Positions 1 through 64,000 of a DNA stretch of 64,000 nucleotides are shown here, one piece after another (position 1 is the first letter of the stretch; each line of letters opens with the position of its first letter). Source of the DNA: Evansella clarkii (GTDB lineage: Bacteria; Bacillota; Bacilli; Bacillales; Salisediminibacteriaceae); assembly GCF_002019695.1 (NCBI RefSeq), contig NZ_MTIV01000022.1, positions 62,001 to 126,000 on the forward strand, in the 5' to 3' direction. A program made the position numbers and the translations under genes. The notes beneath the pieces are model-generated. The model made no database searches, was not told where the DNA came from, and saw nothing but the letters and a program-made list of their open reading frames with translations.

Positions 1-104
1 GAACCAATTCTTCGCGCCTTTGTTTTCATGTTTGCTTATTTCACTAACGCAACCCGTTTGTTTGAGTACAGTTTTTCACAAACTAAAGTTTTCACTGTAT
101 AAGA

Positions 105-506
105 CTAACCTTCAATTAACCCAATATATCTGATTTCTTTCCCATCAACAATTGCAATATAAATAGCCCCTCTTTTTTCATTAGGTTTATATATTTTTGT
201 ACCGACAGGTAGTTCCGTCGCCGTCCCATTCTTAAATTCACTACTATTATTAGTTTGATTAGTAATTTCGGTTACTTCCTCACCTAAAGTTAAATCTAAT
301 TCCATTACCCAATCGATATCTTCAGCATATGTATAAATAATATCTTCAGTCATAAAAATATCAGCATCCGGGGAACTGGATAATATTTCTTCAGCAGTCG
401 GATTACTTGTCGCATACTCTTCTTCCTCAACATCTTCGCTGGATTGAACATTACAAGCTGATAATAGCAGGACTACAAAGATAAGTAAGTATGTTTTTCT
501 TACCAT
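105..506 (-). CDS. Small predicted lipoprotein
   Basis: 133 aa. A basic N-terminus and hydrophobic stretch run into a lipobox ending LLLSAC with Cys18, so the protein should be lipid-anchored on the outer face of the membrane. An acidic linker (residues 22-60) precedes a small C-terminal domain. The start has an AGGGAGG ribosome binding site. It lies just downstream of a second lipoprotein on the same strand and may be cotranscribed with it. I do not recognise the mature domain. Confidence 0.75.
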   Translation of the reverse strand: MVRKTYLLIFVVLLLSACNVQSSEDVEEEEYATSNPTAEEILSSSPDADIFMTEDIIYTYAEDIDWVMELDLTLGEEVTEITNQTNNSSEFKNGTATELPVGTKIYKPNEKRGAIYIAIVDGKEIRYIGLIEG

Positions 507-550
507 TAAATTGCCTCCCTAACTAAAAGACGATGATTGAAAGGTTTTTT

Positions 551-952
551 CTATTCCTCTTCCAACTCTAAAATAAATTCCTCCACTTGGTCATTCCATA
601 TAATCTCTACTGTATAAGGAGAACCTGTTCTATTTGCCTCGATAAAATAACTATTACCAAAAGGCATGTTTTCTTTTCCTTCAAACTCTTCAAACTGCTG
701 ACTAACCTTTCCACGGTATTGAAATGCTGTATCTACAATAACCTCAACTTCGCCTGGTACAGGCTCTTCCCCTACATATTCAAAGGTAAGCTCTGCTTCC
801 TCCGTTACATTTTCACCATAAGGCTTTTCTTCCACAAATAAGGATACTTGCCAGTTTTCTGTTTCTTCATTAAATGAATATGATGCTAATTCTTCGCTGC
901 CGCAACCTGTAATAAACAGTAAAACAATTGCTGTTATTAATTTGAGTTTCAT
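551..952 (-). CDS. Small predicted lipoprotein, related to an anti-sigma extracellular domain
   Basis: 133 aa. Signal peptide with lipobox FITGC (Cys17), then one extracellular beta-rich domain. Its pattern (F.EET.NW near the start, a central GN.YF, and a closing VEIIWNDQVEEF) resembles the extracellular half of the predicted anti-sigma protein at 35.7-36.4 kb (GEGKNW, then VNVMWADKEDVF). I infer the same fold used as a free lipoprotein; function unknown. The ribosome binding site is GGGGGGA. It ends about 45 nt upstream of the next lipoprotein gene. Confidence 0.7.
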   Translation of the reverse strand: MKLKLITAIVLLFITGCGSEELASYSFNEETENWQVSLFVEEKPYGENVTEEAELTFEYVGEEPVPGEVEVIVDTAFQYRGKVSQQFEEFEGKENMPFGNSYFIEANRTGSPYTVEIIWNDQVEEFILELEEE

Positions 953-1099
953 ATTATCCCCCCCTACAATTTATTTTCTTACTTTTGCTAACCTCCCTCT
1001 ATAATCTTTTTGTTTTCTTACGAAAACTCCGTTTATCTAAGGATTTCATAGCTACTCTTTTTCATTAGACATTATTTACATGGTTAGTTTTAGCTTATC

Positions 1100-1425
1100 T
1101 TCAAGAAAATGGATGTAAGGGGGCTTGTTGACCAGCTCCACTTAAGTATTTTTTTAAAGTAGAGGGGATTTTACGTATGATCGCCACGATGGATCTCCAC
1201 GTTTCTCATGGGGTTAACCCTCCCATGTCTCCCAGAGTCGATGCTCCTACATTCCTTCGTTCAACCTTGCCATGAGGGTGGAGGTCAGATATGCTCCCCG
1301 CCAGGGTCTCTGCCCGTAGTTTTAGTTTATGTTCTGACTTCTCCGTGCTTCAAATGTCTTAGAATATTAGATTAATTAATAATCAGCTTCGATAAATAGA
1401 GTTTTAATAAAACAAAATTATTGAG
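1100..1425 (-). ncRNA. Candidate bridge RNA region of the IS110 element
   Basis: Non-coding segment after the transposase with several hairpins, for example CATGGG pairing with CCCATG at 1207-1227 and further pairs around 1260-1320. In the IS1111 branch of the IS110 family the bridge RNA lies downstream of the transposase. Placement here is by that precedent; loops that guide target and donor were not identified. Confidence 0.35.
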
Positions 1426-2712
1426 TTATGCAGCTTCTTGTAAGTTATTAAAATGCGGAATATCACTAAGCATCTTTTCTTCACTGAACTCACATTGTTT
1501 TGTGCCTATTGTAAATAAGATTCGTATTAGTTTATTGCATATGGCAATTAAAGACGGCATCTTTTTTAACGGATTGTCTGGACGGGTAGTATAATACTCA
1601 TGCAGGGCTTTAAAGGCTTGGTTCTTCGCGACTAAAGGCATTACAACTCTAAAGAGGAGAGCTCTTAGCTTCTTTCTTCCTCGTTTTGTAATGGTGGTGC
1701 GTCCTTTATGAAGTCCTGATGTATTTTCCCGTAAGTTTAGTCCAGCTAGTTTAATAATTTGTTTTGGGTGAGAATAGTTTCTTAGATCGCCTACTTCAGC
1801 TAGAAACGCAGCGACAGTATCTTTCCCTATTCCTGTGATTGCCACCATGTTCTGCACACCAGGAACTTGTTTAAGTAATTCATCTAAATGAGCATCTAGT
1901 TCCTCGAACTTTTCTTTGAGTAAATCATATTGAGCCAATAAGGTTTTAAGCTCTAATTTAGCCATGTTATTCCCTTGTTTAATGCCGACTGAACGACTAG
2001 CTGCCTCTTTTAATCTCTTCACTCTACTTAAACCAACACCTCTTTGGGCGCCCTTTTTAAGGTGTTGTAAAATTTCATCATCAGATAATTTCAGTAGCTC
2101 ATCTGGCAGAAGATCAAGCTTTAAAGTACGAAGTGCAGCCTTTCCTTCCCAGTCTTTAAATGCGGTAAAAAACTCAGGAAAATAACGGTCTAGCCAATTG
2201 TGTACCTTGCCTTGCACAGACCGGAGGTCCGTTGATAGTAGTTCGCGTATTTTCATGGCCCCTCGGAGTTCCGCATAAACACCTTCAGGGATAATTGGTT
2301 CAGCGTAGCGACCATCTTTGACCAGTTGTGCTATGACTTTGGCATCTTTTACGTCATTCTTGGTTGGTGAATTATCGTCTAATTCTTTACTTTTCTTCGT
2401 GTGTAACGGATTGACCACAACACACTTGATATTTAATTCTTTTAAGTAATGTGCAAGGTTAAGCCAGTAATGCCCTGTCGGCTCCATACCAACGATAACC
2501 TTGTTCATTTGATTAGCAGCTTGAAGTTGATTGATCCAACCTATTAAGCCATCAAACCCTGATTGCGTATTTTCAAAAGTAATAGATTTTCCTAGATCCA
2601 TTCCTCTGAAGTCCTGTGCTCTTGCGACGTGGTTAAACTTCGCAATATCAACACCTACGATTAGAGTTTCAGCTGTGATTTGAGCTATTTTGTTATTTTG
2701 GTTATAATTCAT
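1426..2712 (-). CDS. IS110-family transposase (DEDD recombinase)
   Basis: 428 aa from the ATG at 2712, which has an AAGGAGGA site; a TTG eight codons earlier is less likely. The N-terminal RuvC-like DEDD domain shows GVDIAK (Asp22), GMEPTGHY and KNDVKDAK, which supply acidic residues. The C-terminal half carries the IS110/IS116 signature with ITGIGKDTVAAFLAEVGD and KLAGLNLRENTSG followed by a conserved Ser region. The enzyme is guided by a bridge RNA encoded in the element. The reading frame is intact and of normal family length, so it may be active. Confidence 0.95.
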   Translation of the reverse strand: MNYNQNNKIAQITAETLIVGVDIAKFNHVARAQDFRGMDLGKSITFENTQSGFDGLIGWINQLQAANQMNKVIVGMEPTGHYWLNLAHYLKELNIKCVVVNPLHTKKSKELDDNSPTKNDVKDAKVIAQLVKDGRYAEPIIPEGVYAELRGAMKIRELLSTDLRSVQGKVHNWLDRYFPEFFTAFKDWEGKAALRTLKLDLLPDELLKLSDDEILQHLKKGAQRGVGLSRVKRLKEAASRSVGIKQGNNMAKLELKTLLAQYDLLKEKFEELDAHLDELLKQVPGVQNMVAITGIGKDTVAAFLAEVGDLRNYSHPKQIIKLAGLNLRENTSGLHKGRTTITKRGRKKLRALLFRVVMPLVAKNQAFKALHEYYTTRPDNPLKKMPSLIAICNKLIRILFTIGTKQCEFSEEKMLSDIPHFNNLQEAA

Positions 2713-2910
2713 TAGTGAGTCCTCCTTGGTTATCAATTAAGGGTCCTTTTGCGCGCAAAGCTTTGGACACCTCGTATCATACCAAGAGGGCTCTTTTTCT
2801 ATCAAACTCCAAATTCTTTAATTACAGGAATGCTCCCCGTTTCTTTAAGTACATTGCTTCACAAAGTCTTATCCTTTCATTTATTTTAACATAAATATCC
2901 GAAACCAAAT

Positions 2911-3072
2911 TCACATGGCAAATCAATTTAAAATCACATGAAGGAAAAATTTATTTCCACCTATGTGAATAGGTGTCTGAATTCCTTTGTGATTTTCTGT
3001 ATGTTTAACAATAAAACACTGATATAACAACAAAAAATCACATGTGATTTCTGCTGTGAAATCGCATGTGAT
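2911..3072. repeat. CATGTGAT palindromes and half sites
   Basis: The region between the IS and the dTMP kinase gene holds repeated ATCACATG/CATGTGAT words: 2911-2917, 2933-2940, a 16-bp perfect palindrome at 3035-3050 (AAATCACATGTGATTT), and a near copy at 3061-3072 (ATCGCATGTGAT). This could be an operator array or origin-type repeat. It lies downstream of the kinase gene, so it is not that gene's promoter. Confidence 0.5.
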
Positions 3073-3147
3073 ACTGCTTGTGAATGGCTTCTTTGCATCT
3101 CTGAAGTAAATCCGTTAAGATATTCTGCGTGGCTCCTGATTTATTCG

Positions 3148-3858
3148 TTATACTAAGACTGCTTCTTTTTCATTCTCCATCACACTATCTTCCGTGAGTT
3201 CTTCTCCCAATATATACTTCCGGTATAAGCGATCCGCTGCTTCCAGCACCTGGACTCTTGCGATTGGTCGCGGCTGGTTCGCATCCACGATTTCCGTGTG
3301 GATCTCGCCCCCTTTTTCCTGGAACAAACATAAGAATTCTTCTTTCGTATACCGAAGACGCTCGATATCCGATTCATAATAGTCATTGTCTCCGTATTTG
3401 CCCCTTCGGTGCATACTGACTTCCGGTTCCACATCCAAGTAAATCACCGCGTCTGGCAAACGCATATACCGCGTGAGCTCGGAGAGCCAGCGCTCATCGT
3501 TATCAAATGCTCCGTACGCCCACTCCGTATGCACGTACCGGTCAATCAGTAAAATGTCTACGCCCTGGCGTTCGCATTCTTGAATATACGTCTGGCCGAG
3601 CTGCTTATCCGCAGCCTGGAGAAGTTCAAATGTCTTCTCATCTGCCAGAAGCTCCCCTTTCAGCCACTGGCGGATCAACTGACCTATTGGCGTTTCATAG
3701 TTTGGAAAGCTAGACTGTTCGACTTTCAGTCCCTTTGAAGAAAAATAATTATAAAGCACTTTTGTGGCCGTGTGCTTCCCCGCCTTATCGAGTCCTTCGA
3801 CCGCGATAATTTTCATTTTATGATTGCTCTTTTTTGTATCAACGTTTTGTAATCCCAT
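3148..3858 (-). CDS. tmk: Thymidylate kinase (dTMP kinase), plasmid-borne
   Basis: 236 aa from the ATG at 3858, chosen because GAGAGGG lies 11 nt upstream; the in-frame TTG three codons earlier is too close to it. The core starts at MKIIAVEG with a P-loop GLDKAGKHT, followed by the DRY motif (LLIDRYVHTEWAYG) that positions dTMP, and a LID-like stretch MHRRGKYGDND. It would phosphorylate dTMP to dTDP in the cytoplasm. The GLDKAGK version of the P-loop resembles phage and plasmid kinases. It stands alone between the IS and a divergent small-gene unit, and may boost dTTP supply for replication. Confidence 0.9.
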   Translation of the reverse strand: MGLQNVDTKKSNHKMKIIAVEGLDKAGKHTATKVLYNYFSSKGLKVEQSSFPNYETPIGQLIRQWLKGELLADEKTFELLQAADKQLGQTYIQECERQGVDILLIDRYVHTEWAYGAFDNDERWLSELTRYMRLPDAVIYLDVEPEVSMHRRGKYGDNDYYESDIERLRYTKEEFLCLFQEKGGEIHTEIVDANQPRPIARVQVLEAADRLYRKYILGEELTEDSVMENEKEAVLV

Positions 3859-3963
3859 AGTTATCAAAACCCTCTCTGTTCAGTGTTTTACATATATAAA
3901 TTATACAATATTTCCCAGTTACTAGTCAATGAGACCCAGAGAAACAAACCACTCTTTGAAAAA

Positions 3964-3982
3964 GGTGCGACATAACCGCACC
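3964..3982 (+). promoter_or_regulatory. Leader hairpin (family I)
   Basis: GGTGCG pairs with CGCACC around a 7-nt loop, followed by GATAGAAAGG, 52 nt before the next start codon. One of the recurring leader hairpins described in the findings. Confidence 0.6.
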
Positions 3983-4033
3983 GATAGAAAGGGTGAAACA
4001 CCATAAAAAATCACTAGAAACAGGAGGGCATTT

Positions 4034-4363
4034 ATGTCGCCATACCATCAGACCGCACAAGCTGACTGTACCGTCGAGTTTCGAATTCTCGACCCGAAAA
4101 CGCAACAAGAGGCGTGGAAAGTCCATGAAGCCATGAGAATCAATGCGCCAACAGTCGAGCACCTGATCGAACGGGCCCATCTCTATGTCGGAAGACCGGA
4201 GCGACACGAAAACGTCTCCGCTATTCGGCTGACCGGGACAGTTATCCTCGTTCACCGGGAGAAAGACATTGTGCATGACCACGAAGACACGATCGCGCTG
4301 GATTTGAAAGTTCTAAGGGAGCGCACCACTCCTATTAACGGCGCCGCTGTCGTCGCTGGTTGA
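4034..4363 (+). CDS. Hypothetical protein, 109 aa
   Basis: Not recognised. The protein is soluble, with no signal or membrane segment. It begins with an AGGAGGG site 6 nt before ATG. It is the first gene after a family I leader hairpin and is followed 25 nt later by another small gene, so the two form one unit. A reverse-strand frame overlaps it but lacks a ribosome binding site. Confidence 0.7.
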   Translation: MSPYHQTAQADCTVEFRILDPKTQQEAWKVHEAMRINAPTVEHLIERAHLYVGRPERHENVSAIRLTGTVILVHREKDIVHDHEDTIALDLKVLRERTTPINGAAVVAG

Positions 4364-4388
4364 TCGAAATCGAAAGGAGGGTAAACGC

Positions 4389-4691
4389 ATGCTTACAACT
4401 GAGCGTCACACCTTAAAGTCGCTACAGAAAATGATTGATGGGTTACCTGATAACCTCACTGACCGCGACAACCGATTTATTATTGTCGCGACAAACGGCG
4501 CGATATCGGCCCTCATCGACGCTGAGGAACCGATCAATAAGACGCACCGGTATCATGAAGAAGCTAAACGCATTATCAAAGACCTGCAGGCGTTCATGGA
4601 GTACAGACACCAGGAAAAATGGACCGCCGATACGACCTATGCGTATCACCGAGTGAATACCACGACGGAAAACAGAAAGCTAGAAGCCTAA
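4389..4691 (+). CDS. Hypothetical protein, 100 aa
   Basis: Not recognised. Predicted helical and soluble, with LKSLQKMIDGLPDN near the start. Strong AAAGGAGGG site. It is the second gene of the unit from 4034 and is followed directly by a terminator at 4701-4730. Confidence 0.7.
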   Translation: MLTTERHTLKSLQKMIDGLPDNLTDRDNRFIIVATNGAISALIDAEEPINKTHRYHEEAKRIIKDLQAFMEYRHQEKWTADTTYAYHRVNTTTENRKLEA

Positions 4692-4700
4692 AAGGCACGA

Positions 4701-4730
4701 CCACCCTGGAAATCAGGGTGGTTTTGTTGT
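4701..4730 (+). terminator. Intrinsic terminator
   Basis: CCACCCTG and CAGGGTGG form an 8-bp stem followed by TTTTGTTGT. Confidence 0.8.
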
Positions 4731-4765
4731 GCAAAAAACTACTTAAACTAAAAGGAGCGATATGT

Positions 4766-5011
4766 ATGACTGTGATAGCCAACCAAACCGACCGACTGAC
4801 TAAGGATCAATTTATTACTACAGAGCAAACGATCAGCTTTCTAAGAGAAAGGGGACTCCGACTACATGTTTCCAGATCCAAAGACCGCTACATCTGCCGG
4901 ATCGTAGACAAAGACAAAAACGTGGTCAGCCTTTCTTCTCGCACCGTTCTTGAAGAAGCTGTAACCATCGCCATTGGTAACGTCCGTGACTTCGAGGAGG
5001 TGCCGGTATGA
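4766..5011 (+). CDS. Hypothetical protein, 81 aa
   Basis: Start at the ATG 6 nt after AAAGGAGCG; a longer upstream frame has no such site and crosses the terminator before it. Sequence not recognised. It overlaps the next gene by an ATGA, so the two are translationally coupled. Confidence 0.75.
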   Translation: MTVIANQTDRLTKDQFITTEQTISFLRERGLRLHVSRSKDRYICRIVDKDKNVVSLSSRTVLEEAVTIAIGNVRDFEEVPV

Positions 5012-5349
5012 ACGCCACCGTGGAGGTATCTCTTAAAACGGAGGAACCGCTGGAAATAAACCTGAAAGAACAGCTGATCGCTGACATTTTGCAGCTCGGC
5101 GTGAAGGCGCACTACCACACCAACCGATGCGTCTTTGTGGAGTTCATCGGACATGTGAATCGATTAGATATCAGCGTCCGGGAAAGTTCGAATCTCTATT
5201 ACCATACATTGCACTCCATAGACATCTGGCTGCAACCCTTCCCGTTTTTCAACGAAAAGGAGATAGAAACGTTCGAGCAAGAGGTGATACAGCAGCTACA
5301 TGAAGCGAAAGAGTTATTGGAATCTTTATTAAGAGAACCTGTTATGTAA
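5008..5349 (+). CDS. Hypothetical protein, 113 aa
   Basis: Not recognised. Overlaps the previous stop codon by 4 nt, with GAGGAGGTG upstream. Mixed alpha/beta prediction with a long C-terminal helix (KEIETFEQEVIQQLHEAKEL). It closes the coupled pair. Confidence 0.7.
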   Translation: MNATVEVSLKTEEPLEINLKEQLIADILQLGVKAHYHTNRCVFVEFIGHVNRLDISVRESSNLYYHTLHSIDIWLQPFPFFNEKEIETFEQEVIQQLHEAKELLESLLREPVM

Positions 5350-5429
5350 TATGTAATACTAAAACGTAATCTGTTATCGTTTCTGAAAAGGATATCAGGA
5401 AAAATGATAAGGGTAAAGGAGTGGTATCA

Positions 5430-5654
5430 GTGACTATTAGTAGCGCTGACAACAACAAGACTGGGAAGTACGGAGGGACACCGACCAAAATGATGGAGTT
5501 GGCCGTCGGCACGAAATTCTATGAGTGCAACGGTGGCTGGTCTGGCGAGATCGTCTTGAAGGACAACCAGAAACACGTTCTGATTGACGGGGATTCCATG
5601 GAAAACGCCAAGATCATCAACGAGGATCATCTGCTCGACATCGAAGTGGAGTAA
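5430..5654 (+). CDS. Hypothetical protein, 74 aa
   Basis: Start set at the GTG at 5430, nine nt after AAAGGAG; the GTG at 5421 directly abuts that site. A small beta-rich protein with GTKFYECNGGWSGEIVLKD and HVLIDGDSMENAKIINEDHLL. Not recognised. Followed at once by a terminator. Confidence 0.65.
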   Translation: MTISSADNNKTGKYGGTPTKMMELAVGTKFYECNGGWSGEIVLKDNQKHVLIDGDSMENAKIINEDHLLDIEVE

Positions 5655-5671
5655 CACTGTATCTAAAGCCG

Positions 5672-5706
5672 AAACCGGTGCGGAATTTCCGCACCGGTTT
5701 TTCTTG
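5672..5706 (+). terminator. Intrinsic terminator
   Basis: AACCGGTGCGG pairs with CCGCACCGGTT, then TTTTTCTT. Confidence 0.85.
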
Positions 5707-5733
5707 ATTAGAACAAAAAGGAGTTGGAAACAA

Positions 5734-6246
5734 ATGATGGTAAGAAAAGCGGTAATAAGCGATGCCGAGAAAATGCTGGTGTTAAGCTGCAGCATATATC
5801 CTCCTGAATGGCACGTCCCGAAAGGTTATATCGGTCGAGTGATGGCGAGTAACGAATCGGTATATCGCGTGCTGGACGTTGATGGAGAGATAAAAGGGAC
5901 CTACTCGATGTTTCCATTAAGAAAAGAGGATTACGAAAGAGTACTTCGCGGTGACCTCGACGAAAAAGAATTACCGGAGCTTGTGAAGGAGTATACGCCA
6001 GGCGATGAGGTTTGGTTGTATCTGATTTCTATTCTTGTAGATGTTCATGATAAGGAGCGAAAAACTTTTTCGAAAACCCTTATACAAAGTATTCCTACCT
6101 ATATCGAGGAGATACAGGAGAAGGGCGTTACGATCCGTGAAATAGGCGCCATCGCTATCAGTAACGAGGGGGAAAAGTTTATTGAGAGTATAGGGATGGA
6201 TTTCAGTCATGCATTATACGACATCGAGGGATGGCGCGCCGGTTAG
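5734..6246 (+). CDS. GNAT-like acetyltransferase family protein
   Basis: 170 aa from the ATG after AAAAAGGAG. The layout is that of an N-acetyltransferase: the N-terminus MMVRKAVISDAEKMLVLS resembles the usual R.A...D...I start, a central strand region gives EVWLYLISILVDVHDKERK where the acetyl-CoA P-loop sits, and the end holds SNEGEKFIESIGMDF. The canonical Q/RxxGxG/A P-loop is poorly kept (VHDKERKTFSKTL), so activity is uncertain. It could act on a small metabolite, an antibiotic or a protein N-terminus. Confidence 0.6.
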   Translation: MMVRKAVISDAEKMLVLSCSIYPPEWHVPKGYIGRVMASNESVYRVLDVDGEIKGTYSMFPLRKEDYERVLRGDLDEKELPELVKEYTPGDEVWLYLISILVDVHDKERKTFSKTLIQSIPTYIEEIQEKGVTIREIGAIAISNEGEKFIESIGMDFSHALYDIEGWRAG

Positions 6247-6410
6247 TTACAGAGTTTTTAAAGGCAGCGCCGGCGCGGTAATAGAAAACGTTTATTCATA
6301 TCCACGGAGGACTGGCTCCGTTGTTTTCAACAACCGATAGATCATCTGAAAGACAACTACCCGACCCATATGGGACGGAAAAACCAATATACTCAAAGGA
6401 GCGATTCCAC

Positions 6411-6665
6411 ATGATAAACCCAGGAAATCAAACAATTAATAACCAGGCGGTAGGATTGCGTGACCGCATTCAGCTGGACGCGGTAAATGAATTAAAAACC
6501 ATTATTAATGCTGATGACTATTCAAACGAGGAAAAACTACGGTTAGTCGAAGCCCGCCTTGATTTCAAGAACACGGAGATGGAGAAATATCATCAGGATA
6601 TCGAAAAGCATTATGCAGAAGAACCAGCCGTAGAGCAGCTCACCCTCTTTAGTCTGAGCAGCTGA
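6411..6665 (+). CDS. Hypothetical helical protein, 84 aa
   Basis: Start at the ATG 9 nt after CAAAGGAG; an earlier in-frame start lacks a site. Mostly helical with KLRLVEARLDFKNTEMEKY, likely a coiled coil. Not recognised. Followed by a strong terminator. Confidence 0.65.
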   Translation: MINPGNQTINNQAVGLRDRIQLDAVNELKTIINADDYSNEEKLRLVEARLDFKNTEMEKYHQDIEKHYAEEPAVEQLTLFSLSS

Positions 6666-6680
6666 TAGCCCCCTAATGCA

Positions 6681-6720
6681 AAATAAACCCCACTCTATTA
6701 TGAGCGGGGTTTATTTTTTC
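6681..6720 (+). terminator. Intrinsic terminator
   Basis: AAATAAACCCC pairs with GGGGTTTATTT, followed by a T run; the A-rich 5' side could let it work in both directions. Confidence 0.8.
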
Positions 6721-6913
6721 GCGGAAAGGGCGACATGGCGTGACGAAACCTACACCAAAGGTTTGCCATGCGACTGCTGTACCAAACACGAACATTATTA
6801 CATGTATTACCGACTGTGTTTAAATTATAGCACAACAAATAGTAGACTATCTATCTTTTTAGAAAAAAATTACATAAATCATAAAATGTATTTTTCCTCT
6901 TTTTATTATTATT

Positions 6914-7471
6914 TTATTCTTCTGCCGCAAGATTCATATAGTAGTTTTCTACCATAATTTCTGGGGAAGGGGTCCCACTTGAATTAGCAGTCTTAACACT
7001 TCTTACTCTTGTTTCCTTACCAGGAGTGTGACCGGCTATGAACCTTGTTGTAGTGCCTGTTCCGATGTTTCTGGAATAACTACCTGAAATAGCTTCCCAT
7101 CTTGCTCCAGTAAACAAATTACCATTATTTTCTCTTAAATATAGATAAAAATTCCCGCCAGTGCTTAGCGTAGTTACACGAAGCGTGTAACTAGCTGCTG
7201 AAAATATAGGGCCGTCATGTACCCCTAAATTGAACGCTCTATATGCAATGGGTAATGAACGAGCTTGCATTTCCACACCCCTATTATGCATCTGCATTTC
7301 TTCATAGGTGGGAGCGTCTTTAGGAGGAGTATCAGATACATTATAAGATCCTATCGATTCCGCTATTTCCCATTCCTTTTCGAGATCCGTTTCCTCTCCT
7401 GCAGACACTTGACTTACCCCTAAGCTGACAGTTAATAGAAGTACTGAAAAATAACTAAATATTTTTTTCAT
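6914..7471 (-). CDS. Secreted protein of unknown function
   Basis: 185 aa with a clear signal peptide (KKIFSYFSVLLLTVSLG, cleavage after VSA). The mature part has an acidic propeptide-like segment (26-60) and a beta-rich C-terminal domain (85-185) with many Ser, Thr and Gly residues. No cysteines. GGCGGGAG site. Paired with the membrane-anchored protein encoded just upstream; both may belong to one secreted-factor operon. Confidence 0.7.
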   Translation of the reverse strand: MKKIFSYFSVLLLTVSLGVSQVSAGEETDLEKEWEIAESIGSYNVSDTPPKDAPTYEEMQMHNRGVEMQARSLPIAYRAFNLGVHDGPIFSAASYTLRVTTLSTGGNFYLYLRENNGNLFTGARWEAISGSYSRNIGTGTTTRFIAGHTPGKETRVRSVKTANSSGTPSPEIMVENYYMNLAAEE

Positions 7472-7527
7472 ATTTCTCCCGCCTTCCGATTTTTAAGGCA
7501 ATCAATTTAAATTAGAAAATTTCATAA

Positions 7528-7992
7528 TCACTGATATTCCTTTAATAACTCTTCATATATAGGAATATCTATTTTCCAGCCATCCTCTGTTTTATTTACC
7601 ACATACTCAGCAATAGTACCGCTGTACCCTTCACCCCGAATATAAATCTCTACAAAACACGAAGGCGCTTTTTTGTTCCTGTCACACATGGGTTCGTTGA
7701 TGTCATAAACTATCACACTACCTTGCTCCTGTTCAAGTCCATCGGCATAATATTCATATAGTGCATCATCCCAGTTTTCCGTGTCTAAGTATTCAAGGGC
7801 TTCCTCTAAGTCAGCATCACCCATAGCAACTTCTCTAAAATACTCATCAAGCAGACTAGCTGGTTCTTCTTTCATCCATTCATCCTCTTGTTTCGGTAAA
7901 TCTGAGTTTCCACTAACCATATCAAAATAAAAAACCCCAGCACCTACCACTGATAACAAAGCAACAATCATTACTACAACAACCTTTTTCAT
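7528..7992 (-). CDS. Membrane-anchored extracytoplasmic protein, 154 aa
   Basis: One N-terminal membrane anchor (VVVVMIVALLSVVGAGVFYF) followed by an acidic extracellular domain. The ending EDGWKIDIPIYEELLKEY resembles NTF2-like/DUF4878-type secreted domains, but this is weak. Two cysteines in CDRNKKAPSCF could form a disulfide. GAGAGG site. First gene of the pair with the secreted protein downstream. Confidence 0.65.
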   Translation of the reverse strand: MKKVVVVMIVALLSVVGAGVFYFDMVSGNSDLPKQEDEWMKEEPASLLDEYFREVAMGDADLEEALEYLDTENWDDALYEYYADGLEQEQGSVIVYDINEPMCDRNKKAPSCFVEIYIRGEGYSGTIAEYVVNKTEDGWKIDIPIYEELLKEYQ

Positions 7993-8228
7993 AAAAAAAA
8001 CCTCTCTTAGATAAATTTCACCAATATACTCCCTACTACGATATTAGGTCATTTCCATATTTCTCCCTCCTTTTTAGTACTTCTATTTAATTATGGCATT
8101 AATTCCCAAATTATCAAGTTAATTGTTAAATTTTTCTCAATAATCAAAAAAAGTCCTAATTATAACAATGTCTCCTATACAACCTATTGGTTTACAGGCT
8201 TTCTAATCATTTCGAGGTGAAAAATTGC

Positions 8229-8242
8229 CCCGCATAATCGGG
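8229..8242 (+). promoter_or_regulatory. Weak leader hairpin (family I-like)
   Basis: CCCG pairs with CGGG, followed by ACCAATGAATC, 67 nt before the next start. The tail matches the family but the stem is short. Nothing else was found between 7993 and 8309. Confidence 0.3.
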
Positions 8243-8309
8243 ACCAATGAATCAGGTGACACAGTAAAAATAAGCTGAAATCAAGTAATCGGAAAGGGTG
8301 AAATCTATC

Positions 8310-9011
8310 ATGGAAGGAAGATACGGAACGTCTCTTGAGCAAATAGACGAAATTATTATCAAAAACTTAATCAGAGAACGTGCGATGAGACTCGAACTAA
8401 CCAGCCGAGCCAGACTCAGAGTTGTTGATTATCTATTGGAAAACTTGAACTTAAACGGGAATGTCCTCCGGGAAACCATACGAGGAATATCTGATTTAGT
8501 TGGCGTCGGCACCAATATCGTGACGCTTACACTCCAAATACTGGAGCGAGACAATATTATTAAACGCTGGACCGGTGCTATTGTTTTACATCCTGAAATT
8601 TTACGCCACTGTCATGATATGATTGACACTACTCCCCCACCGGACACTTATAAATTCCATATAGAAGTGCAGCCGATCCCTACAGACCAGGAACGTTCTT
8701 TAGGTTATCGGGATCTTAAACGGAAATACGAATCCGGAGAAGAAGAACGCCAGGAACGGGAACGCGAGGCCGCCTTCATCACGCTTACCCAAAAGAAAAA
8801 TGCTGAAATACTGAGAGAACGTGACAAAAAACTTAATGAGCGAGAAAAAATGCTCAATAAGCGGGAAAATGAATTAAATTTGTTGCAGGTTTCTTTGATG
8901 GCTAAAGAAGAAAAATTAATGAAATGGCAAGGAAAACTGGATGGACTGCTAGGATTGAGAGGCAGCTCCGATAAAGAAAACGATACCGCTATTTTTCACG
9001 ATTTAGCTTAG
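8310..9011 (+). CDS. Winged-helix DNA-binding protein with coiled-coil tail
   Basis: 233 aa from the ATG at 8310, 12 nt after GGAAAGGG; a GTG at 8298 touches that site. Residues about 20-100 form a likely winged helix (TSRARLRVVDYLLENL, then GISDLVGVGTNIVTLTLQILERDNIIKRW). Residues 140-215 are highly charged and coiled-coil forming (REREAAFITLTQKKNAEI, LNEREKMLNKRENELN). This could be a plasmid replication accessory, copy-control or segregation regulator; I cannot assign a family. Confidence 0.65.
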   Translation: MEGRYGTSLEQIDEIIIKNLIRERAMRLELTSRARLRVVDYLLENLNLNGNVLRETIRGISDLVGVGTNIVTLTLQILERDNIIKRWTGAIVLHPEILRHCHDMIDTTPPPDTYKFHIEVQPIPTDQERSLGYRDLKRKYESGEEERQEREREAAFITLTQKKNAEILRERDKKLNEREKMLNKRENELNLLQVSLMAKEEKLMKWQGKLDGLLGLRGSSDKENDTAIFHDLA

Positions 9012-9012
9012 A

Positions 9013-9041
9013 AGCAGCCTTCGGCTGTCTTTTTTTTTTGC
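9013..9041 (+). terminator. Intrinsic terminator
   Basis: GCAGCC, TTC loop, GGCTGT, then a ten-T run, two nt after the stop codon. Confidence 0.9.
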
Positions 9042-9060
9042 TCTACGGCAGCACGAATAA

Positions 9061-9098
9061 CCTGAAGCACGTCTGCTTCAGGTAAAGGCTTCTTTTTC
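9061..9098 (+). terminator. Second hairpin, possible backup terminator
   Basis: CCTGAAGCA pairs with TGCTTCAGG; the T run is 10 nt further on, so termination here is less certain. Confidence 0.5.
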
Positions 9099-9148
9099 TA
9101 CCCTCTTCCCGGGTGCGGTGGAATATCAAAAGATGCCCATATCATGTC

Positions 9149-9263
9149 GAGCGATCGCTCTATTATTCGTGGCGTACTTTAATAGATTTTCCGGAAAATC
9201 AATACGCATTATCAGTATGTCCAGCATGTGTAACTAATATACATATCATGCTGATTTTTTTTC
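9149..9263 (+). ncRNA. Possible small RNA with terminator
   Basis: Contains TCTATTATTCGTGGCGTA (within 9149-9178), almost identical to a box at 23679-23708. It ends in a hairpin CAGCATG...CATGCTG at 9222-9253 with eight T. Both copies are followed by terminator hairpins, which suggests short transcripts. Confidence 0.35.
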
Positions 9264-9379
9264 ATAGTTTTCTAGTATGTGATACGGCACGGCATGCCGT
9301 ATGGGGTGCGCATGGCGTACTCATCCTATGAAAACAAAACGGAAAATTAGCATTTTTTTCTAATATTCTATGATAAAAT

Positions 9380-9700
9380 AATAGTGTCCCTGATCGTCAA
9401 GGCGGCACTGCCCCCTAAAGGGGGGAATTGTAAACCAGATGGCCAAGAGAGTGGATAGACGTAGAGCAGAACGGCGATCCCGGAAAGAACGGTTTGCGAG
9501 TGACGTCGCGACATCTTTCCAAATCACCGCGGTGCTCAGATGGTCCTGGGAGCTAGTGGAAAAGATACTCGGCTGGGTAGGTTGATATCTTTCCCGTCCC
9601 AATAGTGTAGAACACGGCAAAGTAGGTACTTTCACTCCGTGGCTAACGAAGATCCCGCTGCGGGATCGGGCCAATTAAGGATTGAACGATCAAACATACA
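9380..9700 (+). ncRNA. RNA-like segment A
   Basis: Shares ordered blocks with segment B: CCTGA, CTAAAGGGGGGAATTGTAAAC, GATAGACGT, and GATTGAACGA at 9680-9689. Between the G-run box and the last block lie about 250 nt with stems such as GATCCCG/CGGGATC at 9651-9666. Strand and limits are uncertain. Confidence 0.4.
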
Positions 9701-9823
9701 GGGGATGGATGTTAAGAAGATACGTAGTGGAGTGCCGAACTGCTAGTGTTGTCTGTTATCAGTGTTTCCGTGGGCGTTAGGTTTATACGTTCCAGTAATA
9801 CATTTATATGAAAAAACATAAAA

Positions 9824-9880
9824 AAAAGCACCTGCAAACGATGTTAAGGGGCATCGTAAAAATGCAGAGTGCTTTTTTCT
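9824..9880 (+). terminator. Strong nested intrinsic terminator
   Basis: Nested pairs AGCAC/GTGCT, CTGCA/TGCAG and ACGATG/CATCGT, then TTTTTTCTTTTT. It would end transcripts from segment A; the A-rich 5' side may make it bidirectional. Confidence 0.85.
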
Positions 9881-9984
9881 TTTTAAAAGGCGAGCTTTGC
9901 AATAGTCAGGTTTTATTAACTAGCGCGAATATTTGATTCAGATTGCTGTCTGAATTCAAATACGGATTAATTTCCCTCTGGAAC

Positions 9985-10145
9985 ACTACCTGACAGCAAA
10001 GGTGACGTATCGCCTTTAGGGGGGATTGTAAACCTCCCATGACCTTGAGTTAAGATAGACGTTGATGATCTATATCTATTATATACACGTTATTTGTTAT
10101 TTGTAAACAGGGATATTCGGTCGTCAATCAGCGATTGAACGAGCA
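9985..10145 (+). ncRNA. RNA-like segment B
   Basis: Shorter relative of segment A: CCTGA, CTTTAGGGGGGATTGTAAAC at 10013-10032, GATAGACGTTGATGA, and GATTGAACGA at 10133-10142. The inner spacer is about 100 nt instead of 250. Confidence 0.4.
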
Positions 10146-10181
10146 GAACTTCGTTATTCGCTTGGTGTTGATTTTTGTAAT

Positions 10182-10204
10182 AGTGTTACGTAATAAGTAA
10201 CACT
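10182..10204. promoter_or_regulatory. Perfect inverted repeat
   Basis: AGTGTTAC and GTAACACT flank GTAATAA. It belongs to the recurring TTACGTAA-type palindromes of this window. Confidence 0.45.
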
Positions 10205-10248
10205 ATTAATTAATATGTTCTTTATTACTTTAAAAGATTGCCATAATA

Positions 10249-10280
10249 GATTACTCACTATGTATGAGTAATCCTTTTAT
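10249..10280 (+). promoter_or_regulatory. Leader hairpin (family II, attenuator-like)
   Basis: GATTACTCA pairs with TGAGTAATC around a 7-nt loop, followed by CTTTTATT. Located 150 nt before the next gene. Confidence 0.5.
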
Positions 10281-10363
10281 TAATATGTAAATCGAAATAG
10301 CATTAAGTAATCATCAAATGCGTATGAAATACACATGCGGTACCTTGATTCCTATTACATATC

Positions 10364-10378
10364 GTGCGCACGGCGCAC
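10364..10378 (+). promoter_or_regulatory. Leader hairpin (family I)
   Basis: GTGCG pairs with CGCAC, tail CGATCAATCG, 44 nt before the start codon. Confidence 0.6.
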
Positions 10379-10422
10379 CGATCAATCGAACAGAAAATAT
10401 GAAAACTAAGGGAGCGATTCTC

Positions 10423-11457
10423 ATGAAAAATACATCTGTATCTAAGCAAACTCACACATCTAAAGAACCGGCGCGTATCAATGATAGTGGCTACTATCCG
10501 TCAAAAGGGATGCTCGCAGAGGTCGTCAAGCAGTTCCAGGCGCCGATAACCCGCCGCGCAATCCGCCCCGGGTTTCTGGCACGAACGGACGGATTCGACG
10601 TAGATCAAGCCGTTACTGATCTGGAAAAGCAGCCTGGCCAAGAAGGACTGTTGTCCCGTCTGCTCAGTGTGAGCGACTTAACCGAAAAGACCTATGATCG
10701 TTTTGCGGATAATCCAAACAGTCTGTATAACTGGTATCCTGCTGTGGAAGCAGCTCTTGCTACGAGCAATACCGAGCTGAAAACTCCGGACACAAAAGTG
10801 ATGCGCCTGCCGATTGAGCTGGCCCAGTTCATTAGGCTCGAATACCAAGACACGTCACAGGCAGACAAAGCGTTATTTAATCAGTTTATCTTTGACCAAT
10901 TCGGTCTGGAAGATGGTAAGACCTACTTTATTAAAACCGGCACGTTCTCGTCTAAATTTCAGTTCGCCAATGCGAAGTGCAGCGAGCCCCGGGAGATGGG
11001 CGAATACTTCCAGGTGATTAATAACTTCGCCATGCAAGTCGGCGCGGGCCACACCGTGGATCTTGTTGTGCGTGAATACATCGAAGACACGGAAGACAAT
11101 CCGACGATTTATAACGGGATGCCTTTACGCACCGAGTTCCGTGTGTTTGTCGACTGTGATGCGGACGAATTGATCGGTGCCGTCCCTTATTGGCACCCAA
11201 TCGTGATGAAGCGTGCGCTGCAGGCCGGCCTTTCGGATTCGATTCAGCAGGACTATCAGACGTATCTTAGTCACGAACAAAAGCTGGTTGATGAGTACAA
11301 CGAACATCTTCATCGTGTGAAAAAAGAGATCCGGGCGATTCTGCCAAACTTGAATCTTTCAGGTAAATATTCGATTGATGTAATGAAAAACGGTGACGAT
11401 CTGTATGTGATCGACCTGGCTCTCATGAGCCAGTCTGCTCTTACAGAATTATTATAA
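10423..11457 (+). CDS. ATP-grasp-like protein (D123/R2K-type)
   Basis: 344 aa from the ATG after AAGGGAGCG. The centre and C-terminus follow the D123/R2K branch of ATP-grasp proteins: YFIKTGTFSSKFQF (first nucleotide-binding strand and loop), LVVREYIEDTE, PLRTEFRVFVD, and the closing YSIDVMKNGDDLYVIDLALM with the metal-binding acidic residues. Such proteins ligate or bind nucleotides; phage members are suspected of modifying peptides or proteins. The substrate here is unknown. Residues 1-130 are not recognised. Monocistronic, with two leader hairpins upstream. Confidence 0.7.
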   Translation: MKNTSVSKQTHTSKEPARINDSGYYPSKGMLAEVVKQFQAPITRRAIRPGFLARTDGFDVDQAVTDLEKQPGQEGLLSRLLSVSDLTEKTYDRFADNPNSLYNWYPAVEAALATSNTELKTPDTKVMRLPIELAQFIRLEYQDTSQADKALFNQFIFDQFGLEDGKTYFIKTGTFSSKFQFANAKCSEPREMGEYFQVINNFAMQVGAGHTVDLVVREYIEDTEDNPTIYNGMPLRTEFRVFVDCDADELIGAVPYWHPIVMKRALQAGLSDSIQQDYQTYLSHEQKLVDEYNEHLHRVKKEIRAILPNLNLSGKYSIDVMKNGDDLYVIDLALMSQSALTELL

Positions 11458-11500
11458 GTAATATATAACTAGCAATATATTACGTATTACGTAACACTGA

Positions 11501-11540
11501 AAGGGTTATTCATATCTAAAGAGTAACCCTTCTTCTATTA
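11501..11540 (+). promoter_or_regulatory. Leader hairpin (family II)
   Basis: AAGGGTTATTC pairs along its length with GAGTAACCCTT (one G-U wobble), tail CTTCTATTA, about 35 nt before the next start. TATTACGTATTACGTAAC lies just upstream. Confidence 0.55.
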
Positions 11541-11567
11541 AAATAATCAAACGAAGGAATGATTTTT

Positions 11568-11948
11568 ATGATACAAAACAAGGATAAGTTTTATGATGTA
11601 ACAATGACGGTAAAAGTAACACGGAGGGTCCTGGCGACCTCCAAAGAAGAAGCGATCGAAAAAGCGGATACCGAAGACATGACCCACGAAATTAAGAATT
11701 ACTCCTTGGATGAAGAATTAAGCGCCGAGGAAGTTGCGGGCTCTACCGTCAATGAGTACGACATCATGGATGACATCGCTGCGCAAATCGTCCAGAATGC
11801 CAGCCATGAACCGATGCACTGGCTCCAAGACGATTATGTGAAAATCAGGGAAATCAACGAAAAGCTCATGAAATCCGGAAAACCGGCCTACGAGCCACCT
11901 ATTTTTAATCGCCTGACCAAAGAATTTCTGAATAGGCTTAAAGGTTAG
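11568..11948 (+). CDS. Hypothetical protein, 126 aa
   Basis: Start set at the ATG 9 nt after GAAGGA; an ATG three codons earlier abuts the site. The N-terminal half (KFYDVTMTVKVTRRVLATSK then EEAIEKA) resembles small DpnD/PcfM-type domains with a repeated beta-strand and helix. Acidic and soluble. Function unknown. Confidence 0.65.
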   Translation: MIQNKDKFYDVTMTVKVTRRVLATSKEEAIEKADTEDMTHEIKNYSLDEELSAEEVAGSTVNEYDIMDDIAAQIVQNASHEPMHWLQDDYVKIREINEKLMKSGKPAYEPPIFNRLTKEFLNRLKG

Positions 11949-12096
11949 TGTTACAAAATAGTATTTCATATTATGTAATATATTTATATAATAACGTACA
12001 GTTATTAATTATGGTATACGTATTAGGATTTTACATTGATAATAGGTAACCCTTCTCATATTGTTAAAAACATATACTTAAAGGAGAAAACTAAAT

Positions 12097-12411
12097 ATGA
12101 AACGAATTCTTATTTTTATTATCGTAACAATGTTACTGACAGGTTGTTCGTTGGAAAGCATCGGAGCTGCAGCAGAGGAGGATACGCATAAGGATGACAA
12201 TAGTATCTATATAGAAGTTTTCAATCAAGATATTGGACATACAATAACAATGAGAGTTTTATATAATACGCAAACTGGCTGTTTAACAGAAGTGGCCGAT
12301 ACGCGCAGTTACAACGCGGGAGCATCTTTACAGCCTATGTTAGATCCAACGTCTATTCCCATTTGCGGGATCAGTGAACACAAAGCCAGGGAGATGTTCG
12401 ACCCCTCATAA
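12097..12411 (+). CDS. Small lipoprotein, possibly DUF6440-like
   Basis: 104 aa. Lipobox MLLTGC (Cys16) after a hydrophobic segment. The mature part has MRVLYNTQTGCLTEVADT and SLQPMLDPTSIPIC, which recalls the short beta-domain in which a stored or supplied ligand value is described as in DUF6440 proteins; this match is weak. AAAGGAGAAA site. It shares the AT-rich TAATATGTAAT surroundings of its neighbours. Confidence 0.7.
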   Translation: MKRILIFIIVTMLLTGCSLESIGAAAEEDTHKDDNSIYIEVFNQDIGHTITMRVLYNTQTGCLTEVADTRSYNAGASLQPMLDPTSIPICGISEHKAREMFDPS

Positions 12412-12490
12412 TCAAATTCCTATTACTTAAACAATAATAGATAATCAATTACATTATTTTGATTATGTATTATGTAATATATTTACTTAA

Positions 12491-12560
12491 TACATTACCT
12501 GCTATGTAATGTATTACTAAACAAGGTTACTTTTGTATAAAGAGTAACCTTTATTTTATT
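12491..12560 (+). promoter_or_regulatory. Inverted repeat plus leader hairpin (family II)
   Basis: TACATTAC (12491-12498) faces GTAATGTA (12506-12513). Next, AAGGTTACTT (12523-12532) pairs with GAGTAACCTT (12542-12551), tail TATTTTATT, 38 nt before the nuclease gene. Confidence 0.5.
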
Positions 12561-12588
12561 ATCTAATACGGAACAGGAGAAAATAACA

Positions 12589-13143
12589 ATGAAACGTAAA
12601 CTACTTATTATTACTTTATTCATAAGTCTATTCATATTCACTGGGTGTGATGATTTACTGGATGCTGCAGCTGACATGACCGCACCGGATACCGGGGCGT
12701 CACTTGAGCTTGATGAAAAGGAAAATCTCCAGAAAGGAGTCGTCACGTATGTGATTGACGGGGATACTTTTGATGTGGAGCTGGAAAGTGGGGTAGTGGA
12801 ACGGGTAAGGCCGATCCTGGTGGACGCCCCGGAAATCTGTCACGCATCAAGTCCACCGGATTGTGAACCGGAACCTTTTGGAGAGGACGCCACGGATTTC
12901 ACTCGGGAACTCTTAACCGGCAAAACGGTGTATTTGGAACAGGACGTTTCTGAACGTGATCCGTTTGACCGGTTGCTTTTTTATGTTTACCTGGAAGCTG
13001 GCAGCATGTATCAGGAATTAATTCTTGCCGAAGGGCTGGCGGAAGTCGCGGTGTATGAGCCGGACGTGAAATACCGGGACGCACTGGAATCTGTAGAACA
13101 GCAAGCGAAATCCGAAGGGATTAATCTCTGGGGCAACGATTAA
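12589..13143 (+). CDS. Thermonuclease-family lipoprotein (SNase-like)
   Basis: 184 aa. Lipobox FIFTGC (Cys20). The SNase domain spans about 48-183: VIDGDTFDVEL (Asp58, Asp60), VRPILVDAPE with Arg74, Asp79 and Glu82, then FGEDATDF and DPFDRLLFYVY with Arg128. These correspond to the Arg35, Asp40, Glu43 and Arg87 set of staphylococcal nuclease, so it should be active. It would cleave DNA and RNA outside the membrane, as YncB-type nucleases do. Possible roles are nutrient scavenging or limiting DNA uptake. Confidence 0.9.
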   Translation: MKRKLLIITLFISLFIFTGCDDLLDAAADMTAPDTGASLELDEKENLQKGVVTYVIDGDTFDVELESGVVERVRPILVDAPEICHASSPPDCEPEPFGEDATDFTRELLTGKTVYLEQDVSERDPFDRLLFYVYLEAGSMYQELILAEGLAEVAVYEPDVKYRDALESVEQQAKSEGINLWGND

Positions 13144-13163
13144 ATAACTTAAAATCAAAACAA

Positions 13164-13522
13164 GGTCGCTATGAGCGACCGGTGAAAAGTTTGACTCAGA
13201 CTTCAAGGAGTCTAGGTGGTATGGTCAGTTCCCTATCGAGACGCATACACGCCGAAATCATAGTCGATGTTGATGGACTGACATTAGGAGGATTCATAGG
13301 TTCATCGGGCATGAAAATTCTCCCCTGTTTTTTGTGGAGCTTTTTGTCTTGCATAACAACAAAAAACCACCAGCAATACCGCAGTTTCCAGCATCAAACG
13401 GAAGATGCGAGAGCCTCGACAACTGTCGTATCTTTCAGAGTGAGAGTAGAGCGTATTGGTCGGATACCTTTACACTCACTGAGAACCATCAACGGGACGC
13501 CGTTGGTGGTTCTTTTTTTTTT
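13164..13522 (+). ncRNA. Candidate non-coding transcript: leader hairpin to terminator without a gene
   Basis: Starts with a family I hairpin (GGTCGCT/AGCGACC at 13164-13180, tail GGTGAAAAG) and ends with a strong terminator at 13483-13522. The frame that follows a plausible AAGGAG site runs through the terminator and looks non-coding. Either a decayed cassette or a real RNA. Confidence 0.4.
13483..13522 (+). terminator. Intrinsic terminator
   Basis: GAACCATCAACG pairs with CGTTGGTGGTTC, then nine or more T. Confidence 0.85.
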
Positions 13523-13683
13523 GAAAAGATTAATCTTTCTGTTTGTTATTTGAATAACCCACAATCTATCATTTTTCCCTTTAAAGATTGTTTATTATAA
13601 ACATTTATTAGAACATGTACCTCGTTTAATAACATTTCGGGGACCTGAATCCCTTGTGACTCTAAGGGCGAACCTCTCGAAGT

Positions 13684-13847
13684 ATCACACATTGGGTAAA
13701 TACGATCACAGATCGGGTACAAAACATCACAGATTGGGTACCTTACTATCACACATTGGGTGTCCCACTATCACAGATTGGGTAAATAACATCACAGATC
13801 GGGTAAAATCCATCACACATTGGGTACGAAACATCGCAGATTGGGGG
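13684..13847 (+). repeat. Iteron array of the replication origin
   Basis: Eight tandem copies of ATCACA[CG]ATTGGGTA or a close variant start at 13684, 13705, 13726, 13748, 13770, 13791, 13812 and 13833, a 21-22 bp period (two helical turns). This is the arrangement bound by Rep_3-type initiators. The last copy is divergent. Confidence 0.95.
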
Positions 13848-13896
13848 TGGGATTTTAAAAAATAGTCTTCAGGCCCTGCTATGTTCGACTTTTATT

Positions 13897-14296
13897 ATCA
13901 CAGATTGGGTCAATGAGTGTCGTTTTTCGCCCTATTATTACCAATTTTACGTATATCTTCTGCAAAAGGCATCCTGGTATTATCCTGATAACCCAATCTG
14001 TGATAGTTAAGGATCTCAACTACTATCACAAACCCCCAATCTGTGATAATTCATCTGTGTAACGCCTTACCGAATCGTTTTATTTTCCTAGACTATCGAC
14101 AATATATCGTTACTATCACACATTGGGTAAAAACTATCACAGATTGAGGGTGAGAATATTAGGCATCTCTCATCAACGATCTCAAAACACGTCCTCACAG
14201 GTCAAAAAACACCGTTTATATCCCTGTATATGTAAAAATTACATATAGTTACCATAAATAAAAACCTCACATCGCTCCATTCACCCAATGTGTGAT
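13897..14296. repeat. Dispersed and inverted iterons before the rep gene
   Basis: Further direct copies at 13897-13911, 14115-14129 and 14136-14150, and inverted copies (ACCCAAT[CG]TGTGAT type) at 13991-14004, 14033-14047 and 14283-14296. The last lies about 90 bp before the rep start and is a likely autoregulation site. The AT-rich stretch 14200-14270 is a candidate melting region. Confidence 0.85.
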
Positions 14297-14382
14297 AGTT
14301 GGCAAAATCTATCGACTTATGGGGCTGATTGTGAAATAATAGTGCCGAGATACGTATAACTTTTAATTGGAGTAGGATTTCT

Positions 14383-15531
14383 ATGGGGCAAACAGAAAAG
14401 AAAAATACGGAAAAAAGAATACAAATCTATCAGTCAAACGATCTGGTGGAAGCCATCTACGAAGATGATTTGACTGCTACGGAACATAAAATCATTCGAT
14501 ACGCTGCCGGTAAAATTGTAAAGTCACCGGAGCATTTTCCTAATGTCTCTTTTTCTGTCTCGGAATTTATCAAAGCGGCAGGCTTATCCGGAAACAGTTA
14601 TTACGGCAAAGTAAGCAAAATCGCAGGTGAGCTGACGAAAAAACGGATCATGATAAAAACGGAATCCAAAGTCGGCTGGTTCCCATGGTTTAAAGGAATC
14701 GTATACGAAGGCGGCATGGTACATATCCAGTTCAACGAAGTGATTGAGCCGTATCTAATAAATTTAACGGAACACGGCAGATATACGAAGTATGATTTTC
14801 CAACGATCGGATCAATGCAAAGCCCCTACACGATCCGGCTGTTTGAGCTCTTGCAGCAATACGGAAAAATTCAAAAACGGACCTTTAAGCTCGATAAATT
14901 AAAAGAGCATTTAGGTGTTGGTGATAAGTATAAACAGTACGGTCATTTTAAATCCCGCGTGTTGTTAAAAGCGCAGGAAGAACTTAATGATATCAACGTG
15001 CTTACCTTCACGTTCAACGAAGTGAAACAAGGACGACGAGTAGACCAAATCGAATTTGATATAAAAATCGCGGACCCAATTCCCATCGAAGGAAATGTCA
15101 AAGAAGCGGAGATCAAAAAGTTTCTTGAAGAAGCCCGCCCGCTGTTAAAGCAATACGGGTATGAGGTACCTAACCGGGTCGTCAAGACCTGGACGATTTA
15201 CGGTATCGATGAATTGCGGTATGTTCTTCAAGATATTCATGCGAATAACCGATCGATTTCCCGCATCGATGCGTATATCACAACGATTCTCAAATCGCGA
15301 AAGAATGAATTTGAAAAATCGGCGCAGCAGGTACACGCCGATGACTATTTAACGAAAAAGCGGATTATCGAATTTATACAGGCGCAGCAAGGCCAGGGCC
15401 TGACACCAAAGTGGATGCTGCTGAATGATTTTGTGGCACATATGGAAGCATATAATTACACCAAAGATGAAATTGAAGCGTTGTTTGATAACAACATGGA
15501 TTATATCGTTAAGAGTACCAGACCGCACTAG
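14383..15531 (+). CDS. Rep_3-family plasmid replication initiator
   Basis: 382 aa. Two winged-helix domains as in RepB/RepE initiators: domain 1 about 25-130 (SNDLVEAIYEDDLTATEHKI start, typical of the family) and domain 2 about 135-240 (SPYTIRLFELLQQYGKIQKR followed by LDKLKEHLGV). The C-terminal 140 residues are a helical extension. It would bind the iterons upstream and open the origin for theta replication, and probably represses itself through the inverted iteron at 14283. GGAG site 12 nt before ATG. Confidence 0.93.
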   Translation: MGQTEKKNTEKRIQIYQSNDLVEAIYEDDLTATEHKIIRYAAGKIVKSPEHFPNVSFSVSEFIKAAGLSGNSYYGKVSKIAGELTKKRIMIKTESKVGWFPWFKGIVYEGGMVHIQFNEVIEPYLINLTEHGRYTKYDFPTIGSMQSPYTIRLFELLQQYGKIQKRTFKLDKLKEHLGVGDKYKQYGHFKSRVLLKAQEELNDINVLTFTFNEVKQGRRVDQIEFDIKIADPIPIEGNVKEAEIKKFLEEARPLLKQYGYEVPNRVVKTWTIYGIDELRYVLQDIHANNRSISRIDAYITTILKSRKNEFEKSAQQVHADDYLTKKRIIEFIQAQQGQGLTPKWMLLNDFVAHMEAYNYTKDEIEALFDNNMDYIVKSTRPH

Positions 15532-15564
15532 GGGTCCCTCTTCCCCCAATTCGCTTGCTATACG

Positions 15565-15602
15565 AAACACCGGACAGAAATTTCTGTCCGGTGTTTTTTT
15601 TG
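15565..15602 (+). terminator. Terminator after rep
   Basis: AAACACCGGACAG pairs with CTGTCCGGTGTTT, then a T run. Confidence 0.9.
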
Positions 15603-15679
15603 TGGTCACGGTTATGTGAGTTGTTATTTCTCCTGAAATTCCTCTTTATGTACATGGCCGTCTGAAAAGGAGGGATATC

Positions 15680-15832
15680 ATGGAGACGATTCCTGAGTGG
15701 GTGAAATTATTAGGTAATTACGGCTTTCCTACAGTGGTAGCCTTATATTTACTAGTTCGATTTGAAAAACGAATTGATCGGTTAACCAAAGCGATCCATG
15801 AACTAATCTTATTGTATAAACAGGACCGATAG
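15680..15832 (+). CDS. yvrJ: YvrJ-family small membrane protein
   Basis: 50 aa. METIPEWVKLLGNYGFPTVV leads into a single membrane segment and the charged tail LVRFEKRIDRLTKAI, the YvrJ pattern. AAAAGGAGGG site 7 nt before ATG. In B. subtilis yvrJ sits next to the sigO/rsoA genes, and a comparable sigma pair lies 3 kb away here on the other strand. Holin-like or signalling roles have been suggested for such small proteins; that is inference. Confidence 0.75.
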   Translation: METIPEWVKLLGNYGFPTVVALYLLVRFEKRIDRLTKAIHELILLYKQDR

Positions 15833-15854
15833 GGGTGTACGTAATACACCATCA

Positions 15855-15901
15855 AAACAACCCCTCCTTTTAGGTTGTTCTATCCAGGGAGGGGGTTGTT
15901 C
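15855..15901. terminator. Bidirectional terminator
   Basis: ACAACCCCTCC pairs with GGAGGGGGTTGT between convergent genes. Confidence 0.75.
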
Positions 15902-16112
15902 ATTGGCTTTTTGCACTTTTATTATTTTTAACAAATGTATAGATTACCCCTACTACCATAATTACCACCGTAGCAATGATGCCTGTAGTTACAGCATTCT
16001 GAAAAGGGGTCGCCGGATCAGCCAGCCAATGGTAGAGAAAAAGTAATGCGAACCCTATGGTAGCACCGCACAAGACTTTAAGAACCACCTTTAGGTAAAG
16101 GATACTATACAC
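15900..16112 (-). CDS. Small membrane protein, 70 aa
   Basis: Two membrane segments (about 8-28 and 42-62) and a short basic tail. The GTG start follows AAGGG closely, so the start is uncertain. Last gene of the opposing cluster. Not recognised; size and position would suit an immunity or accessory protein for the cluster. Confidence 0.55.
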   Translation of the reverse strand: MYSILYLKVVLKVLCGATIGFALLFLYHWLADPATPFQNAVTTGIIATVVIMVVGVIYTFVKNNKSAKSQ

Positions 16113-16158
16113 CCCTTCATATACCTTATAGCTTTACTATCTTCGGTGTTATATAAGA

Positions 16159-16377
16159 TTACTTCCTTTTTTTTCGTTCGCGTTTTATATTGATATAGCG
16201 CCATAAACAAGACCATAGAAAAACGGCTACCGTAAATAAAATTAATAACCAATTAATGTTTTCCTCAGACAGCAGAGGATGCACAATGGTGTATATTAAC
16301 AAGACCCCTAAGAAGATAGTAAGGTAGTCGTAAGCACGCGCTTGGAAAGATTTGTTCTCACTATTTTCCGTTTTCAT
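16159..16377 (-). CDS. Small membrane protein, 72 aa
   Basis: Two membrane segments (about 18-34 and 43-60) and a very basic C-terminus (NIKRERKKRK). AAAGGGGAAA site. Part of the run of small membrane proteins behind the peptidoglycan-binding gene. Confidence 0.6.
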   Translation of the reverse strand: MKTENSENKSFQARAYDYLTIFLGVLLIYTIVHPLLSEENINWLLILFTVAVFLWSCLWRYINIKRERKKRK

Positions 16378-16434
16378 TGTTTAATTTCCCCTTTAAAGAG
16401 ATCACCCGAAAACACACCGAATCAGTTATTTGAA

Positions 16435-16599
16435 TCACTTTTGCGTTTGATCCACAAATACAAAACGGACAAACTTATAAGAGGCAGTATAAACGATGTC
16501 ACGCAATGTCACCATTCCAGTAATTAAATGGATGACCAGATGGGTAGCCAGAAATAGAAATATTCCGTAAATTATCCAAAGTAAATAAGTGGTATTCAC
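16435..16599 (-). CDS. Small membrane protein, 54 aa
   Basis: A GTG start at 16599 with GAGGTG upstream is preferred. An ATG at 16629 lies only 2 nt after AGGAGGGG, and that motif is the arm of a hairpin (16628-16672). Hydrophobic N-terminal half, then RDIVYTASYKFVRFVFV. Not recognised. Confidence 0.5.
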   Translation of the reverse strand: MNTTYLLWIIYGIFLFLATHLVIHLITGMVTLRDIVYTASYKFVRFVFVDQTQK

Positions 16600-16627
16600 A
16601 ACACGCACCTCACATATACCATACCGC

Positions 16628-16672
16628 ATAACCCCTCCTATTGAATTGTTTCATTCAAAGAGGGGTTATTTA
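16628..16672 (-). terminator. Hairpin between small membrane genes
   Basis: AACCCCTC pairs with GAGGGGTT around a 20-nt loop; no long T run, so it may be an attenuator or processing site. Confidence 0.4.
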
Positions 16673-16700
16673 TGCTGTTGAGCAAAGTTTCCAAAAACAT

Positions 16701-17000
16701 TTATCCGCCGGCAGACCTTACTACTTTTTTCCGTTTTTTACATCTTTCACATTCATAGATGGCGACATATTTTATCTCCTCGTCCCAGTGTTTATGAACA
16801 AAACTATGCAAACCGATGCGGCACAATGGACTACGATGCTTTTTTGTTTTTAGTGCAGGGATAATCAATACGAGTAAACCTATTACAATCATCGGTACAT
16901 ATACATAAGGAATAGAAACCACGTCAAATAAGTGAGCAACCATTAAGATTATTCCAAAACCCAAAACTATAATACCTATATCATTCATTTTCTCCAGCAT
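16701..17000 (-). CDS. Membrane protein with zinc-ribbon-like tail, 99 aa
   Basis: Start chosen at the ATG at 17000, 11 nt after AAGGA; the longer frame reaches into the upstream terminator. Two membrane segments (about 8-25 and 32-52), then a cytoplasmic tail with a CRIGLHSFVH motif and CERC, a likely zinc site. Not recognised. Confidence 0.55.
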   Translation of the reverse strand: MLEKMNDIGIIVLGFGIILMVAHLFDVVSIPYVYVPMIVIGLLVLIIPALKTKKHRSPLCRIGLHSFVHKHWDEEIKYVAIYECERCKKRKKVVRSAGG

Positions 17001-17051
17001 AATTAACACCATCCTTATTTGTTGTTTACCCATTTGAACCTTAAAATAAGA

Positions 17052-17085
17052 CAAAAAATCCCTTACTACCATAGGTAGTAAGGGA
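17052..17085 (-). terminator. Intrinsic terminator
   Basis: TCCCTTACTACC and GGTAGTAAGGGA form a 12-bp stem; on the minus strand it is followed by TTTTTTG. It ends the peptidoglycan-binding gene. Confidence 0.85.
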
Positions 17086-17094
17086 TGGACTATA

Positions 17095-18390
17095 TTATTC
17101 AGGGAGACCGCACCCATGTAGTTCTGTATAAATACTTCCTGTTATTGAGCACGCACCATATATTGCCATCATAGCGGCAGGGGTAAGCGCGGCACCAATG
17201 AGGCCCAGATTTATACAGCCGGCTTCCACTAGGATTGCACATCTAGCATCTTCGCGAAGTTCGTCCATGTCGACCAAGATCATACTCTCTTGAGCTGAAT
17301 TCACACGATCAGCAAGATCCATGGCTGACGAAAGACTATCATAAGAAAAATCTACCCACGTTTGATCGTAACTTTCAATATCATTCCCATCGACGTCATA
17401 GGCTGTCATTTTTACATTGTCAGTAAAACCGAGGCCATCCGTTTCGAATACGAAATGTACGAGAAGTTCATGAGTATTCGCATTCAGGTAGGATAAGAAG
17501 AAATTTAAACTTGGTCCGTAAGTACCGGTAACCACGGCTGCATTTCCAAAATCGTATGATCCACTATCGAGAAATGCAACTGCGTCTATACTATCTCCGG
17601 TTCCCGGTGGACGGGTTGACTGGAACACATTATTTGCCTGAAGACTGGAAATATAAGCGGCTTGTTCAGATTCTGACAAGGATTCCGGCTCCTCTGCTTC
17701 GAACTGAGCAAACTCCATCAATTCTTCCAATGACAATGGATGTACAGCCTCCATATCCAGCCGGTTCATAGTATAAGGTCCCGCAATACCATCAACATTC
17801 AGATTCGATGCTGCCTGGAAACTCTCCACCGCACTTTCGGTAAGGGGGCCATAGATTCCATCCACCACTAACGAAACATCCACAGCATCCTGCTCATTCA
17901 ACTGTTCTTGGATGCGCCTTACAAGGGAACCTGTATCACCTCGTTGAACGAGAATGGTCGTTATCAACTCATCCATTCTCCTCAACGTATTCGGGCCGGC
18001 AATTCCATCTACGACCAGGTTATTAAGATATTGAAAGTCTCTTACTCCCTGCTCGGTCCCCGGGCCGTAAATCCCATCAACAGAGCTCTGCCTGATATAA
18101 AAGTACAGCAAATCTTCCTGAAGAATCTCTACACCACGCCCCGTGGCCCCTGGGCGCTGGATAATATCAGAACGGAGTCGTCCTAACGTAATCGGGCCAG
18201 CAATACCATCTACTTGAAGTCCTTTTCTTTGCTGAAAGCGTCGCACCCACTCGGTTGTTTCTGGACCGTAGATTCCGTCTACCCCATATACCGGGAGGGC
18301 GCTCGGGTTTTCTCTGATGAGCTGCTTTTGCAACATCTCCACCCATCGTCTGCGTGAGTCTGCCGTGATAATCTGATTGTCAATACTCAT
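17095..18390 (-). CDS. Three-repeat peptidoglycan-binding protein with halocin-like hydrophobic Cys tail
   Basis: 431 aa, no signal peptide. Residues about 10-215 hold three PG_binding_1 domains, each with VDGIYGP.T and VDGIAGP.T motifs. A central region (240-380) is unrecognised. The last 50 residues are hydrophobic, Gly/Ala-rich and carry four cysteines (384, 392, 414, 427), in the style of halocin C8-type bacteriocin domains. AAAAGGAGAG site. It follows the sigma-factor pair and precedes several small membrane proteins, so I read it as a candidate cell-wall-targeted effector. Release without a signal peptide would need lysis or another route. Confidence 0.7.
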   Translation of the reverse strand: MSIDNQIITADSRRRWVEMLQKQLIRENPSALPVYGVDGIYGPETTEWVRRFQQRKGLQVDGIAGPITLGRLRSDIIQRPGATGRGVEILQEDLLYFYIRQSSVDGIYGPGTEQGVRDFQYLNNLVVDGIAGPNTLRRMDELITTILVQRGDTGSLVRRIQEQLNEQDAVDVSLVVDGIYGPLTESAVESFQAASNLNVDGIAGPYTMNRLDMEAVHPLSLEELMEFAQFEAEEPESLSESEQAAYISSLQANNVFQSTRPPGTGDSIDAVAFLDSGSYDFGNAAVVTGTYGPSLNFFLSYLNANTHELLVHFVFETDGLGFTDNVKMTAYDVDGNDIESYDQTWVDFSYDSLSSAMDLADRVNSAQESMILVDMDELREDARCAILVEAGCINLGLIGAALTPAAMMAIYGACSITGSIYTELHGCGLPE

Positions 18391-18462
18391 TTTACATCTC
18401 TCCTTTTAAAATGTGATTCATACTATAAAGGGGAGATGTAAGGATTTTAACAACACAGGAAA

Positions 18463-18693
18463 CTAATTTTTTTCGGAAGTTTCGTCTAACGTTTCTTTCA
18501 AACTCCAAAAATCAATTTCTCTCATATTTTTGCTGACCTCAATAATCTTCGCTTTTATTTCTTGTTCCAAATCTTCCCGATCCCCATACTGGATCGAATA
18601 GAGGGTTTTTTCGATGCGTGGCTGCATGGACTCCAAAACGTCTTCGATTATTTGATTCAGGTTGTCTCTGTTATATTTATTTTTATCACTCAT
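18463..18693 (-). CDS. RsoA-like co-sigma protein
   Basis: 76 aa. The central GDREDLEQEIKAKIIEVSKN resembles sigma region 2.1-2.2 (core RNA polymerase contact), and the protein lacks any DNA-binding region 4. In B. subtilis RsoA supplies the region 2 function for SigO, which is encoded next to it. Here it overlaps the sigma gene by 8 nt, showing translational coupling. Assignment rests on this motif, size and position. Confidence 0.65.
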   Translation of the reverse strand: MSDKNKYNRDNLNQIIEDVLESMQPRIEKTLYSIQYGDREDLEQEIKAKIIEVSKNMREIDFWSLKETLDETSEKN

Positions 18694-19264
18694 CTGTGAT
18701 GGCCTCCCTGAGCTTTTTTAAACCCAGCGACTTCAACTTGGAAACATTTTGCTGCGAACATCCAAGTTTTTCTGCAATCTCATACGTTGTAAGCTGGTGA
18801 ATAAATATATCCTGCAAAATGACTTTCGTTCTTTCTCCGAGCTGCTGATAGGCATCATACAGCCTTTTATCTGTGAAAACTTCTTCTAAACACTCTAACG
18901 TTGTATTAGGGTTATGATGGCAATCAGGAATCTTCTGAATTAAGGTTTGTCCTTTTTCATGATCGGTAGGTTGATCTAATAGTAGCTGGGATTGTTGTAT
19001 GCGATGTTTTTTCTCAAACGATAAAGCGTGCAACCGGCATAATTTATCGATATATTTGGCCATTCGCGCCTTTAAAAAGAATTCTTGAAAACGACGGTTC
19101 AGCATCTCATCTGCTTGTTGATTACCGTCTTCTAAAGCTGATTGGAGTAATGAAACATTCGCTTTGTTCTCCAGGAATCTCTTAACAATCGGTTGCTGAA
19201 AGAAATGGTCGTTTTCTTTCATGTATTCACAAACTGTCGATGTTTTCGTTTCCTCTTTTAACAT
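18686..19264 (-). CDS. SigO-like sigma factor (region 4 partner)
   Basis: 192 aa from the ATG at 19264, 5 nt after GGAGGGGG. The C-terminus is sigma region 4: LGERTKVILQDIFIHQLTTY followed by EIAEKLGCSQQNVSKLKSLG (recognition helix). The N-terminal 110 residues are helical and divergent, without a normal region 2, as expected for a factor that needs a separate partner. Members of this UviA/TcdR/SigO-type group often control toxins or bacteriocins. It would direct RNA polymerase to the neighbouring effector genes. Confidence 0.7.
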   Translation of the reverse strand: MLKEETKTSTVCEYMKENDHFFQQPIVKRFLENKANVSLLQSALEDGNQQADEMLNRRFQEFFLKARMAKYIDKLCRLHALSFEKKHRIQQSQLLLDQPTDHEKGQTLIQKIPDCHHNPNTTLECLEEVFTDKRLYDAYQQLGERTKVILQDIFIHQLTTYEIAEKLGCSQQNVSKLKSLGLKKLREAITDE

Positions 19265-19474
19265 ACGGACCCCCTCCAACTAACATGATGTCTATAAAGA
19301 TAATAAATCAGCTTTTTGACAATATTCGTGTGAATATTCGTTCTTTTTTCACAGGAATATCCTGGTCTGCATCTTTGTTGTAGGAAAAAATTACTAATTT
19401 TTGGATGGTTTGGTTTATTTTGAAAGTAAGTGGTCTGTATGTAGTGGGGGAGGAAAACCGTGAGGAGTCATTCC

Positions 19475-19732
19475 TCACGATTCTTTTAGTTCCAACAAAA
19501 ACTGTTTTGTCTTTTGGTGTAACCCTGTAAACGTATGGGTTTGATTGTTGTGTTGTACGACAATAAACGGGAATTTTTTCCCTCCGCCATAGCTTTCCAT
19601 TTCCTGAATGTATGGCGAACCGAGTCTGACAACCTTTTCTTCGAATGGGATATTGTTTTGTTTGAACCAATCTCTTAATGACTTGCAAGGGAAACAGCCC
19701 GCCAAGGTGTAAACGGTTACGTTATATGCCAT
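19475..19732 (-). CDS. Glutaredoxin-like thioredoxin-fold protein
   Basis: 85 aa. CFPC active site at residues 13-16 after VTVYTLAG, then FPFIVVQ with the cis-Pro, and TFTGLHQ as the end of the fold. It would reduce disulfides in the cytoplasm, or serve an NrdH-like role. GAGGAGGGATG site. It lies upstream of the sigma pair; a link to the Cys-containing effector downstream is speculative. Confidence 0.8.
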   Translation of the reverse strand: MAYNVTVYTLAGCFPCKSLRDWFKQNNIPFEEKVVRLGSPYIQEMESYGGGKKFPFIVVQHNNQTHTFTGLHQKTKQFLLELKES

Positions 19733-19805
19733 CTTTCATCCCTCCTCTTCTTATCGTTTGACTATACAAAGAGGGATAAGAGAGAAAATAACAACCAGTG
19801 GTTTA

Positions 19806-20174
19806 TTATTTTATACGGCTGTAATCAAGCAGAATTTCTTTCGTTCTGCTCCTTAGTCTATGACTCCAGAATTTGTGCTGTGCCTCATACCCTCTTATGA
19901 CCGATCCGTAGATCGTCATCTCGTTCTCCTGGCCAATATGCCACACTTTCATCTTTTGCTGCAGCATCGTTTTCTTTGATTCTTTTAGGTCTTCTCTCAT
20001 TCTTAAAATCATCTGATGAATAATTTCTTCGTACACTTCCGGTATCTTTAGATTGCTATTTTCCAGCACCTTCAGATCCCTCTCCAGGGTTTTTATCGCC
20101 ATCGGCAGGAAAATGCAGGCGTCTACTAATTTTTCCTCTTCTGGAGTGGTATGGGGCTGTGACATGTTCTTCAC
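19806..20174 (-). CDS. YhjD-like hypothetical protein
   Basis: 122 aa, helical and soluble. The pattern VDACIFLPMAIKTLERDLKV, and the ending YEAQHKFWSHRLRSRTKEIL, recalls B. subtilis YhjD-type proteins of unknown function; I am recalling that pattern without a search. GCAGGAGGTGAAG site. First gene of the minus-strand cluster. Confidence 0.6.
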   Translation of the reverse strand: MKNMSQPHTTPEEEKLVDACIFLPMAIKTLERDLKVLENSNLKIPEVYEEIIHQMILRMREDLKESKKTMLQQKMKVWHIGQENEMTIYGSVIRGYEAQHKFWSHRLRSRTKEILLDYSRIK

Positions 20175-20292
20175 CTCCTGCGAACGTATGTTCCCGTATA
20201 GTTTAGCATAAAAAACGCTCTTACAACAGAGTTTTTAACTTTTTTTGCCATTTTCGACAGTGATGGGTGGGGGACCATTATACCAAGAGGGT

Positions 20293-20309
20293 GGTTGCTA
20301 CTCGCAACC
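20293..20309 (+). promoter_or_regulatory. Leader hairpin (family I)
   Basis: GGTTGC pairs with GCAACC, tail CGGTCAAATAG, 45 nt before the start codon. Confidence 0.65.
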
Positions 20310-20354
20310 CGGTCAAATAGACGAATAGCTAAAAACGAAAAAGGGGAGATAGTA

Positions 20355-20843
20355 ATGGCATTTACATACGGTGGTTTAATTAGAGAAATCAAACAGAAGA
20401 AAGAGGGGCTCATGGGCATTCAACTTCCCATGTTGTCGATGCACTTTATCGATTTTGCGAATCACGCGGGATTAAGTTCCGATGATTATCCAACGATTCA
20501 AGCATATATCTCCAAGGCGTCCTATCAGGAAAAACGCGCCGTATTCGAGGCTCTCGGCTTCAAGGTACTCTATATGACACTATCTGCTATCAAAGTCATT
20601 CACTTTGCAGAAGGTCGCACAGACGGCGCACCGACGAACCCGTCGATCAATCAGGCATTCCTGGACAATCAGCGAAACGTCTTTGTCTTAGATGTGGAGG
20701 TCGGCATGAAGAACTTGTATTTCGTTCTTGAATACCAAAGTGATGAGCCGCTCGCTGACTTCACGGTGGACCGGGAAAAGCTCGCTGAAGAACAAACGCA
20801 GAAAGAGCGTCTCCGCGCGATCTTCGGGAGAAACAAAAAATAA
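20355..20843 (+). CDS. Hypothetical protein, 162 aa
   Basis: Start at the ATG after AAAAGGGGAG; the upstream frame extension is leader. A soluble alpha/beta protein with VFVLDVEVGMKNLYFVLEYQ and a charged, helical C-terminus. Not recognised. Alone behind its leader hairpin. Confidence 0.7.
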   Translation: MAFTYGGLIREIKQKKEGLMGIQLPMLSMHFIDFANHAGLSSDDYPTIQAYISKASYQEKRAVFEALGFKVLYMTLSAIKVIHFAEGRTDGAPTNPSINQAFLDNQRNVFVLDVEVGMKNLYFVLEYQSDEPLADFTVDREKLAEEQTQKERLRAIFGRNKK

Positions 20844-20995
20844 ATCCCGTTCCGTGAATTCAAAACCAATTGCTGCACGGTAACCTGGGTTCGTCACAAG
20901 ATTGCGTGCCGTGATTTTGTTAGTTTGCCCCCGGATAGGAATTCCTATCCGGTTTTTTTTCGTGTCTTATGTATTGGCTAGACGAAAAACAAGGC

Positions 20996-21009
20996 TGCGC
21001 GAAAGCGCA
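20996..21009 (+). promoter_or_regulatory. Leader hairpin (family I)
   Basis: TGCGC, GAAA tetraloop, GCGCA, tail CCCCAGTGAACAC, 39 nt before the start. Confidence 0.6.
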
Positions 21010-21048
21010 CCCCAGTGAACACTACGAAGAAAAAAGGAGTGGTGTTAT

Positions 21049-21405
21049 ATGCTTACAAGTAAATATTGTAACGAGAATTTGAATGCTAGTCCGATTACGT
21101 GGGGTTACGCAAAAGGAGAACTGGTTGAACTAATAGAATCGAGAACAATCGCTGACATCAAAGAAGAATTTGCGGATGTTTGCTACTGCGTACTATGTGC
21201 GGTTCATTCCAGTACAGGAATTAGTCTTCCGATGGTGGGGGCAACACCTACGATTAAGAAAGTAAATGAGAGACTATCCATTTGGAGAGATATTTTCAAA
21301 GAGAATGGTTTGGTGTTTCATAAAAAGTATCTTGTGAATGGATCTAATTATAAAAAACAACATAAAATCGACGCGGCTCTGGCGATGGCCAGAGCGGCTA
21401 ATTAA
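21049..21405 (+). CDS. MazG-like NTP pyrophosphohydrolase
   Basis: 118 aa, all-alpha. The motifs KGELVELIESRTIADIKEEF and ADVCYC supply the E..E and E..D metal-binding residues of the MazG/dUTPase-like fold, and IKKVNERLSIW follows. It would hydrolyse a nucleoside triphosphate to the monophosphate. First gene of a three-gene unit. Phage and plasmid relatives may clean nucleotide pools or act on alarmones. Confidence 0.65.
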   Translation: MLTSKYCNENLNASPITWGYAKGELVELIESRTIADIKEEFADVCYCVLCAVHSSTGISLPMVGATPTIKKVNERLSIWRDIFKENGLVFHKKYLVNGSNYKKQHKIDAALAMARAAN

Positions 21406-21420
21406 AAAGGAGCGATTACC

Positions 21421-21900
21421 ATGCCAAATACAGAAATCAAACGCATGCTGGATACACAAAAGCCGAAAGTCGGACAGCTGGAAAGTAGCGAGGAAAACCG
21501 ATATCGCAGTGGACTGCTTTTGTTTTCCACTTTTATTCGGGAAGATTTTCTGGACCTCCCGCTCCTGCCGGAAGACAGATTCAGCACGAACGGTGTCTTC
21601 TACACCCTCCCGTTTCTTCATGACAACACACTCTATCAAAACGGCCGCACGCACATGCTGCTTGTTGTATACAAAGTCCAGGATGGCGTATCGGAGTGCC
21701 CGCTTCGCATCGAGTTTGAAGTTACGAATGCAGATAAGCCCGAATTCCAGATCAACGTCTTTGACCAGGCTGGTGATCGAACGGTCAAGCATACTCTTAT
21801 TGATTACAAAGAAGGTCAGTGCTTTACCAGCTGCAAAGAATTGCTCGACATGACCCTTTCAGAAATCGTAGCGCATTTCGCCCCGGTCACACAACATTAA
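21421..21900 (+). CDS. Hypothetical protein, 159 aa
   Basis: Not recognised. Soluble alpha/beta protein with THMLLVVYKVQDGVSECPLR in a likely beta sheet. AAAAGGAGCG site, 15 nt after the MazG-like gene and 14 nt before a small helical protein. Confidence 0.7.
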   Translation: MPNTEIKRMLDTQKPKVGQLESSEENRYRSGLLLFSTFIREDFLDLPLLPEDRFSTNGVFYTLPFLHDNTLYQNGRTHMLLVVYKVQDGVSECPLRIEFEVTNADKPEFQINVFDQAGDRTVKHTLIDYKEGQCFTSCKELLDMTLSEIVAHFAPVTQH

Positions 21901-21914
21901 AAGGAGGAGTAACC

Positions 21915-22118
21915 ATGGCAGAATTTTTTCAGACAATGATGGGAAAGAAGTTTTTCGAACGCGATGTCCCGGATCTCGCACAAAAACTCAACGAGGTTCG
22001 CATCGAGCTCCGCAACGCGAATCATTTAAAAGCCGATGAGCTAAAACTAAAAGAAAAAGAACTCAGACTAAAAGAGAGAGAACTTGAACTCATGGAGCAA
22101 ATGCTGACGAAGAAGTGA
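21915..22118 (+). CDS. Small coiled-coil protein, 67 aa
   Basis: Start at the ATG after AAAAGGAGGAG. Residues 20-65 are a charged coiled coil (LKADELKLKEKELRLKEREL). Probably an oligomeric adaptor; not recognised. Last gene of the unit. Confidence 0.65.
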   Translation: MAEFFQTMMGKKFFERDVPDLAQKLNEVRIELRNANHLKADELKLKEKELRLKERELELMEQMLTKK

Positions 22119-22122
22119 CCGA

Positions 22123-22162
22123 AAAGACCGATAGCCCTCCCCGGCTGTCGGTCTTTTTTTTT
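22123..22162 (+). terminator. Intrinsic terminator
   Basis: AAAGACCGATAGCC pairs with GGCTGTCGGTCTTT, then nine T. Confidence 0.9.
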
Positions 22163-22243
22163 GTTACGGAAAACTGTTACATATTACGTAATAGGTTTGC
22201 GCTTAAAATAAGACGACACCCGGATCGGGCATCGTCTCGTTCT

Positions 22244-22741
22244 TTATCGATCGTTATGCACTTCCTCTAATTCATCGAGCAGGGCTTCCACCGCTTGGTT
22301 CAGAAACATAGTTTTGAACCCCCTCTTCCCTTCCGCTAACTTATCCAGACGCTCCTGCAAATCTTTTCGGAACAAGAATGTCGCTCGGGCATGCGTTTCC
22401 TCTACAGTTTTCTTTTTACTTTTCTCGTCATACTTGCTCATGAAGTTTTTCGTGACATCTCTTATCGTTTTTTCAGGCGCTTCCGGATTATCAGGTACCT
22501 CTGGGTTTTCCTGCGGCTTATCCTCATCGTTCTTCTCGGTTATGTAGGTTTCGGATTCATTTATTTCATCCTCATCTGGCTTATCTTCCACCGGTGTAAG
22601 TGGTGATTCTCCCGGTTTAGTTTTATTGTTCAGTTTTTCATCAGCGTCAAAAAACGCATGAGCAGGACTTTTCCTGCCGCCCTTTTTTACCGCCTCTTTT
22701 AATTGATCCGTACTACTTGGCTTTTTTTGTGACACGTTCAA
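22244..22741 (-). CDS. Ribbon-helix-helix partition partner of ParA
   Basis: 165 aa. A long acidic, Pro-rich linker (30-105) precedes a C-terminal RHH-type domain (ARATFLFRKDLQERLDKLAE, then TMFLNQAVEALLDEL). Overlaps the end of parA by 29 nt. RHH proteins downstream of ParA ATPases act as centromere-binding ParB/ParG equivalents, usually with the binding domain at the C-terminus. Start is TTG 22741 or GTG 22735; both follow AAAGGAG. Confidence 0.75.
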   Translation of the reverse strand: MNVSQKKPSSTDQLKEAVKKGGRKSPAHAFFDADEKLNNKTKPGESPLTPVEDKPDEDEINESETYITEKNDEDKPQENPEVPDNPEAPEKTIRDVTKNFMSKYDEKSKKKTVEETHARATFLFRKDLQERLDKLAEGKRGFKTMFLNQAVEALLDELEEVHNDR

Positions 22742-23492
22742 TCAGCTCCTTTAAGAATTTACCATGGTATTCGAATGCCTTCTTGCTCTCCGGGTTTTCC
22801 CAGAGGCCGTAGATCGGCAATCTGCCTGTTGTAGCTCGACGTTGAATAACTGTATCGAATACCAAATCAGGATACTCTTCTGCAATCAAGTCTACCATCG
22901 CTTTGGAGTCGCTTCTCTTTGCATCTGCAAGTGTTCTAAGTATGCCAGCGATCTCAAGATCCGGATTAATTTTCTCCTTGGCGGCTTGCACTGTATCCAA
23001 AAATCTAGGTACCGCATTATAGCAGAATTTACTTGTTTCAAACATCACTACCACATGTGTGGATGCCCCTAATGAATTGATTGTCTGCTCTGACAATGCA
23101 GGCGGTGTATCTATGATAATATAATCATAGTAATCCCTTACACTTTCGAGACATTCTTTTAATGCGAGCGACCTATGCCCCCGATGTTCTGTGAATAAAT
23201 AATGAGCGATTGTTGCGAGGAAATCATCCGTTGGAAGAAGGTGCAGGTTATCATCTAACACCTTAATATATTTCTTGGCATCGCCCTCTTTAATGGCTTC
23301 TAACACCGTTTCGTTTTCGAAGTCTAATAGGTTGTCACTTCCACTCAGAAACTGGGTCAGGTTTCCCTGCGAATCCATATCGACCGCCAGTACCTTATGT
23401 CCCTGTTTTGCTAACAGAAACGCCGTTACGCCAGATGTCATCGTTTTGCCGACGCCGCCCTTCTGTATCGCAAACGTTATAACCTTAGTCAT
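22713..23492 (-). CDS. parA: ParA-family partition ATPase
   Basis: 259 aa. Deviant Walker A KGGVGKT (11-17), Walker A' VDMDSQGNLT, and Walker B IIDTPPALS. It has no N-terminal HTH extension, so it is the small (type Ib or Soj-like) form, which is not itself the main operon repressor. ATP-dependent binding to nucleoid DNA moves plasmid copies carrying the centromere-partner complex. AAGAGGTGATA site. The upstream 900 bp contain candidate centromere repeats. Confidence 0.93.
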   Translation of the reverse strand: MTKVITFAIQKGGVGKTMTSGVTAFLLAKQGHKVLAVDMDSQGNLTQFLSGSDNLLDFENETVLEAIKEGDAKKYIKVLDDNLHLLPTDDFLATIAHYLFTEHRGHRSLALKECLESVRDYYDYIIIDTPPALSEQTINSLGASTHVVVMFETSKFCYNAVPRFLDTVQAAKEKINPDLEIAGILRTLADAKRSDSKAMVDLIAEEYPDLVFDTVIQRRATTGRLPIYGLWENPESKKAFEYHGKFLKELIERVTKKAK

Positions 23493-23678
23493 TTTATCAC
23501 CTCTTGCCTCTAAGATAACATATATCTAAGGGTATGTAATAGATAAAATGTTTCCTGTCCCTGAGTAGGAAACGTCTTACTACATAGGTTTACATCATCG
23601 TCCACGTCAAACGAAAACATATTATGTAAGATGTAATAGTATTTTGGAACACTCACCTGCCGATTTCTTTCAGGAAAC

Positions 23679-23740
23679 GAGCGTACTTTCTATTATTCCT
23701 GGCGTATCTACATACTGGTCACATGCCAGTATTTTTTTCG
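23679..23740 (+). ncRNA. Possible small RNA with terminator
   Basis: Box TCTATTATTCCTGGCGTA (within 23679-23708) matches the one at 9149-9178. It is followed at once by ATACTGG...CCAGTAT and seven T. Confidence 0.35.
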
Positions 23741-23925
23741 TGATAAGGAAAAAGAGACAGTCAGAGGTTGAGGATTAGTTAAAGGACGGTTTTCCCTTTT
23801 ACTAACCGCAGACCTTCACCAACGACCGGAGGGAGGCGGTAGCAAGGAAACAGCCAAGGACCAGGTCACACCTCCGGTCAGGGGTGCGCATCAAGAATAA
23901 AGAAGGAACAATGGGTAATTTTACC

Positions 23926-23976
23926 TGTGGATAACGATAATATACCCTTTTTTACCGGTATTTTCCTTGTGGATAA
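23926..23976 (-). promoter_or_regulatory. Two DnaA boxes
   Basis: TGTGGATAA at 23926-23934 and again at 23968-23976 are exact complements of the TTATCCACA DnaA box, in the same orientation 42 bp apart, separated by AT-rich DNA. Confidence 0.75.
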
Positions 23977-23990
23977 TTATATTATAATGC

Positions 23991-24219
23991 GTACCCGCCA
24001 GAGCACGGTTTTTTCGAATTCTGTACCTGTGAGAGCACGCTTTTTAGTAACTACGTACCGGTTAGCGCACGGTTTTTCCAAAAAGCATACCCGCTGGAGC
24101 ACGGTTTTCGGTGTTGAAATCTTCGTTTGTCTTGAAAAAGCGTACCGATCAGAGCACGGTTTTTCGAAGCTGCAAAAGAACGTTCTTCTAAATACGTGTA
24201 CCCGTGAGAGCACGGTTTA
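23991..24219 (+). repeat. Six direct repeats: centromere or second origin
   Basis: A 22-23 bp unit, consensus GTACC....AGAGCACGGTTT, starts at 23991, 24023, 24055, 24086, 24142 and 24198. Spacing is 32, 32, 31, 56 and 56 bp. It directly follows the DnaA boxes and lies about 500 bp upstream of parA. Either the partition site or iterons of another origin. Confidence 0.85.
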
Positions 24220-24410
24220 CACGAAAAAAAGAACCTCTCATATTGATATTACAGCAAAAATAGAGGTAGTATTCAATGCTTTCTCCCTCGCAACACCCCT
24301 TAATGACAGAGCGAAGCGGGTTCTTTTTTGTAATTTAAAAACCCGCCCCTCCTCTGCTGACGTATTTGGGACTTAGGGGGTATAAAATACTTCTTCCAAA
24401 ACTAACCCTA

Positions 24411-26903
24411 TCAACGATTTCTACGCGTACTAACATATCCAATGATTAAAAGAAGAAGGCTCCAACCTAATAACGGAATAATGCCTGAATATAGATGGAA
24501 GTTAGGATTGTCTAAGGCTGTAGGTAGTTCGCCATTAAGTATTTTAGGAATATTAAGATAAGTGAATGGTGAAAGGTGGGATACATCACCAAACCAATGT
24601 AAAGACAAAATATAACCGGCTGCTGCAATGAATATAGCGATGGAAAACACATTTAATTTCTTTTTGAAGAAAAGAGATAATAATAAACATAATCCTAGGA
24701 AAAAGACAATGAGAAGGGTATAAATAACCACCGAAGCAATAAGGTACTCTCCCAGATTTATAAAGTGGAAGCCCCTTCCTGACTCCGGTTCCATACCAGT
24801 ATAATTAACATTGTTAACCATACTAGGTGGATCGTACTTAAGTATAGGATATTTCCAGTCACCTATACGGTTAAAGACGCCTCCTGTAATAATCACTATA
24901 ATAAACAAGGAAAGTGAGCTCATAATACTCACCATAGTTGAAGTGAGGTATTTCCCGAACACTATATCTTTCACTTTGACAGGTTGTGTTTTAAGATAAT
25001 GAAGGGTCTTTCTCTTTCCATGTTCGTCAGCTAGTCCCCCACCAAATAAGAATAAAAACAAGATAAATGGTATCGCATAAGCGTAATTATCAAAATAACT
25101 ATACAGTATATATAGACCGCTGTTATCTACTTTTTTATTTTCTTCCAACCACTGGTTTTTTTCTGTTATTTGGTTCCCAAAATTATGATAAATCGTTGGC
25201 CTGAATTCCCCGGAAAAAACTGGCTTTATGTCATTATCTATTAACCATTCCTTTTCTGCTATACTCACATCCACGGTAAACTGGCCGAGCAGTTCTAAGG
25301 TTAGATCAATAATGTGGGTGTCAAATTCATTGTTCACATACCTATTTTCAAATAGTTGATATTCTATGAATGGTCCCCAAGCTTCTTTTTTATATGCACT
25401 TAATGCACGATTAATATTTTGCAGTCTGTTGTTGTAGAATTCCAGGGTTTTCTCCTCACCACTAATCATAGTGTCTCGGTATTCATCTTGCATATCCGCT
25501 GGCATTTCCTCTACCATTTCTTCCATGGAACTTAAGTATTCTTCAGTAAATGGAATATACTCATTTTCAAGGACGTGCGCTCTCTCCTCTAATAGGTTTA
25601 TGTAGCCAGATTCATTATCTTCTGCGAGTTTTGTTTGATAAGTATAACCAATAACAATAAAAACGACTAAAAGGAGCATGCACTGTTTAAACAAACCTCT
25701 TCTCTTTATTTTCCGCCATTCAAAATTAACCATTTTCCATAGAATATATTTGGATGTGATTTCATTAAATGGTTTTTTTTCTACACTAGTAAACGGATTC
25801 TGTTTATTAGGGATTAATAAATTTAACGAGATTAAAAGTGCATACCAGGCCAATGCTACGAGAAGATAAAACCACATTCCCTCGTTATGTATTAAGTCCC
25901 CTGCTGTGTCCGCTGTACGGAAATAATTAAAAGGATTGTATACTGATTGAAAAAAAGTATTCATTTCTGTCAATAAATATCCCAGAGAAATAATAAATCC
26001 AACAAGCAGAAGGGCATAAAAGCTATCTCTCACAAACTTGCTGACCAAAAATATAATTGCGAAAGTAAAAGCGGAGGCGCAAAAGAACACTACTGATAAC
26101 CTAATAAAGTAATCCGAAATAGAAAGAATATGAATGGTTTCATTAACAATTAATATATATGGATATTGCAGTTCAAGCGAGTGAGGACCCAATAATAAAG
26201 GAACTCCGACCCCGATCAACCATACTGATCCAATATATATACCGATTAATAATAGTACACTTATATATTTGGAGGAGACAATCTTCCAATAAGCAATAGG
26301 TTGACTTCTAAGTAATAACCAGGTGCGCTGTTCCTTTTCTCTGGCCAGTGTATCACCAAATAATAAAGATAAGATTAAAATGCCAAGAAAGCTTAGTAAA
26401 GCGGTAGAGCTATCTATTAAAATTAGATGGGGGGAAACAGGGGCCGCCTCATCTTCGTAAGCTAGGTTATGCTTTACTAGCCATTCATTTTTTTTAAGAG
26501 CAATCTCTTTCTCCGAATCTTGGAGGATCATAAATTCTCCGCCATTATTTTGGTATTCCTGTAAATTGTTTAGGAATTCTCCTTCATGAAGTGGGATTTC
26601 ATCCCATTCCTCATAGTAAATTGCTGTTTTCCATTCCACTAGGGCTGATTGCATGTCGCGGATATTTTGCTCTTGTAAGCTGTGAACCTCATCAGCGTTC
26701 TCTATTTCCCTTAAATTCGCCTGAACATGGTTCGTTTCTTCATGTAGGGAATCAACATGCTCTCTTGCTCGCTCGGCCTTTTGTTCATTATCAATAGAGT
26801 TACCCCAGTATAGCCATCCAACCCATATAAGGACACTTAAAATCAACCAAATTAATTTTTTCTGTCTTAAAATCTTTTTTATTTCGAACTTAAAGATATT
26901 CAT
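24411..26903 (-). CDS. Large ABC-2-type permease with two fused halves
   Basis: 830 aa. Two similar halves (about 1-380 and 390-830) each begin with a basic helix and membrane segment (FEIKKILRQKKLIWLILSVL; FEWRKIKRRGLFKQCMLLLV), have a large extracellular loop, and end in a five- or six-segment membrane bundle. In each half a cytoplasmic motif (LAREKEQRTW; LADEHGKRKT) is the usual coupling site of ABC-2 permeases. It is two nt downstream of its ATPase gene. Likely exports a peptide, or removes one as immunity. Confidence 0.85.
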   Translation of the reverse strand: MNIFKFEIKKILRQKKLIWLILSVLIWVGWLYWGNSIDNEQKAERAREHVDSLHEETNHVQANLREIENADEVHSLQEQNIRDMQSALVEWKTAIYYEEWDEIPLHEGEFLNNLQEYQNNGGEFMILQDSEKEIALKKNEWLVKHNLAYEDEAAPVSPHLILIDSSTALLSFLGILILSLLFGDTLAREKEQRTWLLLRSQPIAYWKIVSSKYISVLLLIGIYIGSVWLIGVGVPLLLGPHSLELQYPYILIVNETIHILSISDYFIRLSVVFFCASAFTFAIIFLVSKFVRDSFYALLLVGFIISLGYLLTEMNTFFQSVYNPFNYFRTADTAGDLIHNEGMWFYLLVALAWYALLISLNLLIPNKQNPFTSVEKKPFNEITSKYILWKMVNFEWRKIKRRGLFKQCMLLLVVFIVIGYTYQTKLAEDNESGYINLLEERAHVLENEYIPFTEEYLSSMEEMVEEMPADMQDEYRDTMISGEEKTLEFYNNRLQNINRALSAYKKEAWGPFIEYQLFENRYVNNEFDTHIIDLTLELLGQFTVDVSIAEKEWLIDNDIKPVFSGEFRPTIYHNFGNQITEKNQWLEENKKVDNSGLYILYSYFDNYAYAIPFILFLFLFGGGLADEHGKRKTLHYLKTQPVKVKDIVFGKYLTSTMVSIMSSLSLFIIVIITGGVFNRIGDWKYPILKYDPPSMVNNVNYTGMEPESGRGFHFINLGEYLIASVVIYTLLIVFFLGLCLLLSLFFKKKLNVFSIAIFIAAAGYILSLHWFGDVSHLSPFTYLNIPKILNGELPTALDNPNFHLYSGIIPLLGWSLLLLIIGYVSTRRNR

Positions 26904-26905
26904 AA

Positions 26906-27784
26906 CTATTCCTCATTTAATCCAAAGATCTCTCGGTATCGATCTTCTGTTCCGTGTTTTTTCTTTTCTATATCCAACAAGGTGATATTGTTTCTATGAA
27001 ATAATACGTTCAGTTCATGTATACTGGCATTATTTTTATTAATCATTATGCTGTTATCTAAAAATAAATAAGGGATAGAACTATTCTTTAAAAGGTCGCA
27101 CGCTTTCGTGGAATCATTCACCTTGATTTTATATGTAATTTGCTTGTATTTTCCTATATCTTCTTCGAACAGTTTCCCTGCTTTCAAAAAAAGCACATTA
27201 GAAGTAACTTGGTCAATTTCCGCTAAGTTATGAGAGGATAATAAGATCGTTGTTCCTTGGTTGTATAAATCTAAAATAAGATTCCGGGTCTTTATTGAAC
27301 TCGTTGGATCTAGACCGTTTAGAGGTTCATCAAGTATTAACAGTTTAGGCTCATTTAAGATCGCCATGGATAATAACAGGTGTTGTTTCATTCCAAGGGA
27401 ATATGTATTAACTTTATTATTTAGATATGATTCTACTCCTATTAGTTCCGCTGTTTCCTTAATCTTTTTCTTTGAAATACCATGTAGTTCTCCGATGAAC
27501 TGCAGATGGTCATACCCGGTTAAATAATCATACAGCACCGAGTTATCCTGCATGTATGATATTTCCCTGAATATTTTTGTGTCTTTGTTACTTTTATTGA
27601 AGATGGTTACTGATCCACTATCTGCTGAAGTTATATTTGTAATAATATTTAAAAGCGTTGATTTTCCAGCACCATTTGGCCCTACCAAAGCGAGAATCTG
27701 CGGTTCTTTTATCTGGAAAGTTACACCTTTTAAAGTTTTAACCTTCCCGTATGATTTATAAATATTCTCTACACTTACAATCAC
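26906..27784 (-). CDS. ABC transporter ATP-binding protein
   Basis: 292 aa from a GTG start after AAGGTGAG. Walker A GPNGAGKST (35-43), signature SLGMKQ (129-134), Walker B LLILDEP (about 148-154) and the switch His185. The C-terminal 70 residues form the extension typical of ABC-2/DrrA-type exporters. It powers the permease encoded next. Candidate cargo is the pair of small secreted proteins encoded upstream on the same strand, although these have Sec signals, so an immunity role is as likely. Confidence 0.93.
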   Translation of the reverse strand: MIVSVENIYKSYGKVKTLKGVTFQIKEPQILALVGPNGAGKSTLLNIITNITSADSGSVTIFNKSNKDTKIFREISYMQDNSVLYDYLTGYDHLQFIGELHGISKKKIKETAELIGVESYLNNKVNTYSLGMKQHLLLSMAILNEPKLLILDEPLNGLDPTSSIKTRNLILDLYNQGTTILLSSHNLAEIDQVTSNVLFLKAGKLFEEDIGKYKQITYKIKVNDSTKACDLLKNSSIPYLFLDNSIMINKNNASIHELNVLFHRNNITLLDIEKKKHGTEDRYREIFGLNEE

Positions 27785-27922
27785 TAATACTCACCTTCTA
27801 ATATCATAATAATTAAACATAGTCGTGCCATTTTCTGTATTTCTTTCGATTTAATAAGTATTCTCTCTTTTTTAAAGTAGAAAATCCCATATGGTGAATA
27901 TGGGATTCTCTTGGAAATTGAC

Positions 27923-28264
27923 TCATCTAGGAGGAGCTGGATACGGTACTGAACTATGATAAAGATATCCTTCATATCGCGGTACACCATAGAAAGTACT
28001 CAGGGTCAGATATCCTCTAAATAATTGCCCTCCGCATGCCATTGTCTCGAAATATGCGTACCTCGGTGAGTTGTCCGTAGCAGGTACAGTCATCCATATT
28101 CTATTAGGATCACTACAAAATTCTGGTGACACAATATCTGAATCTGAAATTACTATCTCGGCGTCGAAGTTATTAGATGTACCCTCGCTGTCTGCAGAAA
28201 CCTGACCTACAAATAAAAAAGCGAATGCTAATGTTACCACTGTAAATATCAGTAATTTTTTCAT
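27923..28264 (-). CDS. Small secreted Cys-pair protein A
   Basis: 113 aa. Sec signal peptide (LLIFTVVTLAFAFLFVG, cleavage near VSA) followed by a mature part of about 88 aa. It shares with protein B the leader SADSEG.SNN..EIVISDS, one Cys in the middle (EFCSDP), a second in ACGGQLFRGYL, and the ending RYEGYLY.S..P. AGGAG site. I infer a disulfide and a bacteriocin-like or signalling role. No family recognised. Confidence 0.75.
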   Translation of the reverse strand: MKKLLIFTVVTLAFAFLFVGQVSADSEGTSNNFDAEIVISDSDIVSPEFCSDPNRIWMTVPATDNSPRYAYFETMACGGQLFRGYLTLSTFYGVPRYEGYLYHSSVPYPAPPR

Positions 28265-28375
28265 TATTTTGTTTTCTCCTCATTAGGAATTATTTCATAA
28301 TCTAAATATCATTTAAAAACTCTAAATCTTCTGTGTAACTTATTGAAAATCAAACTAAGATAACCTTTAGCCCTT

Positions 28376-28699
28376 CTAATTCGGTCTCGGGAACGGCGAA
28401 GGGGAACGATAAACATACCCTTCATACCTTGATGTAGAAGTATTTAGACTCAGGTATCCTCTATATAACGCCCCGCAAGAATGCACCTCTTGGTAGGAGT
28501 GAGGCGCTGTGTTGCTACCAGCATGCACACTAAGCCAAACTCTTTGACCACATTGATCTGATGGCACATTTTCTGAATCTGAAATTACTATCTCAGAGTC
28601 GAGATTATTAGATACACCTTCGCTGTCTGCAGAAACCTGACCTACAAATAAAAAGGTAAGAGTCAAAGCAAAAATTGTAAATATAAGTATTTTTTTCAT
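28376..28699 (-). CDS. Small secreted Cys-pair protein B
   Basis: 107 aa, a paralog of protein A with a near-identical signal peptide, two matching cysteines (DQCGQR, SCGALYRGYL) and the RYEGYVYRS ending. AAGGAGGTG site. The two genes plus the ABC exporter lie on one strand over 4.3 kb with gaps of about 110 and 140 nt. The layout (Sec-exported peptide plus ABC-2 transporter) resembles lactococcin 972-type loci, but the peptide sequence does not obviously match. Confidence 0.75.
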   Translation of the reverse strand: MKKILIFTIFALTLTFLFVGQVSADSEGVSNNLDSEIVISDSENVPSDQCGQRVWLSVHAGSNTAPHSYQEVHSCGALYRGYLSLNTSTSRYEGYVYRSPSPFPRPN

Positions 28700-29112
28700 A
28701 ATTTCACCTCCTTTTTGGTAATTATTGCATAATTTAGTCGTTGTTCAAAATCTCTGAATCTTCTGTGTAAACCAATGAGATAGTATTGAGCTCGATATTC
28801 TTCGCCTATCTTGTTTATTCACGTTTTTTCTAATTAATAAGTTCCTATTCCGTAATGATTCCCTCTAATTGAGGTGACGGGTTCGCTAGTGGTGCAGGAT
28901 TTTTAGGTGCATGGAGGGTTAACAGATAAGGATTAGTTGAAGATAGGAAAGTATATAAGAGAAAAAAGCGCCTGATAATTTGGGCGCTTCTTTCGTTGTT
29001 AAAATGGGTGCTATTTTACTGTCGCTTGGTATACCAATTGATATGTTAATTACCTCTAACTATTTAAAATCGTCCCCAAAAATCGAAGAAGTTGCTCATA
29101 GGGGTTGCTGCT
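28700..29112. other. Intergenic region without a recognised feature
   Basis: AT-rich. It should hold the promoter for the secreted-protein genes at its left edge. I see no further gene, repeat or strong hairpin. Confidence 0.5.
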
Positions 29113-30093
29113 CTAGCTTTCATGCTGTTCAAACATCGCGCGAATGTGGCGCGTATATTTATCCGATCCGTCATGATCCAGCCGGAACATCAAGTCGGGG
29201 TGGATGATATACCGAGTTTTGTTCTTTGATTTCAGTATCATGACCGCCCCGGCTTTTTGGAGGATGTCCATGTACGTATCGATTGTTTTTCGATTGGCGT
29301 TTTGATAACCCAGAATGCGACCGATCCGGCTCTTAGATAAATGCTTGAGCGCTCTCGGATGTCGCTCTAAGGCATCCAGTACGGTTTCTCCTTCTTGGGT
29401 GATCGGTTCATCTGGATTCGAAACTAAATAATAGGCCTCGTAGTGAAAATACGGCATCACGCCATGAAGTAATCCAATCACGTTGTGAATGCTTGTCTTT
29501 GTTTTGCGGTGACGGTTCTTGAGTTCGTTTATTTTTTCGACCTGATGAATGACATCGCTCAATTTATTCTGAAACAGCTTCACGAACTTCTCTCTTGGTT
29601 TCGTCACCGTCTTCCCCTTTTGGAAATACAGTTCGTTTAACACGTAGTTGACGACTCGTTTATCACGGGGGTCTTTAATTTTTTCTAAGAGGCCGATCCG
29701 AGTGAACTTATTCAGGCGCTCTTTTGTCTTAGTCACATGTAAATGCCATAGGTCAGCGATTCTTTCATTTGTTAATGGAACCCCGTCTTTTTTTAAGGCT
29801 TCCCCGTTAAATCCGGCATATAAAACGAGCATCATGAAGTAACGACGATCGGCTACAGTAAGCTCTGATACCTCTAAAGAACGGATCGGTTCGTTTTTGG
29901 CCATTACAAAAGGTCCTCGCGGGTCTTTCATCCGCTGCTGCTCCCGCCTCATTTTTTCTATGTAGGCTTTTTTGCGGTCCCTGGACATCAGTTCATATTT
30001 TTCGGGATCATCAATAATTAATCGGTGGCGCAACCCTCCGGACTCCTCTGGGTTCAAAACGAGTTCCAGCTGGTATTCTTTTTTCTCTCTCAT
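29113..30093 (-). CDS. Winged-helix protein, possible second replication initiator
   Basis: 326 aa. An N-terminal charged region, then a winged helix (PLTNERIADLWHLHVTKTKE, then LNKFTRIGLLEKIKDPRDKR) and a second HTH-like region near 240-300 (SRIGRILGYQNANRKTIDTY, then LQKAGAVMILKSKNKTRYII). Two-winged-helix architecture with a basic surface suits a plasmid Rep or a transcription regulator. AAAAGGAG site. The direct-repeat block at 24 kb has no other obvious binding protein apart from the RHH partner. Confidence 0.6.
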   Translation of the reverse strand: MREKKEYQLELVLNPEESGGLRHRLIIDDPEKYELMSRDRKKAYIEKMRREQQRMKDPRGPFVMAKNEPIRSLEVSELTVADRRYFMMLVLYAGFNGEALKKDGVPLTNERIADLWHLHVTKTKERLNKFTRIGLLEKIKDPRDKRVVNYVLNELYFQKGKTVTKPREKFVKLFQNKLSDVIHQVEKINELKNRHRKTKTSIHNVIGLLHGVMPYFHYEAYYLVSNPDEPITQEGETVLDALERHPRALKHLSKSRIGRILGYQNANRKTIDTYMDILQKAGAVMILKSKNKTRYIIHPDLMFRLDHDGSDKYTRHIRAMFEQHES

Positions 30094-30212
30094 GGTGATT
30101 GGATCTCCTTTTTTGACTTTGACAGAAGAAGGTCCGCGTATTATAATAACAAAGCGCTATAAACAAAATACTCAGACTTTAGGACTGTAAAGGTCTGTTC
30201 GGTGGACCTTCA

Positions 30213-30247
30213 AACTTCTTGTTACCCGACAAGAAGTTATTTTTTTC
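30213..30247 (+). terminator. Hairpin with T run
   Basis: AACTTCTTGT pairs with ACAAGAAGTT, then ATTTTTTTCTCT. No plus-strand gene was seen upstream, so it may mark the end of an unrecognised short transcript. Nothing else is seen in 30094-30556. Confidence 0.55.
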
Positions 30248-30556
30248 TCTGTCGTCATGTAGTACTTTTCTGCTTCATCGTAACAAAATGTACCCTAATC
30301 TATAAGAGTGGGTTATGATAAAACGGTAGGGATAATAGAGGGGAAATGTGGTTGAAGGTGCGATAATGCGGGTTACCCTCCACCTCCTCTGTGCGTTTAT
30401 ATCGACCGATAGATTGGAAATATTTAACGATTCGCAGTCTTGAAATTAAATTAGTATAAAAGATTCAGGTAAATAGATTTATAAAAAGGGAAAAGACCAG
30501 AGAATAAAGAAAGAGAATATAGAAGCGTATATAAAAAAGAAAGAAGGGTTCAATTT

Positions 30557-30793
30557 ATGGTAAAGAAAATTGCAGAAGTCGCACTCCGAATTTCTGTTAT
30601 TGAAACAGAAAACGGTAAAGAGTTATCCGTTATCGTTGAACGAGAAGGGACTAACCATGAAGTAATGAACTTGTGCGAAGCCGCCCAGTTCGCCGAACTT
30701 ATCGGCGAAGCGGGTGTGGAAAAAGTACTGCTCGCCATCCTCCATGAAGAAGAAGACGCGGTCGAGATTCATCTGAACGACCCTGCCCATTAA
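30557..30793 (+). CDS. Hypothetical protein, 78 aa
   Basis: Not recognised. Soluble: two beta strands, then a helical segment (NLCEAAQFAELIGEAGVEKV). GAAGGG site about 9 nt before ATG. Alone, with a terminator right after. Confidence 0.6.
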   Translation: MVKKIAEVALRISVIETENGKELSVIVEREGTNHEVMNLCEAAQFAELIGEAGVEKVLLAILHEEEDAVEIHLNDPAH

Positions 30794-30801
30794 GAACCGC
30801 C

Positions 30802-30832
30802 AAGCCCCCGACGCCCCCGGGGGCTTTCTTCA
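30802..30832 (+). terminator. Intrinsic terminator
   Basis: AAGCCCCCG pairs with CGGGGGCTT, then TCTTCATTT. Confidence 0.75.
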
Positions 30833-30956
30833 TTTAAAAAAGTATATATTATGTATTTTCTCCCGACCGCATCGGAAAAGAAAACGAGAATGTTTGTTCG
30901 TGTTTTTAGTATATAAAAGAACGTATGTTCCTGTCAACAAGCAAATTAAAAAAGAT

Positions 30957-30979
30957 GTCGGATCGCTCCCGCTCCCAAC
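30957..30979 (+). promoter_or_regulatory. Leader hairpin (family I)
   Basis: GTCGG and CCAAC (one mismatch) flank a GATCGCTCCCGCTC-type loop, tail CGGTCAAACAC, 40 nt before the start. Confidence 0.55.
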
Positions 30980-31019
30980 CGGTCAAACACATGAAGACCA
31001 AACCGGGAGGGGTGCTATC

Positions 31020-31163
31020 ATGGCAATCTGTAAGCGATGCAAAGGGAAAGGTTTTGGGAACTGGCGGCCACAAGACGGAAAATGTTTTGAGTGTGAAGGT
31101 TTTGGCGATATGGGAATCTATCAAAAATGGAAAGAACAGCGGGTTGAACTACCCACCACTTAG
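31020..31163 (+). CDS. DnaJ-type zinc-ribbon peptide, 3' end altered by TnpB element
   Basis: 47 aa as read. Two CxxC motifs (CKRCKGKGFG, CFECEGFG) match the DnaJ zinc-finger CxxCxGxG repeat. GGGAGGGG site. The element inserts after codon 43 (GAA at 31146-31148). Joining the flanks (31148 to 32526) gives ATA AAA TAA in frame, so the original protein was 45 aa, ended two codons after the insertion, and was followed by the terminator at 32533. Confidence 0.7.
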   Translation: MAICKRCKGKGFGNWRPQDGKCFECEGFGDMGIYQKWKEQRVELPTT

Positions 31164-31260
31164 CTTACGCTTGAAGTGGGGGATTCCTAAGAACACCTTC
31201 GTAACCGAAAGTTTTTGATTAGGCTATCCCTGCGGTCCCCGCAGTTAGAAGCCTTACGGC
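31149..31260 (-). ncRNA. Probable guide (omega/re) RNA at the TnpB right end
   Basis: In IS605-type elements the guide RNA overlaps the 3' end of tnpB and the right end, and its guide is the flanking DNA. Here the guide would begin TTCAACCCGCTG on the minus strand (31148 downwards). Inferred from family knowledge and position. Confidence 0.45.
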
Positions 31261-32370
31261 TTCGTTTTTAAGATTTTTACTTGCGTTAATATCTCGATCA
31301 TGATGAGCGTGGCATTGTGGGCAATCCCATATACGCAATGCGAGATTTTTAACGTCTTTATTTTGACGCCCACAGCACGAACATAGTTGTGAACTCGCGA
31401 ATGTTTTCGATACCGCAACGACTTGCTTGCCGTACCAATTCGCTTTGTATTCAAGCATCGTTCGAAACTGTGACCAGCTCGCTTCGCTGATAGCTTTTGC
31501 TAGTTTACGATTTTTGAGCATGTTAGATACCTGCAAGTCTTCGATACCGATAATATCGTGGTTTTTGATAATCTCGGTAGAGATTTTATGCAGGTAGTCA
31601 GCTCTCTTGTTCATGATTTTTTCATGGATGCGAGCAACGTTGCGCTTTTGTTTTTGATAGTTTTTCGCTTCGCTTAATTTTCGTTTTTCCTTGATCGCTA
31701 ATTCTTTTCGCCTGGACAATACGCGCTGCGCTTTCGCAAGTTTTATTTCTAATTGACGAAAGTATTTGGGGTTTTCATAGATCGTACCGTCTGACAAAAT
31801 GGCGAAATCTTTTAACCCTACATCTATACCTACAGATGAATCCGTTTTTTCAAGAGGTTGGACATCTGTTTCAGCTAATACAGAAACATGGTATTTACTG
31901 CTCGGGGTACGCCGGATCGTAGCGCTCAAAATGCGCCCGCATACCTCACGACTTTTCGCAAATTTCACAAGACCAAGTTTTGGCAACTTGATTTTGTTAT
32001 CTACAATCACAATATTTCCGTTTGTTTGTTTAGTCGTATAAGATTGGACGTTATTCTTTTTGGACTTAAACCGTGGTGCTTTGTTTTGCTTTTTAAAGAA
32101 GCGCGCATATGAATCAGCTAAGTTTTTAAGTGATGACTGAAGTGCAACGCTATCCACTTCTTTTAGCCATACTAGTTCTTTTTTCAGCTGAGTTAATTGT
32201 GAAGAACAAGTATTATACGTTAAACCTTTACCTGTATCTTGATATGCCTGATTCCATTTCGCTAAGAAATGGTTATATGCAAAACGAGAACAACCGATGG
32301 TTTTAGCGATTAGTACCTCTTGAACCTTATTCGGATAGATGCGAAATTTGTATGCTTTGTGGGCTTTCAT
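31219..32370 (-). CDS. tnpB: TnpB RNA-guided endonuclease (IS605 OrfB)
   Basis: 383 aa, full length. N-terminal HTH-like region ([20 protein letters not shown]), RuvC I Asp in [12 protein letters not shown], RuvC II Glu in IIGIEDLQV, a CSCCGRQ...CPQC zinc finger, and RuvC III Asp in [10 protein letters not shown]. All catalytic residues are present. It cleaves DNA matching its guide RNA next to a short target-adjacent motif, which helps the element persist. GGGGGTG site. Confidence 0.97.
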
Positions 32371-32532
32371 TGATGTTCACCCCCTTTTCGTATATGGGAA
32401 TATATGTAAATTATATCATAGAAACGCTCTATAGTCAGTCGTTTGATGCATTTTAAACAATTAAAAAAGACGATTCATCTCCACCCTAGCTTTGCTTGAG
32501 GATGGAGTCTTCTCGTCCAAAAATGATAAAAT

Positions 32533-32563
32533 AAAAAAAGCCCTTATTTGAGGGCATTTTTTT
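32533..32563. terminator. Bidirectional terminator
   Basis: GCCCT...AGGGC with A-rich left and T-rich right flanks; once the terminator of the zinc-ribbon peptide gene. Confidence 0.75.
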
Positions 32564-32577
32564 GTATTTTTGAACTG

Positions 32578-32757
32578 TTAAACTATTATAGTTATACCAG
32601 TTATGACAATTATTATACCGATACCTATAGATGTATATCCAATTATCTTAGACTGTTTCAGAATTAAGGGAGCTATGAGCATAAAAAATAGTCCAATTGC
32701 AACAATAAGTACGGATAATAAAGAATAGATTCGTAGAATAGCTTCAGTATAGTGCAT
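32578..32757 (-). CDS. Small two-segment membrane protein, 59 aa
   Basis: Reads MHYTEAILRIYSLLSVL at the start; two hydrophobic segments (12-33 and 39-59) around a short basic turn (LKQSK). Excellent AAAGGAGTG site 8 nt before ATG. About 100 nt downstream of the 244-aa secreted protein on the same strand. A small hydrophobic protein beside a secreted protein suggests immunity, which is inference. Confidence 0.65.
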   Translation of the reverse strand: MHYTEAILRIYSLLSVLIVAIGLFFMLIAPLILKQSKIIGYTSIGIGIIIVITGITIIV

Positions 32758-32855
32758 ACAATTTCACTCCTTTCAACAATATCAGTAGTTATTAAAAAGA
32801 ATATACAGCACCCCTAAGCTCAGAGCGACTGTATATTCTTTTTAATATTTAGTCA

Positions 32856-33590
32856 TCAATCAGTTGGAGGATTTGGATAAACTAATGCATTTAAAGTATC
32901 TGATGCACTGATACCGACGTTTACACTTGACCCATAAGCACCAAGATCCCCTTCAACTCTCCAAGCTCCAACAGCAGTTAAGTTTGCAGCACCCTGTGGA
33001 TCACCGCCACTTGATGAGTATGAAAAACTATGGCTACTAGGCTCCCAACTAATGACATCAATGCCTGTAGAGAAAGTGTTAATTTCATTAAATCCAGTGA
33101 ATCTGTAGCCCATTCCAGATGTGTTAGTAGATGTTGCCCAATCATACCTGATATCCCAAGTAACATCTACTGGGATAGGTATGGACACTTCTAAAGCAGG
33201 AGCATCAATTTCATAACTTACTTGTCTAGTTCCGTGTGCACTTCCAGATAAGATGCTAAAATCACCATCTGAAATATGTTCATCCAAGTAAAAAATTGCA
33301 GGTTCATCATTGCTGCGGATTTCTTCTAAACTTTCTAACACAATTTCTAATTCCTCTAAATTAGTAAATGCTTTTGGAGAATTACTTGATGTACTCATTT
33401 CATTAACATTAGTATCTATATCAATATCTACATCATATTTTTCCTCTAGTTGTGCTACTTCTGTGTCTATGTCAGTTTCTGATACTTCTTGTGCAAATAA
33501 AGTATTTGTAACTAGTAACATGGATGTGCCTAAACCTGCAGCTACGACTACTTTAGGGTTAACCAAAAGTTTTTTAACTGAAAACAGAAT
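32856..33590 (-). CDS. Secreted protein, 244 aa, probable non-AUG start
   Basis: The best AAAGGAG site (33599-33606) sits 8 nt before an ATT codon at 33590 and 11 nt before CTG at 33587. Starting there adds a basic LFSVKKLLVNPK to the signal peptide, whereas the TTG at 33566 has no site. Mature protein: acidic N-terminal part (DIDTEVAQLEEKYDVDIDID) and a beta-rich C-terminal domain with many Ser, Thr and aromatic residues. No cysteines. Not recognised. Confidence 0.65.
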   Translation of the reverse strand: MLFSVKKLLVNPKVVVAAGLGTSMLLVTNTLFAQEVSETDIDTEVAQLEEKYDVDIDIDTNVNEMSTSSNSPKAFTNLEELEIVLESLEEIRSNDEPAIFYLDEHISDGDFSILSGSAHGTRQVSYEIDAPALEVSIPIPVDVTWDIRYDWATSTNTSGMGYRFTGFNEINTFSTGIDVISWEPSSHSFSYSSSGGDPQGAANLTAVGAWRVEGDLGAYGSSVNVGISASDTLNALVYPNPPTD

Positions 33591-33835
33591 AGTAAAACAC
33601 TCCTTTTAATAGTATTTTTGCTACATTTTACCATTACCTTTAAGGCGCATAATTAAACATAAGACTTTTAATTTTATGAAGTTTTATGCTTAATACACCA
33701 GCGGAATAATTATTACCTTGATTTTGAGTGTATTGAAATTATTCTTTCATAACTAATGAAAAATTAGCTGAAAAAGTCGTTCGGAAATTGAAGCGAATAC
33801 TCTTTGTTGCTATCCTGCTACTCCTCCTTTGAAGT

Positions 33836-33899
33836 GTCGCCCCGTGATGGCGACCGGTCAAGAGCTCAGAGATTTCAAAAAATCAGATTCGCTCTGAGC
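33836..33899 (+). promoter_or_regulatory. Leader hairpin (family I) plus second hairpin
   Basis: GTCGCC/GGCGAC at 33836-33854 with tail CGGTCAAGAGC, then AGCTCAGAG pairing with CTCTGAGCT up to 33899. The second stem stops 20 nt before the start codon. Confidence 0.65.
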
Positions 33900-33919
33900 T
33901 ACTGGAAGGGGAACGAACG

Positions 33920-34378
33920 ATGAACATTGGAAGCGGAGCCGGCTACCCGGCAGCATCACTCAGCAACTTCACCCCTCATCCCTTTGTGATTGACGGGGTG
34001 GAATGCACTTCCATGGAAGGATTCCTGCAGTCATTGAAGTTCAGCAATCCCGACATGCAGCTGGAAGTGTGTAAACTCTTTGGCGGCCACGCCAAGAAAA
34101 AAGGATCGCGTAAGAACAAACACTGGAAGCGGACGCAGACCCTCTACTGGCGCGGAAAACCCATCCCTCGTAAAAGTCCGGAATACCAGGCACTGCTTGA
34201 CAGGGCGTTTGACGCTTTAGCCGAAAACGAAGGATTCCAGCGTGCCCTGCTCGCCACTGGAGATGCCACCCTGACCCACTCGATGGGCAGAAACAAAGAA
34301 AGCGACACCGTCTTAACGACCCGGGAGTTCTGCCATCGCCTGACCGTCATCCGGGACAGGCTGCGCGCCGGAAAGTAA
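33920..34378 (+). CDS. NADAR-like protein
   Basis: 152 aa. The pattern LSNFTPHPFVIDGVEC then SMEGFLQSLKFSNPDMQ matches NADAR proteins (LSNF...F..DG......E...Q..K), with Glu33 as the likely catalytic residue. The rest (RALLATGDATLTHSMGR, TVLTTREFCHRL) fits a phage-type branch. Relatives remove ADP-ribose from nucleobases or process NAD-derived products and counter ADP-ribosylating toxins or defences. Cotranscribed with RNase HI 30 nt downstream. Confidence 0.75.
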   Translation: MNIGSGAGYPAASLSNFTPHPFVIDGVECTSMEGFLQSLKFSNPDMQLEVCKLFGGHAKKKGSRKNKHWKRTQTLYWRGKPIPRKSPEYQALLDRAFDALAENEGFQRALLATGDATLTHSMGRNKESDTVLTTREFCHRLTVIRDRLRAGK

Positions 34379-34408
34379 AAACAATAACCTGAAAGAGAGC
34401 TGATAGTC

Positions 34409-35038
34409 ATGGCGAAAACAAAATATTATACGGTACGAAAAGGTCGTAATCCCGGTGTGTATTCTTCCTGGGCGGAGTGCGAATCGCAAGTCAAAGGATT
34501 TCCCGGTGCGGAGTTCAAGAGCTTTGCGAGTAAATGGGCAGCGGAAGACGCGCTGATCCACGGCTGGGGTGACAGTGCAACACCTAAAAGAACAAACAAG
34601 TCACAGAAAAAGGATCTGGGAGAAGTTCCCGATTATATTAAAGAAAGCATCTCTGTCGATGCTGCCTGCAGCGGTAATCCTGGAGAAATGGAGTACCAGG
34701 CAATCGATACCGCCACCGGCGAGACGATCTTTACTTCTGAGATTTATCCCATCGGAACAAACAATCTGGGTGAATTCCTCGCCGTCGTGGACGCCCTGAA
34801 ATACCTGCACGAAGAAGGGTCTGATATGCCGATCTACACGGACTCGGTCAGTGCCATCGCCTGGGTGAGAAACCGGCGCGTGAAGACGAATCTATACCGA
34901 AATGCCAAATCCGAGTCGTTATTTCAAGCAATCGATGACGCGATCGAGTGGCTGTACGATCATACGTATGCCAACCCGATCCTCAAGTGGGACACGCAGG
35001 CGTGGGGCGAATCAAAAGCCGACTTCGGACGGAAATAA
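34409..35038 (+). CDS. rnhA: Ribonuclease HI with viroplasmin-like N-terminal domain
   Basis: 209 aa. Residues 5-50 are the RNA/DNA-hybrid binding domain (KYYTVRKGRNPGVYSSW). The RNase H fold begins near 80, with Asp84 (SVDAACSGNPG), Glu122 (NNLGEFLAVVDAL), Asp145 (IYTDSVSAIAW) and Asp205 (ESKADFGRK), which complete the DEDD metal site. It cleaves RNA in RNA-DNA hybrids and may remove primers or R-loops at the plasmid origin. GAGAG site. Confidence 0.95.
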   Translation: MAKTKYYTVRKGRNPGVYSSWAECESQVKGFPGAEFKSFASKWAAEDALIHGWGDSATPKRTNKSQKKDLGEVPDYIKESISVDAACSGNPGEMEYQAIDTATGETIFTSEIYPIGTNNLGEFLAVVDALKYLHEEGSDMPIYTDSVSAIAWVRNRRVKTNLYRNAKSESLFQAIDDAIEWLYDHTYANPILKWDTQAWGESKADFGRK

Positions 35039-35222
35039 GCCTTAATTGATGATGGACCGGTAAGCAAAATGTACCGGTCTATAAGGGTAGGGATTTCCCC
35101 ACCCTTTATTTTTTTCCGTCAACTATAATAAAGGTATAAAAATTTTATTTTTCTCAAAAGTGATACATTTATTGGCCAGTGTTCGTCTAATTAATTATTA
35201 AGGGAACAATTGGAGGAGAGGA

Positions 35223-35747
35223 ATGGGGACTCACATAATCTCAGAATGGTTTACAAAGTACAGCGATAATGTTTACCAGTATCTTATTTATCGTGTTGGT
35301 TACAAGGATGCGGAAGATTTAGCCCAGGAAGTATTTATACGCGCTTTAAAAGGTATCGATTCTTTTCAAGGTAATTCTCAACCCAAAACTTGGTTAATAC
35401 GTATTGCCCAAAACGTAGCGGTTGATTATTTTAGACAGCAGAAAAGGAAACATTGGAAATCGTATCTTTCTTTGGATAAAGTGAGTGAACCTTGTACGGA
35501 TGAAACACCGGATTTTCTTCTTGGAATGAAAGAAGATAACTTAATTCTTTATAAGGCCATTCAGTCTCTTAAACCTAGCTATAAGGATGTTCTTATACTG
35601 AGAGGAATACAGGAATTAAGTAGCAAGGAAACAGCTGAATGCCTAAACTGGAATGAAAATAAAGTGCGGATCACATACTTTCGTGCTAAAACAGCTTTAA
35701 AAAAGAAGTTAGATGGGGGTACGTTACATGAGCAAGAACAATTTTAA
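35223..35747 (+). CDS. ECF sigma factor
   Basis: 174 aa. Region 2: YQYLIYRVGYKDAEDLAQEV and FIRALKGIDSFQ. Region 4: LKPSYKDVLILRGIQELSSK and ETAECLNWNENKVRITYFRA. Overlaps the anti-sigma gene by 20 nt. SigV/SigW-like factors respond to envelope stress. The secreted 254-aa protein just downstream is a candidate target. GGAGGAGAGG site. Confidence 0.93.
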   Translation: MGTHIISEWFTKYSDNVYQYLIYRVGYKDAEDLAQEVFIRALKGIDSFQGNSQPKTWLIRIAQNVAVDYFRQQKRKHWKSYLSLDKVSEPCTDETPDFLLGMKEDNLILYKAIQSLKPSYKDVLILRGIQELSSKETAECLNWNENKVRITYFRAKTALKKKLDGGTLHEQEQF

Positions 35748-36357
35748 AGATATAGATGAAAAATTACATTCGCTACCTCGTCCAACTCTTCCTCCAGAGA
35801 AGAAACAAGAAATATTACAAAAAATAAATCAAGTTGAACGGGATAAACAGGACAACAGTTTTAACTTTAAGAAAAGTATTATGGGGAGCGTGGCAGGAGT
35901 TGGAGCTATAGCCGCATTAATAGCTTTCTTATTCCTGATAGGAACAGTTGAGACTGAGCCAAGGCAAGGATCAGAAGAAGGACAACATGACACGCACCAG
36001 TATATATTTGAAGGGGAAGGCAAAAATTGGACCGCTCTTTTTAAAGTTGTTATCGAAGAAAAGGTGGATCTGGAAGGAAAACACTTTGTAGAAAGTGAAG
36101 AGTATTTCGAGCTTACCTACAAACGTTCTATAGATGAGTTATCAGAAATAGAGGAATTAGAGTTTTCTTTTGAAACAAGAACCGGCGGAGGTTCAAGGAA
36201 ATATAATTTTCCAGAAGACTCCCCTCCACACCGAGGGGTATTCACCTGGGAAGGGGAATCAACCGGTGGGCTTATGGTTTCAGAAAATGAAATAATTGAA
36301 GTTAATGTAATGTGGGCTGATAAAGAAGATGTTTTTACTATAGAGGCAAATCAATAG
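35728..36357 (+). CDS. Anti-sigma factor, single-pass membrane protein
   Basis: 209 aa from the ATG at 35728, inside the sigma gene. N-terminal cytoplasmic part of about 50 aa, one membrane helix (SVAGVGAIAALIAFLFLIG, about 55-75), then an extracellular domain of 130 aa that resembles the lipoprotein at 551-952. No zinc HxxxCxxC motif, so it is not a ZAS-type anti-sigma. It should hold the sigma factor at the membrane until an outside signal. Confidence 0.75.
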   Translation: MSKNNFKDIDEKLHSLPRPTLPPEKKQEILQKINQVERDKQDNSFNFKKSIMGSVAGVGAIAALIAFLFLIGTVETEPRQGSEEGQHDTHQYIFEGEGKNWTALFKVVIEEKVDLEGKHFVESEEYFELTYKRSIDELSEIEELEFSFETRTGGGSRKYNFPEDSPPHRGVFTWEGESTGGLMVSENEIIEVNVMWADKEDVFTIEANQ

Positions 36358-36622
36358 GAAAAATAAAAGAGGCGGGTCATCTCGCCTCTTTTATCTATGG
36401 AAATATTAATATGTTAATCATATGTTATAAAAAGAGTTGTAAAGGAAAGGAATTGGGGGTTGGTAGACAATCATAGCCAAATTTGTCAGTTTATACAACT
36501 TTCTGAAAAATCAGATATTTATTTATAATATAAGAGTATAACACTCAGGGAGGGACGGTGTATGAGGCACCTCTTGTTTTAGAGGGATGAGTAGATTACT
36601 AAAAAAGTAGGAGGGTATATTT

Positions 36623-37387
36623 ATGGGGAAGAGATTTTTTCTAGTTGTTACTGCGCTGTTGCTTAGTGTTTTATTATTGGGATTTAGTAAAGGTGAAGAA
36701 TCTTCAGACATAGATATTTTCAATTACAATCCAACTGAAAGTGAACGTGAGAGCATTATTCAGGAATTAGAAGGAATGCTTGAAGATGTAGAACAACTAG
36801 ATAGTAAAGAAATACCTTTTGAACTTGAATTAAATGTAACTAACGAAGGGGAAAAAGGGGTCCCCGATTTTGTTAATCTCCCTACCCAAGCCGCTACTAA
36901 AGAGATCGGAACTGCCGTAGATGAGGATGGGGACGAAGTAACACTTTATGCGTCTATATTATCTGGATCATTGACATCCAGTTCTACCGGTAGTGACTAT
37001 CGGGATTATGGACATAGGATTACACAAAATCATTATTTGGAATGGTATAGAAAACATAGCAATAACCAATGGTATCAAAGGTTACACTATCAACGTGGAA
37101 ACTGGAATAGAACAACTAGCGCCTTTACAGTACGCAACGTCGAATTTTACCATGGTCAGCAAGGTAGAACGGAAACGGGGAGTTTCTACACTTGTACGAG
37201 AGACTACTGGAACATATCTTCAATAAGCTTTTCTGGCAACAATTCACAGACTTATGCTCGATATTTACCGTGTAATACGTTCTCTGAGGAGAACGCCTCT
37301 AATAATGCTTCTCGTTTAACATCTGATATCTATTATAATGGTAGACTTGTTAGATCAGGCTTTAGAAACTTTGTAAGGCCATATTAA
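36623..37387 (+). CDS. Secreted protein, 254 aa
   Basis: Signal peptide (KRFFLVVTALLLSVLLLG). The mature protein has an acidic stretch (25-75) and a C-terminal region (120-254) rich in Tyr, Trp, Asn and Arg with two Cys (FYTCTRDY and LPCNTF), likely a disulfide-bonded beta domain. TAGGAGGG site. Not recognised. It follows the sigma/anti-sigma pair by 260 nt. Confidence 0.7.
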   Translation: MGKRFFLVVTALLLSVLLLGFSKGEESSDIDIFNYNPTESERESIIQELEGMLEDVEQLDSKEIPFELELNVTNEGEKGVPDFVNLPTQAATKEIGTAVDEDGDEVTLYASILSGSLTSSSTGSDYRDYGHRITQNHYLEWYRKHSNNQWYQRLHYQRGNWNRTTSAFTVRNVEFYHGQQGRTETGSFYTCTRDYWNISSISFSGNNSQTYARYLPCNTFSEENASNNASRLTSDIYYNGRLVRSGFRNFVRPY

Positions 37388-37417
37388 TTAATATAGTAAA
37401 GTCGAAGGTTTCACTAT

Positions 37418-37456
37418 TAGGCTGTTGAGAAAATTTTCTCAACAGCCTATTTTTTT
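37418..37456 (+). terminator. Intrinsic terminator
   Basis: TAGGCTGTTGAGAAAA pairs perfectly with TTTTCTCAACAGCCTA, then seven T. Confidence 0.9.
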
Positions 37457-37481
37457 ATAACCGTAGCAAAGAGCGAACCCC

Positions 37482-37498
37482 GGTGCGACAGGCGCACC
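37482..37498 (+). promoter_or_regulatory. Leader hairpin (family I)
   Basis: GGTGCG/CGCACC, tail AATAAACCAG, 61 nt before the start. Confidence 0.6.
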
Positions 37499-37559
37499 AA
37501 TAAACCAGATGAGTAAGACAGCCACAGGGTTCTTATTCTGAGCTTATGATGAGGAGCTG

Positions 37560-37835
37560 ATGAACGTGACTAAAACAAGTACAGAAATCGTAAATAAGGC
37601 GGGAACAAAGAAAGTGGTGCAGATGTGGGAAGTCGGAGACACCCTGGTTAATATCAACCGAAAAGACGTGGCCGACGCACAGGCTGAAGCTATACAAGAA
37701 CAGACCGGTGTTCTGCCTAATGTCCAACCGAAGTGGGTTGTCATGTACAATCAGCCCGTCGGAATCTATCATGCGAAAGAACGCATCGCACTTGGCGTTC
37801 ACACTTCAAGAGAGACGGCCATGCGATTTATTTAA
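37560..37835 (+). CDS. Hypothetical protein, 91 aa
   Basis: Not recognised. Soluble; contains VVQMWEVGDTLVNINRKDVA and PKWVVMYNQPVGIYHAKER. GAGGAGC site. Single-gene cassette closed by a terminator. Confidence 0.65.
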   Translation: MNVTKTSTEIVNKAGTKKVVQMWEVGDTLVNINRKDVADAQAEAIQEQTGVLPNVQPKWVVMYNQPVGIYHAKERIALGVHTSRETAMRFI

Positions 37836-37860
37836 CTCGGGTGGGCTGAAATCCCACATA

Positions 37861-37893
37861 GACCGGTGCGTTTTTAACGTAGCGGTCTTTTTT
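37861..37893 (+). terminator. Intrinsic terminator
   Basis: GACCG/CGGTC with an inner CGTT/AACG stem, then eight T. Confidence 0.85.
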
Positions 37894-38015
37894 TTGATAA
37901 AATCACCGGGCGTTGCGCCAGCGGTCGTTTGTCGTTTGTCGTTTATAGCCCTATTCTGCAGGATTTTTTGTTATCATCAAATTGGATGAATAAAACCATC
38001 GCAAAGGGGGAAAAT

Positions 38016-38058
38016 GTCATATATGGCGTTAATATATTAACAATTTGCGTCATATATG
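38016..38058. promoter_or_regulatory. Operator of the toxin-antitoxin operon
   Basis: Direct repeats GTCATATATG at 38016-38025 and 38049-38058 flank a perfect 14-bp palindrome GTTAATATATTAAC at 38028-38041, ending 9 bp before the toxin start. A good site for autorepression by the antitoxin. Confidence 0.65.
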
Positions 38059-38067
38059 ATATATTGT

Positions 38068-38550
38068 ATGGAGAAGATCGCACACGTTGTTTCGATTAAA
38101 GACTCATACGGAAACGAACAAGTGGAGCAATTCCGGACGGATTTGATCTCCGAGGCGAAGTATAACGAAAAAGGCCTCATCAAGTTAAAGTTTTTCCTAC
38201 GAGCGCTCAATTATACACAAAATATCGGTAAGAACCAGTTGCATTTGCATGAGACGACGCTCAGCATTACGTCTCAAGGGACAGAATACGAAAAAACATT
38301 CACGTTATTCAAAGCCTTACGCAAACAACCGATTTACGAATTACGTCTTAATTTTCCGGAATACGGCTCATGGATTCGTGCCACGTTTTTCCCGACGTAC
38401 TATGAAGGACAGCTTTACTACTGCTTCGTCAAAGCCTTTACCAAAACGAAGAAACCGGAGTATGACCCTACGGATACCATGATCGACGAAACATATAGGG
38501 TCTACCAGCAGGTCCGCAGCAATCCCGAGGCGTACCTGAGCGAATCATAA
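38068..38550 (+). CDS. HigB/RelE-like toxin
   Basis: 160 aa. The C-terminal two thirds follows the Gp49/HigB pattern: FLRALNYTQNIGKNQLHLHE, PIYELRLNFPEYGSWIRATF, then YYCFVKAFTKTKK, i.e. the ELR strand, the R in WIRA and the F.KK.-type ending. Such toxins cut mRNA on the ribosome. The toxin-first gene order is usual for higBA. The start is the ATG at 38068; no strong ribosome site precedes it. Confidence 0.7.
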   Translation: MEKIAHVVSIKDSYGNEQVEQFRTDLISEAKYNEKGLIKLKFFLRALNYTQNIGKNQLHLHETTLSITSQGTEYEKTFTLFKALRKQPIYELRLNFPEYGSWIRATFFPTYYEGQLYYCFVKAFTKTKKPEYDPTDTMIDETYRVYQQVRSNPEAYLSES

Positions 38551-38563
38551 AGGAGATGATAAC

Positions 38564-38893
38564 ATGAAAGACCTCACTCGAATCGACGACATCGTCCAGG
38601 AGATTCCCGAGACAGAATCCTTCTTTTACGGCATCGGTGCCACATTCGGAAAAATCATCTTTTCGTACCGGATGAAGCGGAACCTCACCCAAAAACAACT
38701 GGCCGCTCGCGCCGGCATAGGGATCAAGACCATTCACCGTGCCGAAGGGGGTTCAGACAATCTGGGCGTCCAGACGTATGAAAAAATCTTTCGTGCGCTC
38801 GATATCCAGCCCCGCGATTACGCCCAGTTGTTCCGAGAGGCGTTCGAGCATGATGCGAAACCGAACAAAAGAGAGCTGGAGCGTCAGAGGTGA
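38564..38893 (+). CDS. XRE-family antitoxin (HigA-like)
   Basis: 109 aa. HTH_3 domain about 35-90 (RMKRNLTQKQLAARAGIGIK then TIHRAEGG). AAGGAGATG site, 13 nt after the toxin gene. It should bind and neutralise the toxin and repress the operon at the operator above. The C-terminus is charged and likely flexible. Confidence 0.8.
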   Translation: MKDLTRIDDIVQEIPETESFFYGIGATFGKIIFSYRMKRNLTQKQLAARAGIGIKTIHRAEGGSDNLGVQTYEKIFRALDIQPRDYAQLFREAFEHDAKPNKRELERQR

Positions 38894-38922
38894 CGCTTCC
38901 TTCCTTAACCTGGACTCGAACG

Positions 38923-38955
38923 GACCCATGCGTTTTTCGCATGGGTCTTTTTTTT
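38923..38955 (+). terminator. Intrinsic terminator
   Basis: GACCCATGCG/CGCATGGGTC, then eight T. Confidence 0.9.
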
Positions 38956-38971
38956 GTTGTAACCAACGGAA

Positions 38972-38987
38972 GTTGCGCCAGCGCAAC
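38972..38987 (+). promoter_or_regulatory. Leader hairpin (family I)
   Basis: GTTGCG/CGCAAC, CCAG loop, tail CAATGAAACACC, 38 nt before the start. Confidence 0.65.
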
Positions 38988-39025
38988 CAATGAAACACCT
39001 GAAAAATATAAAAGGGGTGACACAA

Positions 39026-39469
39026 ATGAACGTCGTCGATTTGAGTTATAAACTGAAGCGAGTGCTATGGTCAAACGACGCCCTATCTCTCCTTCCTGGA
39101 TGCGGATGGAACGACGGAGGGTGCCGCTCCCTGATGCGAGCGTTCCGGATCTGGCTTGGCCCAGATAACGTCCGCACGTATCAGATCGTCAAAAAGCCGG
39201 AACAGCTTCATTCAGAACATGTTTTTATCCGGATCGGTGACCGGTTTCTGGATGGAGATGGCGTCTCGGGGTCTTATCAAATGGAATACCGGTGGCGATT
39301 CGAGGAAAGACTCCCGGTCGTTATCATTCGAGAATTTGATCCTGAAACAGAGCCGGATCATGTGAACGGGGAAAAACCGTTTTACATCGGGGATAGTCAC
39401 ATCAATCAATTAGTCAAACTACTGGATCATCATTTTAATAAAGAAGAAATTCTTGAATGCTTACTATGA
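39026..39469 (+). CDS. Hypothetical protein, possible papain/transglutaminase-like fold
   Basis: 147 aa from the ATG after AAAAGGGGTG. It shows LPGCGWNDGGCRSLMRAF, SEHVFIRIGDRFLDGDG, a Cys...His...Asp order with a helix after the cysteine. That spacing recalls papain-like or transglutaminase-like enzymes, but no family was recognised. First gene of a long small-gene run (39.0-41.8 kb). Confidence 0.6.
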   Translation: MNVVDLSYKLKRVLWSNDALSLLPGCGWNDGGCRSLMRAFRIWLGPDNVRTYQIVKKPEQLHSEHVFIRIGDRFLDGDGVSGSYQMEYRWRFEERLPVVIIREFDPETEPDHVNGEKPFYIGDSHINQLVKLLDHHFNKEEILECLL

Positions 39470-39485
39470 CAAAGGAGAGATCGCG

Positions 39486-39710
39486 ATGAATTTCGAACTG
39501 CAATTTTATCAAGGCATCCCGCTGCGCTTAATTAAGCGTAATTACAAAAAGACAAAAGCCAAGCGATTTTTAATCAACGATACGAGCCAGAATGTGTGGA
39601 TACCGAACAAACACCTCACCCATGACGGGACGATCAAGCCTGGTGAAAATCTGGATTATATCTTTAGAAAAGCAAAACGGCAGCTGGAGCTTGCCGGGGT
39701 AAAGTGGTAA
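39486..39710 (+). CDS. Hypothetical protein, 74 aa
   Basis: Basic (pI high) with RLIKRNYKKTKAKRFLINDT and a predicted nucleic-acid-like surface. AAAGGAGAG site. Not recognised. Confidence 0.65.
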   Translation: MNFELQFYQGIPLRLIKRNYKKTKAKRFLINDTSQNVWIPNKHLTHDGTIKPGENLDYIFRKAKRQLELAGVKW

Positions 39711-39751
39711 CCCAGCCATAAACAGCATACAAAATAAAGGAGTTGATAAAG

Positions 39752-40477
39752 GTGGAAGAAAAAAACATTTCACTCACTGAAGATCAAAAAGAGGTCTTAT
39801 TAAAAGCATTGAAAGATATTCACTTCGCTAATAGTCAGTTACATAAAATGGTGAAGAAAGATGTCTTAACAGAAGAAATGTCTAAAACCCTCCCATCGCT
39901 GATTGAGAGTTATTTTAGCGAGGCTGCCGCAGTGCTAAATTATGAATCTCATTTACTGAAAGAAAAAGAAAAACGATACGAGGAGATCAGAAATGCCAAT
40001 CAAAAAATTAGGGAGTTAGAGGCTAAGCTAGGGTCCGATCGACCGGTTGACGGATTAAAGGAGCAACTCACATACCTGAAGGACACCGTATATAACTGGT
40101 GGGCTACAGAGGGTTTTTGCCATGTAAACAATGAAAAATTCACAGCTTATGGAAGTTTGCGATTAGAATTCTGCTTCATGCTGGAGAGTTTCAAAATGCT
40201 CAGCAAAACACCTGTCACTGATAAAAAGGATCAAGCAGAACATATTCAGCACCTAAGAAATCTTGGCTTTGAATTCGCTGATTTTGAAAAATCACGAAGT
40301 GAGAAACTTGATTTGATCGACAATCAAAACAATCGCACGTTACTTACAGGAATGCTTAAAGAAAGATTCCCTTCTATAGAAATTCATAAGTGGGATAACA
40401 ACTGCAGTTTTTCTGATCCGGATATTTTCGTTATCCGACATGTCGATGCAACTATTTATGATCTGGCGGACATTTAG
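39752..40477 (+). CDS. Hypothetical coiled-coil protein, 241 aa
   Basis: GTG start at 39752, 8 nt after AAAGGAG. Residues 60-110 form a coiled coil (LKEKEKRYEEIRNANQKIRE). The C-terminal half is mixed alpha/beta and includes WWATEGFCHVNNEKFTAYGS. Less GC-rich than its neighbours. Not recognised. Confidence 0.65.
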   Translation: MEEKNISLTEDQKEVLLKALKDIHFANSQLHKMVKKDVLTEEMSKTLPSLIESYFSEAAAVLNYESHLLKEKEKRYEEIRNANQKIRELEAKLGSDRPVDGLKEQLTYLKDTVYNWWATEGFCHVNNEKFTAYGSLRLEFCFMLESFKMLSKTPVTDKKDQAEHIQHLRNLGFEFADFEKSRSEKLDLIDNQNNRTLLTGMLKERFPSIEIHKWDNNCSFSDPDIFVIRHVDATIYDLADI

Positions 40478-40520
40478 ACGATTGCAAAGTAGTAAACCAA
40501 TTAAAGGAGGAGTCCTAACC

Positions 40521-40703
40521 ATGAGAAAATTTCGTTTTGATATATCATTCAAAAATAACGATTCGAAAAAAGTAGAATCGGAATCGAATAGCATGATAAC
40601 GGCGATGTCTGCCGCTCTAAATACCTTGAATGACGACGAGAAGGAAACGATTATGAATATCAGCGTCACGTGCTTGCCCAGAGTCCTTATAATTGGAAAA
40701 TAA
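40521..40703 (+). CDS. Hypothetical protein, 60 aa
   Basis: ATG after AAAGGAGGAG. Contains RFDISFKNNDSKKVESESNS; small and soluble. Not recognised. Confidence 0.6.
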   Translation: MRKFRFDISFKNNDSKKVESESNSMITAMSAALNTLNDDEKETIMNISVTCLPRVLIIGK

Positions 40704-40746
40704 TGTCAAAAATTTAATAATATAATACATATAGGAGGAATGTCAA

Positions 40747-41031
40747 ATGAAATTTGAAATCAGAGACGAAAAAGGCGAAGTGTATAACCAGGTCGAGAAT
40801 CCCGCCGCGGTATTCGATCTGGAATCCGGCACGCTTCAAAAGATCGGGGAAGCGGACAAGATGCAGGAGACATTTAACTTCATGAATGACACATACAGGA
40901 CGGCCGGGTTCCATGAGATGGCAGACGACCTGCGCTACATGGAACTGCCGAAAGATCAAAAAGAGATCGACAAGGTCTTCCAGAATACCGGTTATATTAA
41001 ACGGCTGTACGAGCGGGTCACAGTATCATGA
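40747..41031 (+). CDS. Hypothetical protein, 94 aa
   Basis: ATG after TAGGAGGAATG. Acidic and soluble. The stop codon overlaps the next start (ATGA), so it is translated together with the membrane protein downstream. Not recognised. Confidence 0.65.
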   Translation: MKFEIRDEKGEVYNQVENPAAVFDLESGTLQKIGEADKMQETFNFMNDTYRTAGFHEMADDLRYMELPKDQKEIDKVFQNTGYIKRLYERVTVS

Positions 41032-41297
41032 CCCTGCTCCCGGTATCTCTTTTTTATCTGGTCGTTGGCAGCGCGGTGTTCATCCGGAGAAGAATCGGCG
41101 CTGAACAAAAAGACGCGGATTATATCTCGCTGGTATTGTTCTATACCGGCGTAAGTTTGTTTTTTATGGGGATCTTCGAATGGTTCTACCCTTCGGTCTT
41201 CTGGGGCATCCCGCTGGTAATAAGTTTGATCGTCATGGCGAATCTAATTTTAAAACGGGCAGCGAGTGTTTTGAATAGCAAAACCAAACAAGAATGA
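41028..41297 (+). CDS. Small membrane protein, 89 aa
   Basis: Three hydrophobic segments (about 3-17, 35-52 and 56-76) with basic linkers. Coupled to the soluble protein before it. Not recognised. Confidence 0.65.
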   Translation: MTLLPVSLFYLVVGSAVFIRRRIGAEQKDADYISLVLFYTGVSLFFMGIFEWFYPSVFWGIPLVISLIVMANLILKRAASVLNSKTKQE

Positions 41298-41361
41298 GTT
41301 GCTATACCTCGCTCCATATGATTTGATTAGAGGGTAGAATTAACAAAAGGGGTGACCGATC

Positions 41362-41640
41362 GTGAAGAAAGAAAAGGAACTGGAGTTATTATGGGATCTT
41401 TACGACTCGTTAGTGAAGAAACGACTGGAATTAGAAAAATTAATGGAGAAGACCTTTCAGATTGAATTGAAAGAATACTTATATCGTGAGATCACAACGA
41501 TTGAACGGTTAATCTGCAGCCGTTACGGAATAGATGATGAGGATGTGGAGAACGAGTTAATAAACGGCCCGTTCTACAATTATTTCTCGGGCGAAATAAC
41601 AAAAGAAGAACTTATTATAGAGATTGAAAAAAAGGGGTGA
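41362..41640 (+). CDS. Hypothetical helical protein, 92 aa
   Basis: GTG start after AAAGGGGTG. Helical N-terminal half (LELLWDLYDSLVKKRLELEK), acidic C-terminus. Followed 5 nt later by a zinc-ribbon peptide. Not recognised. Confidence 0.6.
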   Translation: MKKEKELELLWDLYDSLVKKRLELEKLMEKTFQIELKEYLYREITTIERLICSRYGIDDEDVENELINGPFYNYFSGEITKEELIIEIEKKG

Positions 41641-41645
41641 GTGAC

Positions 41646-41804
41646 ATGACTGCAATTAAAAAACGCCACCCTGGCATGGACACCGAGATGGGTTCCTGCT
41701 GCCAGTGTGAGAAAAGCGCCGTCGTCCGGAGTTACGGCGGAGAACCTGGCGATTACTGCTCCGACTGCCATATTGACATGTTGAATCGTATTAATGATAT
41801 TTAA
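41646..41804 (+). CDS. Zinc-ribbon peptide, 52 aa
   Basis: MTAIKKRHPGMDTEMGSCCQ start; two CxxC knuckles (CCQC near residue 18 and CSDC near 38) form one zinc site. AAAGGGGTGA site lies within the end of the previous gene. Terminator follows. Possibly a protein- or nucleic-acid-binding adaptor. Confidence 0.65.
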   Translation: MTAIKKRHPGMDTEMGSCCQCEKSAVVRSYGGEPGDYCSDCHIDMLNRINDI

Positions 41805-41821
41805 CTGACCTGTTTGACCGT

Positions 41822-41856
41822 ACCGATAATCTATCACAGATTATCGGTTTTTTTTT
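41822..41856 (+). terminator. Intrinsic terminator
   Basis: ACCGATAATCT/AGATTATCGGT, then nine T. Confidence 0.9.
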
Positions 41857-41885
41857 CGTCCAGCCCTCTTCTTTAAGACCGTGGT

Positions 41886-41901
41886 GTCGGCTAACGCCGA
41901 C
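41886..41901 (+). promoter_or_regulatory. Leader hairpin (family I)
   Basis: GTCGGC/GCCGAC, TAAC loop, tail CGATGAAACG, 47 nt before the start. Confidence 0.65.
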
Positions 41902-41948
41902 CGATGAAACGAGTGATACCACGATCTTAATACAGGAGGTGAACGACA

Positions 41949-42236
41949 ATGATCCTTTATTCTCTGCATGCTAAACAGCGCATGAACTTGCGCGTGATTT
42001 CAGAAACAGAAATCAAAAACGCACTGGAACATGGGCGTGTGATTAAGACACAAGAAGATGGACGCATCGTCGTTCATCACAACCGTGTACGAGTCGTCTT
42101 CGCGATTCATCAACAGCACGTCACCATTGTGACGGTTATGCCTGACAAGGCATTTGAAAAACATGTCAGGCACCTCGCTAAGAAAGAGAATCTTTCTATG
42201 AAACAAGCGACGAAAAAACTTAAAAATATCGCCTAA
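41949..42236 (+). CDS. DUF4258-type toxin of a toxin-antitoxin pair
   Basis: 95 aa. Pattern SLHAKQRMNLRVISETEIKN, ALEHGRVIKTQEDG, VTIVTVMP is that of DUF4258, a small RelE/MqsR-like fold. The gene is paired with a YgiT-type zinc-finger protein 23 nt downstream, a known toxin-antitoxin combination. It would act on RNA in the cytoplasm. ACAGGAGGTGA site. Confidence 0.7.
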   Translation: MILYSLHAKQRMNLRVISETEIKNALEHGRVIKTQEDGRIVVHHNRVRVVFAIHQQHVTIVTVMPDKAFEKHVRHLAKKENLSMKQATKKLKNIA

Positions 42237-42259
42237 TCCCCGAAAGGAAGTGTCTTATC

Positions 42260-42448
42260 ATGACATGCCATACATGCAACGCATTATTGAAGAAGGAACG
42301 GCAGACCTACACGTTGCCGACAAAAGACTCGATTGAGCGCCACACCGGTGATGTTTACATCTGCCCACGTTGCGGAGAAGTACACATACCATCCGATCAG
42401 ACGATTGATCTGACAAATATTAAACGGCAGCTGAAAGGAGATGAATAA
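42260..42448 (+). CDS. YgiT-type zinc-finger antitoxin
   Basis: 62 aa. CHTC (3-6) and CPRC (35-38) form the zinc site of the MqsA/YgiT N-terminal domain. No C-terminal HTH, so DNA binding and autoregulation are not expected from this protein alone. GAAAGGAAG site. Follows the DUF4258 gene. Confidence 0.75.
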   Translation: MTCHTCNALLKKERQTYTLPTKDSIERHTGDVYICPRCGEVHIPSDQTIDLTNIKRQLKGDE

Positions 42449-42449
42449 C

Positions 42450-42536
42450 ATGCTCGAATACCTAAAAGGTATTTTTCACGCTTATCGCCAAGCAAAACCC
42501 TCTGAGGCACCTCTCTTTTGGGTCCATCGGGAATAA
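42450..42536 (+). CDS. Very small reading frame, 28 aa
   Basis: MLEYLKGIFHAYRQAKPSEA start. Preceded by GAAAGGAGATGAATAAC and followed by a terminator 7 nt later. It may be a real peptide of the toxin-antitoxin unit or spurious. Confidence 0.35.
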   Translation: MLEYLKGIFHAYRQAKPSEAPLFWVHRE

Positions 42537-42542
42537 GCCTAT

Positions 42543-42573
42543 CGATACCGTTTTCACATGGTATCGTTTTTTT
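42543..42573 (+). terminator. Intrinsic terminator
   Basis: CGATACC/GGTATCG, then seven T. A further hairpin (GCAACCCGCC...GGGTGGGTTGC) lies at 42590-42631, and GGTGCG/CGCACC at about 42664-42704. No gene is seen before 42839. Confidence 0.8.
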
Positions 42574-42783
42574 ATTTAGACAACAAAAAAGCAACCCGCC
42601 CTGTGGCCTGCTAAGCTTGGGTGGGTTGCTTTGTCTAAACACTCGCCGAACACTCGAAATGAGGTGCGACATTTACACGGAATTAAGGTGTTTGGCGCAC
42701 CTTAATTCGTTAAATTTAGTCTATACCAATTATTGGAATATGTCAATTATTGTGTGGATGAAATCTCGAAGTGTTAAAACCAA

Positions 42784-42807
42784 GTTGCTCCGCTCCCGCT
42801 CCGCAAC
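42784..42807 (+). promoter_or_regulatory. Leader hairpin (family I, GCTCC loop)
   Basis: GTTGC/GCAAC around TCCGCTCCCGCTCC, tail CGATCAAACGG, 31 nt before the start. Confidence 0.65.
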
Positions 42808-42838
42808 CGATCAAACGGTTGAAATAGGAGGTGGTCAC

Positions 42839-42982
42839 ATGAAAGGGTTATTTTTAGCATTAGTGAGCATTACTTTCGGTGCGGTAATCTATTTTACGCT
42901 CGTAACGAGCCTGATGGACAGCATTGACAGCCAAATCGAAGAATTTATGACAACTACGATTAATATTACAGACATCAACTGA
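42839..42982 (+). CDS. Small single-pass membrane protein, 47 aa
   Basis: One membrane helix (LFLALVSITFGAVIYFTLV), then an acidic outside tail. TAGGAGGTGG site. Own leader hairpin and terminator. Size would suit a holin-like or regulatory peptide; not recognised. Confidence 0.6.
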   Translation: MKGLFLALVSITFGAVIYFTLVTSLMDSIDSQIEEFMTTTINITDIN

Positions 42983-42990
42983 TAACACAT

Positions 42991-43026
42991 AACCGGTGCC
43001 GCTCTCATGCGGTGCCGGTTTTTTAA
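42991..43026 (+). terminator. Intrinsic terminator
   Basis: AACCGGTGCCGC pairs with GCGGTGCCGGTT, including two G-U pairs, then TTTTT. Confidence 0.85.
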
Positions 43027-43050
43027 CGAAATTATACGGAGGGGATAACC

Positions 43051-43731
43051 ATGGCAAACCATCAAACTGACCTTTTATCAAAATCAAAGGACGACTTTAT
43101 ATTGAAAGACGTTCGTGAACGAGTAAGTGTTTATGGAACGGAAGATGTATCTATTCATGACCTGCTGGCACTTATTATCGGCAAAAACAATAAAGAAGCG
43201 ATTGATGTCCTGGCAGCTACCCATCCCCGAGAGTTACTCAACATGTCCCTTTCTGATTTTAAAGCGATCAGCGGGATCGGGCCCGTTCTGGCAGAACGCC
43301 TGGAAGCCTGTATGGGACTTGCAAAGAAACTATTAAAAGAAAACTTTCCGGAACAATATGTGATCCGCTCCCCGGAAGATGCCCGGCAGTACCTTATAGG
43401 CAGAATGAAACATTTAATCCAAGAAGAATTTGTTGTGATGGTGCTTAATACAAAGAACCATGTGCTGGCCACCAAAACCATTTTCAAAGGAACGCTGAAT
43501 GCGTCGATTATTCATCCAAGAGAGATATTCAATTTTGCCATTAAAAAGAACGGGGCAAGCATCATTTTGGCCCACAATCATCCCAGTGGCGAGGTCCTGC
43601 CGTCCCCTGAAGACATCGAGGTGACGGAACGCCTGAATGAAGCAGGTGATGTATTAGGGATCGATGTTCTTGACCACATTATCATCGGCGGTAACAGATA
43701 TCTCTCGATGCAGGAAAAAGGATATATGTGA
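43051..43731 (+). CDS. radC: RadC-family JAMM protein
   Basis: 226 aa. Helix-hairpin-helix near 72-83 (AISGIGPVLAER), then the JAB/MPN domain with the JAMM motif HNHPSGEVLPSPED (His175, His177, Asp188). Typical full length. RadC proteins are common on mobile elements; a role in DNA metabolism or anti-defence is suspected but unproven. GGAGGGG site. Confidence 0.93.
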   Translation: MANHQTDLLSKSKDDFILKDVRERVSVYGTEDVSIHDLLALIIGKNNKEAIDVLAATHPRELLNMSLSDFKAISGIGPVLAERLEACMGLAKKLLKENFPEQYVIRSPEDARQYLIGRMKHLIQEEFVVMVLNTKNHVLATKTIFKGTLNASIIHPREIFNFAIKKNGASIILAHNHPSGEVLPSPEDIEVTERLNEAGDVLGIDVLDHIIIGGNRYLSMQEKGYM

Positions 43732-43748
43732 TGATTGGGATACGCAAA

Positions 43749-43782
43749 GCCGATACCTTTTAACAGGGTGTCGGTTTTTTTA
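43749..43782 (+). terminator. Intrinsic terminator
   Basis: CCGATACC/GGTGTCGG with G-U pairs, then six T. Confidence 0.8.
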
Positions 43783-43795
43783 TTCGATGAAAGCA

Positions 43796-43817
43796 GTCAG
43801 ATCGCTCCGCTCCTGAC
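43796..43817 (+). promoter_or_regulatory. Leader hairpin (family I, GCTCC loop)
   Basis: GTCAG/CTGAC around ATCGCTCCGCTC, tail CGGTAAAACCG, 40 nt before the start. Confidence 0.65.
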
Positions 43818-43857
43818 CGGTAAAACCGATGAAAATAAAAAATGAGGAGTGATTTTT

Positions 43858-44235
43858 GTGGAAACTATTATTACAAAAGACAATCTGAACGAAGCATTCG
43901 AACGCATGGTGGTTGGCCTTATCCGAGCGGAAAACTATAACCAGCACTGCTTCGGGATGTCTGATCTGAGATGGGCATCTGCGATGGATCACGCCCTGGA
44001 CACCTTTATCGAAAAAGTAATCGAGGCCGGATACTGCCATCACGCGATCTTAGGTCCGACACTCGTAAAATATGATTACACGGTCGAGTCGCCTAAGAAT
44101 AAAGCATTAAAAACAGAACTAGATGACAGCTTTCAAATCGACATGAGCGACTACCAGCAAGCTCTGTCTGTCAGCTACGAGGTATTTGACAGCACAGTAG
44201 AAGCCATTCAGGAAGGTGCAATGCCGTACCGATAA
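43858..44235 (+). CDS. Hypothetical protein, 125 aa
   Basis: GTG start at 43858, 8 nt after TGAGGAG. Soluble and largely helical (NLNEAFERMVVGLIRAENYN). Not recognised. Single gene with own leader and terminator. Confidence 0.65.
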   Translation: METIITKDNLNEAFERMVVGLIRAENYNQHCFGMSDLRWASAMDHALDTFIEKVIEAGYCHHAILGPTLVKYDYTVESPKNKALKTELDDSFQIDMSDYQQALSVSYEVFDSTVEAIQEGAMPYR

Positions 44236-44240
44236 GACCG

Positions 44241-44280
44241 AAAACCCATGCCGTCACTCACGGTATGGGTTTTATTTTTG
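44241..44280 (+). terminator. Intrinsic terminator
   Basis: AAAACCCATGCCGT pairs with ACGGTATGGGTTTT, then ATTTTTG. Confidence 0.85.
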
Positions 44281-44777
44281 ACATCAGATGCGCAAATCAT
44301 GCTGACAACAGACCGTATGCCGTGCTGAATGAAATGCACACGCTGTACCGCACGGCATGCTGTACGGTATGCGTACAGCATAAAGCATAACTTACGTATT
44401 TGATGAATTACCACGGGATGTCACACAGCATGCGTACCTGGTGCGACATCTCGTACTGATTTTATGCGTACGGAGTACCGCACCGGATGGTGATGCGTAT
44501 GAGATGTCATATACCGTGCGTATCTCATGCCGTATCTCGTATGCATTTGATAATAGACAGGGTGTGCGTATGGTATGTCATATGCTATGCGCATTCTGTG
44601 CGAGATGCGGTGCAGGATGTTCGGATTGTTATACGGTGCGGTATGTCATGCGTATCTGGTTTTGCATGACATGCGTATAAAATACGCATCGCATGTTAGT
44701 GCATATAACGTACGGAAATTATCGGTAAGTGATGTCGCACCGGATGTGATACGGCGTACGGCACGGTATGCGTTTTA
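44281..44777. repeat. Degenerate short-word repeat region (GCGTA, GGTATG, GATGTCA)
   Basis: About 500 bp without a credible gene, made of closely spaced variants of ATGCGTA, GTACGG, CGGTATG and GATGTCA. GCGTA alone occurs at least nine times. Frames across it are Cys/Met/Tyr-rich artefacts with no ribosome site. Confidence 0.6.
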
Positions 44778-44793
44778 GGTTGCATCCGCAACC
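44778..44793 (+). promoter_or_regulatory. Leader hairpin (family I)
   Basis: GGTTGC/GCAACC, ATCC loop, tail GGTTAACCATTC, 44 nt before the start. Confidence 0.6.
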
Positions 44794-44837
44794 GGTTAAC
44801 CATTCGAGATCAAAATTCGTAAATAAAAGGAGCGATT

Positions 44838-45335
44838 ATGATGGCAGATTATAAATACTTAGGATTAACCGCATATATCAAGGAAAACGAGCTAAACGCT
44901 GAAAAATTAAACGTATTGGCAGGTGCAATTGAAAGCGTACAGCACCAGGTCGAAACGATCGAATTCGATGAAGAAAAGTACAAAACCATTGTCCGCTCAG
45001 AGGCTTACCAGTACTTATATGACAATGATTCTATGTGCTTGGCGGATGACTCGGAGTTTCCGGAAAATACACCTGAAGCGTATAAACACCTGAGTATCGA
45101 AGGTACCAATATCAAGGGATACCCGATGCTGAAAATCTATATTCCATCCGTATCAAAGCGTATAGAAAGCGTTCATCATTTCATCTATAACTCTCTACGC
45201 CCAGTGCTTTTAGAGTTATTTGGTGAAGACCTGATTCACATGAGAACCAAGGAAGGCATTGAATACGAGAACTTCCAGGACGGAAAAGAAACGATTTTAG
45301 TCTCTGTTGAAGACCGCACCAAGGTCACCGCCTAA
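44838..45335 (+). CDS. Hypothetical protein, 165 aa
   Basis: ATG after AAAAGGAGCG (a second ATG follows directly). Alpha/beta, soluble, with YIPSVSKRIESVHHFIYNSL near the C-terminus. Not recognised. Single-gene cassette. Confidence 0.65.
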   Translation: MMADYKYLGLTAYIKENELNAEKLNVLAGAIESVQHQVETIEFDEEKYKTIVRSEAYQYLYDNDSMCLADDSEFPENTPEAYKHLSIEGTNIKGYPMLKIYIPSVSKRIESVHHFIYNSLRPVLLELFGEDLIHMRTKEGIEYENFQDGKETILVSVEDRTKVTA

Positions 45336-45342
45336 AATCACT

Positions 45343-45381
45343 GAACCGACAGCCTTTTCAGGGCCGTCGGTTCTTTTTTTT
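45343..45381 (+). terminator. Intrinsic terminator
   Basis: GAACCGAC...GTCGGTTC, then eight T. Confidence 0.9.
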
Positions 45382-45449
45382 ATGACACCAGAGTGAATCT
45401 CTTTGTGGAACTACCAGACCGTCTCTCCCGACCCGTAAACCCTGGAACC

Positions 45450-45546
45450 AAGCGATTTAGAGCGGGTCCCGCGTCGGTCGGTGGTTCTTCTCGACTCTCT
45501 CGCTCTGCTCGTATAACCGCTCCCTCCTTCCCCCTCTAAATCGCTT
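45450..45546 (+). ncRNA. Twin structured element 1
   Basis: Outer stem AAGCGATTTAGAG (45450-45462) with CTCTAAATCGCTT (45534-45546). Inside: CGGGTCCCGC at 45463-45472, and GGTGGTT (45480-45486) pairing with AACCGCT (45515-45521) through G-U pairs. Confidence 0.5.
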
Positions 45547-45561
45547 AAAAGTCCTTCTTAC

Positions 45562-45679
45562 AAACAGCGCGGGCCCCGCCTGACCTACGGTGGTTTTTCC
45601 TGACTTTTTCCACTTCACACTTCGTGTGTACAAGACCTCTTTTTTGTCATACAACCGCCTCGGTCAGCCCCCGCTGTTT
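45562..45679 (+). ncRNA. Twin structured element 2
   Basis: Outer stem AAACAGCG (45562-45569) with CGCTGTTT (45672-45679), second stem CTGACC/GGTCAG. Inside: CGGGCCCCGC at 45570-45579, and GGTGGTT (45589-45595) with AACCGCC (45653-45659). CACAC-TTC-GTGTG caps the centre. Same architecture as element 1 with a different outer stem. Confidence 0.5.
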
Positions 45680-46192
45680 GACGAATGTCTCTTTCTTGCT
45701 TTCTCTTTTATTGACGTTTCGCTCCGATGACTCTCCGCTTCTCTAACACTCTTTTGACAGCGTCCCCTACCCCTTTTTCTGGCAGCTCCCCTGCTCTCCC
45801 TGATCGAATACCGGGGCGCCCTCCCGGTTCGATTCTCCGCTCGTATACACGCCCCGTATGCCGCTCTGATCCGCCTCTATCGGAGTGCCTTCCGGGGCGA
45901 AAACCGCGCCGGAATCCGCTGACGGACCCGTCATACGCCAATCTCGTCAAATGGAGCTTGACGGATTTTGCGAATCGCATAACGGCGCGGTTTACCGGCG
46001 CTTGAATCCGTGACGGATTTTGCTATGGTATCTCGCGCATGGGGCGTATCGGTTGGCGCGCCGGGATTTGTTGGTATCGTGTGAAGATGCGGCGTGGTAT
46101 CGATACGGGTAGGGGAAAGAGCATAAGGGGGACGTATGACAAGCTGCGCTTCGTCAGTCAGCATAGCTGACCGTCCCCCTTACTGCGTCGAT

Positions 46193-46544
46193 AAATGCTC
46201 GCGCATTTCTCTCCTTGCCCCTTCGGGGTGCTCATTCGAAAGCTCCTATTCATCGCTTCCTATTTTCTTCTCTGCGACCATTCCACTTCGTATAAAGCAA
46301 ACATATATGTTTGCTTTATCTCCGTTCCAGCAGAGTACAACTTGCTTGATAACCGTGTGCGGCAGCTCGGCTATTGCCGAGAACAGATACCGGAATGTCT
46401 TCCGCTATCTGTACGCACACATCAATCAAATTGTATGCACACCGGTCTGAAATACCGGACCGAAATGCTTGCACATTTCCGTCCAGAAAAAGACTTTCCG
46501 GTGTGCCAAGAGCCGAAGTACCTGGCGTAAATGTTTGCACATTT
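46193..46544. repeat. Three copies of a 16-nt hairpin
   Basis: AAATGCTCGCGCATTT at 46193-46208, AAATGCTTGCACATTT at 46463-46478 and AAATGTTTGCACATTT at 46529-46544. Confidence 0.6.
46292..46319. repeat. 28-bp perfect palindrome
   Basis: ATAAAGCAAACATA is followed directly by its reverse complement, with no spacer. Such an uninterrupted palindrome may be a protein-binding site, for example an operator or relaxase/resolvase site. Confidence 0.6.
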
Positions 46545-46660
46545 TCGCCCACAACACACGATCAAAACCGCAAAAATCGCCCCGGTATTCTTCTTGACCA
46601 GCATGCAAAAACACGATGTGTTTTCGCTTATTTTGTTTAAGGTCAAAACACTGAATGAGT

Positions 46661-46682
46661 GACATGTTCCGGTGTCCATGTC
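46661..46682 (+). promoter_or_regulatory. Leader hairpin (family I)
   Basis: GACATG/CATGTC, tail CGACAAAGAAG, 38 nt before the start. Confidence 0.6.
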
Positions 46683-46720
46683 CGACAAAGAAGATGAATA
46701 AAAAAGAGGAGGCTACAACC

Positions 46721-46900
46721 ATGATTGTAAACGGCACACTAAACAGAGTCACAAAGGACGAAGGGATATTTGTCCTCGAAACCAAAGAAACAAAAACAAT
46801 GCCCACTTCACTTCTACCTACCCAGGCAAAAGTAGGAGATAAATTCGACATATCCATAAAACCAGACGGCGATATCCGCTCTGTCATCATCCGTAACTAA
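46721..46900 (+). CDS. Small protein, DUF3006-like
   Basis: 59 aa from the ATG after AGAGGAGGC. IVNGTLNRVTKDEGIFVLET, then SLLPTQAKVGDKFDISIKPD, resembles the small beta-barrel of DUF3006 proteins (LP..a..GD.......). Function unknown. Terminator follows, shared with the TRAP operon. Confidence 0.6.
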   Translation: MIVNGTLNRVTKDEGIFVLETKETKTMPTSLLPTQAKVGDKFDISIKPDGDIRSVIIRN

Positions 46901-46910
46901 GATACATACG

Positions 46911-46948
46911 AAAACCCCACTATTATCACAATAGTGGGGTTTTTTTCG
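46911..46948. terminator. Bidirectional terminator
   Basis: AAAACCCCACTATT/AATAGTGGGGTTTT between convergent units, with A and T runs on both sides. Confidence 0.9.
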
Positions 46949-46955
46949 TTACTCT

Positions 46956-48248
46956 TTATAATACAAACGTGACGATCTCCGGGAATACCAACAGCAGAAC
47001 AATCACAATCAAATAACCAAGTATGAATAACGTCAATCCTTTAAATATGTCTTTTACAGGAATGCTCTTATCTATCCCGTGAACCACATACGCATTAATG
47101 CCAACAGGCGGAGTGATCGCTCCGAGACTTGTTACGACACACAGGACAACCGAGAACCAGATCGGATCATATCCTAAAGCATATACCGTCGGAGAGAAGA
47201 TCGGAATCGCCAGAACAAGGAACCCGATTGCGTCCATTAACGCTCCACCAGCAATGAAAATTAAAATAATCAATGCCAAAATCAATATCGGTGGAATGGA
47301 TAACGACTGCGTCCACTGGGCGATCTCAAACGGGATTCGTGTAATCGTCAGGAATCGTCCGAAGTAAATCGCGCCGACAATCAGCATGACAACCATAGAC
47401 GCCGATTTTAACGAGCTTATCACCGCCATTTTGAAGCTATCCCACGTTAGACGCCTCATAACTAGCGAAAGTACAATCGCTCCAAATGCGCCAAATGCGC
47501 CCGATTCTGTAGGTGTGAAAATCCCCATAAACAAACCGCCGATAACAAAGATAAATAGTAAGAAAATCGGAATGATACCAAGTAAAGATTTCACCTTATC
47601 TTTCATCGTAACCTGAATATCGGCAGCAGGTCCGTACGCCGGTTTCATCCGTGTGATAGTACCAATAAGTACAATAAAGATTAACGTTAACAGTAAGCCA
47701 GGAATGAGGCTTGCCTTAAACAATTCAGACACCGACTGCTCTGACTGAAGGGCGATTATAATTAATACGGTACTCGGTGGGATGATAATACCAAGAGTTC
47801 CCCCAGCTGCTACCGCACCTGCACTTAGTTTGTTGTTGTACTTGTATTTCTTTAATTCCGGTAACGCCATTGTCCCCATCGTAGCGGAACTCGCCGCGTT
47901 GGAGCCACAGATAGATGCGAAACCGGCACTCGCTAAAATGGTCGTCCACGCCATACCGCCACGCAAATGACCCACCCATTTATACGCGGTATCAAACAGA
48001 CTTTTTGCAATACCGCTTCGGTAAATAATCTCCCCCATCAATATGTACAATGGGATGACACTCAGAGAATACTTGGAGAACTCACCCCATATGTTCCCCG
48101 ACAGTAAGCTGAACGCCGATTCCGGTGTGGCCACGACAACAATGCCGATAAAACCTACAATAAACATGGAAAAACTAATAGGGACTTTCAGGAAAAACAA
48201 CGTGAATAATATCGCAATACCTAAAATACCAGCCATTGTCATACTCAT
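46956..48248 (-). CDS. dctM: TRAP transporter large permease (DctM)
   Basis: 430 aa with about twelve membrane segments, the usual length. Family features include the GNIWGEFSKYSLSVIPLYIL and GSNAASSATMGTMALPELKK signatures and a C-terminal SLGAITPPVGINAYV. It drives Na+-coupled uptake of an organic acid delivered by DctP. Overlaps dctQ by 4 nt. A Na+-driven importer suits a salt-loving host. Confidence 0.95.
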   Translation of the reverse strand: MSMTMAGILGIAILFTLFFLKVPISFSMFIVGFIGIVVVATPESAFSLLSGNIWGEFSKYSLSVIPLYILMGEIIYRSGIAKSLFDTAYKWVGHLRGGMAWTTILASAGFASICGSNAASSATMGTMALPELKKYKYNNKLSAGAVAAGGTLGIIIPPSTVLIIIALQSEQSVSELFKASLIPGLLLTLIFIVLIGTITRMKPAYGPAADIQVTMKDKVKSLLGIIPIFLLFIFVIGGLFMGIFTPTESGAFGAFGAIVLSLVMRRLTWDSFKMAVISSLKSASMVVMLIVGAIYFGRFLTITRIPFEIAQWTQSLSIPPILILALIILIFIAGGALMDAIGFLVLAIPIFSPTVYALGYDPIWFSVVLCVVTSLGAITPPVGINAYVVHGIDKSIPVKDIFKGLTLFILGYLIVIVLLLVFPEIVTFVL

Positions 48249-48763
48249 AGTTTGACCTCTTTCTTCTCCGGCGCTCCACCATCGGTGTTACGTGAAGATA
48301 CGTTATCGAGAATGTCCACAACCAGCTGTACCGCTAACCCGATAAACCCGAGGGCGACCATAAAGATGAACGGGTAAATCGCGACATCCATTGTTTGGGA
48401 TAACGTCCCGTTATTCTTCATGGATTGGCTGTAATCTAGTAATTGGTAGGTGACGATCAAAAAGAATACGAGACTGACCGTATAACCAAACACATTCACC
48501 ACGCGCTGGATCATCGGCGGGAATTTCTCAAAGGCAATATCGATGTATACATGTCCTTTTTGTGACTGGGTATAGCCAAGGACAAATGAAATCGCAATCG
48601 CTGTCAGCCAGCCGGCCACCTCCGGTGTTCCTGTGAATGGACTTGTAAACAACCGCATGATGGCATTCCCAACGATAAGAAGCATACAAAGAACGATAGC
48701 AACTCCAGCGACATAAAGCATTAAACTGTTAAACTTCGCAACATATTTCCGTATATAACTCAT
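48245..48763 (-). CDS. dctQ: TRAP transporter small permease (DctQ)
   Basis: 172 aa with four membrane segments and the conserved VAGWLTAIAISFVLGYTQSQKG region around the EVAGW motif, then GHVYIDI. Complexes with DctM. CGAGGACG site. Fits between dctP and dctM in the operon. Confidence 0.93.
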   Translation of the reverse strand: MSYIRKYVAKFNSLMLYVAGVAIVLCMLLIVGNAIMRLFTSPFTGTPEVAGWLTAIAISFVLGYTQSQKGHVYIDIAFEKFPPMIQRVVNVFGYTVSLVFFLIVTYQLLDYSQSMKNNGTLSQTMDVAIYPFIFMVALGFIGLAVQLVVDILDNVSSRNTDGGAPEKKEVKL

Positions 48764-48839
48764 GTAATTTCACGTCCTCGCGTTAAAATTGTCATAAAAA
48801 AATAGAGGGCAAAACGCCCCCTATTCATGAACTCTCGCA

Positions 48840-49889
48840 CTACTGGTTCTCGTACTTTTCAATAAGCTCGTAAAAACGCTCTCTGTACTCGTCACCCGGC
48901 AGTCCTGCGTTGTTCGCTTTTTCTACGGCGTCATCTTGTAATTGTAGTAGTTGTTCTTGCCATCTTTGCTGCTCATCATCAGAAAGAGTGACAACTTCAA
49001 GACCGTGTTCTTCTTTACTCCACGACATCGCATCTTCAATGGAATCATCCAGGTACTGACCTGTGAATGCAGGCATTTCCGCATTTACTTCCTCGATCAC
49101 ATCCTGCACGTCCTGCGGGAGAGAATCCCATACCCCCTGGTTCATCACAGCAACGAACGAAGCAGTAGATAACGGATAGTCCACCACATAATCAACCATT
49201 TCTCCCAGCTTGAAGTCATAGAGTACTTCTCTTGAAGAAATGTTTCCTTCAATGACGTTTGTTTGAAGGGCTTCCGGAACTTCTGCTAAGGACATACCAA
49301 CCGGTGAACCGTTTAAGGCTTCTAATACGTCCGCGTTGCTCCCTGCAATACGGATCTGCATACCGGATAGGTCATCCATACTCTCCACTTTCTGCTTCGT
49401 CTGGACGTACGCAGGGTCACCTGTAAACGTCGTGAGTATCTTCACATCACTCATCGCTTCCGGTTCGAACTCTGTTAACAAATCACTTGTGACCTGACTT
49501 GCTACGAGGGAGCTGCTGATCCCGGACGGCATGTCCGAAATAGAGAGCAGCGGATATTGTCCCGGCTCATACGTTGGAGACGATAATCCAATATCGACAA
49601 CCCCGTCACGAACCCCTTTATACATGTTTTCTGCATCAAGCAGCGTACCGCCCGGGTAGAGTTCCACCTCTACTTTCCCATCCGTACGTTCTTCTACTTC
49701 TTCCGCCCACTTCGTCATCTGGACACCTGGGAAGCTGTTTTCACTGGCGAAGAATGCATAGCTTAATGTGATTGGATCATCCCCGTTTTCGTTCGGGGAG
49801 GCGGCTTCCCCGCCCGCCCCACACGCGCCCAATACTAAACTTGATGCTGCTAATAATCCTGCTAATTGTCCGGCTTTTCTTTTTCTCAT
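48840..49889 (-). CDS. dctP: TRAP substrate-binding lipoprotein (DctP)
   Basis: 349 aa. Lipobox LVLGAC near residue 23, then the DctP fold: MTKWAEEVEERTDGKVEVEL, YPGGTLLDAENMYKGVRDGV, and MQIRIAGSNADVLEALNGSP with the Arg that binds the carboxylate of the ligand. It catches the substrate outside the membrane. The ligand is unknown, probably a 2-oxo or hydroxy acid in view of the enzyme encoded upstream. Confidence 0.93.
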   Translation of the reverse strand: MRKRKAGQLAGLLAASSLVLGACGAGGEAASPNENGDDPITLSYAFFASENSFPGVQMTKWAEEVEERTDGKVEVELYPGGTLLDAENMYKGVRDGVVDIGLSSPTYEPGQYPLLSISDMPSGISSSLVASQVTSDLLTEFEPEAMSDVKILTTFTGDPAYVQTKQKVESMDDLSGMQIRIAGSNADVLEALNGSPVGMSLAEVPEALQTNVIEGNISSREVLYDFKLGEMVDYVVDYPLSTASFVAVMNQGVWDSLPQDVQDVIEEVNAEMPAFTGQYLDDSIEDAMSWSKEEHGLEVVTLSDDEQQRWQEQLLQLQDDAVEKANNAGLPGDEYRERFYELIEKYENQ

Positions 49890-49936
49890 AATGGTAGTGA
49901 CCCCGTTTCTTAGTTTGTATTTTTTGTTATACGCTC

Positions 49937-51712
49937 TTACAGCTCTTGTCCTGTTTGTGGTTCCAGATAGACGTTCACGACAGCGGAACGCCCGTTATCA
50001 ACCGTGTAAACCGCCTGTTCCAGCACTTCTCTTAACTCATCCGGTGAAGAAACCGCATAACCGATAGCATCGCCTGACGCTTCAGAAATTTTCTCCATCC
50101 GGGCGTTATCACCGAAATTCACCCAAAACTTATCGTTTGTACTCGCCACGCCATCCGGATGGACACCGAGCGTTGATAGTTTAGGAGACTTCCAACCACG
50201 GTTATTAAAAATGACCGTAAGGAATGGTGTTTTATACTGAGAAGCAATCCAGTGAACAGAAGACGGAACCGTAAACATATACGTACCATCACCTGTCAGG
50301 GCTACCACTCGTTTATCGGGGTTTGCCAGCTTCGCACCGATAGCCGCTCCGCCATTCCAGCCAAGGGAACTAGCACCCGCACCGTAAAGCGTTCCGACTT
50401 TGTTTCGGCGGATGTTTCGCCAGACCGCACCGAAATTGGAAATCGTTTCGTTCATCACAATGTCATCTTCATCAAGAACGCTCTTTAGCGTCTTTGTCAG
50501 CAGGTCTGGTGTAATATACGAGCTCTCTTCTGCCTTTTCATTCCAGCGGGACAGCAATTCTTCATGTTTTGCTTTTAACCCTTTTGCTCTTAGCGCGATC
50601 GCATCTTTGTGAGTGGATAAATCGAGCTGAGAAACCTGCTTGTTTATCTCTTTTAAAGACAGGTATGAATTCGCCTGGAACTGTTTTTGTGTCGGGTAGT
50701 ACCATAAAGGAATGTTTTCCTTTGTAGGATCAATATCTATCCAGTCGACGACGCAATCCTCTTTCGGTTTTGTATGCAGCGGTATCCACGGTACATCACA
50801 ATCAATCACCAAAATGTAATCAGCTTCTTTTACGCGATCGGTCGATTCGTTTGAACCTGTATAATCTTCATATCCTAAATGGAACGGATGGTCCGACGGG
50901 AAGTTCATATAATAAGGCCCGGACTCCACAACCGGAACGGATAATGACTCAGCTAACTGCACCAGCTCCGGAACCGCTTCTTCTTGTCGACCTAAATAGC
51001 TCGTAATAATGAGCGGTTTTTTCGCTTTTAGCAGCTGATTCACTACGTGATCTGCTTGAGATCCTGTTATCCCCTGTGGCTCTACCGGCTTAAAATGATC
51101 CACCTGCACATCGTTGTCTTCAATTTCTTCTGCCAGAACCTCTCTCGGCGTCATCATATACACCGGACCTTTTGGCTCTGACTGCGCCATCTGCAAGGAA
51201 CGAAGAATCGACTGCTTCATGTTTTTACCGGAATTAACGGTATGGGTGTATTTCATATAATCACGAACGATACCCGCTTGGTTCGGGACGTCCTGCAAAT
51301 AATGAATGAATTCATTTCTGGAACCAGGCAGCTCATTCTCGGCTGTTGCTGGTGACATACCTGCAAAAATGAAAACTGGAATGCGCCCTCTCATGACATT
51401 ATGAATGGAACCGCCTAAATTCTGCGTACCCACATCGACGTGAACGAATACCGCTTGCGGTCGGCCTGTCACTTGCGCATACCCATGGGCAATACTCAAT
51501 GTGAGAAACTCATGCGGGCATACGATAATCTTTGGCATGTCTTTGCCCTGTTCTTCTGCTTTCGCCCAGCTTTCGATCAGGGATGCGTGGTCGCTACCCA
51601 GACCAACGAAAAAGTATTCCACTCCGGCATCCCGAAGTGTTTCCATCATGGCATCGCTTGTTGTATAAACAAGTTCTGGTTGTACCTCTTGCTGTTTGTT
51701 GTGTCCCGTCAT
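49937..51712 (-). CDS. Thiamine-diphosphate-dependent enzyme (acetolactate synthase-like)
   Basis: 591 aa, three-domain ThDP enzyme. Catalytic Glu68 in CPHEFLTLSIAHGYAQVTGR, central FAD/Rossmann-like domain (200-330), and the C-terminal ThDP motif GDGTYMF...NNRGW. Its substrate is not clear; relatives include acetolactate synthase, benzoylformate decarboxylase and sulfoacetaldehyde acetyltransferase. It heads the operon with the TRAP genes 50-80 nt apart, so it likely acts on the imported acid. No regulator gene is adjacent. Confidence 0.85.
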   Translation of the reverse strand: MTGHNKQQEVQPELVYTTSDAMMETLRDAGVEYFFVGLGSDHASLIESWAKAEEQGKDMPKIIVCPHEFLTLSIAHGYAQVTGRPQAVFVHVDVGTQNLGGSIHNVMRGRIPVFIFAGMSPATAENELPGSRNEFIHYLQDVPNQAGIVRDYMKYTHTVNSGKNMKQSILRSLQMAQSEPKGPVYMMTPREVLAEEIEDNDVQVDHFKPVEPQGITGSQADHVVNQLLKAKKPLIITSYLGRQEEAVPELVQLAESLSVPVVESGPYYMNFPSDHPFHLGYEDYTGSNESTDRVKEADYILVIDCDVPWIPLHTKPKEDCVVDWIDIDPTKENIPLWYYPTQKQFQANSYLSLKEINKQVSQLDLSTHKDAIALRAKGLKAKHEELLSRWNEKAEESSYITPDLLTKTLKSVLDEDDIVMNETISNFGAVWRNIRRNKVGTLYGAGASSLGWNGGAAIGAKLANPDKRVVALTGDGTYMFTVPSSVHWIASQYKTPFLTVIFNNRGWKSPKLSTLGVHPDGVASTNDKFWVNFGDNARMEKISEASGDAIGYAVSSPDELREVLEQAVYTVDNGRSAVVNVYLEPQTGQEL

Positions 51713-51828
51713 TTGTGCAAAACCCCCATCTTTTCTCTTAGAAAATTCATATTTGTTTTACTGGAAATTTATTCCATATCAACCGTTACTGGAATATTTT
51801 ACCATATATAATTTTATATTACAATACT

Positions 51829-51860
51829 AAAACGCTGAACACCCAGCGTTTTGATAAATT
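51829..51860 (+). terminator. Hairpin in a divergent region
   Basis: AAAACGCTG/CAGCGTTTT followed by GATAAATTTTTTG. No plus-strand gene precedes it; possibly the end of a displaced unit. Confidence 0.5.
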
Positions 51861-51883
51861 TTTTGTTTAGATATTAAATTCGT

Positions 51884-51903
51884 GACATGGACGTCGCCAT
51901 GTC
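51884..51903 (+). promoter_or_regulatory. Leader hairpin (family I)
   Basis: GACATGG/CCATGTC, tail CAATATACGAA, 63 nt before the start. Confidence 0.6.
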
Positions 51904-51966
51904 CAATATACGAAATGAAAAATAAAGACTGTAATGATCGACAAATAAATAATGGGAGTGATTCCG

Positions 51967-52380
51967 ATGGACAAAGACTGCATCAAAAAAGGAAATACGA
52001 TTTATTTACTTGACCGCAACGCATGGAACGTCAACGATCCCGAGGCACTCATCGTGGAAATGACTATTATCGAAAAAGACGGCGAGCTTTATGCTCACGC
52101 CAAGCAAGGCTATTCGACGATGGAATTCCACGTCTCAGCAGACTCCATCTCAGAGATGAATAAACCTCAATATAAAATACTGTTTGAAACGAGAGCCGCT
52201 GCCCAAGCGCACTATGAGGAGAGCATGGATAAACAGGTGCAGGCGATTCACGATATGTCACAAGAAGAACTGATTAAGTTATTTTTTAACGAATGGCGCG
52301 GGGAGTACATGCATGATATCAGGATCGACGAAGCCATGAGGGAGAAGATTAAGAACGAGTTCAAGGTTCATGTAGGATGA
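51967..52380 (+). CDS. Hypothetical protein, paralog 1
   Basis: 137 aa. Shares with paralog 2 (52897) the stretches LDRNAW.VNDPEALIVEM, TR..AQAHY, MS...L..-FF..W.G and the C-terminal helix (EAMREKIKNEF). ATG after GGGAGTG. Not recognised; the strong conservation between copies shows it is a real protein. Confidence 0.75.
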   Translation: MDKDCIKKGNTIYLLDRNAWNVNDPEALIVEMTIIEKDGELYAHAKQGYSTMEFHVSADSISEMNKPQYKILFETRAAAQAHYEESMDKQVQAIHDMSQEELIKLFFNEWRGEYMHDIRIDEAMREKIKNEFKVHVG

Positions 52381-52390
52381 GTAGGACAGA

Positions 52391-52420
52391 CGCAGCGGAA
52401 ATCCGCTGCGTATTTTTTTT
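52391..52420 (+). terminator. Intrinsic terminator
   Basis: CGCAGCGG, AAAT, CCGCTGCG, then eight T. Nearly the same as the terminator of paralog 2. Confidence 0.9.
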
Positions 52421-52461
52421 CTAAAACTGTCAGACCCTTCAAACCATTTAAGCCCAGACAA

Positions 52462-52480
52462 GACATGTCAGGGACATGTC
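52462..52480 (+). promoter_or_regulatory. Leader hairpin (family I)
   Basis: GACATGT/ACATGTC, CAGGG loop, tail CAATGAACGAC, 82 nt before the start. Confidence 0.65.
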
Positions 52481-52562
52481 CAATGAACGACATGAATGAA
52501 TCAAAAACATTTTCGTATATTAAAAACTTGCTCATCTGAGTAATAGATAAGGGGAGTTCATT

Positions 52563-52733
52563 ATGGGGAAGTATCCGAAGCATGAACCTTGTGAAATGTG
52601 CGGAGTCGATGTGATTTACGGATTCAGTCTTTGTGACGACTGCGACAAAAAAGTTGAGAAGTTTGATGAAACTACAGGTCTCTATACTTTGGAAAACGGA
52701 GAAGTAGTAGATACGACAAAACATCAGTATTGA
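52563..52733 (+). CDS. Zinc-ribbon peptide, 56 aa
   Basis: MGKYPKHEPCEMCGVDVIYG start; CEMC (10-13) and CDDC (24-27) form one zinc site, then an acidic tail. GATAAGGGGAG site. Sits between the two paralogs with its own leader. Function unknown. Confidence 0.65.
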   Translation: MGKYPKHEPCEMCGVDVIYGFSLCDDCDKKVEKFDETTGLYTLENGEVVDTTKHQY

Positions 52734-52812
52734 TTGAACCTTTACAAGTGAATCGATTTCAGCAACAACGCATAATCAATAGATCAGACCCAAACCGTTC
52801 AACCCCAGAATA

Positions 52813-52831
52813 GACATGTCAGGGACATGTC
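52813..52831 (+). promoter_or_regulatory. Leader hairpin (family I)
   Basis: Same stem, loop and tail as the one at 52462; 65 nt before the start. Confidence 0.65.
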
Positions 52832-52896
52832 CAATGAACGACATGGAGTAAAAACATATTTGTGTCTAAAAATATATGGTCACAGGAGTGATAGAG

Positions 52897-53307
52897 ATGG
52901 ATATAGAGAACATCAAGGACCTGGAATACATTTATTTTCTTGATCGTAACGCATGGAGCGTGAACGATCCCGAGGCGTTGATTGTCGAGATGGAAGTGAT
53001 GGAGGAAGAGGAAAAGACAATCGCTTACGCTGAACAGGGGCATGAGACGCTTCAGTTTGAACTGACCGAGGGTTTCTTCACACAAGCCACAAAGGGGAAG
53101 CGGAAATACTTGTTCAAGACGAGGCAGGACGCCCAAGCGCACTATAACGAGGAACTAAAAAAAGAAATCCGAGGAATTCAAGCCATGTCAAAGGATTCCC
53201 TGGCTCAAATGTTTTTCAAACAGTGGCAAGGCGACGTGATCCGTGACGAAAGCGTTACGGAAACCATGAAAGCTAAGATCAAAGCCGAATTCGGTGTGGA
53301 TGTGTAA
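52897..53307 (+). CDS. Hypothetical protein, paralog 2
   Basis: 136 aa, paralog of the 51967 gene. ATG after ACAGGAGTG; longer in-frame start lacks a site. The conserved N-terminal LDRNAW motif and C-terminal helix are kept, while the middle segment (55-80) diverges. Not recognised. Confidence 0.75.
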   Translation: MDIENIKDLEYIYFLDRNAWSVNDPEALIVEMEVMEEEEKTIAYAEQGHETLQFELTEGFFTQATKGKRKYLFKTRQDAQAHYNEELKKEIRGIQAMSKDSLAQMFFKQWQGDVIRDESVTETMKAKIKAEFGVDV

Positions 53308-53321
53308 CATCCCACCACCAG

Positions 53322-53356
53322 CACACAGCGGAAATCCGCTGTGTGTTTTTTTTTTG
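53322..53356 (+). terminator. Intrinsic terminator
   Basis: CACACAGCGG, AAAT, CCGCTGTGTG, then a T run. Confidence 0.9.
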
Positions 53357-53410
53357 AATACGGTACATCGAAACAAAGAGGGACTCGTTCCTTATTCTGA
53401 AAAAGGTCAT

Positions 53411-53477
53411 GACATGTTGTGTCACTCCCCAGTTTGTTCCAATCTGGCATAGATGTCTTCGCTTGTGACCCCATGTC
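53411..53477 (+). promoter_or_regulatory. Possible long-range leader stem
   Basis: GACATG at 53411 can pair with CATGTC at 53472-53477, tail CGAAAAAAGG. Fits the family I pattern with a 55-nt loop; weak. Confidence 0.3.
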
Positions 53478-53588
53478 CGAAAAAAGGCATGAATATAAAA
53501 TAATCAAAAATTAATATGTACAACACTAAAACTAAACCGTAGCGGGACCATTTATATATTTAAAAAGACAAAACAAGAGGTGAGAACA

Positions 53589-54398
53589 ATGATGCTAAGG
53601 AAGAATGTAAGACAAATCAGAAACGAAATGAATCAAAAAGAAAAGCATATGAAATACCGGAAAATTGCACTACCAAAAAAGATGAACTTTGATAATCACA
53701 TCGATGCTCCGTTCTCGGAGGCGTTCAAGAAAGGCGATTTTCGAAACGATATTTATTTCACGGTAAATCCTTTCTTCATCGCAGGTGTTTATATTAAGTA
53801 TATCCTCATCTATTGCTGGCCTGCCCTCCTCCTGAGTGGAGTCATGTTCGGCATCCATCTCCTATCGATTGCCGTATTGGGAGATGAATATACAGCCCCA
53901 ACGGCTGGTATTCAGCTATTACTCATTGTTTACTCCATCTGCCTATTCTTTACATGGAGAAGAATCAGCGACCACATGGCGTATTACAACATCACCATGC
54001 TGGTGAGCAAATTCGATATCAACCAAAAATACCTGACTAAGATATATCGATCAGCCAATATCGAAGCGGATAAAGAGGCTGCCGTGATGGACCATTACCG
54101 GAAGAAATTCAATAAGCTCAGCCTATTCCCAAGTATGAAGGAGCTGGCCCTTGAGGAGCAACTCTATCAAAAACATAGCAACAGCAAACATGCCTCAAAC
54201 CGCGAGTTCGCAGAATTGCGGAGAAGTCGTCTCGATTTAGACAGCAAGCGCGAAGAGCATCTGGCTGCCAAAGAAATTGCCGACTGGAAGCAGGAGCAGT
54301 ATGGCGGCAAAAACGAATACGATGTTATGGTTGCTAAGTACCAATGGCGAACGGTTCCGGCAATCAAAGAGATTATCGCTGAGGTTTCTGCCACATGA
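53589..54398 (+). CDS. Membrane protein with coiled-coil tail, 269 aa
   Basis: ATG at 53589, 8 nt after AAGAGG; the GTG at 53580 overlaps that site. Basic N-terminus (1-60), two membrane segments (about 70-95 and 105-125), then a long charged cytoplasmic region with coiled coils (LRRSRLDLDSKREEHLAAKE). Not recognised. Confidence 0.7.
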   Translation: MMLRKNVRQIRNEMNQKEKHMKYRKIALPKKMNFDNHIDAPFSEAFKKGDFRNDIYFTVNPFFIAGVYIKYILIYCWPALLLSGVMFGIHLLSIAVLGDEYTAPTAGIQLLLIVYSICLFFTWRRISDHMAYYNITMLVSKFDINQKYLTKIYRSANIEADKEAAVMDHYRKKFNKLSLFPSMKELALEEQLYQKHSNSKHASNREFAELRRSRLDLDSKREEHLAAKEIADWKQEQYGGKNEYDVMVAKYQWRTVPAIKEIIAEVSAT

Positions 54399-54459
54399 AC
54401 ACCGACCGCCTGGAAAATTGTGATAAACTGAAAGAAAGCATGGATTTTGGAGGGATAGG

Positions 54460-54600
54460 ATGAAGATAATTGACAATCGTGGAGAAGATCATGAATGGGC
54501 GCTGATTGTTATCACCATATGCTCTTTTCTAACTTTCAGAAAAATCAAGAAACTAGAGCGGTACAAAAGGAAATTACAAGGGACATATAAGCCTTATTGA
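54460..54600 (+). CDS. Small protein, 46 aa, one hydrophobic segment
   Basis: MKIIDNRGEDHEWALIVITI start, then a very basic tail. GGAGGGATAGG site 1-6 nt before ATG. 60 nt after the membrane protein, terminator follows; probably in the same unit. Confidence 0.5.
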   Translation: MKIIDNRGEDHEWALIVITICSFLTFRKIKKLERYKRKLQGTYKPY

Positions 54601-54605
54601 CGTAC

Positions 54606-54638
54606 AAAGGGGATTATCTAATTAGATAATCCCCTTTT
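54606..54638. terminator. Bidirectional terminator
   Basis: AAAGGGGATTATCTAA/TTAGATAATCCCCTTT between convergent genes. Confidence 0.9.
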
Positions 54639-54642
54639 GCAT

Positions 54643-54951
54643 TTAATTACAAATCATATTCGAAACAAGCTGCGGACCGCTGCTACCATACCTATTACAG
54701 TAGGCCCTAGCACCATTGTCCGCTAAGTATCGCGCTAACTCTGTTCTTCCTAGTGAAATTAGCGCTCTCACTGCTATACCAATTATTACGGGCGCAAGCA
54801 TAGGTTCCACCCCATCATCAATCACTACCAATTCCAATTCTGGAGTCACATCCCCACTTCCCGCCGAACCATTGGCACTAGCTGCTGCTGGCATGGCAAG
54901 CAGCAACAAAGCCAGCACTAATACCAAAACCTGAGACATACGTTTCTTCAT
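54643..54951 (-). CDS. Small secreted protein, possible bacteriocin precursor
   Basis: 102 aa. Signal peptide (VLVLVLALLLLAMPAAA) followed by a short acidic segment (27-50), a hydrophobic helix (PMLAPVIIGIAVRALISLG) and a tail with two cysteines (AYCNRYG, MICN). The layout propeptide-hydrophobic-Cys tail is seen in many bacteriocins but no family is recognised. No immunity gene is obvious next to it. AGGAGG site. Confidence 0.65.
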   Translation of the reverse strand: MKKRMSQVLVLVLALLLLAMPAAASANGSAGSGDVTPELELVVIDDGVEPMLAPVIIGIAVRALISLGRTELARYLADNGARAYCNRYGSSGPQLVSNMICN

Positions 54952-55088
54952 ACAAAACCTCCTAAAATGTTTATTTTATTACATGGGTATATTTCTACAT
55001 CTTTTTGGGTAATCCTCCTTTATTTTCAATAAATTTGAAAATAATCTCAAAAAATGGATATAGGAACGTTTTCCAATGGTCATAAGAA

Positions 55089-55105
55089 ATGGTCCAATTG
55101 ACCAT
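55089..55105 (+). promoter_or_regulatory. Leader hairpin (family I, weak)
   Basis: ATGGTC/GACCAT, tail CCAACAAGG; a second small stem GGC-TTC-GCC with tail CGATAAAAAAG follows at 55113. The start is 65 nt on. Confidence 0.4.
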
Positions 55106-55170
55106 CCAACAAGGCTTCGCCCGATAAAAAAGATAATGAATCAAAATCTAATAGAAAGGATGAGATATCC

Positions 55171-55356
55171 ATGTTCGATGTCCAATGCGTGGAAACCTGT
55201 CAAGGAGATAATGGAGTAGTCTTCGAAAAAGGACAGACCTATACCTGTATGTGGCAAAAAGACATCATAGCGGTCGTCCGTGACAAGCGTGGCCGCCCGC
55301 ACATCTTCTATAAGAAAGAATTTGAAACCTGTTTTAAACCCTTAATGTTAAACTAA
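55171..55356 (+). CDS. Hypothetical protein, 61 aa
   Basis: Small beta-barrel-like protein with GVVFEKGQTYTCMWQKD and a C-terminal CFKPL, similar in layout to SH3-like or small phage domains. AAAGGATG site. Precedes the macro-domain gene by 37 nt, so likely cotranscribed. Confidence 0.65.
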   Translation: MFDVQCVETCQGDNGVVFEKGQTYTCMWQKDIIAVVRDKRGRPHIFYKKEFETCFKPLMLN

Positions 55357-55393
55357 ACAAATGATTCCTCATTTACCAAAGGAGTGCTGATCT

Positions 55394-55885
55394 ATGACAA
55401 TCACGATCAAAAACGGAACCATTATTAATGCTGACGAACATATCATCGCCCACCAGGTCAACGGACTCGGTGTCATGGGTGGAGGTGTGGCAAGACAAAT
55501 CAAACAAGCCTACCCAGGCGTTTACCGCAGGTACAAAACCTTTGTAGATAATCACACGTCCCCGGAGGAGCTTCTTGGCAAGAACCTGATGATTGTGACC
55601 GACGGAAGACCGGTGTACCAATTTGATAAGGCCGGTAAAGCTAAAATTATCAGCAATTTATTCGGTCAGGCCCGCATCGGGACCTCCACTAAACAAACGG
55701 ACGAAAAGGCGCTCAGAAAGGCTCTTGAACATCTGGCGGAATTCGCCAAGATGGACGGCTTATCCGTTGCTATGCCCGAGGGTATCGGCTGCGGACGCGG
55801 TGGAGGTGACTGGAACGAGGTTCGGACCATTATTGAAGAAGTCTTCAAGGATTATCCCGTGACGCTGTACCGTTACACAGAGTGA
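55394..55885 (+). CDS. Macro-domain protein (ADP-ribose processing)
   Basis: 163 aa, a lone macro domain. NGLGVMGGGVARQIKQAYP is the ADP-ribose-binding loop region and VAMPEGIGCGRGGGDW the distal phosphate loop. It most resembles the Poa1p/TARG1/DarG type that removes ADP-ribose phosphate or reverses ADP-ribosylation of DNA or protein. No DarT-like toxin is encoded nearby. AAAGGAGTG site. Confidence 0.88.
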   Translation: MTITIKNGTIINADEHIIAHQVNGLGVMGGGVARQIKQAYPGVYRRYKTFVDNHTSPEELLGKNLMIVTDGRPVYQFDKAGKAKIISNLFGQARIGTSTKQTDEKALRKALEHLAEFAKMDGLSVAMPEGIGCGRGGGDWNEVRTIIEEVFKDYPVTLYRYTE

Positions 55886-56028
55886 ACTTCAACATTCATA
55901 CCGTTGCAAACATACCCCTCCCACCTTCTAACTGGTATAATATGGATATACAACATGCTTCTCATTCGCCTCGATACAAAGCGTTATGGGAAGCATTTTT
56001 TATACAAAAATGTAGGGAGTGAAACACT

Positions 56029-56241
56029 ATGGGGTTTTTAAGCCACATCGACAGTAATATTATTGTCCTGGGTGTCGGAGCACTCATGCTTCTCGGCAGC
56101 TTCGCCACCATCAACAGCAGGAGCGCATCAAAATTCGATCACGACTTCGCTTTGCTATTACTTATCGCAGGAATTGTATGTCTCGGAATCGGATTTGGAT
56201 TCATCGATCTATCAGAACTGAAACACTTGCTACCTGATTAG
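56029..56241 (+). CDS. Small two-segment membrane protein, 70 aa
   Basis: Hydrophobic segments about 11-28 and 42-60. GGGAGTG site. Preceded by a hairpin with T run near 55957-56000 (GCTTC...GAAGC). Not recognised. Confidence 0.6.
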   Translation: MGFLSHIDSNIIVLGVGALMLLGSFATINSRSASKFDHDFALLLLIAGIVCLGIGFGFIDLSELKHLLPD

Positions 56242-56314
56242 TATTACATATTACGTAATACTGTTATTTAACATTGTGATTAAATCTTTTTGCGGAAAAG
56301 GGGTTGGAGAAACC

Positions 56315-56686
56315 GTGCCTGCACTCGTAGACAAAATGACGATTAAAAAACACGGGGTTGACGAAAAACTAGACCGGCGCGTCAAACTGACAGCTGAAGA
56401 TAAAGAAAGCATCCGGTCGCAGTATTTTAATACTCATGAGAGCGAACGACCGACGATGACATGGCTTGCAGCCACCTATGGTGTTGATCGCCGACTGATT
56501 CAATTTGTTCTGTTTCCGGAGCGTGAAGCCCGCCATAAAAAGCAAGCAAGCGCCAGACGGAAGGATGGCCGTTACTATGACAAAGAAAAGAGCCGGCAAA
56601 ACATGCAGAAATACAGGGACTACAAACGAACACTTGTAGAGAAGGGGAAGATCAATCCGTCCGAACGGTACGTGGTCACGCAATAA
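56315..56686 (+). CDS. HTH-like basic protein, 123 aa
   Basis: Start taken as the GTG at 56315 after TTGGAG; a GTG 13 codons upstream is possible. A HTH at about 40-65 (TMTWLAATYGVDRRLIQFVL) is followed by a basic, helical C-terminus (YYDKEKSRQNMQKYRDYKRT). Resembles small phage-type DNA-binding proteins. TATTACGTAATA palindrome lies just upstream. Confidence 0.6.
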   Translation: MPALVDKMTIKKHGVDEKLDRRVKLTAEDKESIRSQYFNTHESERPTMTWLAATYGVDRRLIQFVLFPEREARHKKQASARRKDGRYYDKEKSRQNMQKYRDYKRTLVEKGKINPSERYVVTQ

Positions 56687-56716
56687 CAAAAGATGCGAGC
56701 AAATCAAGCAGTAACA

Positions 56717-56754
56717 AAGAGCATGCCTATACGGGCCATGCTTTTTTATTTTTA
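56717..56754 (+). terminator. Intrinsic terminator
   Basis: AGCATG/CATGCT with inner GCC/GGC, then TTTTTTATTTTT. Confidence 0.8.
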
Positions 56755-56829
56755 GAAACAAACCGCCCTGCCAGCAAAAATAAACGATAGACCCTTTGCT
56801 ATTTAATTTCAAAAAAAGGGGCGGAAATT

Positions 56830-57684
56830 ATGGAAAAAACAACGGTTGTGAACAAACATCATAAAGAGGCATTCGATGTGTACATTGGGCGCGGCTCTAA
56901 ATGGGGAAATCCATTCTCACATCGGAGTGATACAAAGGCCAAGCACAAAACCGAGACTCGCGAGGAAGCCGTGGCCAGTTATCGGGAATGGATTCAGACA
57001 CAGCCCGATCTTCTTGCGGACTTGCATGAACTCAAAGGAAAGAAACTTTGTTGTTACTGCAAGCCCAAAGCCTGTCACGGCGACGTGCTCGCAGAATTGG
57101 CGGATGCACTTGACTCTGTGACCTCAACAAGCCATGAATCAAAAACCGTGATTCATATCGGCTTCACAGGTCACAGACCAAACAAACTCGGCGGATATGA
57201 CCTCACGGCACCAGGATACCTGAATCTGCAGGAAGACCTCGAAACATATATCAAACGAAATCTTGAGGTGTTCGATATGGTTGTCGGTCATTCGGGCCTT
57301 GCACTTGGCGGAGATACCATCTGGTCGAAGGCCATTCTCGCGATGAAAGAGAAATACCCTGGTCGGGTGCAATTTCACGCAGAAATACCGATGATGGAAC
57401 AGGCGAGCGCGTGGTTCAAGAAATCAGATATCGATTTCTGGCATGAACAGGTCGAACGCGCCGACTTCACATCGGTATACGGCTCGCTGGACGGCGTAGA
57501 AGAACACAAACGCCGGGGACTCGCTGCGAAATTTCTGAATCTCAGAAACGAAGGTATGCTCGACCATTCTAACGTCCTGCTGGCACTCCACGACGGATCT
57601 TCAGGAGGAACCGGGAATGCCGTGGCGTATGCCAAAGAGACCAATCTTGTGACACACGTTGTCCATCCGAGCGTTTATTTTTAA
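56830..57684 (+). CDS. DUF4326 plus SLOG-like fusion protein
   Basis: 284 aa. Residues 1-90 are DUF4326 (FDVYIGRGSKWGNPFSHR, then KKLCCYCKPKACHGDVLAEL). Residues 105-284 form a Rossmann-like SLOG domain: IGFTGHRPNKLGGYD, VVGHSGLALGGDTIWSKAIL, then HDGSSGGTGNAVAYAKE, the usual nucleotide-binding GGxxG and G.S.GT.N motifs. SLOG proteins sense or process nucleotides and NAD derivatives. AAAGGGGCGG site. Confidence 0.82.
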   Translation: MEKTTVVNKHHKEAFDVYIGRGSKWGNPFSHRSDTKAKHKTETREEAVASYREWIQTQPDLLADLHELKGKKLCCYCKPKACHGDVLAELADALDSVTSTSHESKTVIHIGFTGHRPNKLGGYDLTAPGYLNLQEDLETYIKRNLEVFDMVVGHSGLALGGDTIWSKAILAMKEKYPGRVQFHAEIPMMEQASAWFKKSDIDFWHEQVERADFTSVYGSLDGVEEHKRRGLAAKFLNLRNEGMLDHSNVLLALHDGSSGGTGNAVAYAKETNLVTHVVHPSVYF

Positions 57685-57698
57685 CGCTCGGGTTTTTT
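57667..57698 (+). terminator. Intrinsic terminator overlapping a stop codon
   Basis: CCGAGCGTT/AACGCTCGG, then six T. The 5' arm lies inside the end of the coding region. Confidence 0.85.
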
Positions 57699-57745
57699 GC
57701 TTTACCTGTTCACATAGGTTTGAAATTAAAAAGGAGGGTTCGTCT

Positions 57746-57934
57746 TTGATAATCCAATATGAAACGTTAGTTAAATCTCTACCCCTTGACTGCCGCCTAC
57801 ATGTACCAATCACTTATTGTCTTAATTGCGACGAACCTATAAGAAACGAGAACGATTTTTATAAAGAATACTGTGGAGTAACCTGTGAAAACGAACACCA
57901 CTACATTATGGAACTTACACTGAAAGATGAATGA
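57746..57934 (+). CDS. Small Cys-cluster protein, 62 aa
   Basis: TTG start at 57746, 8 nt after AAAGGAGGG. CLNC at 25-28 and CGVTC at 43-47 make a zinc site; the pattern resembles small MYND/TRASH-like zinc peptides. Function unknown. Confidence 0.6.
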   Translation: MIIQYETLVKSLPLDCRLHVPITYCLNCDEPIRNENDFYKEYCGVTCENEHHYIMELTLKDE

Positions 57935-58000
57935 CGGGTAGATGGTTCACTTTATTCATTAGATTGACCAGAGAGTGCACATATTAAAGGAGGAATTTTC

Positions 58001-58366
58001 ATGAATATTAAAGAATTTGCTGGAATCAACTCTGTATATGAAAAACCTAACGGAGAGAAAATGACACACGAAGAACTTTACACAAAGGTCGTGAACGGGA
58101 TTGGGTTGGACACCTGCGCCACCTTTATGCCTGTGAGTATAGAAGAATTGCGTGACGCTCTGGAGGAAGATCCCCACCTTAATACGATCTCAATCAAGAA
58201 GTGGGATGATATGCATAACATCTTCCGCCCCTACTTCCACCGTATCGGCGTCAATACGCTTTCACTCAGTAACACCGTCTGCACACTGAAACAGGCAGCA
58301 CGAATGCTTGTGGCAAGGGAATATCCGGAAACATCAGCAGGGGAAAAGGAAAAAACAGCGGTATGA
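58001..58366 (+). CDS. Hypothetical protein, 121 aa
   Basis: ATG after AAAGGAGGA. Soluble, mixed; contains GIGLDTCATFMPVSIEELRD and a helical C-terminus. Not recognised. Overlaps the next gene by 4 nt. Confidence 0.65.
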   Translation: MNIKEFAGINSVYEKPNGEKMTHEELYTKVVNGIGLDTCATFMPVSIEELRDALEEDPHLNTISIKKWDDMHNIFRPYFHRIGVNTLSLSNTVCTLKQAARMLVAREYPETSAGEKEKTAV

Positions 58367-58821
58367 GTAAACCGCTAACCCTTCGCCTGAAATGGAAAAT
58401 ATTCCGTCAATATCTGAAAGAAATAAAAGATGGAGTTATTGTGAATTGCGCGTATTGCAGCAGTCTGGACATCCGCTTTGATAAACAGCTGGAACATAAT
58501 ATTAACGACCGCCGCGTCTATACGAGCAGTTATACCTGCAACAACTGCGGAGCAAAATGTAAAAATATACAAGAGTGGACGAAAAACGCGTCCGAACCTG
58601 AAGATGGGAACGGCAGGGATGGAGAAAAAAGCCTGAATGGAACGAAGTGGCTATGTACCGATGAAAATAGGGACGAATACGGCATGACCTGCACTGTCAT
58701 AGAAGGCTTCATCCACCCCGACTGGAACGGGGAAAACGAGATCGAAATCAAATATGAGGATGGCTCCATCGCCTACATGAAGTACCGACGGTTCGCTATG
58801 CGCTTCGAGAGAATCGGGTAG
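58363..58821 (+). CDS. Zinc-finger protein fused to a small conserved domain
   Basis: 152 aa. N-terminal four-Cys zinc ribbon (CAYCSS at 28-31, CNNCGAKC at 57-64), an acidic linker, then residues 87-152 almost identical to the free protein at 59688 (SLNGTKWLCT, then WNGEN.IEIKYE.G). A fusion of a ribbon with that domain. Coupled to the preceding gene by ATGA. Confidence 0.72.
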   Translation: MSKPLTLRLKWKIFRQYLKEIKDGVIVNCAYCSSLDIRFDKQLEHNINDRRVYTSSYTCNNCGAKCKNIQEWTKNASEPEDGNGRDGEKSLNGTKWLCTDENRDEYGMTCTVIEGFIHPDWNGENEIEIKYEDGSIAYMKYRRFAMRFERIG

Positions 58822-59039
58822 CGAGCCAGTACCCTTCGTCCCTGAGCGTCCCGGACTTTCGTACCTTTTTGCCTGATTTGCGGATATTTTTTATTTAAAT
58901 TGATAAACATGGGGTATATACATTGTAGAAACGAGATGATACAATGAGCTTCAAAGACGAAGAAAACCCCGCAAACAGAAAAGAACAGGCGAAAAAAGAA
59001 ACTAAAGGGCACGGAAGTACCAAAAAAGGAGTGAGTCAT

Positions 59040-59279
59040 ATGACCACCATTCAAAAATGGGGTAACAGTTTGGCTGTACGTATTCCTAACCAATACGCAA
59101 AGAATCTTGGAGTAAAACACGGATCGGAAGTCGAGCTTGAATTATCTTCGGATGAACTTATCGTTAAGCCCGTTAAAAACAAGATTACCCTTGACGATCT
59201 GTTAGCAAAAGCAGAAGGTAAAACTAATCCGCACCTGGATTATGACTTCGGCCGACCAGAAGGGAAGGAAATGCTTTGA
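59040..59279 (+). CDS. mazE: MazE-type antitoxin
   Basis: 79 aa. AbrB/SpoVT-type swapped-hairpin: MTTIQKWGNSLAVRIPNQYA, then LGVKHGSEVELELSSDELIV. The acidic C-terminus wraps around MazF. ATG after AAAAAGGAG; the longer frame upstream has no site. Overlaps mazF. Confidence 0.92.
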   Translation: MTTIQKWGNSLAVRIPNQYAKNLGVKHGSEVELELSSDELIVKPVKNKITLDDLLAKAEGKTNPHLDYDFGRPEGKEML

Positions 59280-59608
59280 GTGTACATGTTCCTAAAAAGG
59301 GCGAGATTGGCTTTTTAGATTTCAACCCGCAATCAGGTGTTGAACAGGCCGGTAATCGCCCTTGTCTCATTTTAAGTCCAGAATCATTTAACCATACAAC
59401 CGGACTCGCTATCGTTTGCCCGATTCGGTCCCGAAGCGGAGACTGGCCGTTTGAAGTACCTCTACCCGACCATTTAAGCATCTCCGGATATATATTAACC
59501 GACCAGGTAAGAAGCGTTGATTGGAAGGCGAGAAATTTCAAAATGCGCGATGAGGCACCACCGAAAATCGTTGAATGCTGTGTGGAAATCATACATACGT
59601 TCATATAA
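59276..59608 (+). CDS. mazF: MazF endoribonuclease toxin
   Basis: 110 aa. KKGEIGFLDFNPQSGVEQAG, NRPCLILSPE, VCPIRSR, then YILTDQVRSVDWKARN, i.e. the full PemK/MazF fold including the Arg and Thr/Ser active-site region. Cleaves mRNA at specific sites. TTG start overlaps the mazE stop codon by 4 nt, with GAAGGAAA upstream. Confidence 0.95.
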   Translation: MSVHVPKKGEIGFLDFNPQSGVEQAGNRPCLILSPESFNHTTGLAIVCPIRSRSGDWPFEVPLPDHLSISGYILTDQVRSVDWKARNFKMRDEAPPKIVECCVEIIHTFI

Positions 59609-59609
59609 C

Positions 59610-59643
59610 AAAGGAGCAGCCTAAGTGAAGGTTGCTCCTTTTG
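59610..59643 (+). terminator. Terminator of mazEF
   Basis: AAAGGAGCA/TGCTCCTTT with a CC/GG inner pair, then TT. Confidence 0.7.
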
Positions 59644-59687
59644 AATGTATGAAACTTGCGCATCGGATCTATAAAGGAGGAATGAAC

Positions 59688-59894
59688 ATGAATAAACAAA
59701 AATCCTTAAACGGAACCAAGTGGCTCTGTACGGCCGAATATATGGACGCATACGGCATGACATGTACCGTCATAGACGGTTTCATCGACCCCGATTGGAA
59801 TGGGGAAAACGACATCGAAATCAAGTATGAGAATGGAACCATCGGCTACATGAAATTCAGACGGTTCGCCATGCGATTTAAGCGCATTAAGTAG
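59688..59894 (+). CDS. Small conserved-domain protein, 68 aa
   Basis: ATG after AAAGGAGG. About 75% identical by eye to the C-terminal domain of the 58363 protein (SLNGTKWLCT, YGMTCTVI.GFI..DWNGEN, FAMRF.RI). Compact beta domain. Function unknown. Terminator follows. Confidence 0.72.
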   Translation: MNKQKSLNGTKWLCTAEYMDAYGMTCTVIDGFIDPDWNGENDIEIKYENGTIGYMKFRRFAMRFKRIK

Positions 59895-59900
59895 AATTAT

Positions 59901-59934
59901 AAAAAAAAGCAACCGGTAAACAGTTGCTTTTTTA
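59901..59934. terminator. Bidirectional terminator
   Basis: AAAAAAGCAAC/GTTGCTTTTTT between convergent genes. Confidence 0.9.
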
Positions 59935-59936
59935 TG

Positions 59937-61889
59937 TCAAACGGCATCTATCTCACAAACATCTGTTGCGATGAGTTGGAGGGATTCATTTCCTGCATAC
60001 TCATTGATACCAAGTTCTCCTGTGACGATAAATACCCGGTTATCCGGCACGGGATTCCCCGCCTTGTCCATCTCGACCGGTTCAGGTCTTTTGAACAGCT
60101 CAGCTCCCTGCCAGTGAATCACGGAGAGCCCATTCGTAAGCATCAGCTTCGCATGCTGCTTCTCCGCCCCCATATGAAAGATCCGCGGCACATCCCGCAT
60201 CGCAATCGCTACATTGAATACTGGTTTCGGGAACCCGTGACCGAACGGCTCCAGCTCTTCGAAAAACCGCACCGCTTCCCAAAGCGTTTTATTGGTGAAA
60301 ACCGATGTATGACCATGAAGCGGAACCCTCTCCCCTTCGTGTGTGACACCTGCCTGCACCAGACGATCATACGCCTCGGTCGTCAAGACATACTCCCCGT
60401 CAAACGGTGATGTAACCGCCGGTTCTTCCTGATCGGCCATCCGCTCGCTCATGATTGCCACATACCGGTTGGTGAATACCTCTTTAAACCGCTCGTAATT
60501 CTCCGCCAGCACCGTGATTCCGGCAGCCTGGGCGTGACCGCCCCATTTTGCGATCAACCCCGGATAATCCGCGTCAATCGCTGATAAAAACCCATGTAAA
60601 TCAAACGTCTCGGGAGACCTGGCTGAACCAGTCAGCGAATACGTTCCAGTGACATCAGCGTTGATTATATCTTTTCTAGGTGCCCCTTCCGGGTCCATCC
60701 CGAAAGCAATACTCGGCAGTCCGAACTTCTGCGTGAAATTCCCGGAGAGAAGCCCTGCAACCCCTTCTTTCATCCGTGCGTTAAATACCATGTAATCAAG
60801 GGGTCCCCCGCCCTCTTCTTTAATATGTGTGAAAAGTCTGGATGTGAGGCTCTGGACGTAAGCCTTGCGTTGTTCATTCACGGCATACAGTTCGTCGCTC
60901 GGACGCACATACTGCACATCTGAGAAATCGCTTCGTTTCGTCTGAAACAAGCGGAATGCCAGCTCACTATTCCCCATCATCCGGCGCGGACTATTCAGCA
61001 TCGGACCGATCAAGAAGCCAAACGTATCGGAGTCAATGCCGTATTTCAACTTCTCGTTTTGATTTAAGGTTGTTACAAGTAAGCCTATACCCCGGTAGTA
61101 CTGATGGAGCGGAGTATCGTCATACAACAGGGCATGTTCTTCGCTGTACCCATGGATAAAGTGCTGAAGCATCTTCACCGACTCCGTGACGTAATACCGG
61201 TTTTCATTGATTAAGGGCATGACATCACTGATCGTTGAAATACCTACAAGGAGCACCAGGGAGCGAAAATCCCGCCGTATATGAGGGTCCACGATGTACT
61301 TGTGAGCATACGCCGCGAGAGCCTTGTAAATGACCGCTGTACCGCTGATATGAGTGAATGGGTACGTATTATCTCCATGACCATTCGGATTGACAATGGC
61401 ATCCGCACAGGGTGCAGCATCCGCCAGATGATGATCCGTAACGAGAACGGTCAGCCCCTTCTCTTTCGCATACCGGATACCATCATGGGCGTTACTCCCG
61501 TTATCGGTCGTGACGATCACCCGGGTATCAGGCCTGGCTGACAGCACGTTATCCACGCTTTTCTTTGACAATCCATACCCGTCATGTGTTTTCGGTGGAT
61601 ACAGGTAAACATCTCCAAATCCGAACAGAGACAACCCCACACGCGCCAGTGTTCCAGATAAGACGCCGTCGGCGTCATAGTCCGGAATGATAGCCACAGG
61701 AAGCCCCTTCACGCTGTGCAGGCAATCAATCCACCGTCCGACCCCCTTCAATAAAAACGGATCGTGCTGATGGTTCTCATTCGGATGTAATAAATAAGTG
61801 ACATCCCGCCCCGTGAGTTCACGCCTGTTTAAAAACGAGCGAATGATCGGGTTCTGTGCAGGCGCCATAAGTTGCTCCGCTGTAGTCAT
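59937..61889 (-). CDS. recJ: RecJ-like single-strand DNA exonuclease (DHH family)
   Basis: 650 aa from the ATG at 61889 after GAGAGGTGG. Motif I AIIPDYDADGVLSGTLARVG, TTDNGS, motif III VTDHHLAD (DHH) and a DHHA1 domain with the KWGGHAQAAGITV motif near 460, then an OB-like C-terminal domain (FNVAIAMRDVP). All Mn-binding motifs are present. It degrades 5' single-stranded ends in recombination and repair. A plasmid copy may aid replication or anti-restriction. Confidence 0.95.
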   Translation of the reverse strand: MTTAEQLMAPAQNPIIRSFLNRRELTGRDVTYLLHPNENHQHDPFLLKGVGRWIDCLHSVKGLPVAIIPDYDADGVLSGTLARVGLSLFGFGDVYLYPPKTHDGYGLSKKSVDNVLSARPDTRVIVTTDNGSNAHDGIRYAKEKGLTVLVTDHHLADAAPCADAIVNPNGHGDNTYPFTHISGTAVIYKALAAYAHKYIVDPHIRRDFRSLVLLVGISTISDVMPLINENRYYVTESVKMLQHFIHGYSEEHALLYDDTPLHQYYRGIGLLVTTLNQNEKLKYGIDSDTFGFLIGPMLNSPRRMMGNSELAFRLFQTKRSDFSDVQYVRPSDELYAVNEQRKAYVQSLTSRLFTHIKEEGGGPLDYMVFNARMKEGVAGLLSGNFTQKFGLPSIAFGMDPEGAPRKDIINADVTGTYSLTGSARSPETFDLHGFLSAIDADYPGLIAKWGGHAQAAGITVLAENYERFKEVFTNRYVAIMSERMADQEEPAVTSPFDGEYVLTTEAYDRLVQAGVTHEGERVPLHGHTSVFTNKTLWEAVRFFEELEPFGHGFPKPVFNVAIAMRDVPRIFHMGAEKQHAKLMLTNGLSVIHWQGAELFKRPEPVEMDKAGNPVPDNRVFIVTGELGINEYAGNESLQLIATDVCEIDAV

Positions 61890-62084
61890 ATCGCATCCAC
61901 CTCTCTTATCCATTCGGTATATTTTTCCGTCCGCACACTTTTACAAAATTTGGTAATTTTATTATAGCATATTAAAAACACTGTGCATAGAGCGTTTTGC
62001 TCAGTGAACAGGAAAGCAGGTTTCTTTCTTTGCAGGTAGCCAGGAAAAACCTGTATTTAGAATAGATTTCACCGCAGCAATCAT

Positions 62085-62098
62085 TACACCTCCCAGGG
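62085..62098 (+). promoter_or_regulatory. Possible leader hairpin
   Basis: ACCTCCC pairs with GGGAGGT just upstream of a GATAAAGACAG tail; the gene at 62182 follows. Fits the family I layout loosely. Nothing else was seen between 61890 and 62181. Confidence 0.35.
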
Positions 62099-62181
62099 AG
62101 GTTCTAAATACCGATAAAGACAGAGAAGATCAGACACCACCAAAACTTGTCCACGGGACATGAATCAATGGAGGGATTTAT

Positions 62182-62634
62182 ATGACTAATGCCATAGCAA
62201 CCAAACCGTCCTACGAAATCGAAGGAATTTATTTTAAAGAAGACGGGCAAGTCGTTTCCGACACCAGCTTCCTTTATTCCGACAGCGACAGCATGATCGA
62301 CCACCAAAAGACCTGGTACGAAGAAGCGAGGAAAAATGGCTACCCAAGTGGAGAATTAGACGAAGCGGCTATTATAAGAAAGAACTATAACGGAGAAATT
62401 ACCGATGAGCAGATGATCGCCATTGTAAATGACGGAGAACTAATGGATACACCTTTCGGTGAACTATTCCCGAAGAAGCTGAACGCATATCTCGTCAAAC
62501 TGCTCGAATCGGAATATGGCGACCTCGAAGCATACGTCCTCGAAAACAAGGGCGAACAAGACTGCTCCGAGGAAATGGCACGTATGAACAGCATCCGAAA
62601 CCACATCGGTCGCCTCACATTCCATGGAAACTGA
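62182..62634 (+). CDS. Hypothetical acidic protein, 150 aa
   Basis: ATG after TGGAGGG. Very acidic, alpha/beta, contains YLVKLLESEYGDLEAYVLEN. Not recognised. No clear terminator follows before the repeat region. Confidence 0.65.
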   Translation: MTNAIATKPSYEIEGIYFKEDGQVVSDTSFLYSDSDSMIDHQKTWYEEARKNGYPSGELDEAAIIRKNYNGEITDEQMIAIVNDGELMDTPFGELFPKKLNAYLVKLLESEYGDLEAYVLENKGEQDCSEEMARMNSIRNHIGRLTFHGN

Positions 62635-62827
62635 ATCCATGGAATATTTTTTATTAGTACGAGGTAAGTCACAAGGATAAAGGGGGATAGCCCCCCTTCC
62701 CTATTCTCTTAGAAACCTCTCTAAAATTCGAAAATGTTCCTCTGTTCCTGGTTTATTTGAGAAAACTTTATATGTGTAACACGTATGTATATATATATTT
62801 TTTTATATAGTCTTTCATTAAAAAAAA

Positions 62828-62891
62828 GAGGAACAAAGGAACATAATTGCGTGACCCCTTGGTATGAAAGGATTTAGCTGTTCCTTTTTTG
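62828..62891 (+). terminator. Hairpin with AAGGAACA...TGTTCCTT arms
   Basis: AAGGAACA pairs with TGTTCCTT, then TTTTTT. It shares 16 identical nt (62828-62843) with 63789-63804 and further similarity downstream. Confidence 0.5.
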
Positions 62892-62934
62892 CCTGTGACT
62901 CCAGGGACATTGGAGGGACATTTCGGCATAAAAA

Positions 62935-63110
62935 GGAACAAATTGGTCAATTTTACTTGCATACATGCAAAAATAGCATCACTACTTTTCAATTCTGTAA
63001 GCGCTTACATCTTAAATAATACTTGCACGCATGCAAAAATGACCCTAAAAAAGGAACATTTGGGGCGAAAAAGGAACATTTTGACCCTAAAAAGGAACAA
63101 ACCAGGAACA
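62935..63110. repeat. AGGAACA and TTGCA..TGCAA repeat block
   Basis: TTGCATACATGCAA (62957-62970) and TTGCACGCATGCAA (63023-63036) are near-identical palindromes with shared flanks. GGAACA recurs at 62935, 63053, 63073, 63094 and 63105. Directly upstream of the zinc-finger/RHH gene, so a likely operator or origin block. Confidence 0.55.
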
Positions 63111-63128
63111 AAAATAGTCCCTCTATTT

Positions 63129-63168
63129 AGGTTACTTTTATTCTATAATAGGAGTAACTTTTATTATT
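63129..63168 (+). promoter_or_regulatory. Leader hairpin (family II)
   Basis: AGGTTACTTT pairs with GGAGTAACTT (with G-U pairs), tail TTATTATT, 20-50 nt before the next start. Confidence 0.45.
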
Positions 63169-63182
63169 GGGGGCTAACTAAA

Positions 63183-63611
63183 ATGGTATGTATGAGCTGT
63201 GAATCTACGAATGATGTTATCGATTTTTACATTGAAGATGAAAAAATCATCCTATGTGTAGATTGCCGTGTGAAACTGTGGACAAGTAAAACCAGCGTAA
63301 AGAGCGCCGGTAGGCCATCTCTTGGAAAAACGAAAAAAGTATCTCTCACCCTTCCGGAAGAAGACTGGGAATGGATTGAGGAACAAGCTAAAGGGAACCG
63401 ATCCAAACTACTGCGGCGTTTGATTAACCAGGAACAATCACCGGAATCACGGTGGGATAACAACGCCTGCCTTGGCTATGCTCTCTTAGGGGCTAAAGCC
63501 CTCGGGTACCGCGAGGAGGACATCAAAGTGCTCACCAGAGCCATTTACAACCAGTTCGATATCATATCTGTCACTGAAGCCAAAGAGAAATATAACAAGT
63601 CCCCTTTTTAA
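63183..63611 (+). CDS. Zinc-finger/ribbon-helix-helix regulator
   Basis: 142 aa. A CMSC...CVDC zinc knuckle at 3-28, then an RHH-type domain (GRPSLGKTKKVSLTLPEEDW, then RSKLLRRLINQE), and a helical C-terminus. CopG/omega-like regulators of copy number or partition look like this. The repeats just upstream are the likely binding sites. A GGGGG sequence 11 nt before ATG serves as the ribosome site. Confidence 0.7.
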   Translation: MVCMSCESTNDVIDFYIEDEKIILCVDCRVKLWTSKTSVKSAGRPSLGKTKKVSLTLPEEDWEWIEEQAKGNRSKLLRRLINQEQSPESRWDNNACLGYALLGAKALGYREEDIKVLTRAIYNQFDIISVTEAKEKYNKSPF

Positions 63612-63812
63612 ACCTAAAATCAGAAAAGAATGTTTCAATGCAGGTGTATTTTGTTTAACAATCAAAATCGCTTCGAATCTCAGATCATTAACGACTTCAA
63701 AACGAGCCTCCCCTTCCTGACGGCAGCCACGACTACACAGGAAGAAGGTATGTCATTCAAAATCTATGAAGTACTTTCTTATCTAAAGGAGGAACAAAGG
63801 AACAAAGCGGTT

Positions 63813-63838
63813 AACCCCTTGATATAAAGGGGTTTTTC
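63813..63838 (+). terminator. Intrinsic terminator
   Basis: AACCCCTT/AAGGGGTT, then TTTCTG. Confidence 0.7.
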
Positions 63839-63932
63839 TGTTCCTTTTTATTGGCAGAAAGCAGGAACAAAAGAGCGATTCACCGGCTAGTCGGTCATTT
63901 GAAGCTAATTAAACACCGCGTGTTAATTCCTA

Positions 63933-63968
63933 AAACACCCTTCTGTTAAGAAGGGTGTTTCGTTATGT
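63933..63968 (+). terminator. Terminator-like hairpin near window end
   Basis: AAACACCCTTCT, GTTA, AGAAGGGTGTTT, then CGTTATGTTTT. Confidence 0.7.
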
Positions 63969-64000
63969 TTTCAATTCTTGTGAGCACCCCATAAGGAGTG

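Follow-up and report, generated by a model that had tools for sequence, protein, structure and literature searches.

Recurrent hairpin elements ahead of genes on a probably conjugative plasmid of Evansella clarkii: candidate promoters for a plasmid-encoded RNA polymerase

Why does a small hairpin with a changing stem and a conserved tail stand in front of about twenty genes within one stretch of DNA? This question is raised by the window analyzed here, a stretch of 64,000 nucleotides from Evansella clarkii, which belongs to a large, probably conjugative plasmid carrying dozens of such hairpins before its genes. The recurring hairpin and tail described in the first-pass annotation were confirmed, with a stem and then the tail at all 17 main positions. 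The about 20 elements of the window share one plan and all lie on one strand: a stem of variable sequence, mostly 5–8 bp long and with an outer G-C pair, is followed on its 3′ side by the tail C-R-R-T-A-A-A...TGAA. They are given below by window position; R1 denotes a model trained on the copies listed in the first-pass annotation, and "the 101" denotes a set of elements selected from four plasmids.

3965..4001, + strand: hairpin element before gene 4034-4363
6320..6354, + strand: hairpin element before gene 6411-6665; absent from the first-pass list and from the R1 training set
8227..8264, + strand: hairpin element with one C.A pair, before the RepL-like gene 8310-9011
10364..10398, + strand: hairpin element before gene 10423-11457
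13165..13199, + strand: hairpin element before ORF 13221-13553
20293..20329, + strand: hairpin element before gene 20355-20843
20993..21032, + strand: hairpin element with one C.C mismatch, before the weakly MazG-like gene 21049-21405; lowest R1 score among the 17 listed (E 0.24)
30957..30999, + strand: hairpin element with one C.A pair, before ORF 31020-31163; outside the 101
33836..33874, + strand: hairpin element before the Phage_30_3 gene 33920-34378; score 21.6, just below the cut-off, and outside the 101
37483..37517, + strand: hairpin element before gene 37560-37835
38972..39007, + strand: hairpin element with the best R1 score, before gene 39026-39469
41886..41921, + strand: hairpin element before gene 41949-42236
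42784..42827, + strand: hairpin element with a long GCTCC-repeat loop, before ORF 42839-42982
43796..43837, + strand: hairpin element 14 nt past a terminator-like T-run (gap judged by eye), before gene 43858-44235
44779..44812, + strand: hairpin element before gene 44838-45335
46661..46702, + strand: hairpin element before ORF 46721-46900
51884..51923, + strand: hairpin element before gene 51967-52380
52462..52500, + strand: hairpin element before ORF 52563-52733
52813..52851, + strand: hairpin element, near-copy of that at 52462, before gene 52897-53307
53411..53497, + strand: probable element with about 55 nt between its two arms, before gene 53589-54398; its tail part (53467-53497, E 0.071) was in the R1 training set
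55113..55141, + strand: probable element, its GGC/GCC stem short, before gene 55171-55356; given here in place of the 55089 hairpin (R1 15.7 bits, E 0.085)

That pairing is kept while the stem sequence varies, with G-C as the outer pair, was also borne out in the window elements; at least two of the 17 main stems are imperfectly paired (C.A at 30957, C.C at 20993). Within the 101, stems of 5–8 bp account for 82 elements, loops range from 3 to 23 nt (most commonly 4 nt, 32/101), and the start codon follows at a median of 59 nt past the stem. The conserved block is about 35 nt long, and inspection by eye showed no constant base in the loop. As in N4-type hairpins, sequence-free stem positions adjoin conserved bases. 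The R1 scores of the listed copies are circular, as R1 was built from them. However, two further places lie outside its training set: 6320-6354, reading GTTGT-TTTCA-ACAAC and then CGATAGATCATCTGAAAG before gene 6411 (E 0.02), and 55113-55141 (E 0.085). Two of three positions that had been called weak held up: the element at 8229 is probably real (stem GCCCCG/CGGGAC, one C.A), as is that at 53411, where about 55 nt separate the arms GACATG and CATGTC. For 55089 the wrong hairpin had probably been picked, as a copy begins at 55113 whose GGC/GCC stem is short and whose tail is CGATAAAAAAGATAATGAA. The GCTCCGCTCC loop ascribed to three copies is exact at 42784 and 43796, whereas 30957 reads GCTCCCGCTCC.

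Three related Bacilli plasmids contain the same element, and staphylococcal plasmids contain a relative of it with a different tail. Opposite strands, random positions, shuffles, the organism's own chromosome and family genomes served as controls. In the window, a simple rule of stem plus C[GA]NTNAA gave 18 matches on the + strand, 10 of them listed elements, versus three on the - strand. At a score of at least 22, scanning the four Bacilli plasmids yielded 108 elements on one strand versus seven on the other (39/1, 27/1, 18/2 and 24/3 per plasmid). When tails were picked by sequence (score of at least 11), using weights that were seeded from the window finding and then refined on the element strand, a qualifying stem accompanied 81 of 239 on the element strand versus 5 of 126 on the other. 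A Shine-Dalgarno sequence and start codon lay within 220 nt of 84 of the 101 elements; the same held for 487 of 2000 positions chosen at random, and for 21 of 101 elements when the opposite direction was examined. All counts for the 101 include at least two window elements (8832 and 52625) which fall within reading frames and are probably false positives, and omit those at 30957 and 33836, which we hold to be real. When motifs were sought without a seed in the tails of stem-loops, CgaTAAAanaaatgAA was recovered in Virgibacillus, and three of four staphylococcal plasmids (SAP020A, pHD75 and pAYP1020) gave the staphylococcal tail. On this plasmid (C2) itself, however, the search returned a T-rich motif instead of the element, and in Shouchella a blurred one; nothing clear emerged in Paenibacillus, pTUM20888, pJM4A or pGKT2. 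R1 matches at E up to 1 occurred in 30 of 34 other genomes of the family, the best at 24.4 bits, and appeared scattered by eye. DNA similarity searches of 41700-45700 of the window against plasmids and phages gave no match.

Outside the window, the plasmid encodes a candidate reader of these elements. The gene at C2:188982-194279 (minus strand) specifies a 1765-residue protein which, judged by its sequence, is a giant RNA polymerase that unites the catalytic barrels of RpoB and RpoC in a single chain. The RpoC-type DFDGD and RpoB-type GDKxSDxxGNK motifs are invariant in all six aligned polymerase sequences, and profiles matched RpoB (E 1e-13), an RPB1-type chain (E 5e-13) and RpoC (E 4e-12). 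The Pfam families Rpb2_6 and Rpb1_2 exceeded their cut-offs in both staphylococcal homologues scanned, while this plasmid's own polymerase scored just below both. The gene lies on the strand of the transfer genes, and in all eight plasmids the polymerase and MobL are encoded opposite to the elements. Among 397 sampled genomes of the order, only its own contained the polymerase.

In Bacilli, hairpins and polymerase tend to occur together. Among five polymerase-bearing genomes searched with R1, matches clustered on the polymerase contig in three (5 of 10 in Virgibacillus, 6 of 7 in Paenibacillus, 3 of 3 in Shouchella); no cluster was present in Lachnospiraceae bacterium A4 and Saccharofermentans. 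A 48-nt staphylococcal query matched at 32 places, all within 5 of 72,556 plasmid records. These are the five staphylococcal records that encode the polymerase, although they do not count as five independent events as the records are related. No recurrent hairpin and tail was found in two plasmids with distant polymerases, pGKT2 from Gordonia (EM negative, both strands scoring alike) and pJM4A from Lactococcus (unseeded motif search). A viral contig (L181) with the staphylococcal pattern was read as a chance match; it lacks the A-rich tail, and a polymerase match is absent in the record. An SSB gene is headed by the element in the three staphylococcal plasmids with an annotated SSB, but the polymerase contigs of the four Bacilli genomes yielded no SSB. 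A CRISPR-repeat-like element or Cas6 substrate, suggested by the likeness of the tail to a repeat handle, was set aside, with no Cas6 seen among the scanned proteins.

As related plasmids with the same hairpins also encode their own RNA polymerase, the hairpins are probably switches of this enzyme. Our preferred explanation, which we consider reasonably probable, is that the elements are DNA hairpin promoters of the plasmid's polymerase, similar to the early promoters of phage N4 but served by an unrelated enzyme, and that they head an establishment regulon. Plasmid supercoiling would extrude the inverted repeat as a hairpin of DNA, probably from the template strand, and the polymerase would read a hairpin with a G-C base together with the tail CRRTAAAAC. 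RNA would start within or just past the tail, so that the hairpin would lie upstream of the mRNA, which would open with a short leader and the ribosome site; the promoter reading thereby predicts transcript start positions. The putative regulon would comprise dozens of mostly small genes on the strand opposite to the polymerase. Over four plasmids, the headed genes include DNA methylases, a nuclease, NADAR, RepL and many unknowns, and because of the named functions they are taken as establishment (leading-region) genes. We infer recognition by the polymerase, the DNA form of the hairpin, the point where RNA begins and the timing relative to transfer alike. The first-pass interpretation is supported as regards a regulatory signal spread over the plasmid, with conserved pairing and probably one cognate protein, but not as regards its assignment as an RNA element.

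The main rival nevertheless remains such an RNA leader, i.e., a transcribed hairpin and tail which a plasmid protein binds or cuts to set mRNA stability, translation or termination. It would fit with a stem and free tail located shortly before ribosome sites and with sequence that changes while pairing stays, yet we regard it as unlikely. RNA stems usually contain several per cent G.U. In the stems of score-chosen tails, however, G.T was outnumbered by C.A/A.C at 3 versus 8 (650 pairs, score 9), 1 versus 6 (552 pairs, score 11) and 0 versus 1 (362 pairs, score 13), and at 2 versus 7 in the 101, numbers which are small and cut-off-dependent and partly stem from doubtful elements with mismatched stems. 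Seen from the template strand, a sense-strand C.A becomes a G.T. Sigma-A promoters which could place the hairpin at the RNA 5′ end were not above chance (score of at least 8 within 75 nt upstream: 4% of the 101 versus 5% shuffled), while transfer-strand genes with an open gap reached 26% of 155 versus 12% shuffled. As element-strand genes without an element show little excess too (13% of 183 versus 11% shuffled), the missing sigma-A promoters are not peculiar to the elements. Terminators by a strict rule end at most 35 nt upstream of 7 of the 101 elements, compared to 7 of 4000 random positions. The Rfam search proposed for the element matched no covariance model, with nothing above gathering score at five related loci and five weak matches in the window, all below gathering scores and none on an element. 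Few G.T pairs, no sigma-A excess, no Rfam match and nearby upstream terminators together fit a promoter better than a leader.

Less probable still is that the polymerase is a primase working on the single strand that is transferred, with the hairpins as initiation sites for the second strand. Nearly all elements lie on one strand (108 versus 7 in the four plasmids), which by analogy to the parts of the pLS20 work drawn on here would be the transferred one (PMC5313138). However, the elements are tied to the start of a downstream gene (84/101) and not to genes in the opposite direction (21/101), and primers formed at them would run away from the gene. Single-stranded promoters for the host RNA polymerase would account for fold-back DNA preceding leading-region-type genes, as described for Frpo/ssi of F-type plasmids (PMC11541004), but appear very improbable here. 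Frpo rebuilds a host -35/-10 promoter, whereas no conserved -35/-10 pair was found in or upstream of the element (column counts and a scan of the upstream 75 nt, folded duplexes being unscored), and most stems (82/101) are, with 5–8 bp, too short for both boxes. In Frpo the transferred strand is the template. The pLS20 analogy, in contrast, makes it the sense strand of these genes, so that a promoter active on the incoming single strand is unlikely and N4-like extrusion from double-stranded DNA would be needed. Ordinary inverted-repeat sites at which a dimeric repressor or activator binds double-stranded DNA would explain repeats close to gene starts, but are equally improbable, as the arms vary freely with complementarity kept, which fixed half-sites would not permit.

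The proposed hairpin promoters resemble those of N4, where a short DNA hairpin has non-conserved stem bases that matter for pairing alone and conserved bases nearby, and three copies serve an enzyme encoded by the mobile element, as described in the consulted part of that work (PMC4496689). Both combine a sequence-free stem with neighboring conserved bases, and both would be promoters of a mobile element's own enzyme. Unlike the T7-like N4 enzyme, the plasmid enzyme is a two-barrel RpoB/RpoC-like chain; the N4 loop has a recognized purine, whereas the plasmid loops of 3 to 23 nt show no fixed base by eye; and instead of three copies there are dozens, on a plasmid. Single-chain enzymes with two RpoB/RpoC barrels which transcribe their own element's genes are known from YonO, whose promoter sequence is left open in the portion of the report used here (PMC5467207), and from P23-45, where the main text does not mention a hairpin (PMC10770324). 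According to section 12 of the latter source, the single-subunit polymerases of phages and plasmids form one clade; no plasmid function is given there (PMC10770324). The enzyme described here shares this architecture, but belongs to a plasmid and not to a phage. In the pLS20 family, the recurrent conserved sequences EGeRS1 and EGeRS2 precede establishment operons including methylases and SNase homologues; in the sections consulted, EGeRS1 showed no sigma-A promoter and its mechanism is stated as unknown (PMC8708921). The hairpin element is likewise a recurrent conserved sequence ahead of establishment-type genes. According to the published descriptions, it is set apart from EGeRS1 (420-751 bp) and EGeRS2 (a promoter with Reg operators) by its length of about 35 nt and its association with a plasmid polymerase.

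How establishment genes are expressed immediately after entry is partly open for Gram-positive plasmids. If the preferred explanation is true, a polymerase and dedicated hairpin promoters, both carried by the plasmid, would provide a host-independent route to this expression, and hairpin promoters would have arisen convergently in an unrelated enzyme family. More tentatively, and with considerable doubt, this family of Gram-positive conjugative plasmids might send its RpoB/RpoC-like polymerase through the type IV secretion channel together with the DNA, the dispersed hairpin promoters then expressing establishment genes in the recipient without host polymerase. If true, such export would be the counterpart in conjugation of the N4 virion polymerase. 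Under the promoter reading, the element would also serve as a sequence handle in the search for establishment genes on plasmids of Bacillaceae and staphylococci.

Every hairpin that the first-pass annotation had listed is present in the window, and an alignment anchored at the 3′ side of the stem shows the outer G-C pair and the tail to be common to them. A covariance model (R1), built as had been proposed and trained on 19 trimmed copies, gave 20 places in the window at E < 0.1 and 21 at E < 0.25, two of them (6320 and 55113) outside the training set. On the own genome, 15 matches of at least 20 bits were obtained on the contig NZ_MTIV01000022.1 (C2) and five on contig C1 (150 of 1255 candidates scored); the latter lie beyond 5.0 Mb, one of them inside a copied segment of the window. 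Matches in the 34 other genomes of the family look scattered, the best reaching 24.4 bits.

C2 comprises 234,850 bases, of which the window is C2:62001-126000. Genes for the replication proteins Rep3 and RepL and for ParA are located in the window, while a MobL relaxase, a phage-type lysozyme/CHAP protein and a type IA topoisomerase are encoded beyond it. A comparable gene set occurs in the staphylococcal and Gordonia relatives, several of which have annotated coupling-protein genes; for the C2 proteins tried, Pfam matches did not include a coupling protein. We take C2 to be a conjugative plasmid.

Features of C2 (window positions unless marked C2)
13683-14132: nine iteron-like repeats of 19 nt (TATCACAGATTGGGTAAAT), located upstream of the Rep3 gene (14383-15531)
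22713-23492: ParA gene
23986-24220: 28-nt repeat (GTACCCG..AGAGCACGGTTTTT) in six copies near the ParA gene, a possible partition site
31219-32370, minus strand: TnpB-like gene (OrfB_IS605) that ends some 55 nt away from ORF 31020-31163, which has an element in front
35223-36357: sigma-70 family gene (regions 2 and 4), then an uncharacterised ORF; no element listed upstream
44242-45400: one element, preceded by imperfect TGCGTA-rich repeats, and a 165-residue gene; 79% identical copy on C1 (934122-935289); a 94% copy of 44364-45400 is present in a genome from a different genus within the family
46956-51712, minus strand: TRAP-type transporter gene and thiamine-pyrophosphate enzyme gene, looking like cargo
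C2:13350-13408 and C2:19620-19739: tandem elements about 52-62 nt apart, a layout also seen in Virgibacillus and Shouchella
C2:31019-39585, C2:128674-131820 and C2:223813-228666: four more proteins of very large size (1048 to 1617 residues), none with a Pfam match at E 0.001
C2:188982-194279, minus strand: P0001, putative single-chain RpoB/RpoC-like RNA polymerase

P0001 consists of 1765 residues and scores slightly below the Pfam cut-offs for Rpb1 domain 2 and Rpb2 domain 6; two staphylococcal homologues pass both cut-offs and the Gordonia homologue passes one. The motifs DFDGD and GDKxSDxxGNK are invariant in P0001 and five homologues, and a profile of these six sequences matched PDB chains at both catalytic barrels (best E 1e-13 for RpoB, 5e-13 for RPB1-type and 4e-12 for RpoC chains). 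Among 72,556 plasmid records, tblastn found relatives in 13 when queried with P0001; the S. capitis protein as query raised this to 25, the 12 extra records being C. difficile plasmids with short matches, of which 11 carry the annotation RNA polymerase subunit beta. No relative of P0001 was found in 50,697 phage records, and the own genome was the sole carrier of the polymerase in a sample of 397 genomes from the order. The best eight MobL matches among the plasmid records all fall in polymerase-bearing records, eight of which are thereby covered.

A search of genome contigs with the polymerase alignment yielded 47 loci, including close relatives in Virgibacillus sp. AGTR 4 (83% identity), Shouchella clausii AKU0647 (83%) and Paenibacillus gallinarum (70%). 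In these three genomes the R1 matches are concentrated on one strand of the polymerase contig, with further copies along the whole contig; the more distant Lachnospiraceae bacterium A4 and a Saccharofermentans had R1 matches without such clustering. A scan combining tail weights with a stem (seeded with 20 tails from C2, three iterations, cut-off score 22) gave 39 elements on C2 against one on the other strand, 27 against one in Virgibacillus, 18 against two in Paenibacillus and 24 against three in Shouchella. A weakness of the scan is that its seeds derive from the very observation it examines; its control is the opposite strand. An additional filter (tail score 8) left the 101 elements used in the later counts. 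An unseeded search recovered the motif in Virgibacillus and three staphylococcal plasmids, and did not return it in C2, Paenibacillus, pTUM20888, pJM4A and pGKT2.

A hairpin, a tail and a ribosome binding site, in this order, precede many small genes of SAP020A, pHD75-1_1, pAYP1020 and an S. aureus plasmid, for example GTGGTTGC-nnn-GCAACCAC with the tail TTAGATAtnAAtAAAATT. Pairing is retained in stem variants such as GTGGTTAC/GTAACCAC, ATGGCTGC/GCAGCCAT and a GTATACA type. A pattern scan found 12, 8, 9 and 6 tails with a stem in these four plasmids, the opposite strand giving 0, 2, 1 and 1, with several of the element-strand matches not being true elements as judged by eye. The gene for a single-strand DNA-binding protein is element-headed in all three staphylococcal plasmids that annotate it.

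The element is linked to the polymerase in that a 48-nt staphylococcal query matched five records only, which are the five staphylococcal records with the polymerase, and in that the elements occupy one strand and the polymerase and MobL genes the other in all eight plasmids checked. No such link was seen in Gordonia pGKT2, Lactococcus pJM4A or the two clostridial genomes, all of which have distant polymerases.

Stems of 5-8 bp were found in 82 of the 101 elements. The outer pair is G-C in 80, C-G in 12, A-T in six and T-A in three, and the second pair includes all four Watson-Crick types (40 C-G, 33 T-A, 13 A-T, 12 G-C, three unpaired). The tail begins with C in all elements, followed by R, R, T (0.83), A (0.72), A (0.86) and A (0.98), and its positions 13-15 favour T (0.65), G (0.80) and A (0.92), frequencies which owe something to the selection of the set. 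Upstream, A is favoured 5-7 nt before the stem; apart from this and an overall richness in A, no further upstream feature is conspicuous. Pairing is almost entirely Watson-Crick, with G.T against C.A/A.C pairs numbering 3 against 8 (650 pairs), 1 against 6 (552) and 0 against 1 (362) at three cut-offs. The staphylococcal pattern scan contained three A.C (one in a doubtful match), one A.A and one C.C mismatch, and a G.T pair occurs in one pHD75 hairpin outside its matches. The G.T and C.A/A.C counts at the three cut-offs, which are small, lean towards DNA and the template strand.

The elements lie before gene starts, and sigma-A promoters upstream of them are not above chance (4% of 101, shuffled 5%). 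Genes of the transfer strand have such promoters in 26% of 155 cases (shuffled 12%), but the excess is likewise small for genes on the element strand that lack an element (13% of 183, shuffled 11%). Under a strict rule, a terminator ends at most 35 nt upstream of 7 of 101 elements against 7 of 4000 random positions, and at element 43796 a T-run was seen by eye to end 14 nt before the stem. Terminators this close imply that the transcript either starts at the element or runs through it. The first-pass annotation had read the hairpins as an RNA element, perhaps bound by one protein; its observation is real and extends more widely than it reported, and its RNA reading is possible but comes second. 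The best reading, which we consider somewhat probable, is that the elements are plasmid-wide hairpin promoters for the plasmid-encoded two-barrel RNA polymerase. A search of the available literature, judged by titles and the beginnings of abstracts, found no paper on hairpin promoters of a plasmid polymerase.

Among the families listed for 67 scanned proteins of headed genes are DNA methylases, NADAR, a staphylococcal-type nuclease, RepL, a UvrD-type helicase, AAA proteins and LPD18, each represented one to three times. The 67 further contain one TnpB-like protein. Methylases and SNase homologues are likewise reported from establishment operons of the pLS20 family (PMC8708921). In pLS20 itself, the template strand of the transfer genes is reported to be nicked (PMC5313138). 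If this pattern applies here, the headed genes would have their sense strand as the incoming one; this counts against a mode like that of Frpo, the single-stranded promoter of F-type plasmids, and would favour extrusion of the hairpins from double-stranded DNA in the manner of phage N4.
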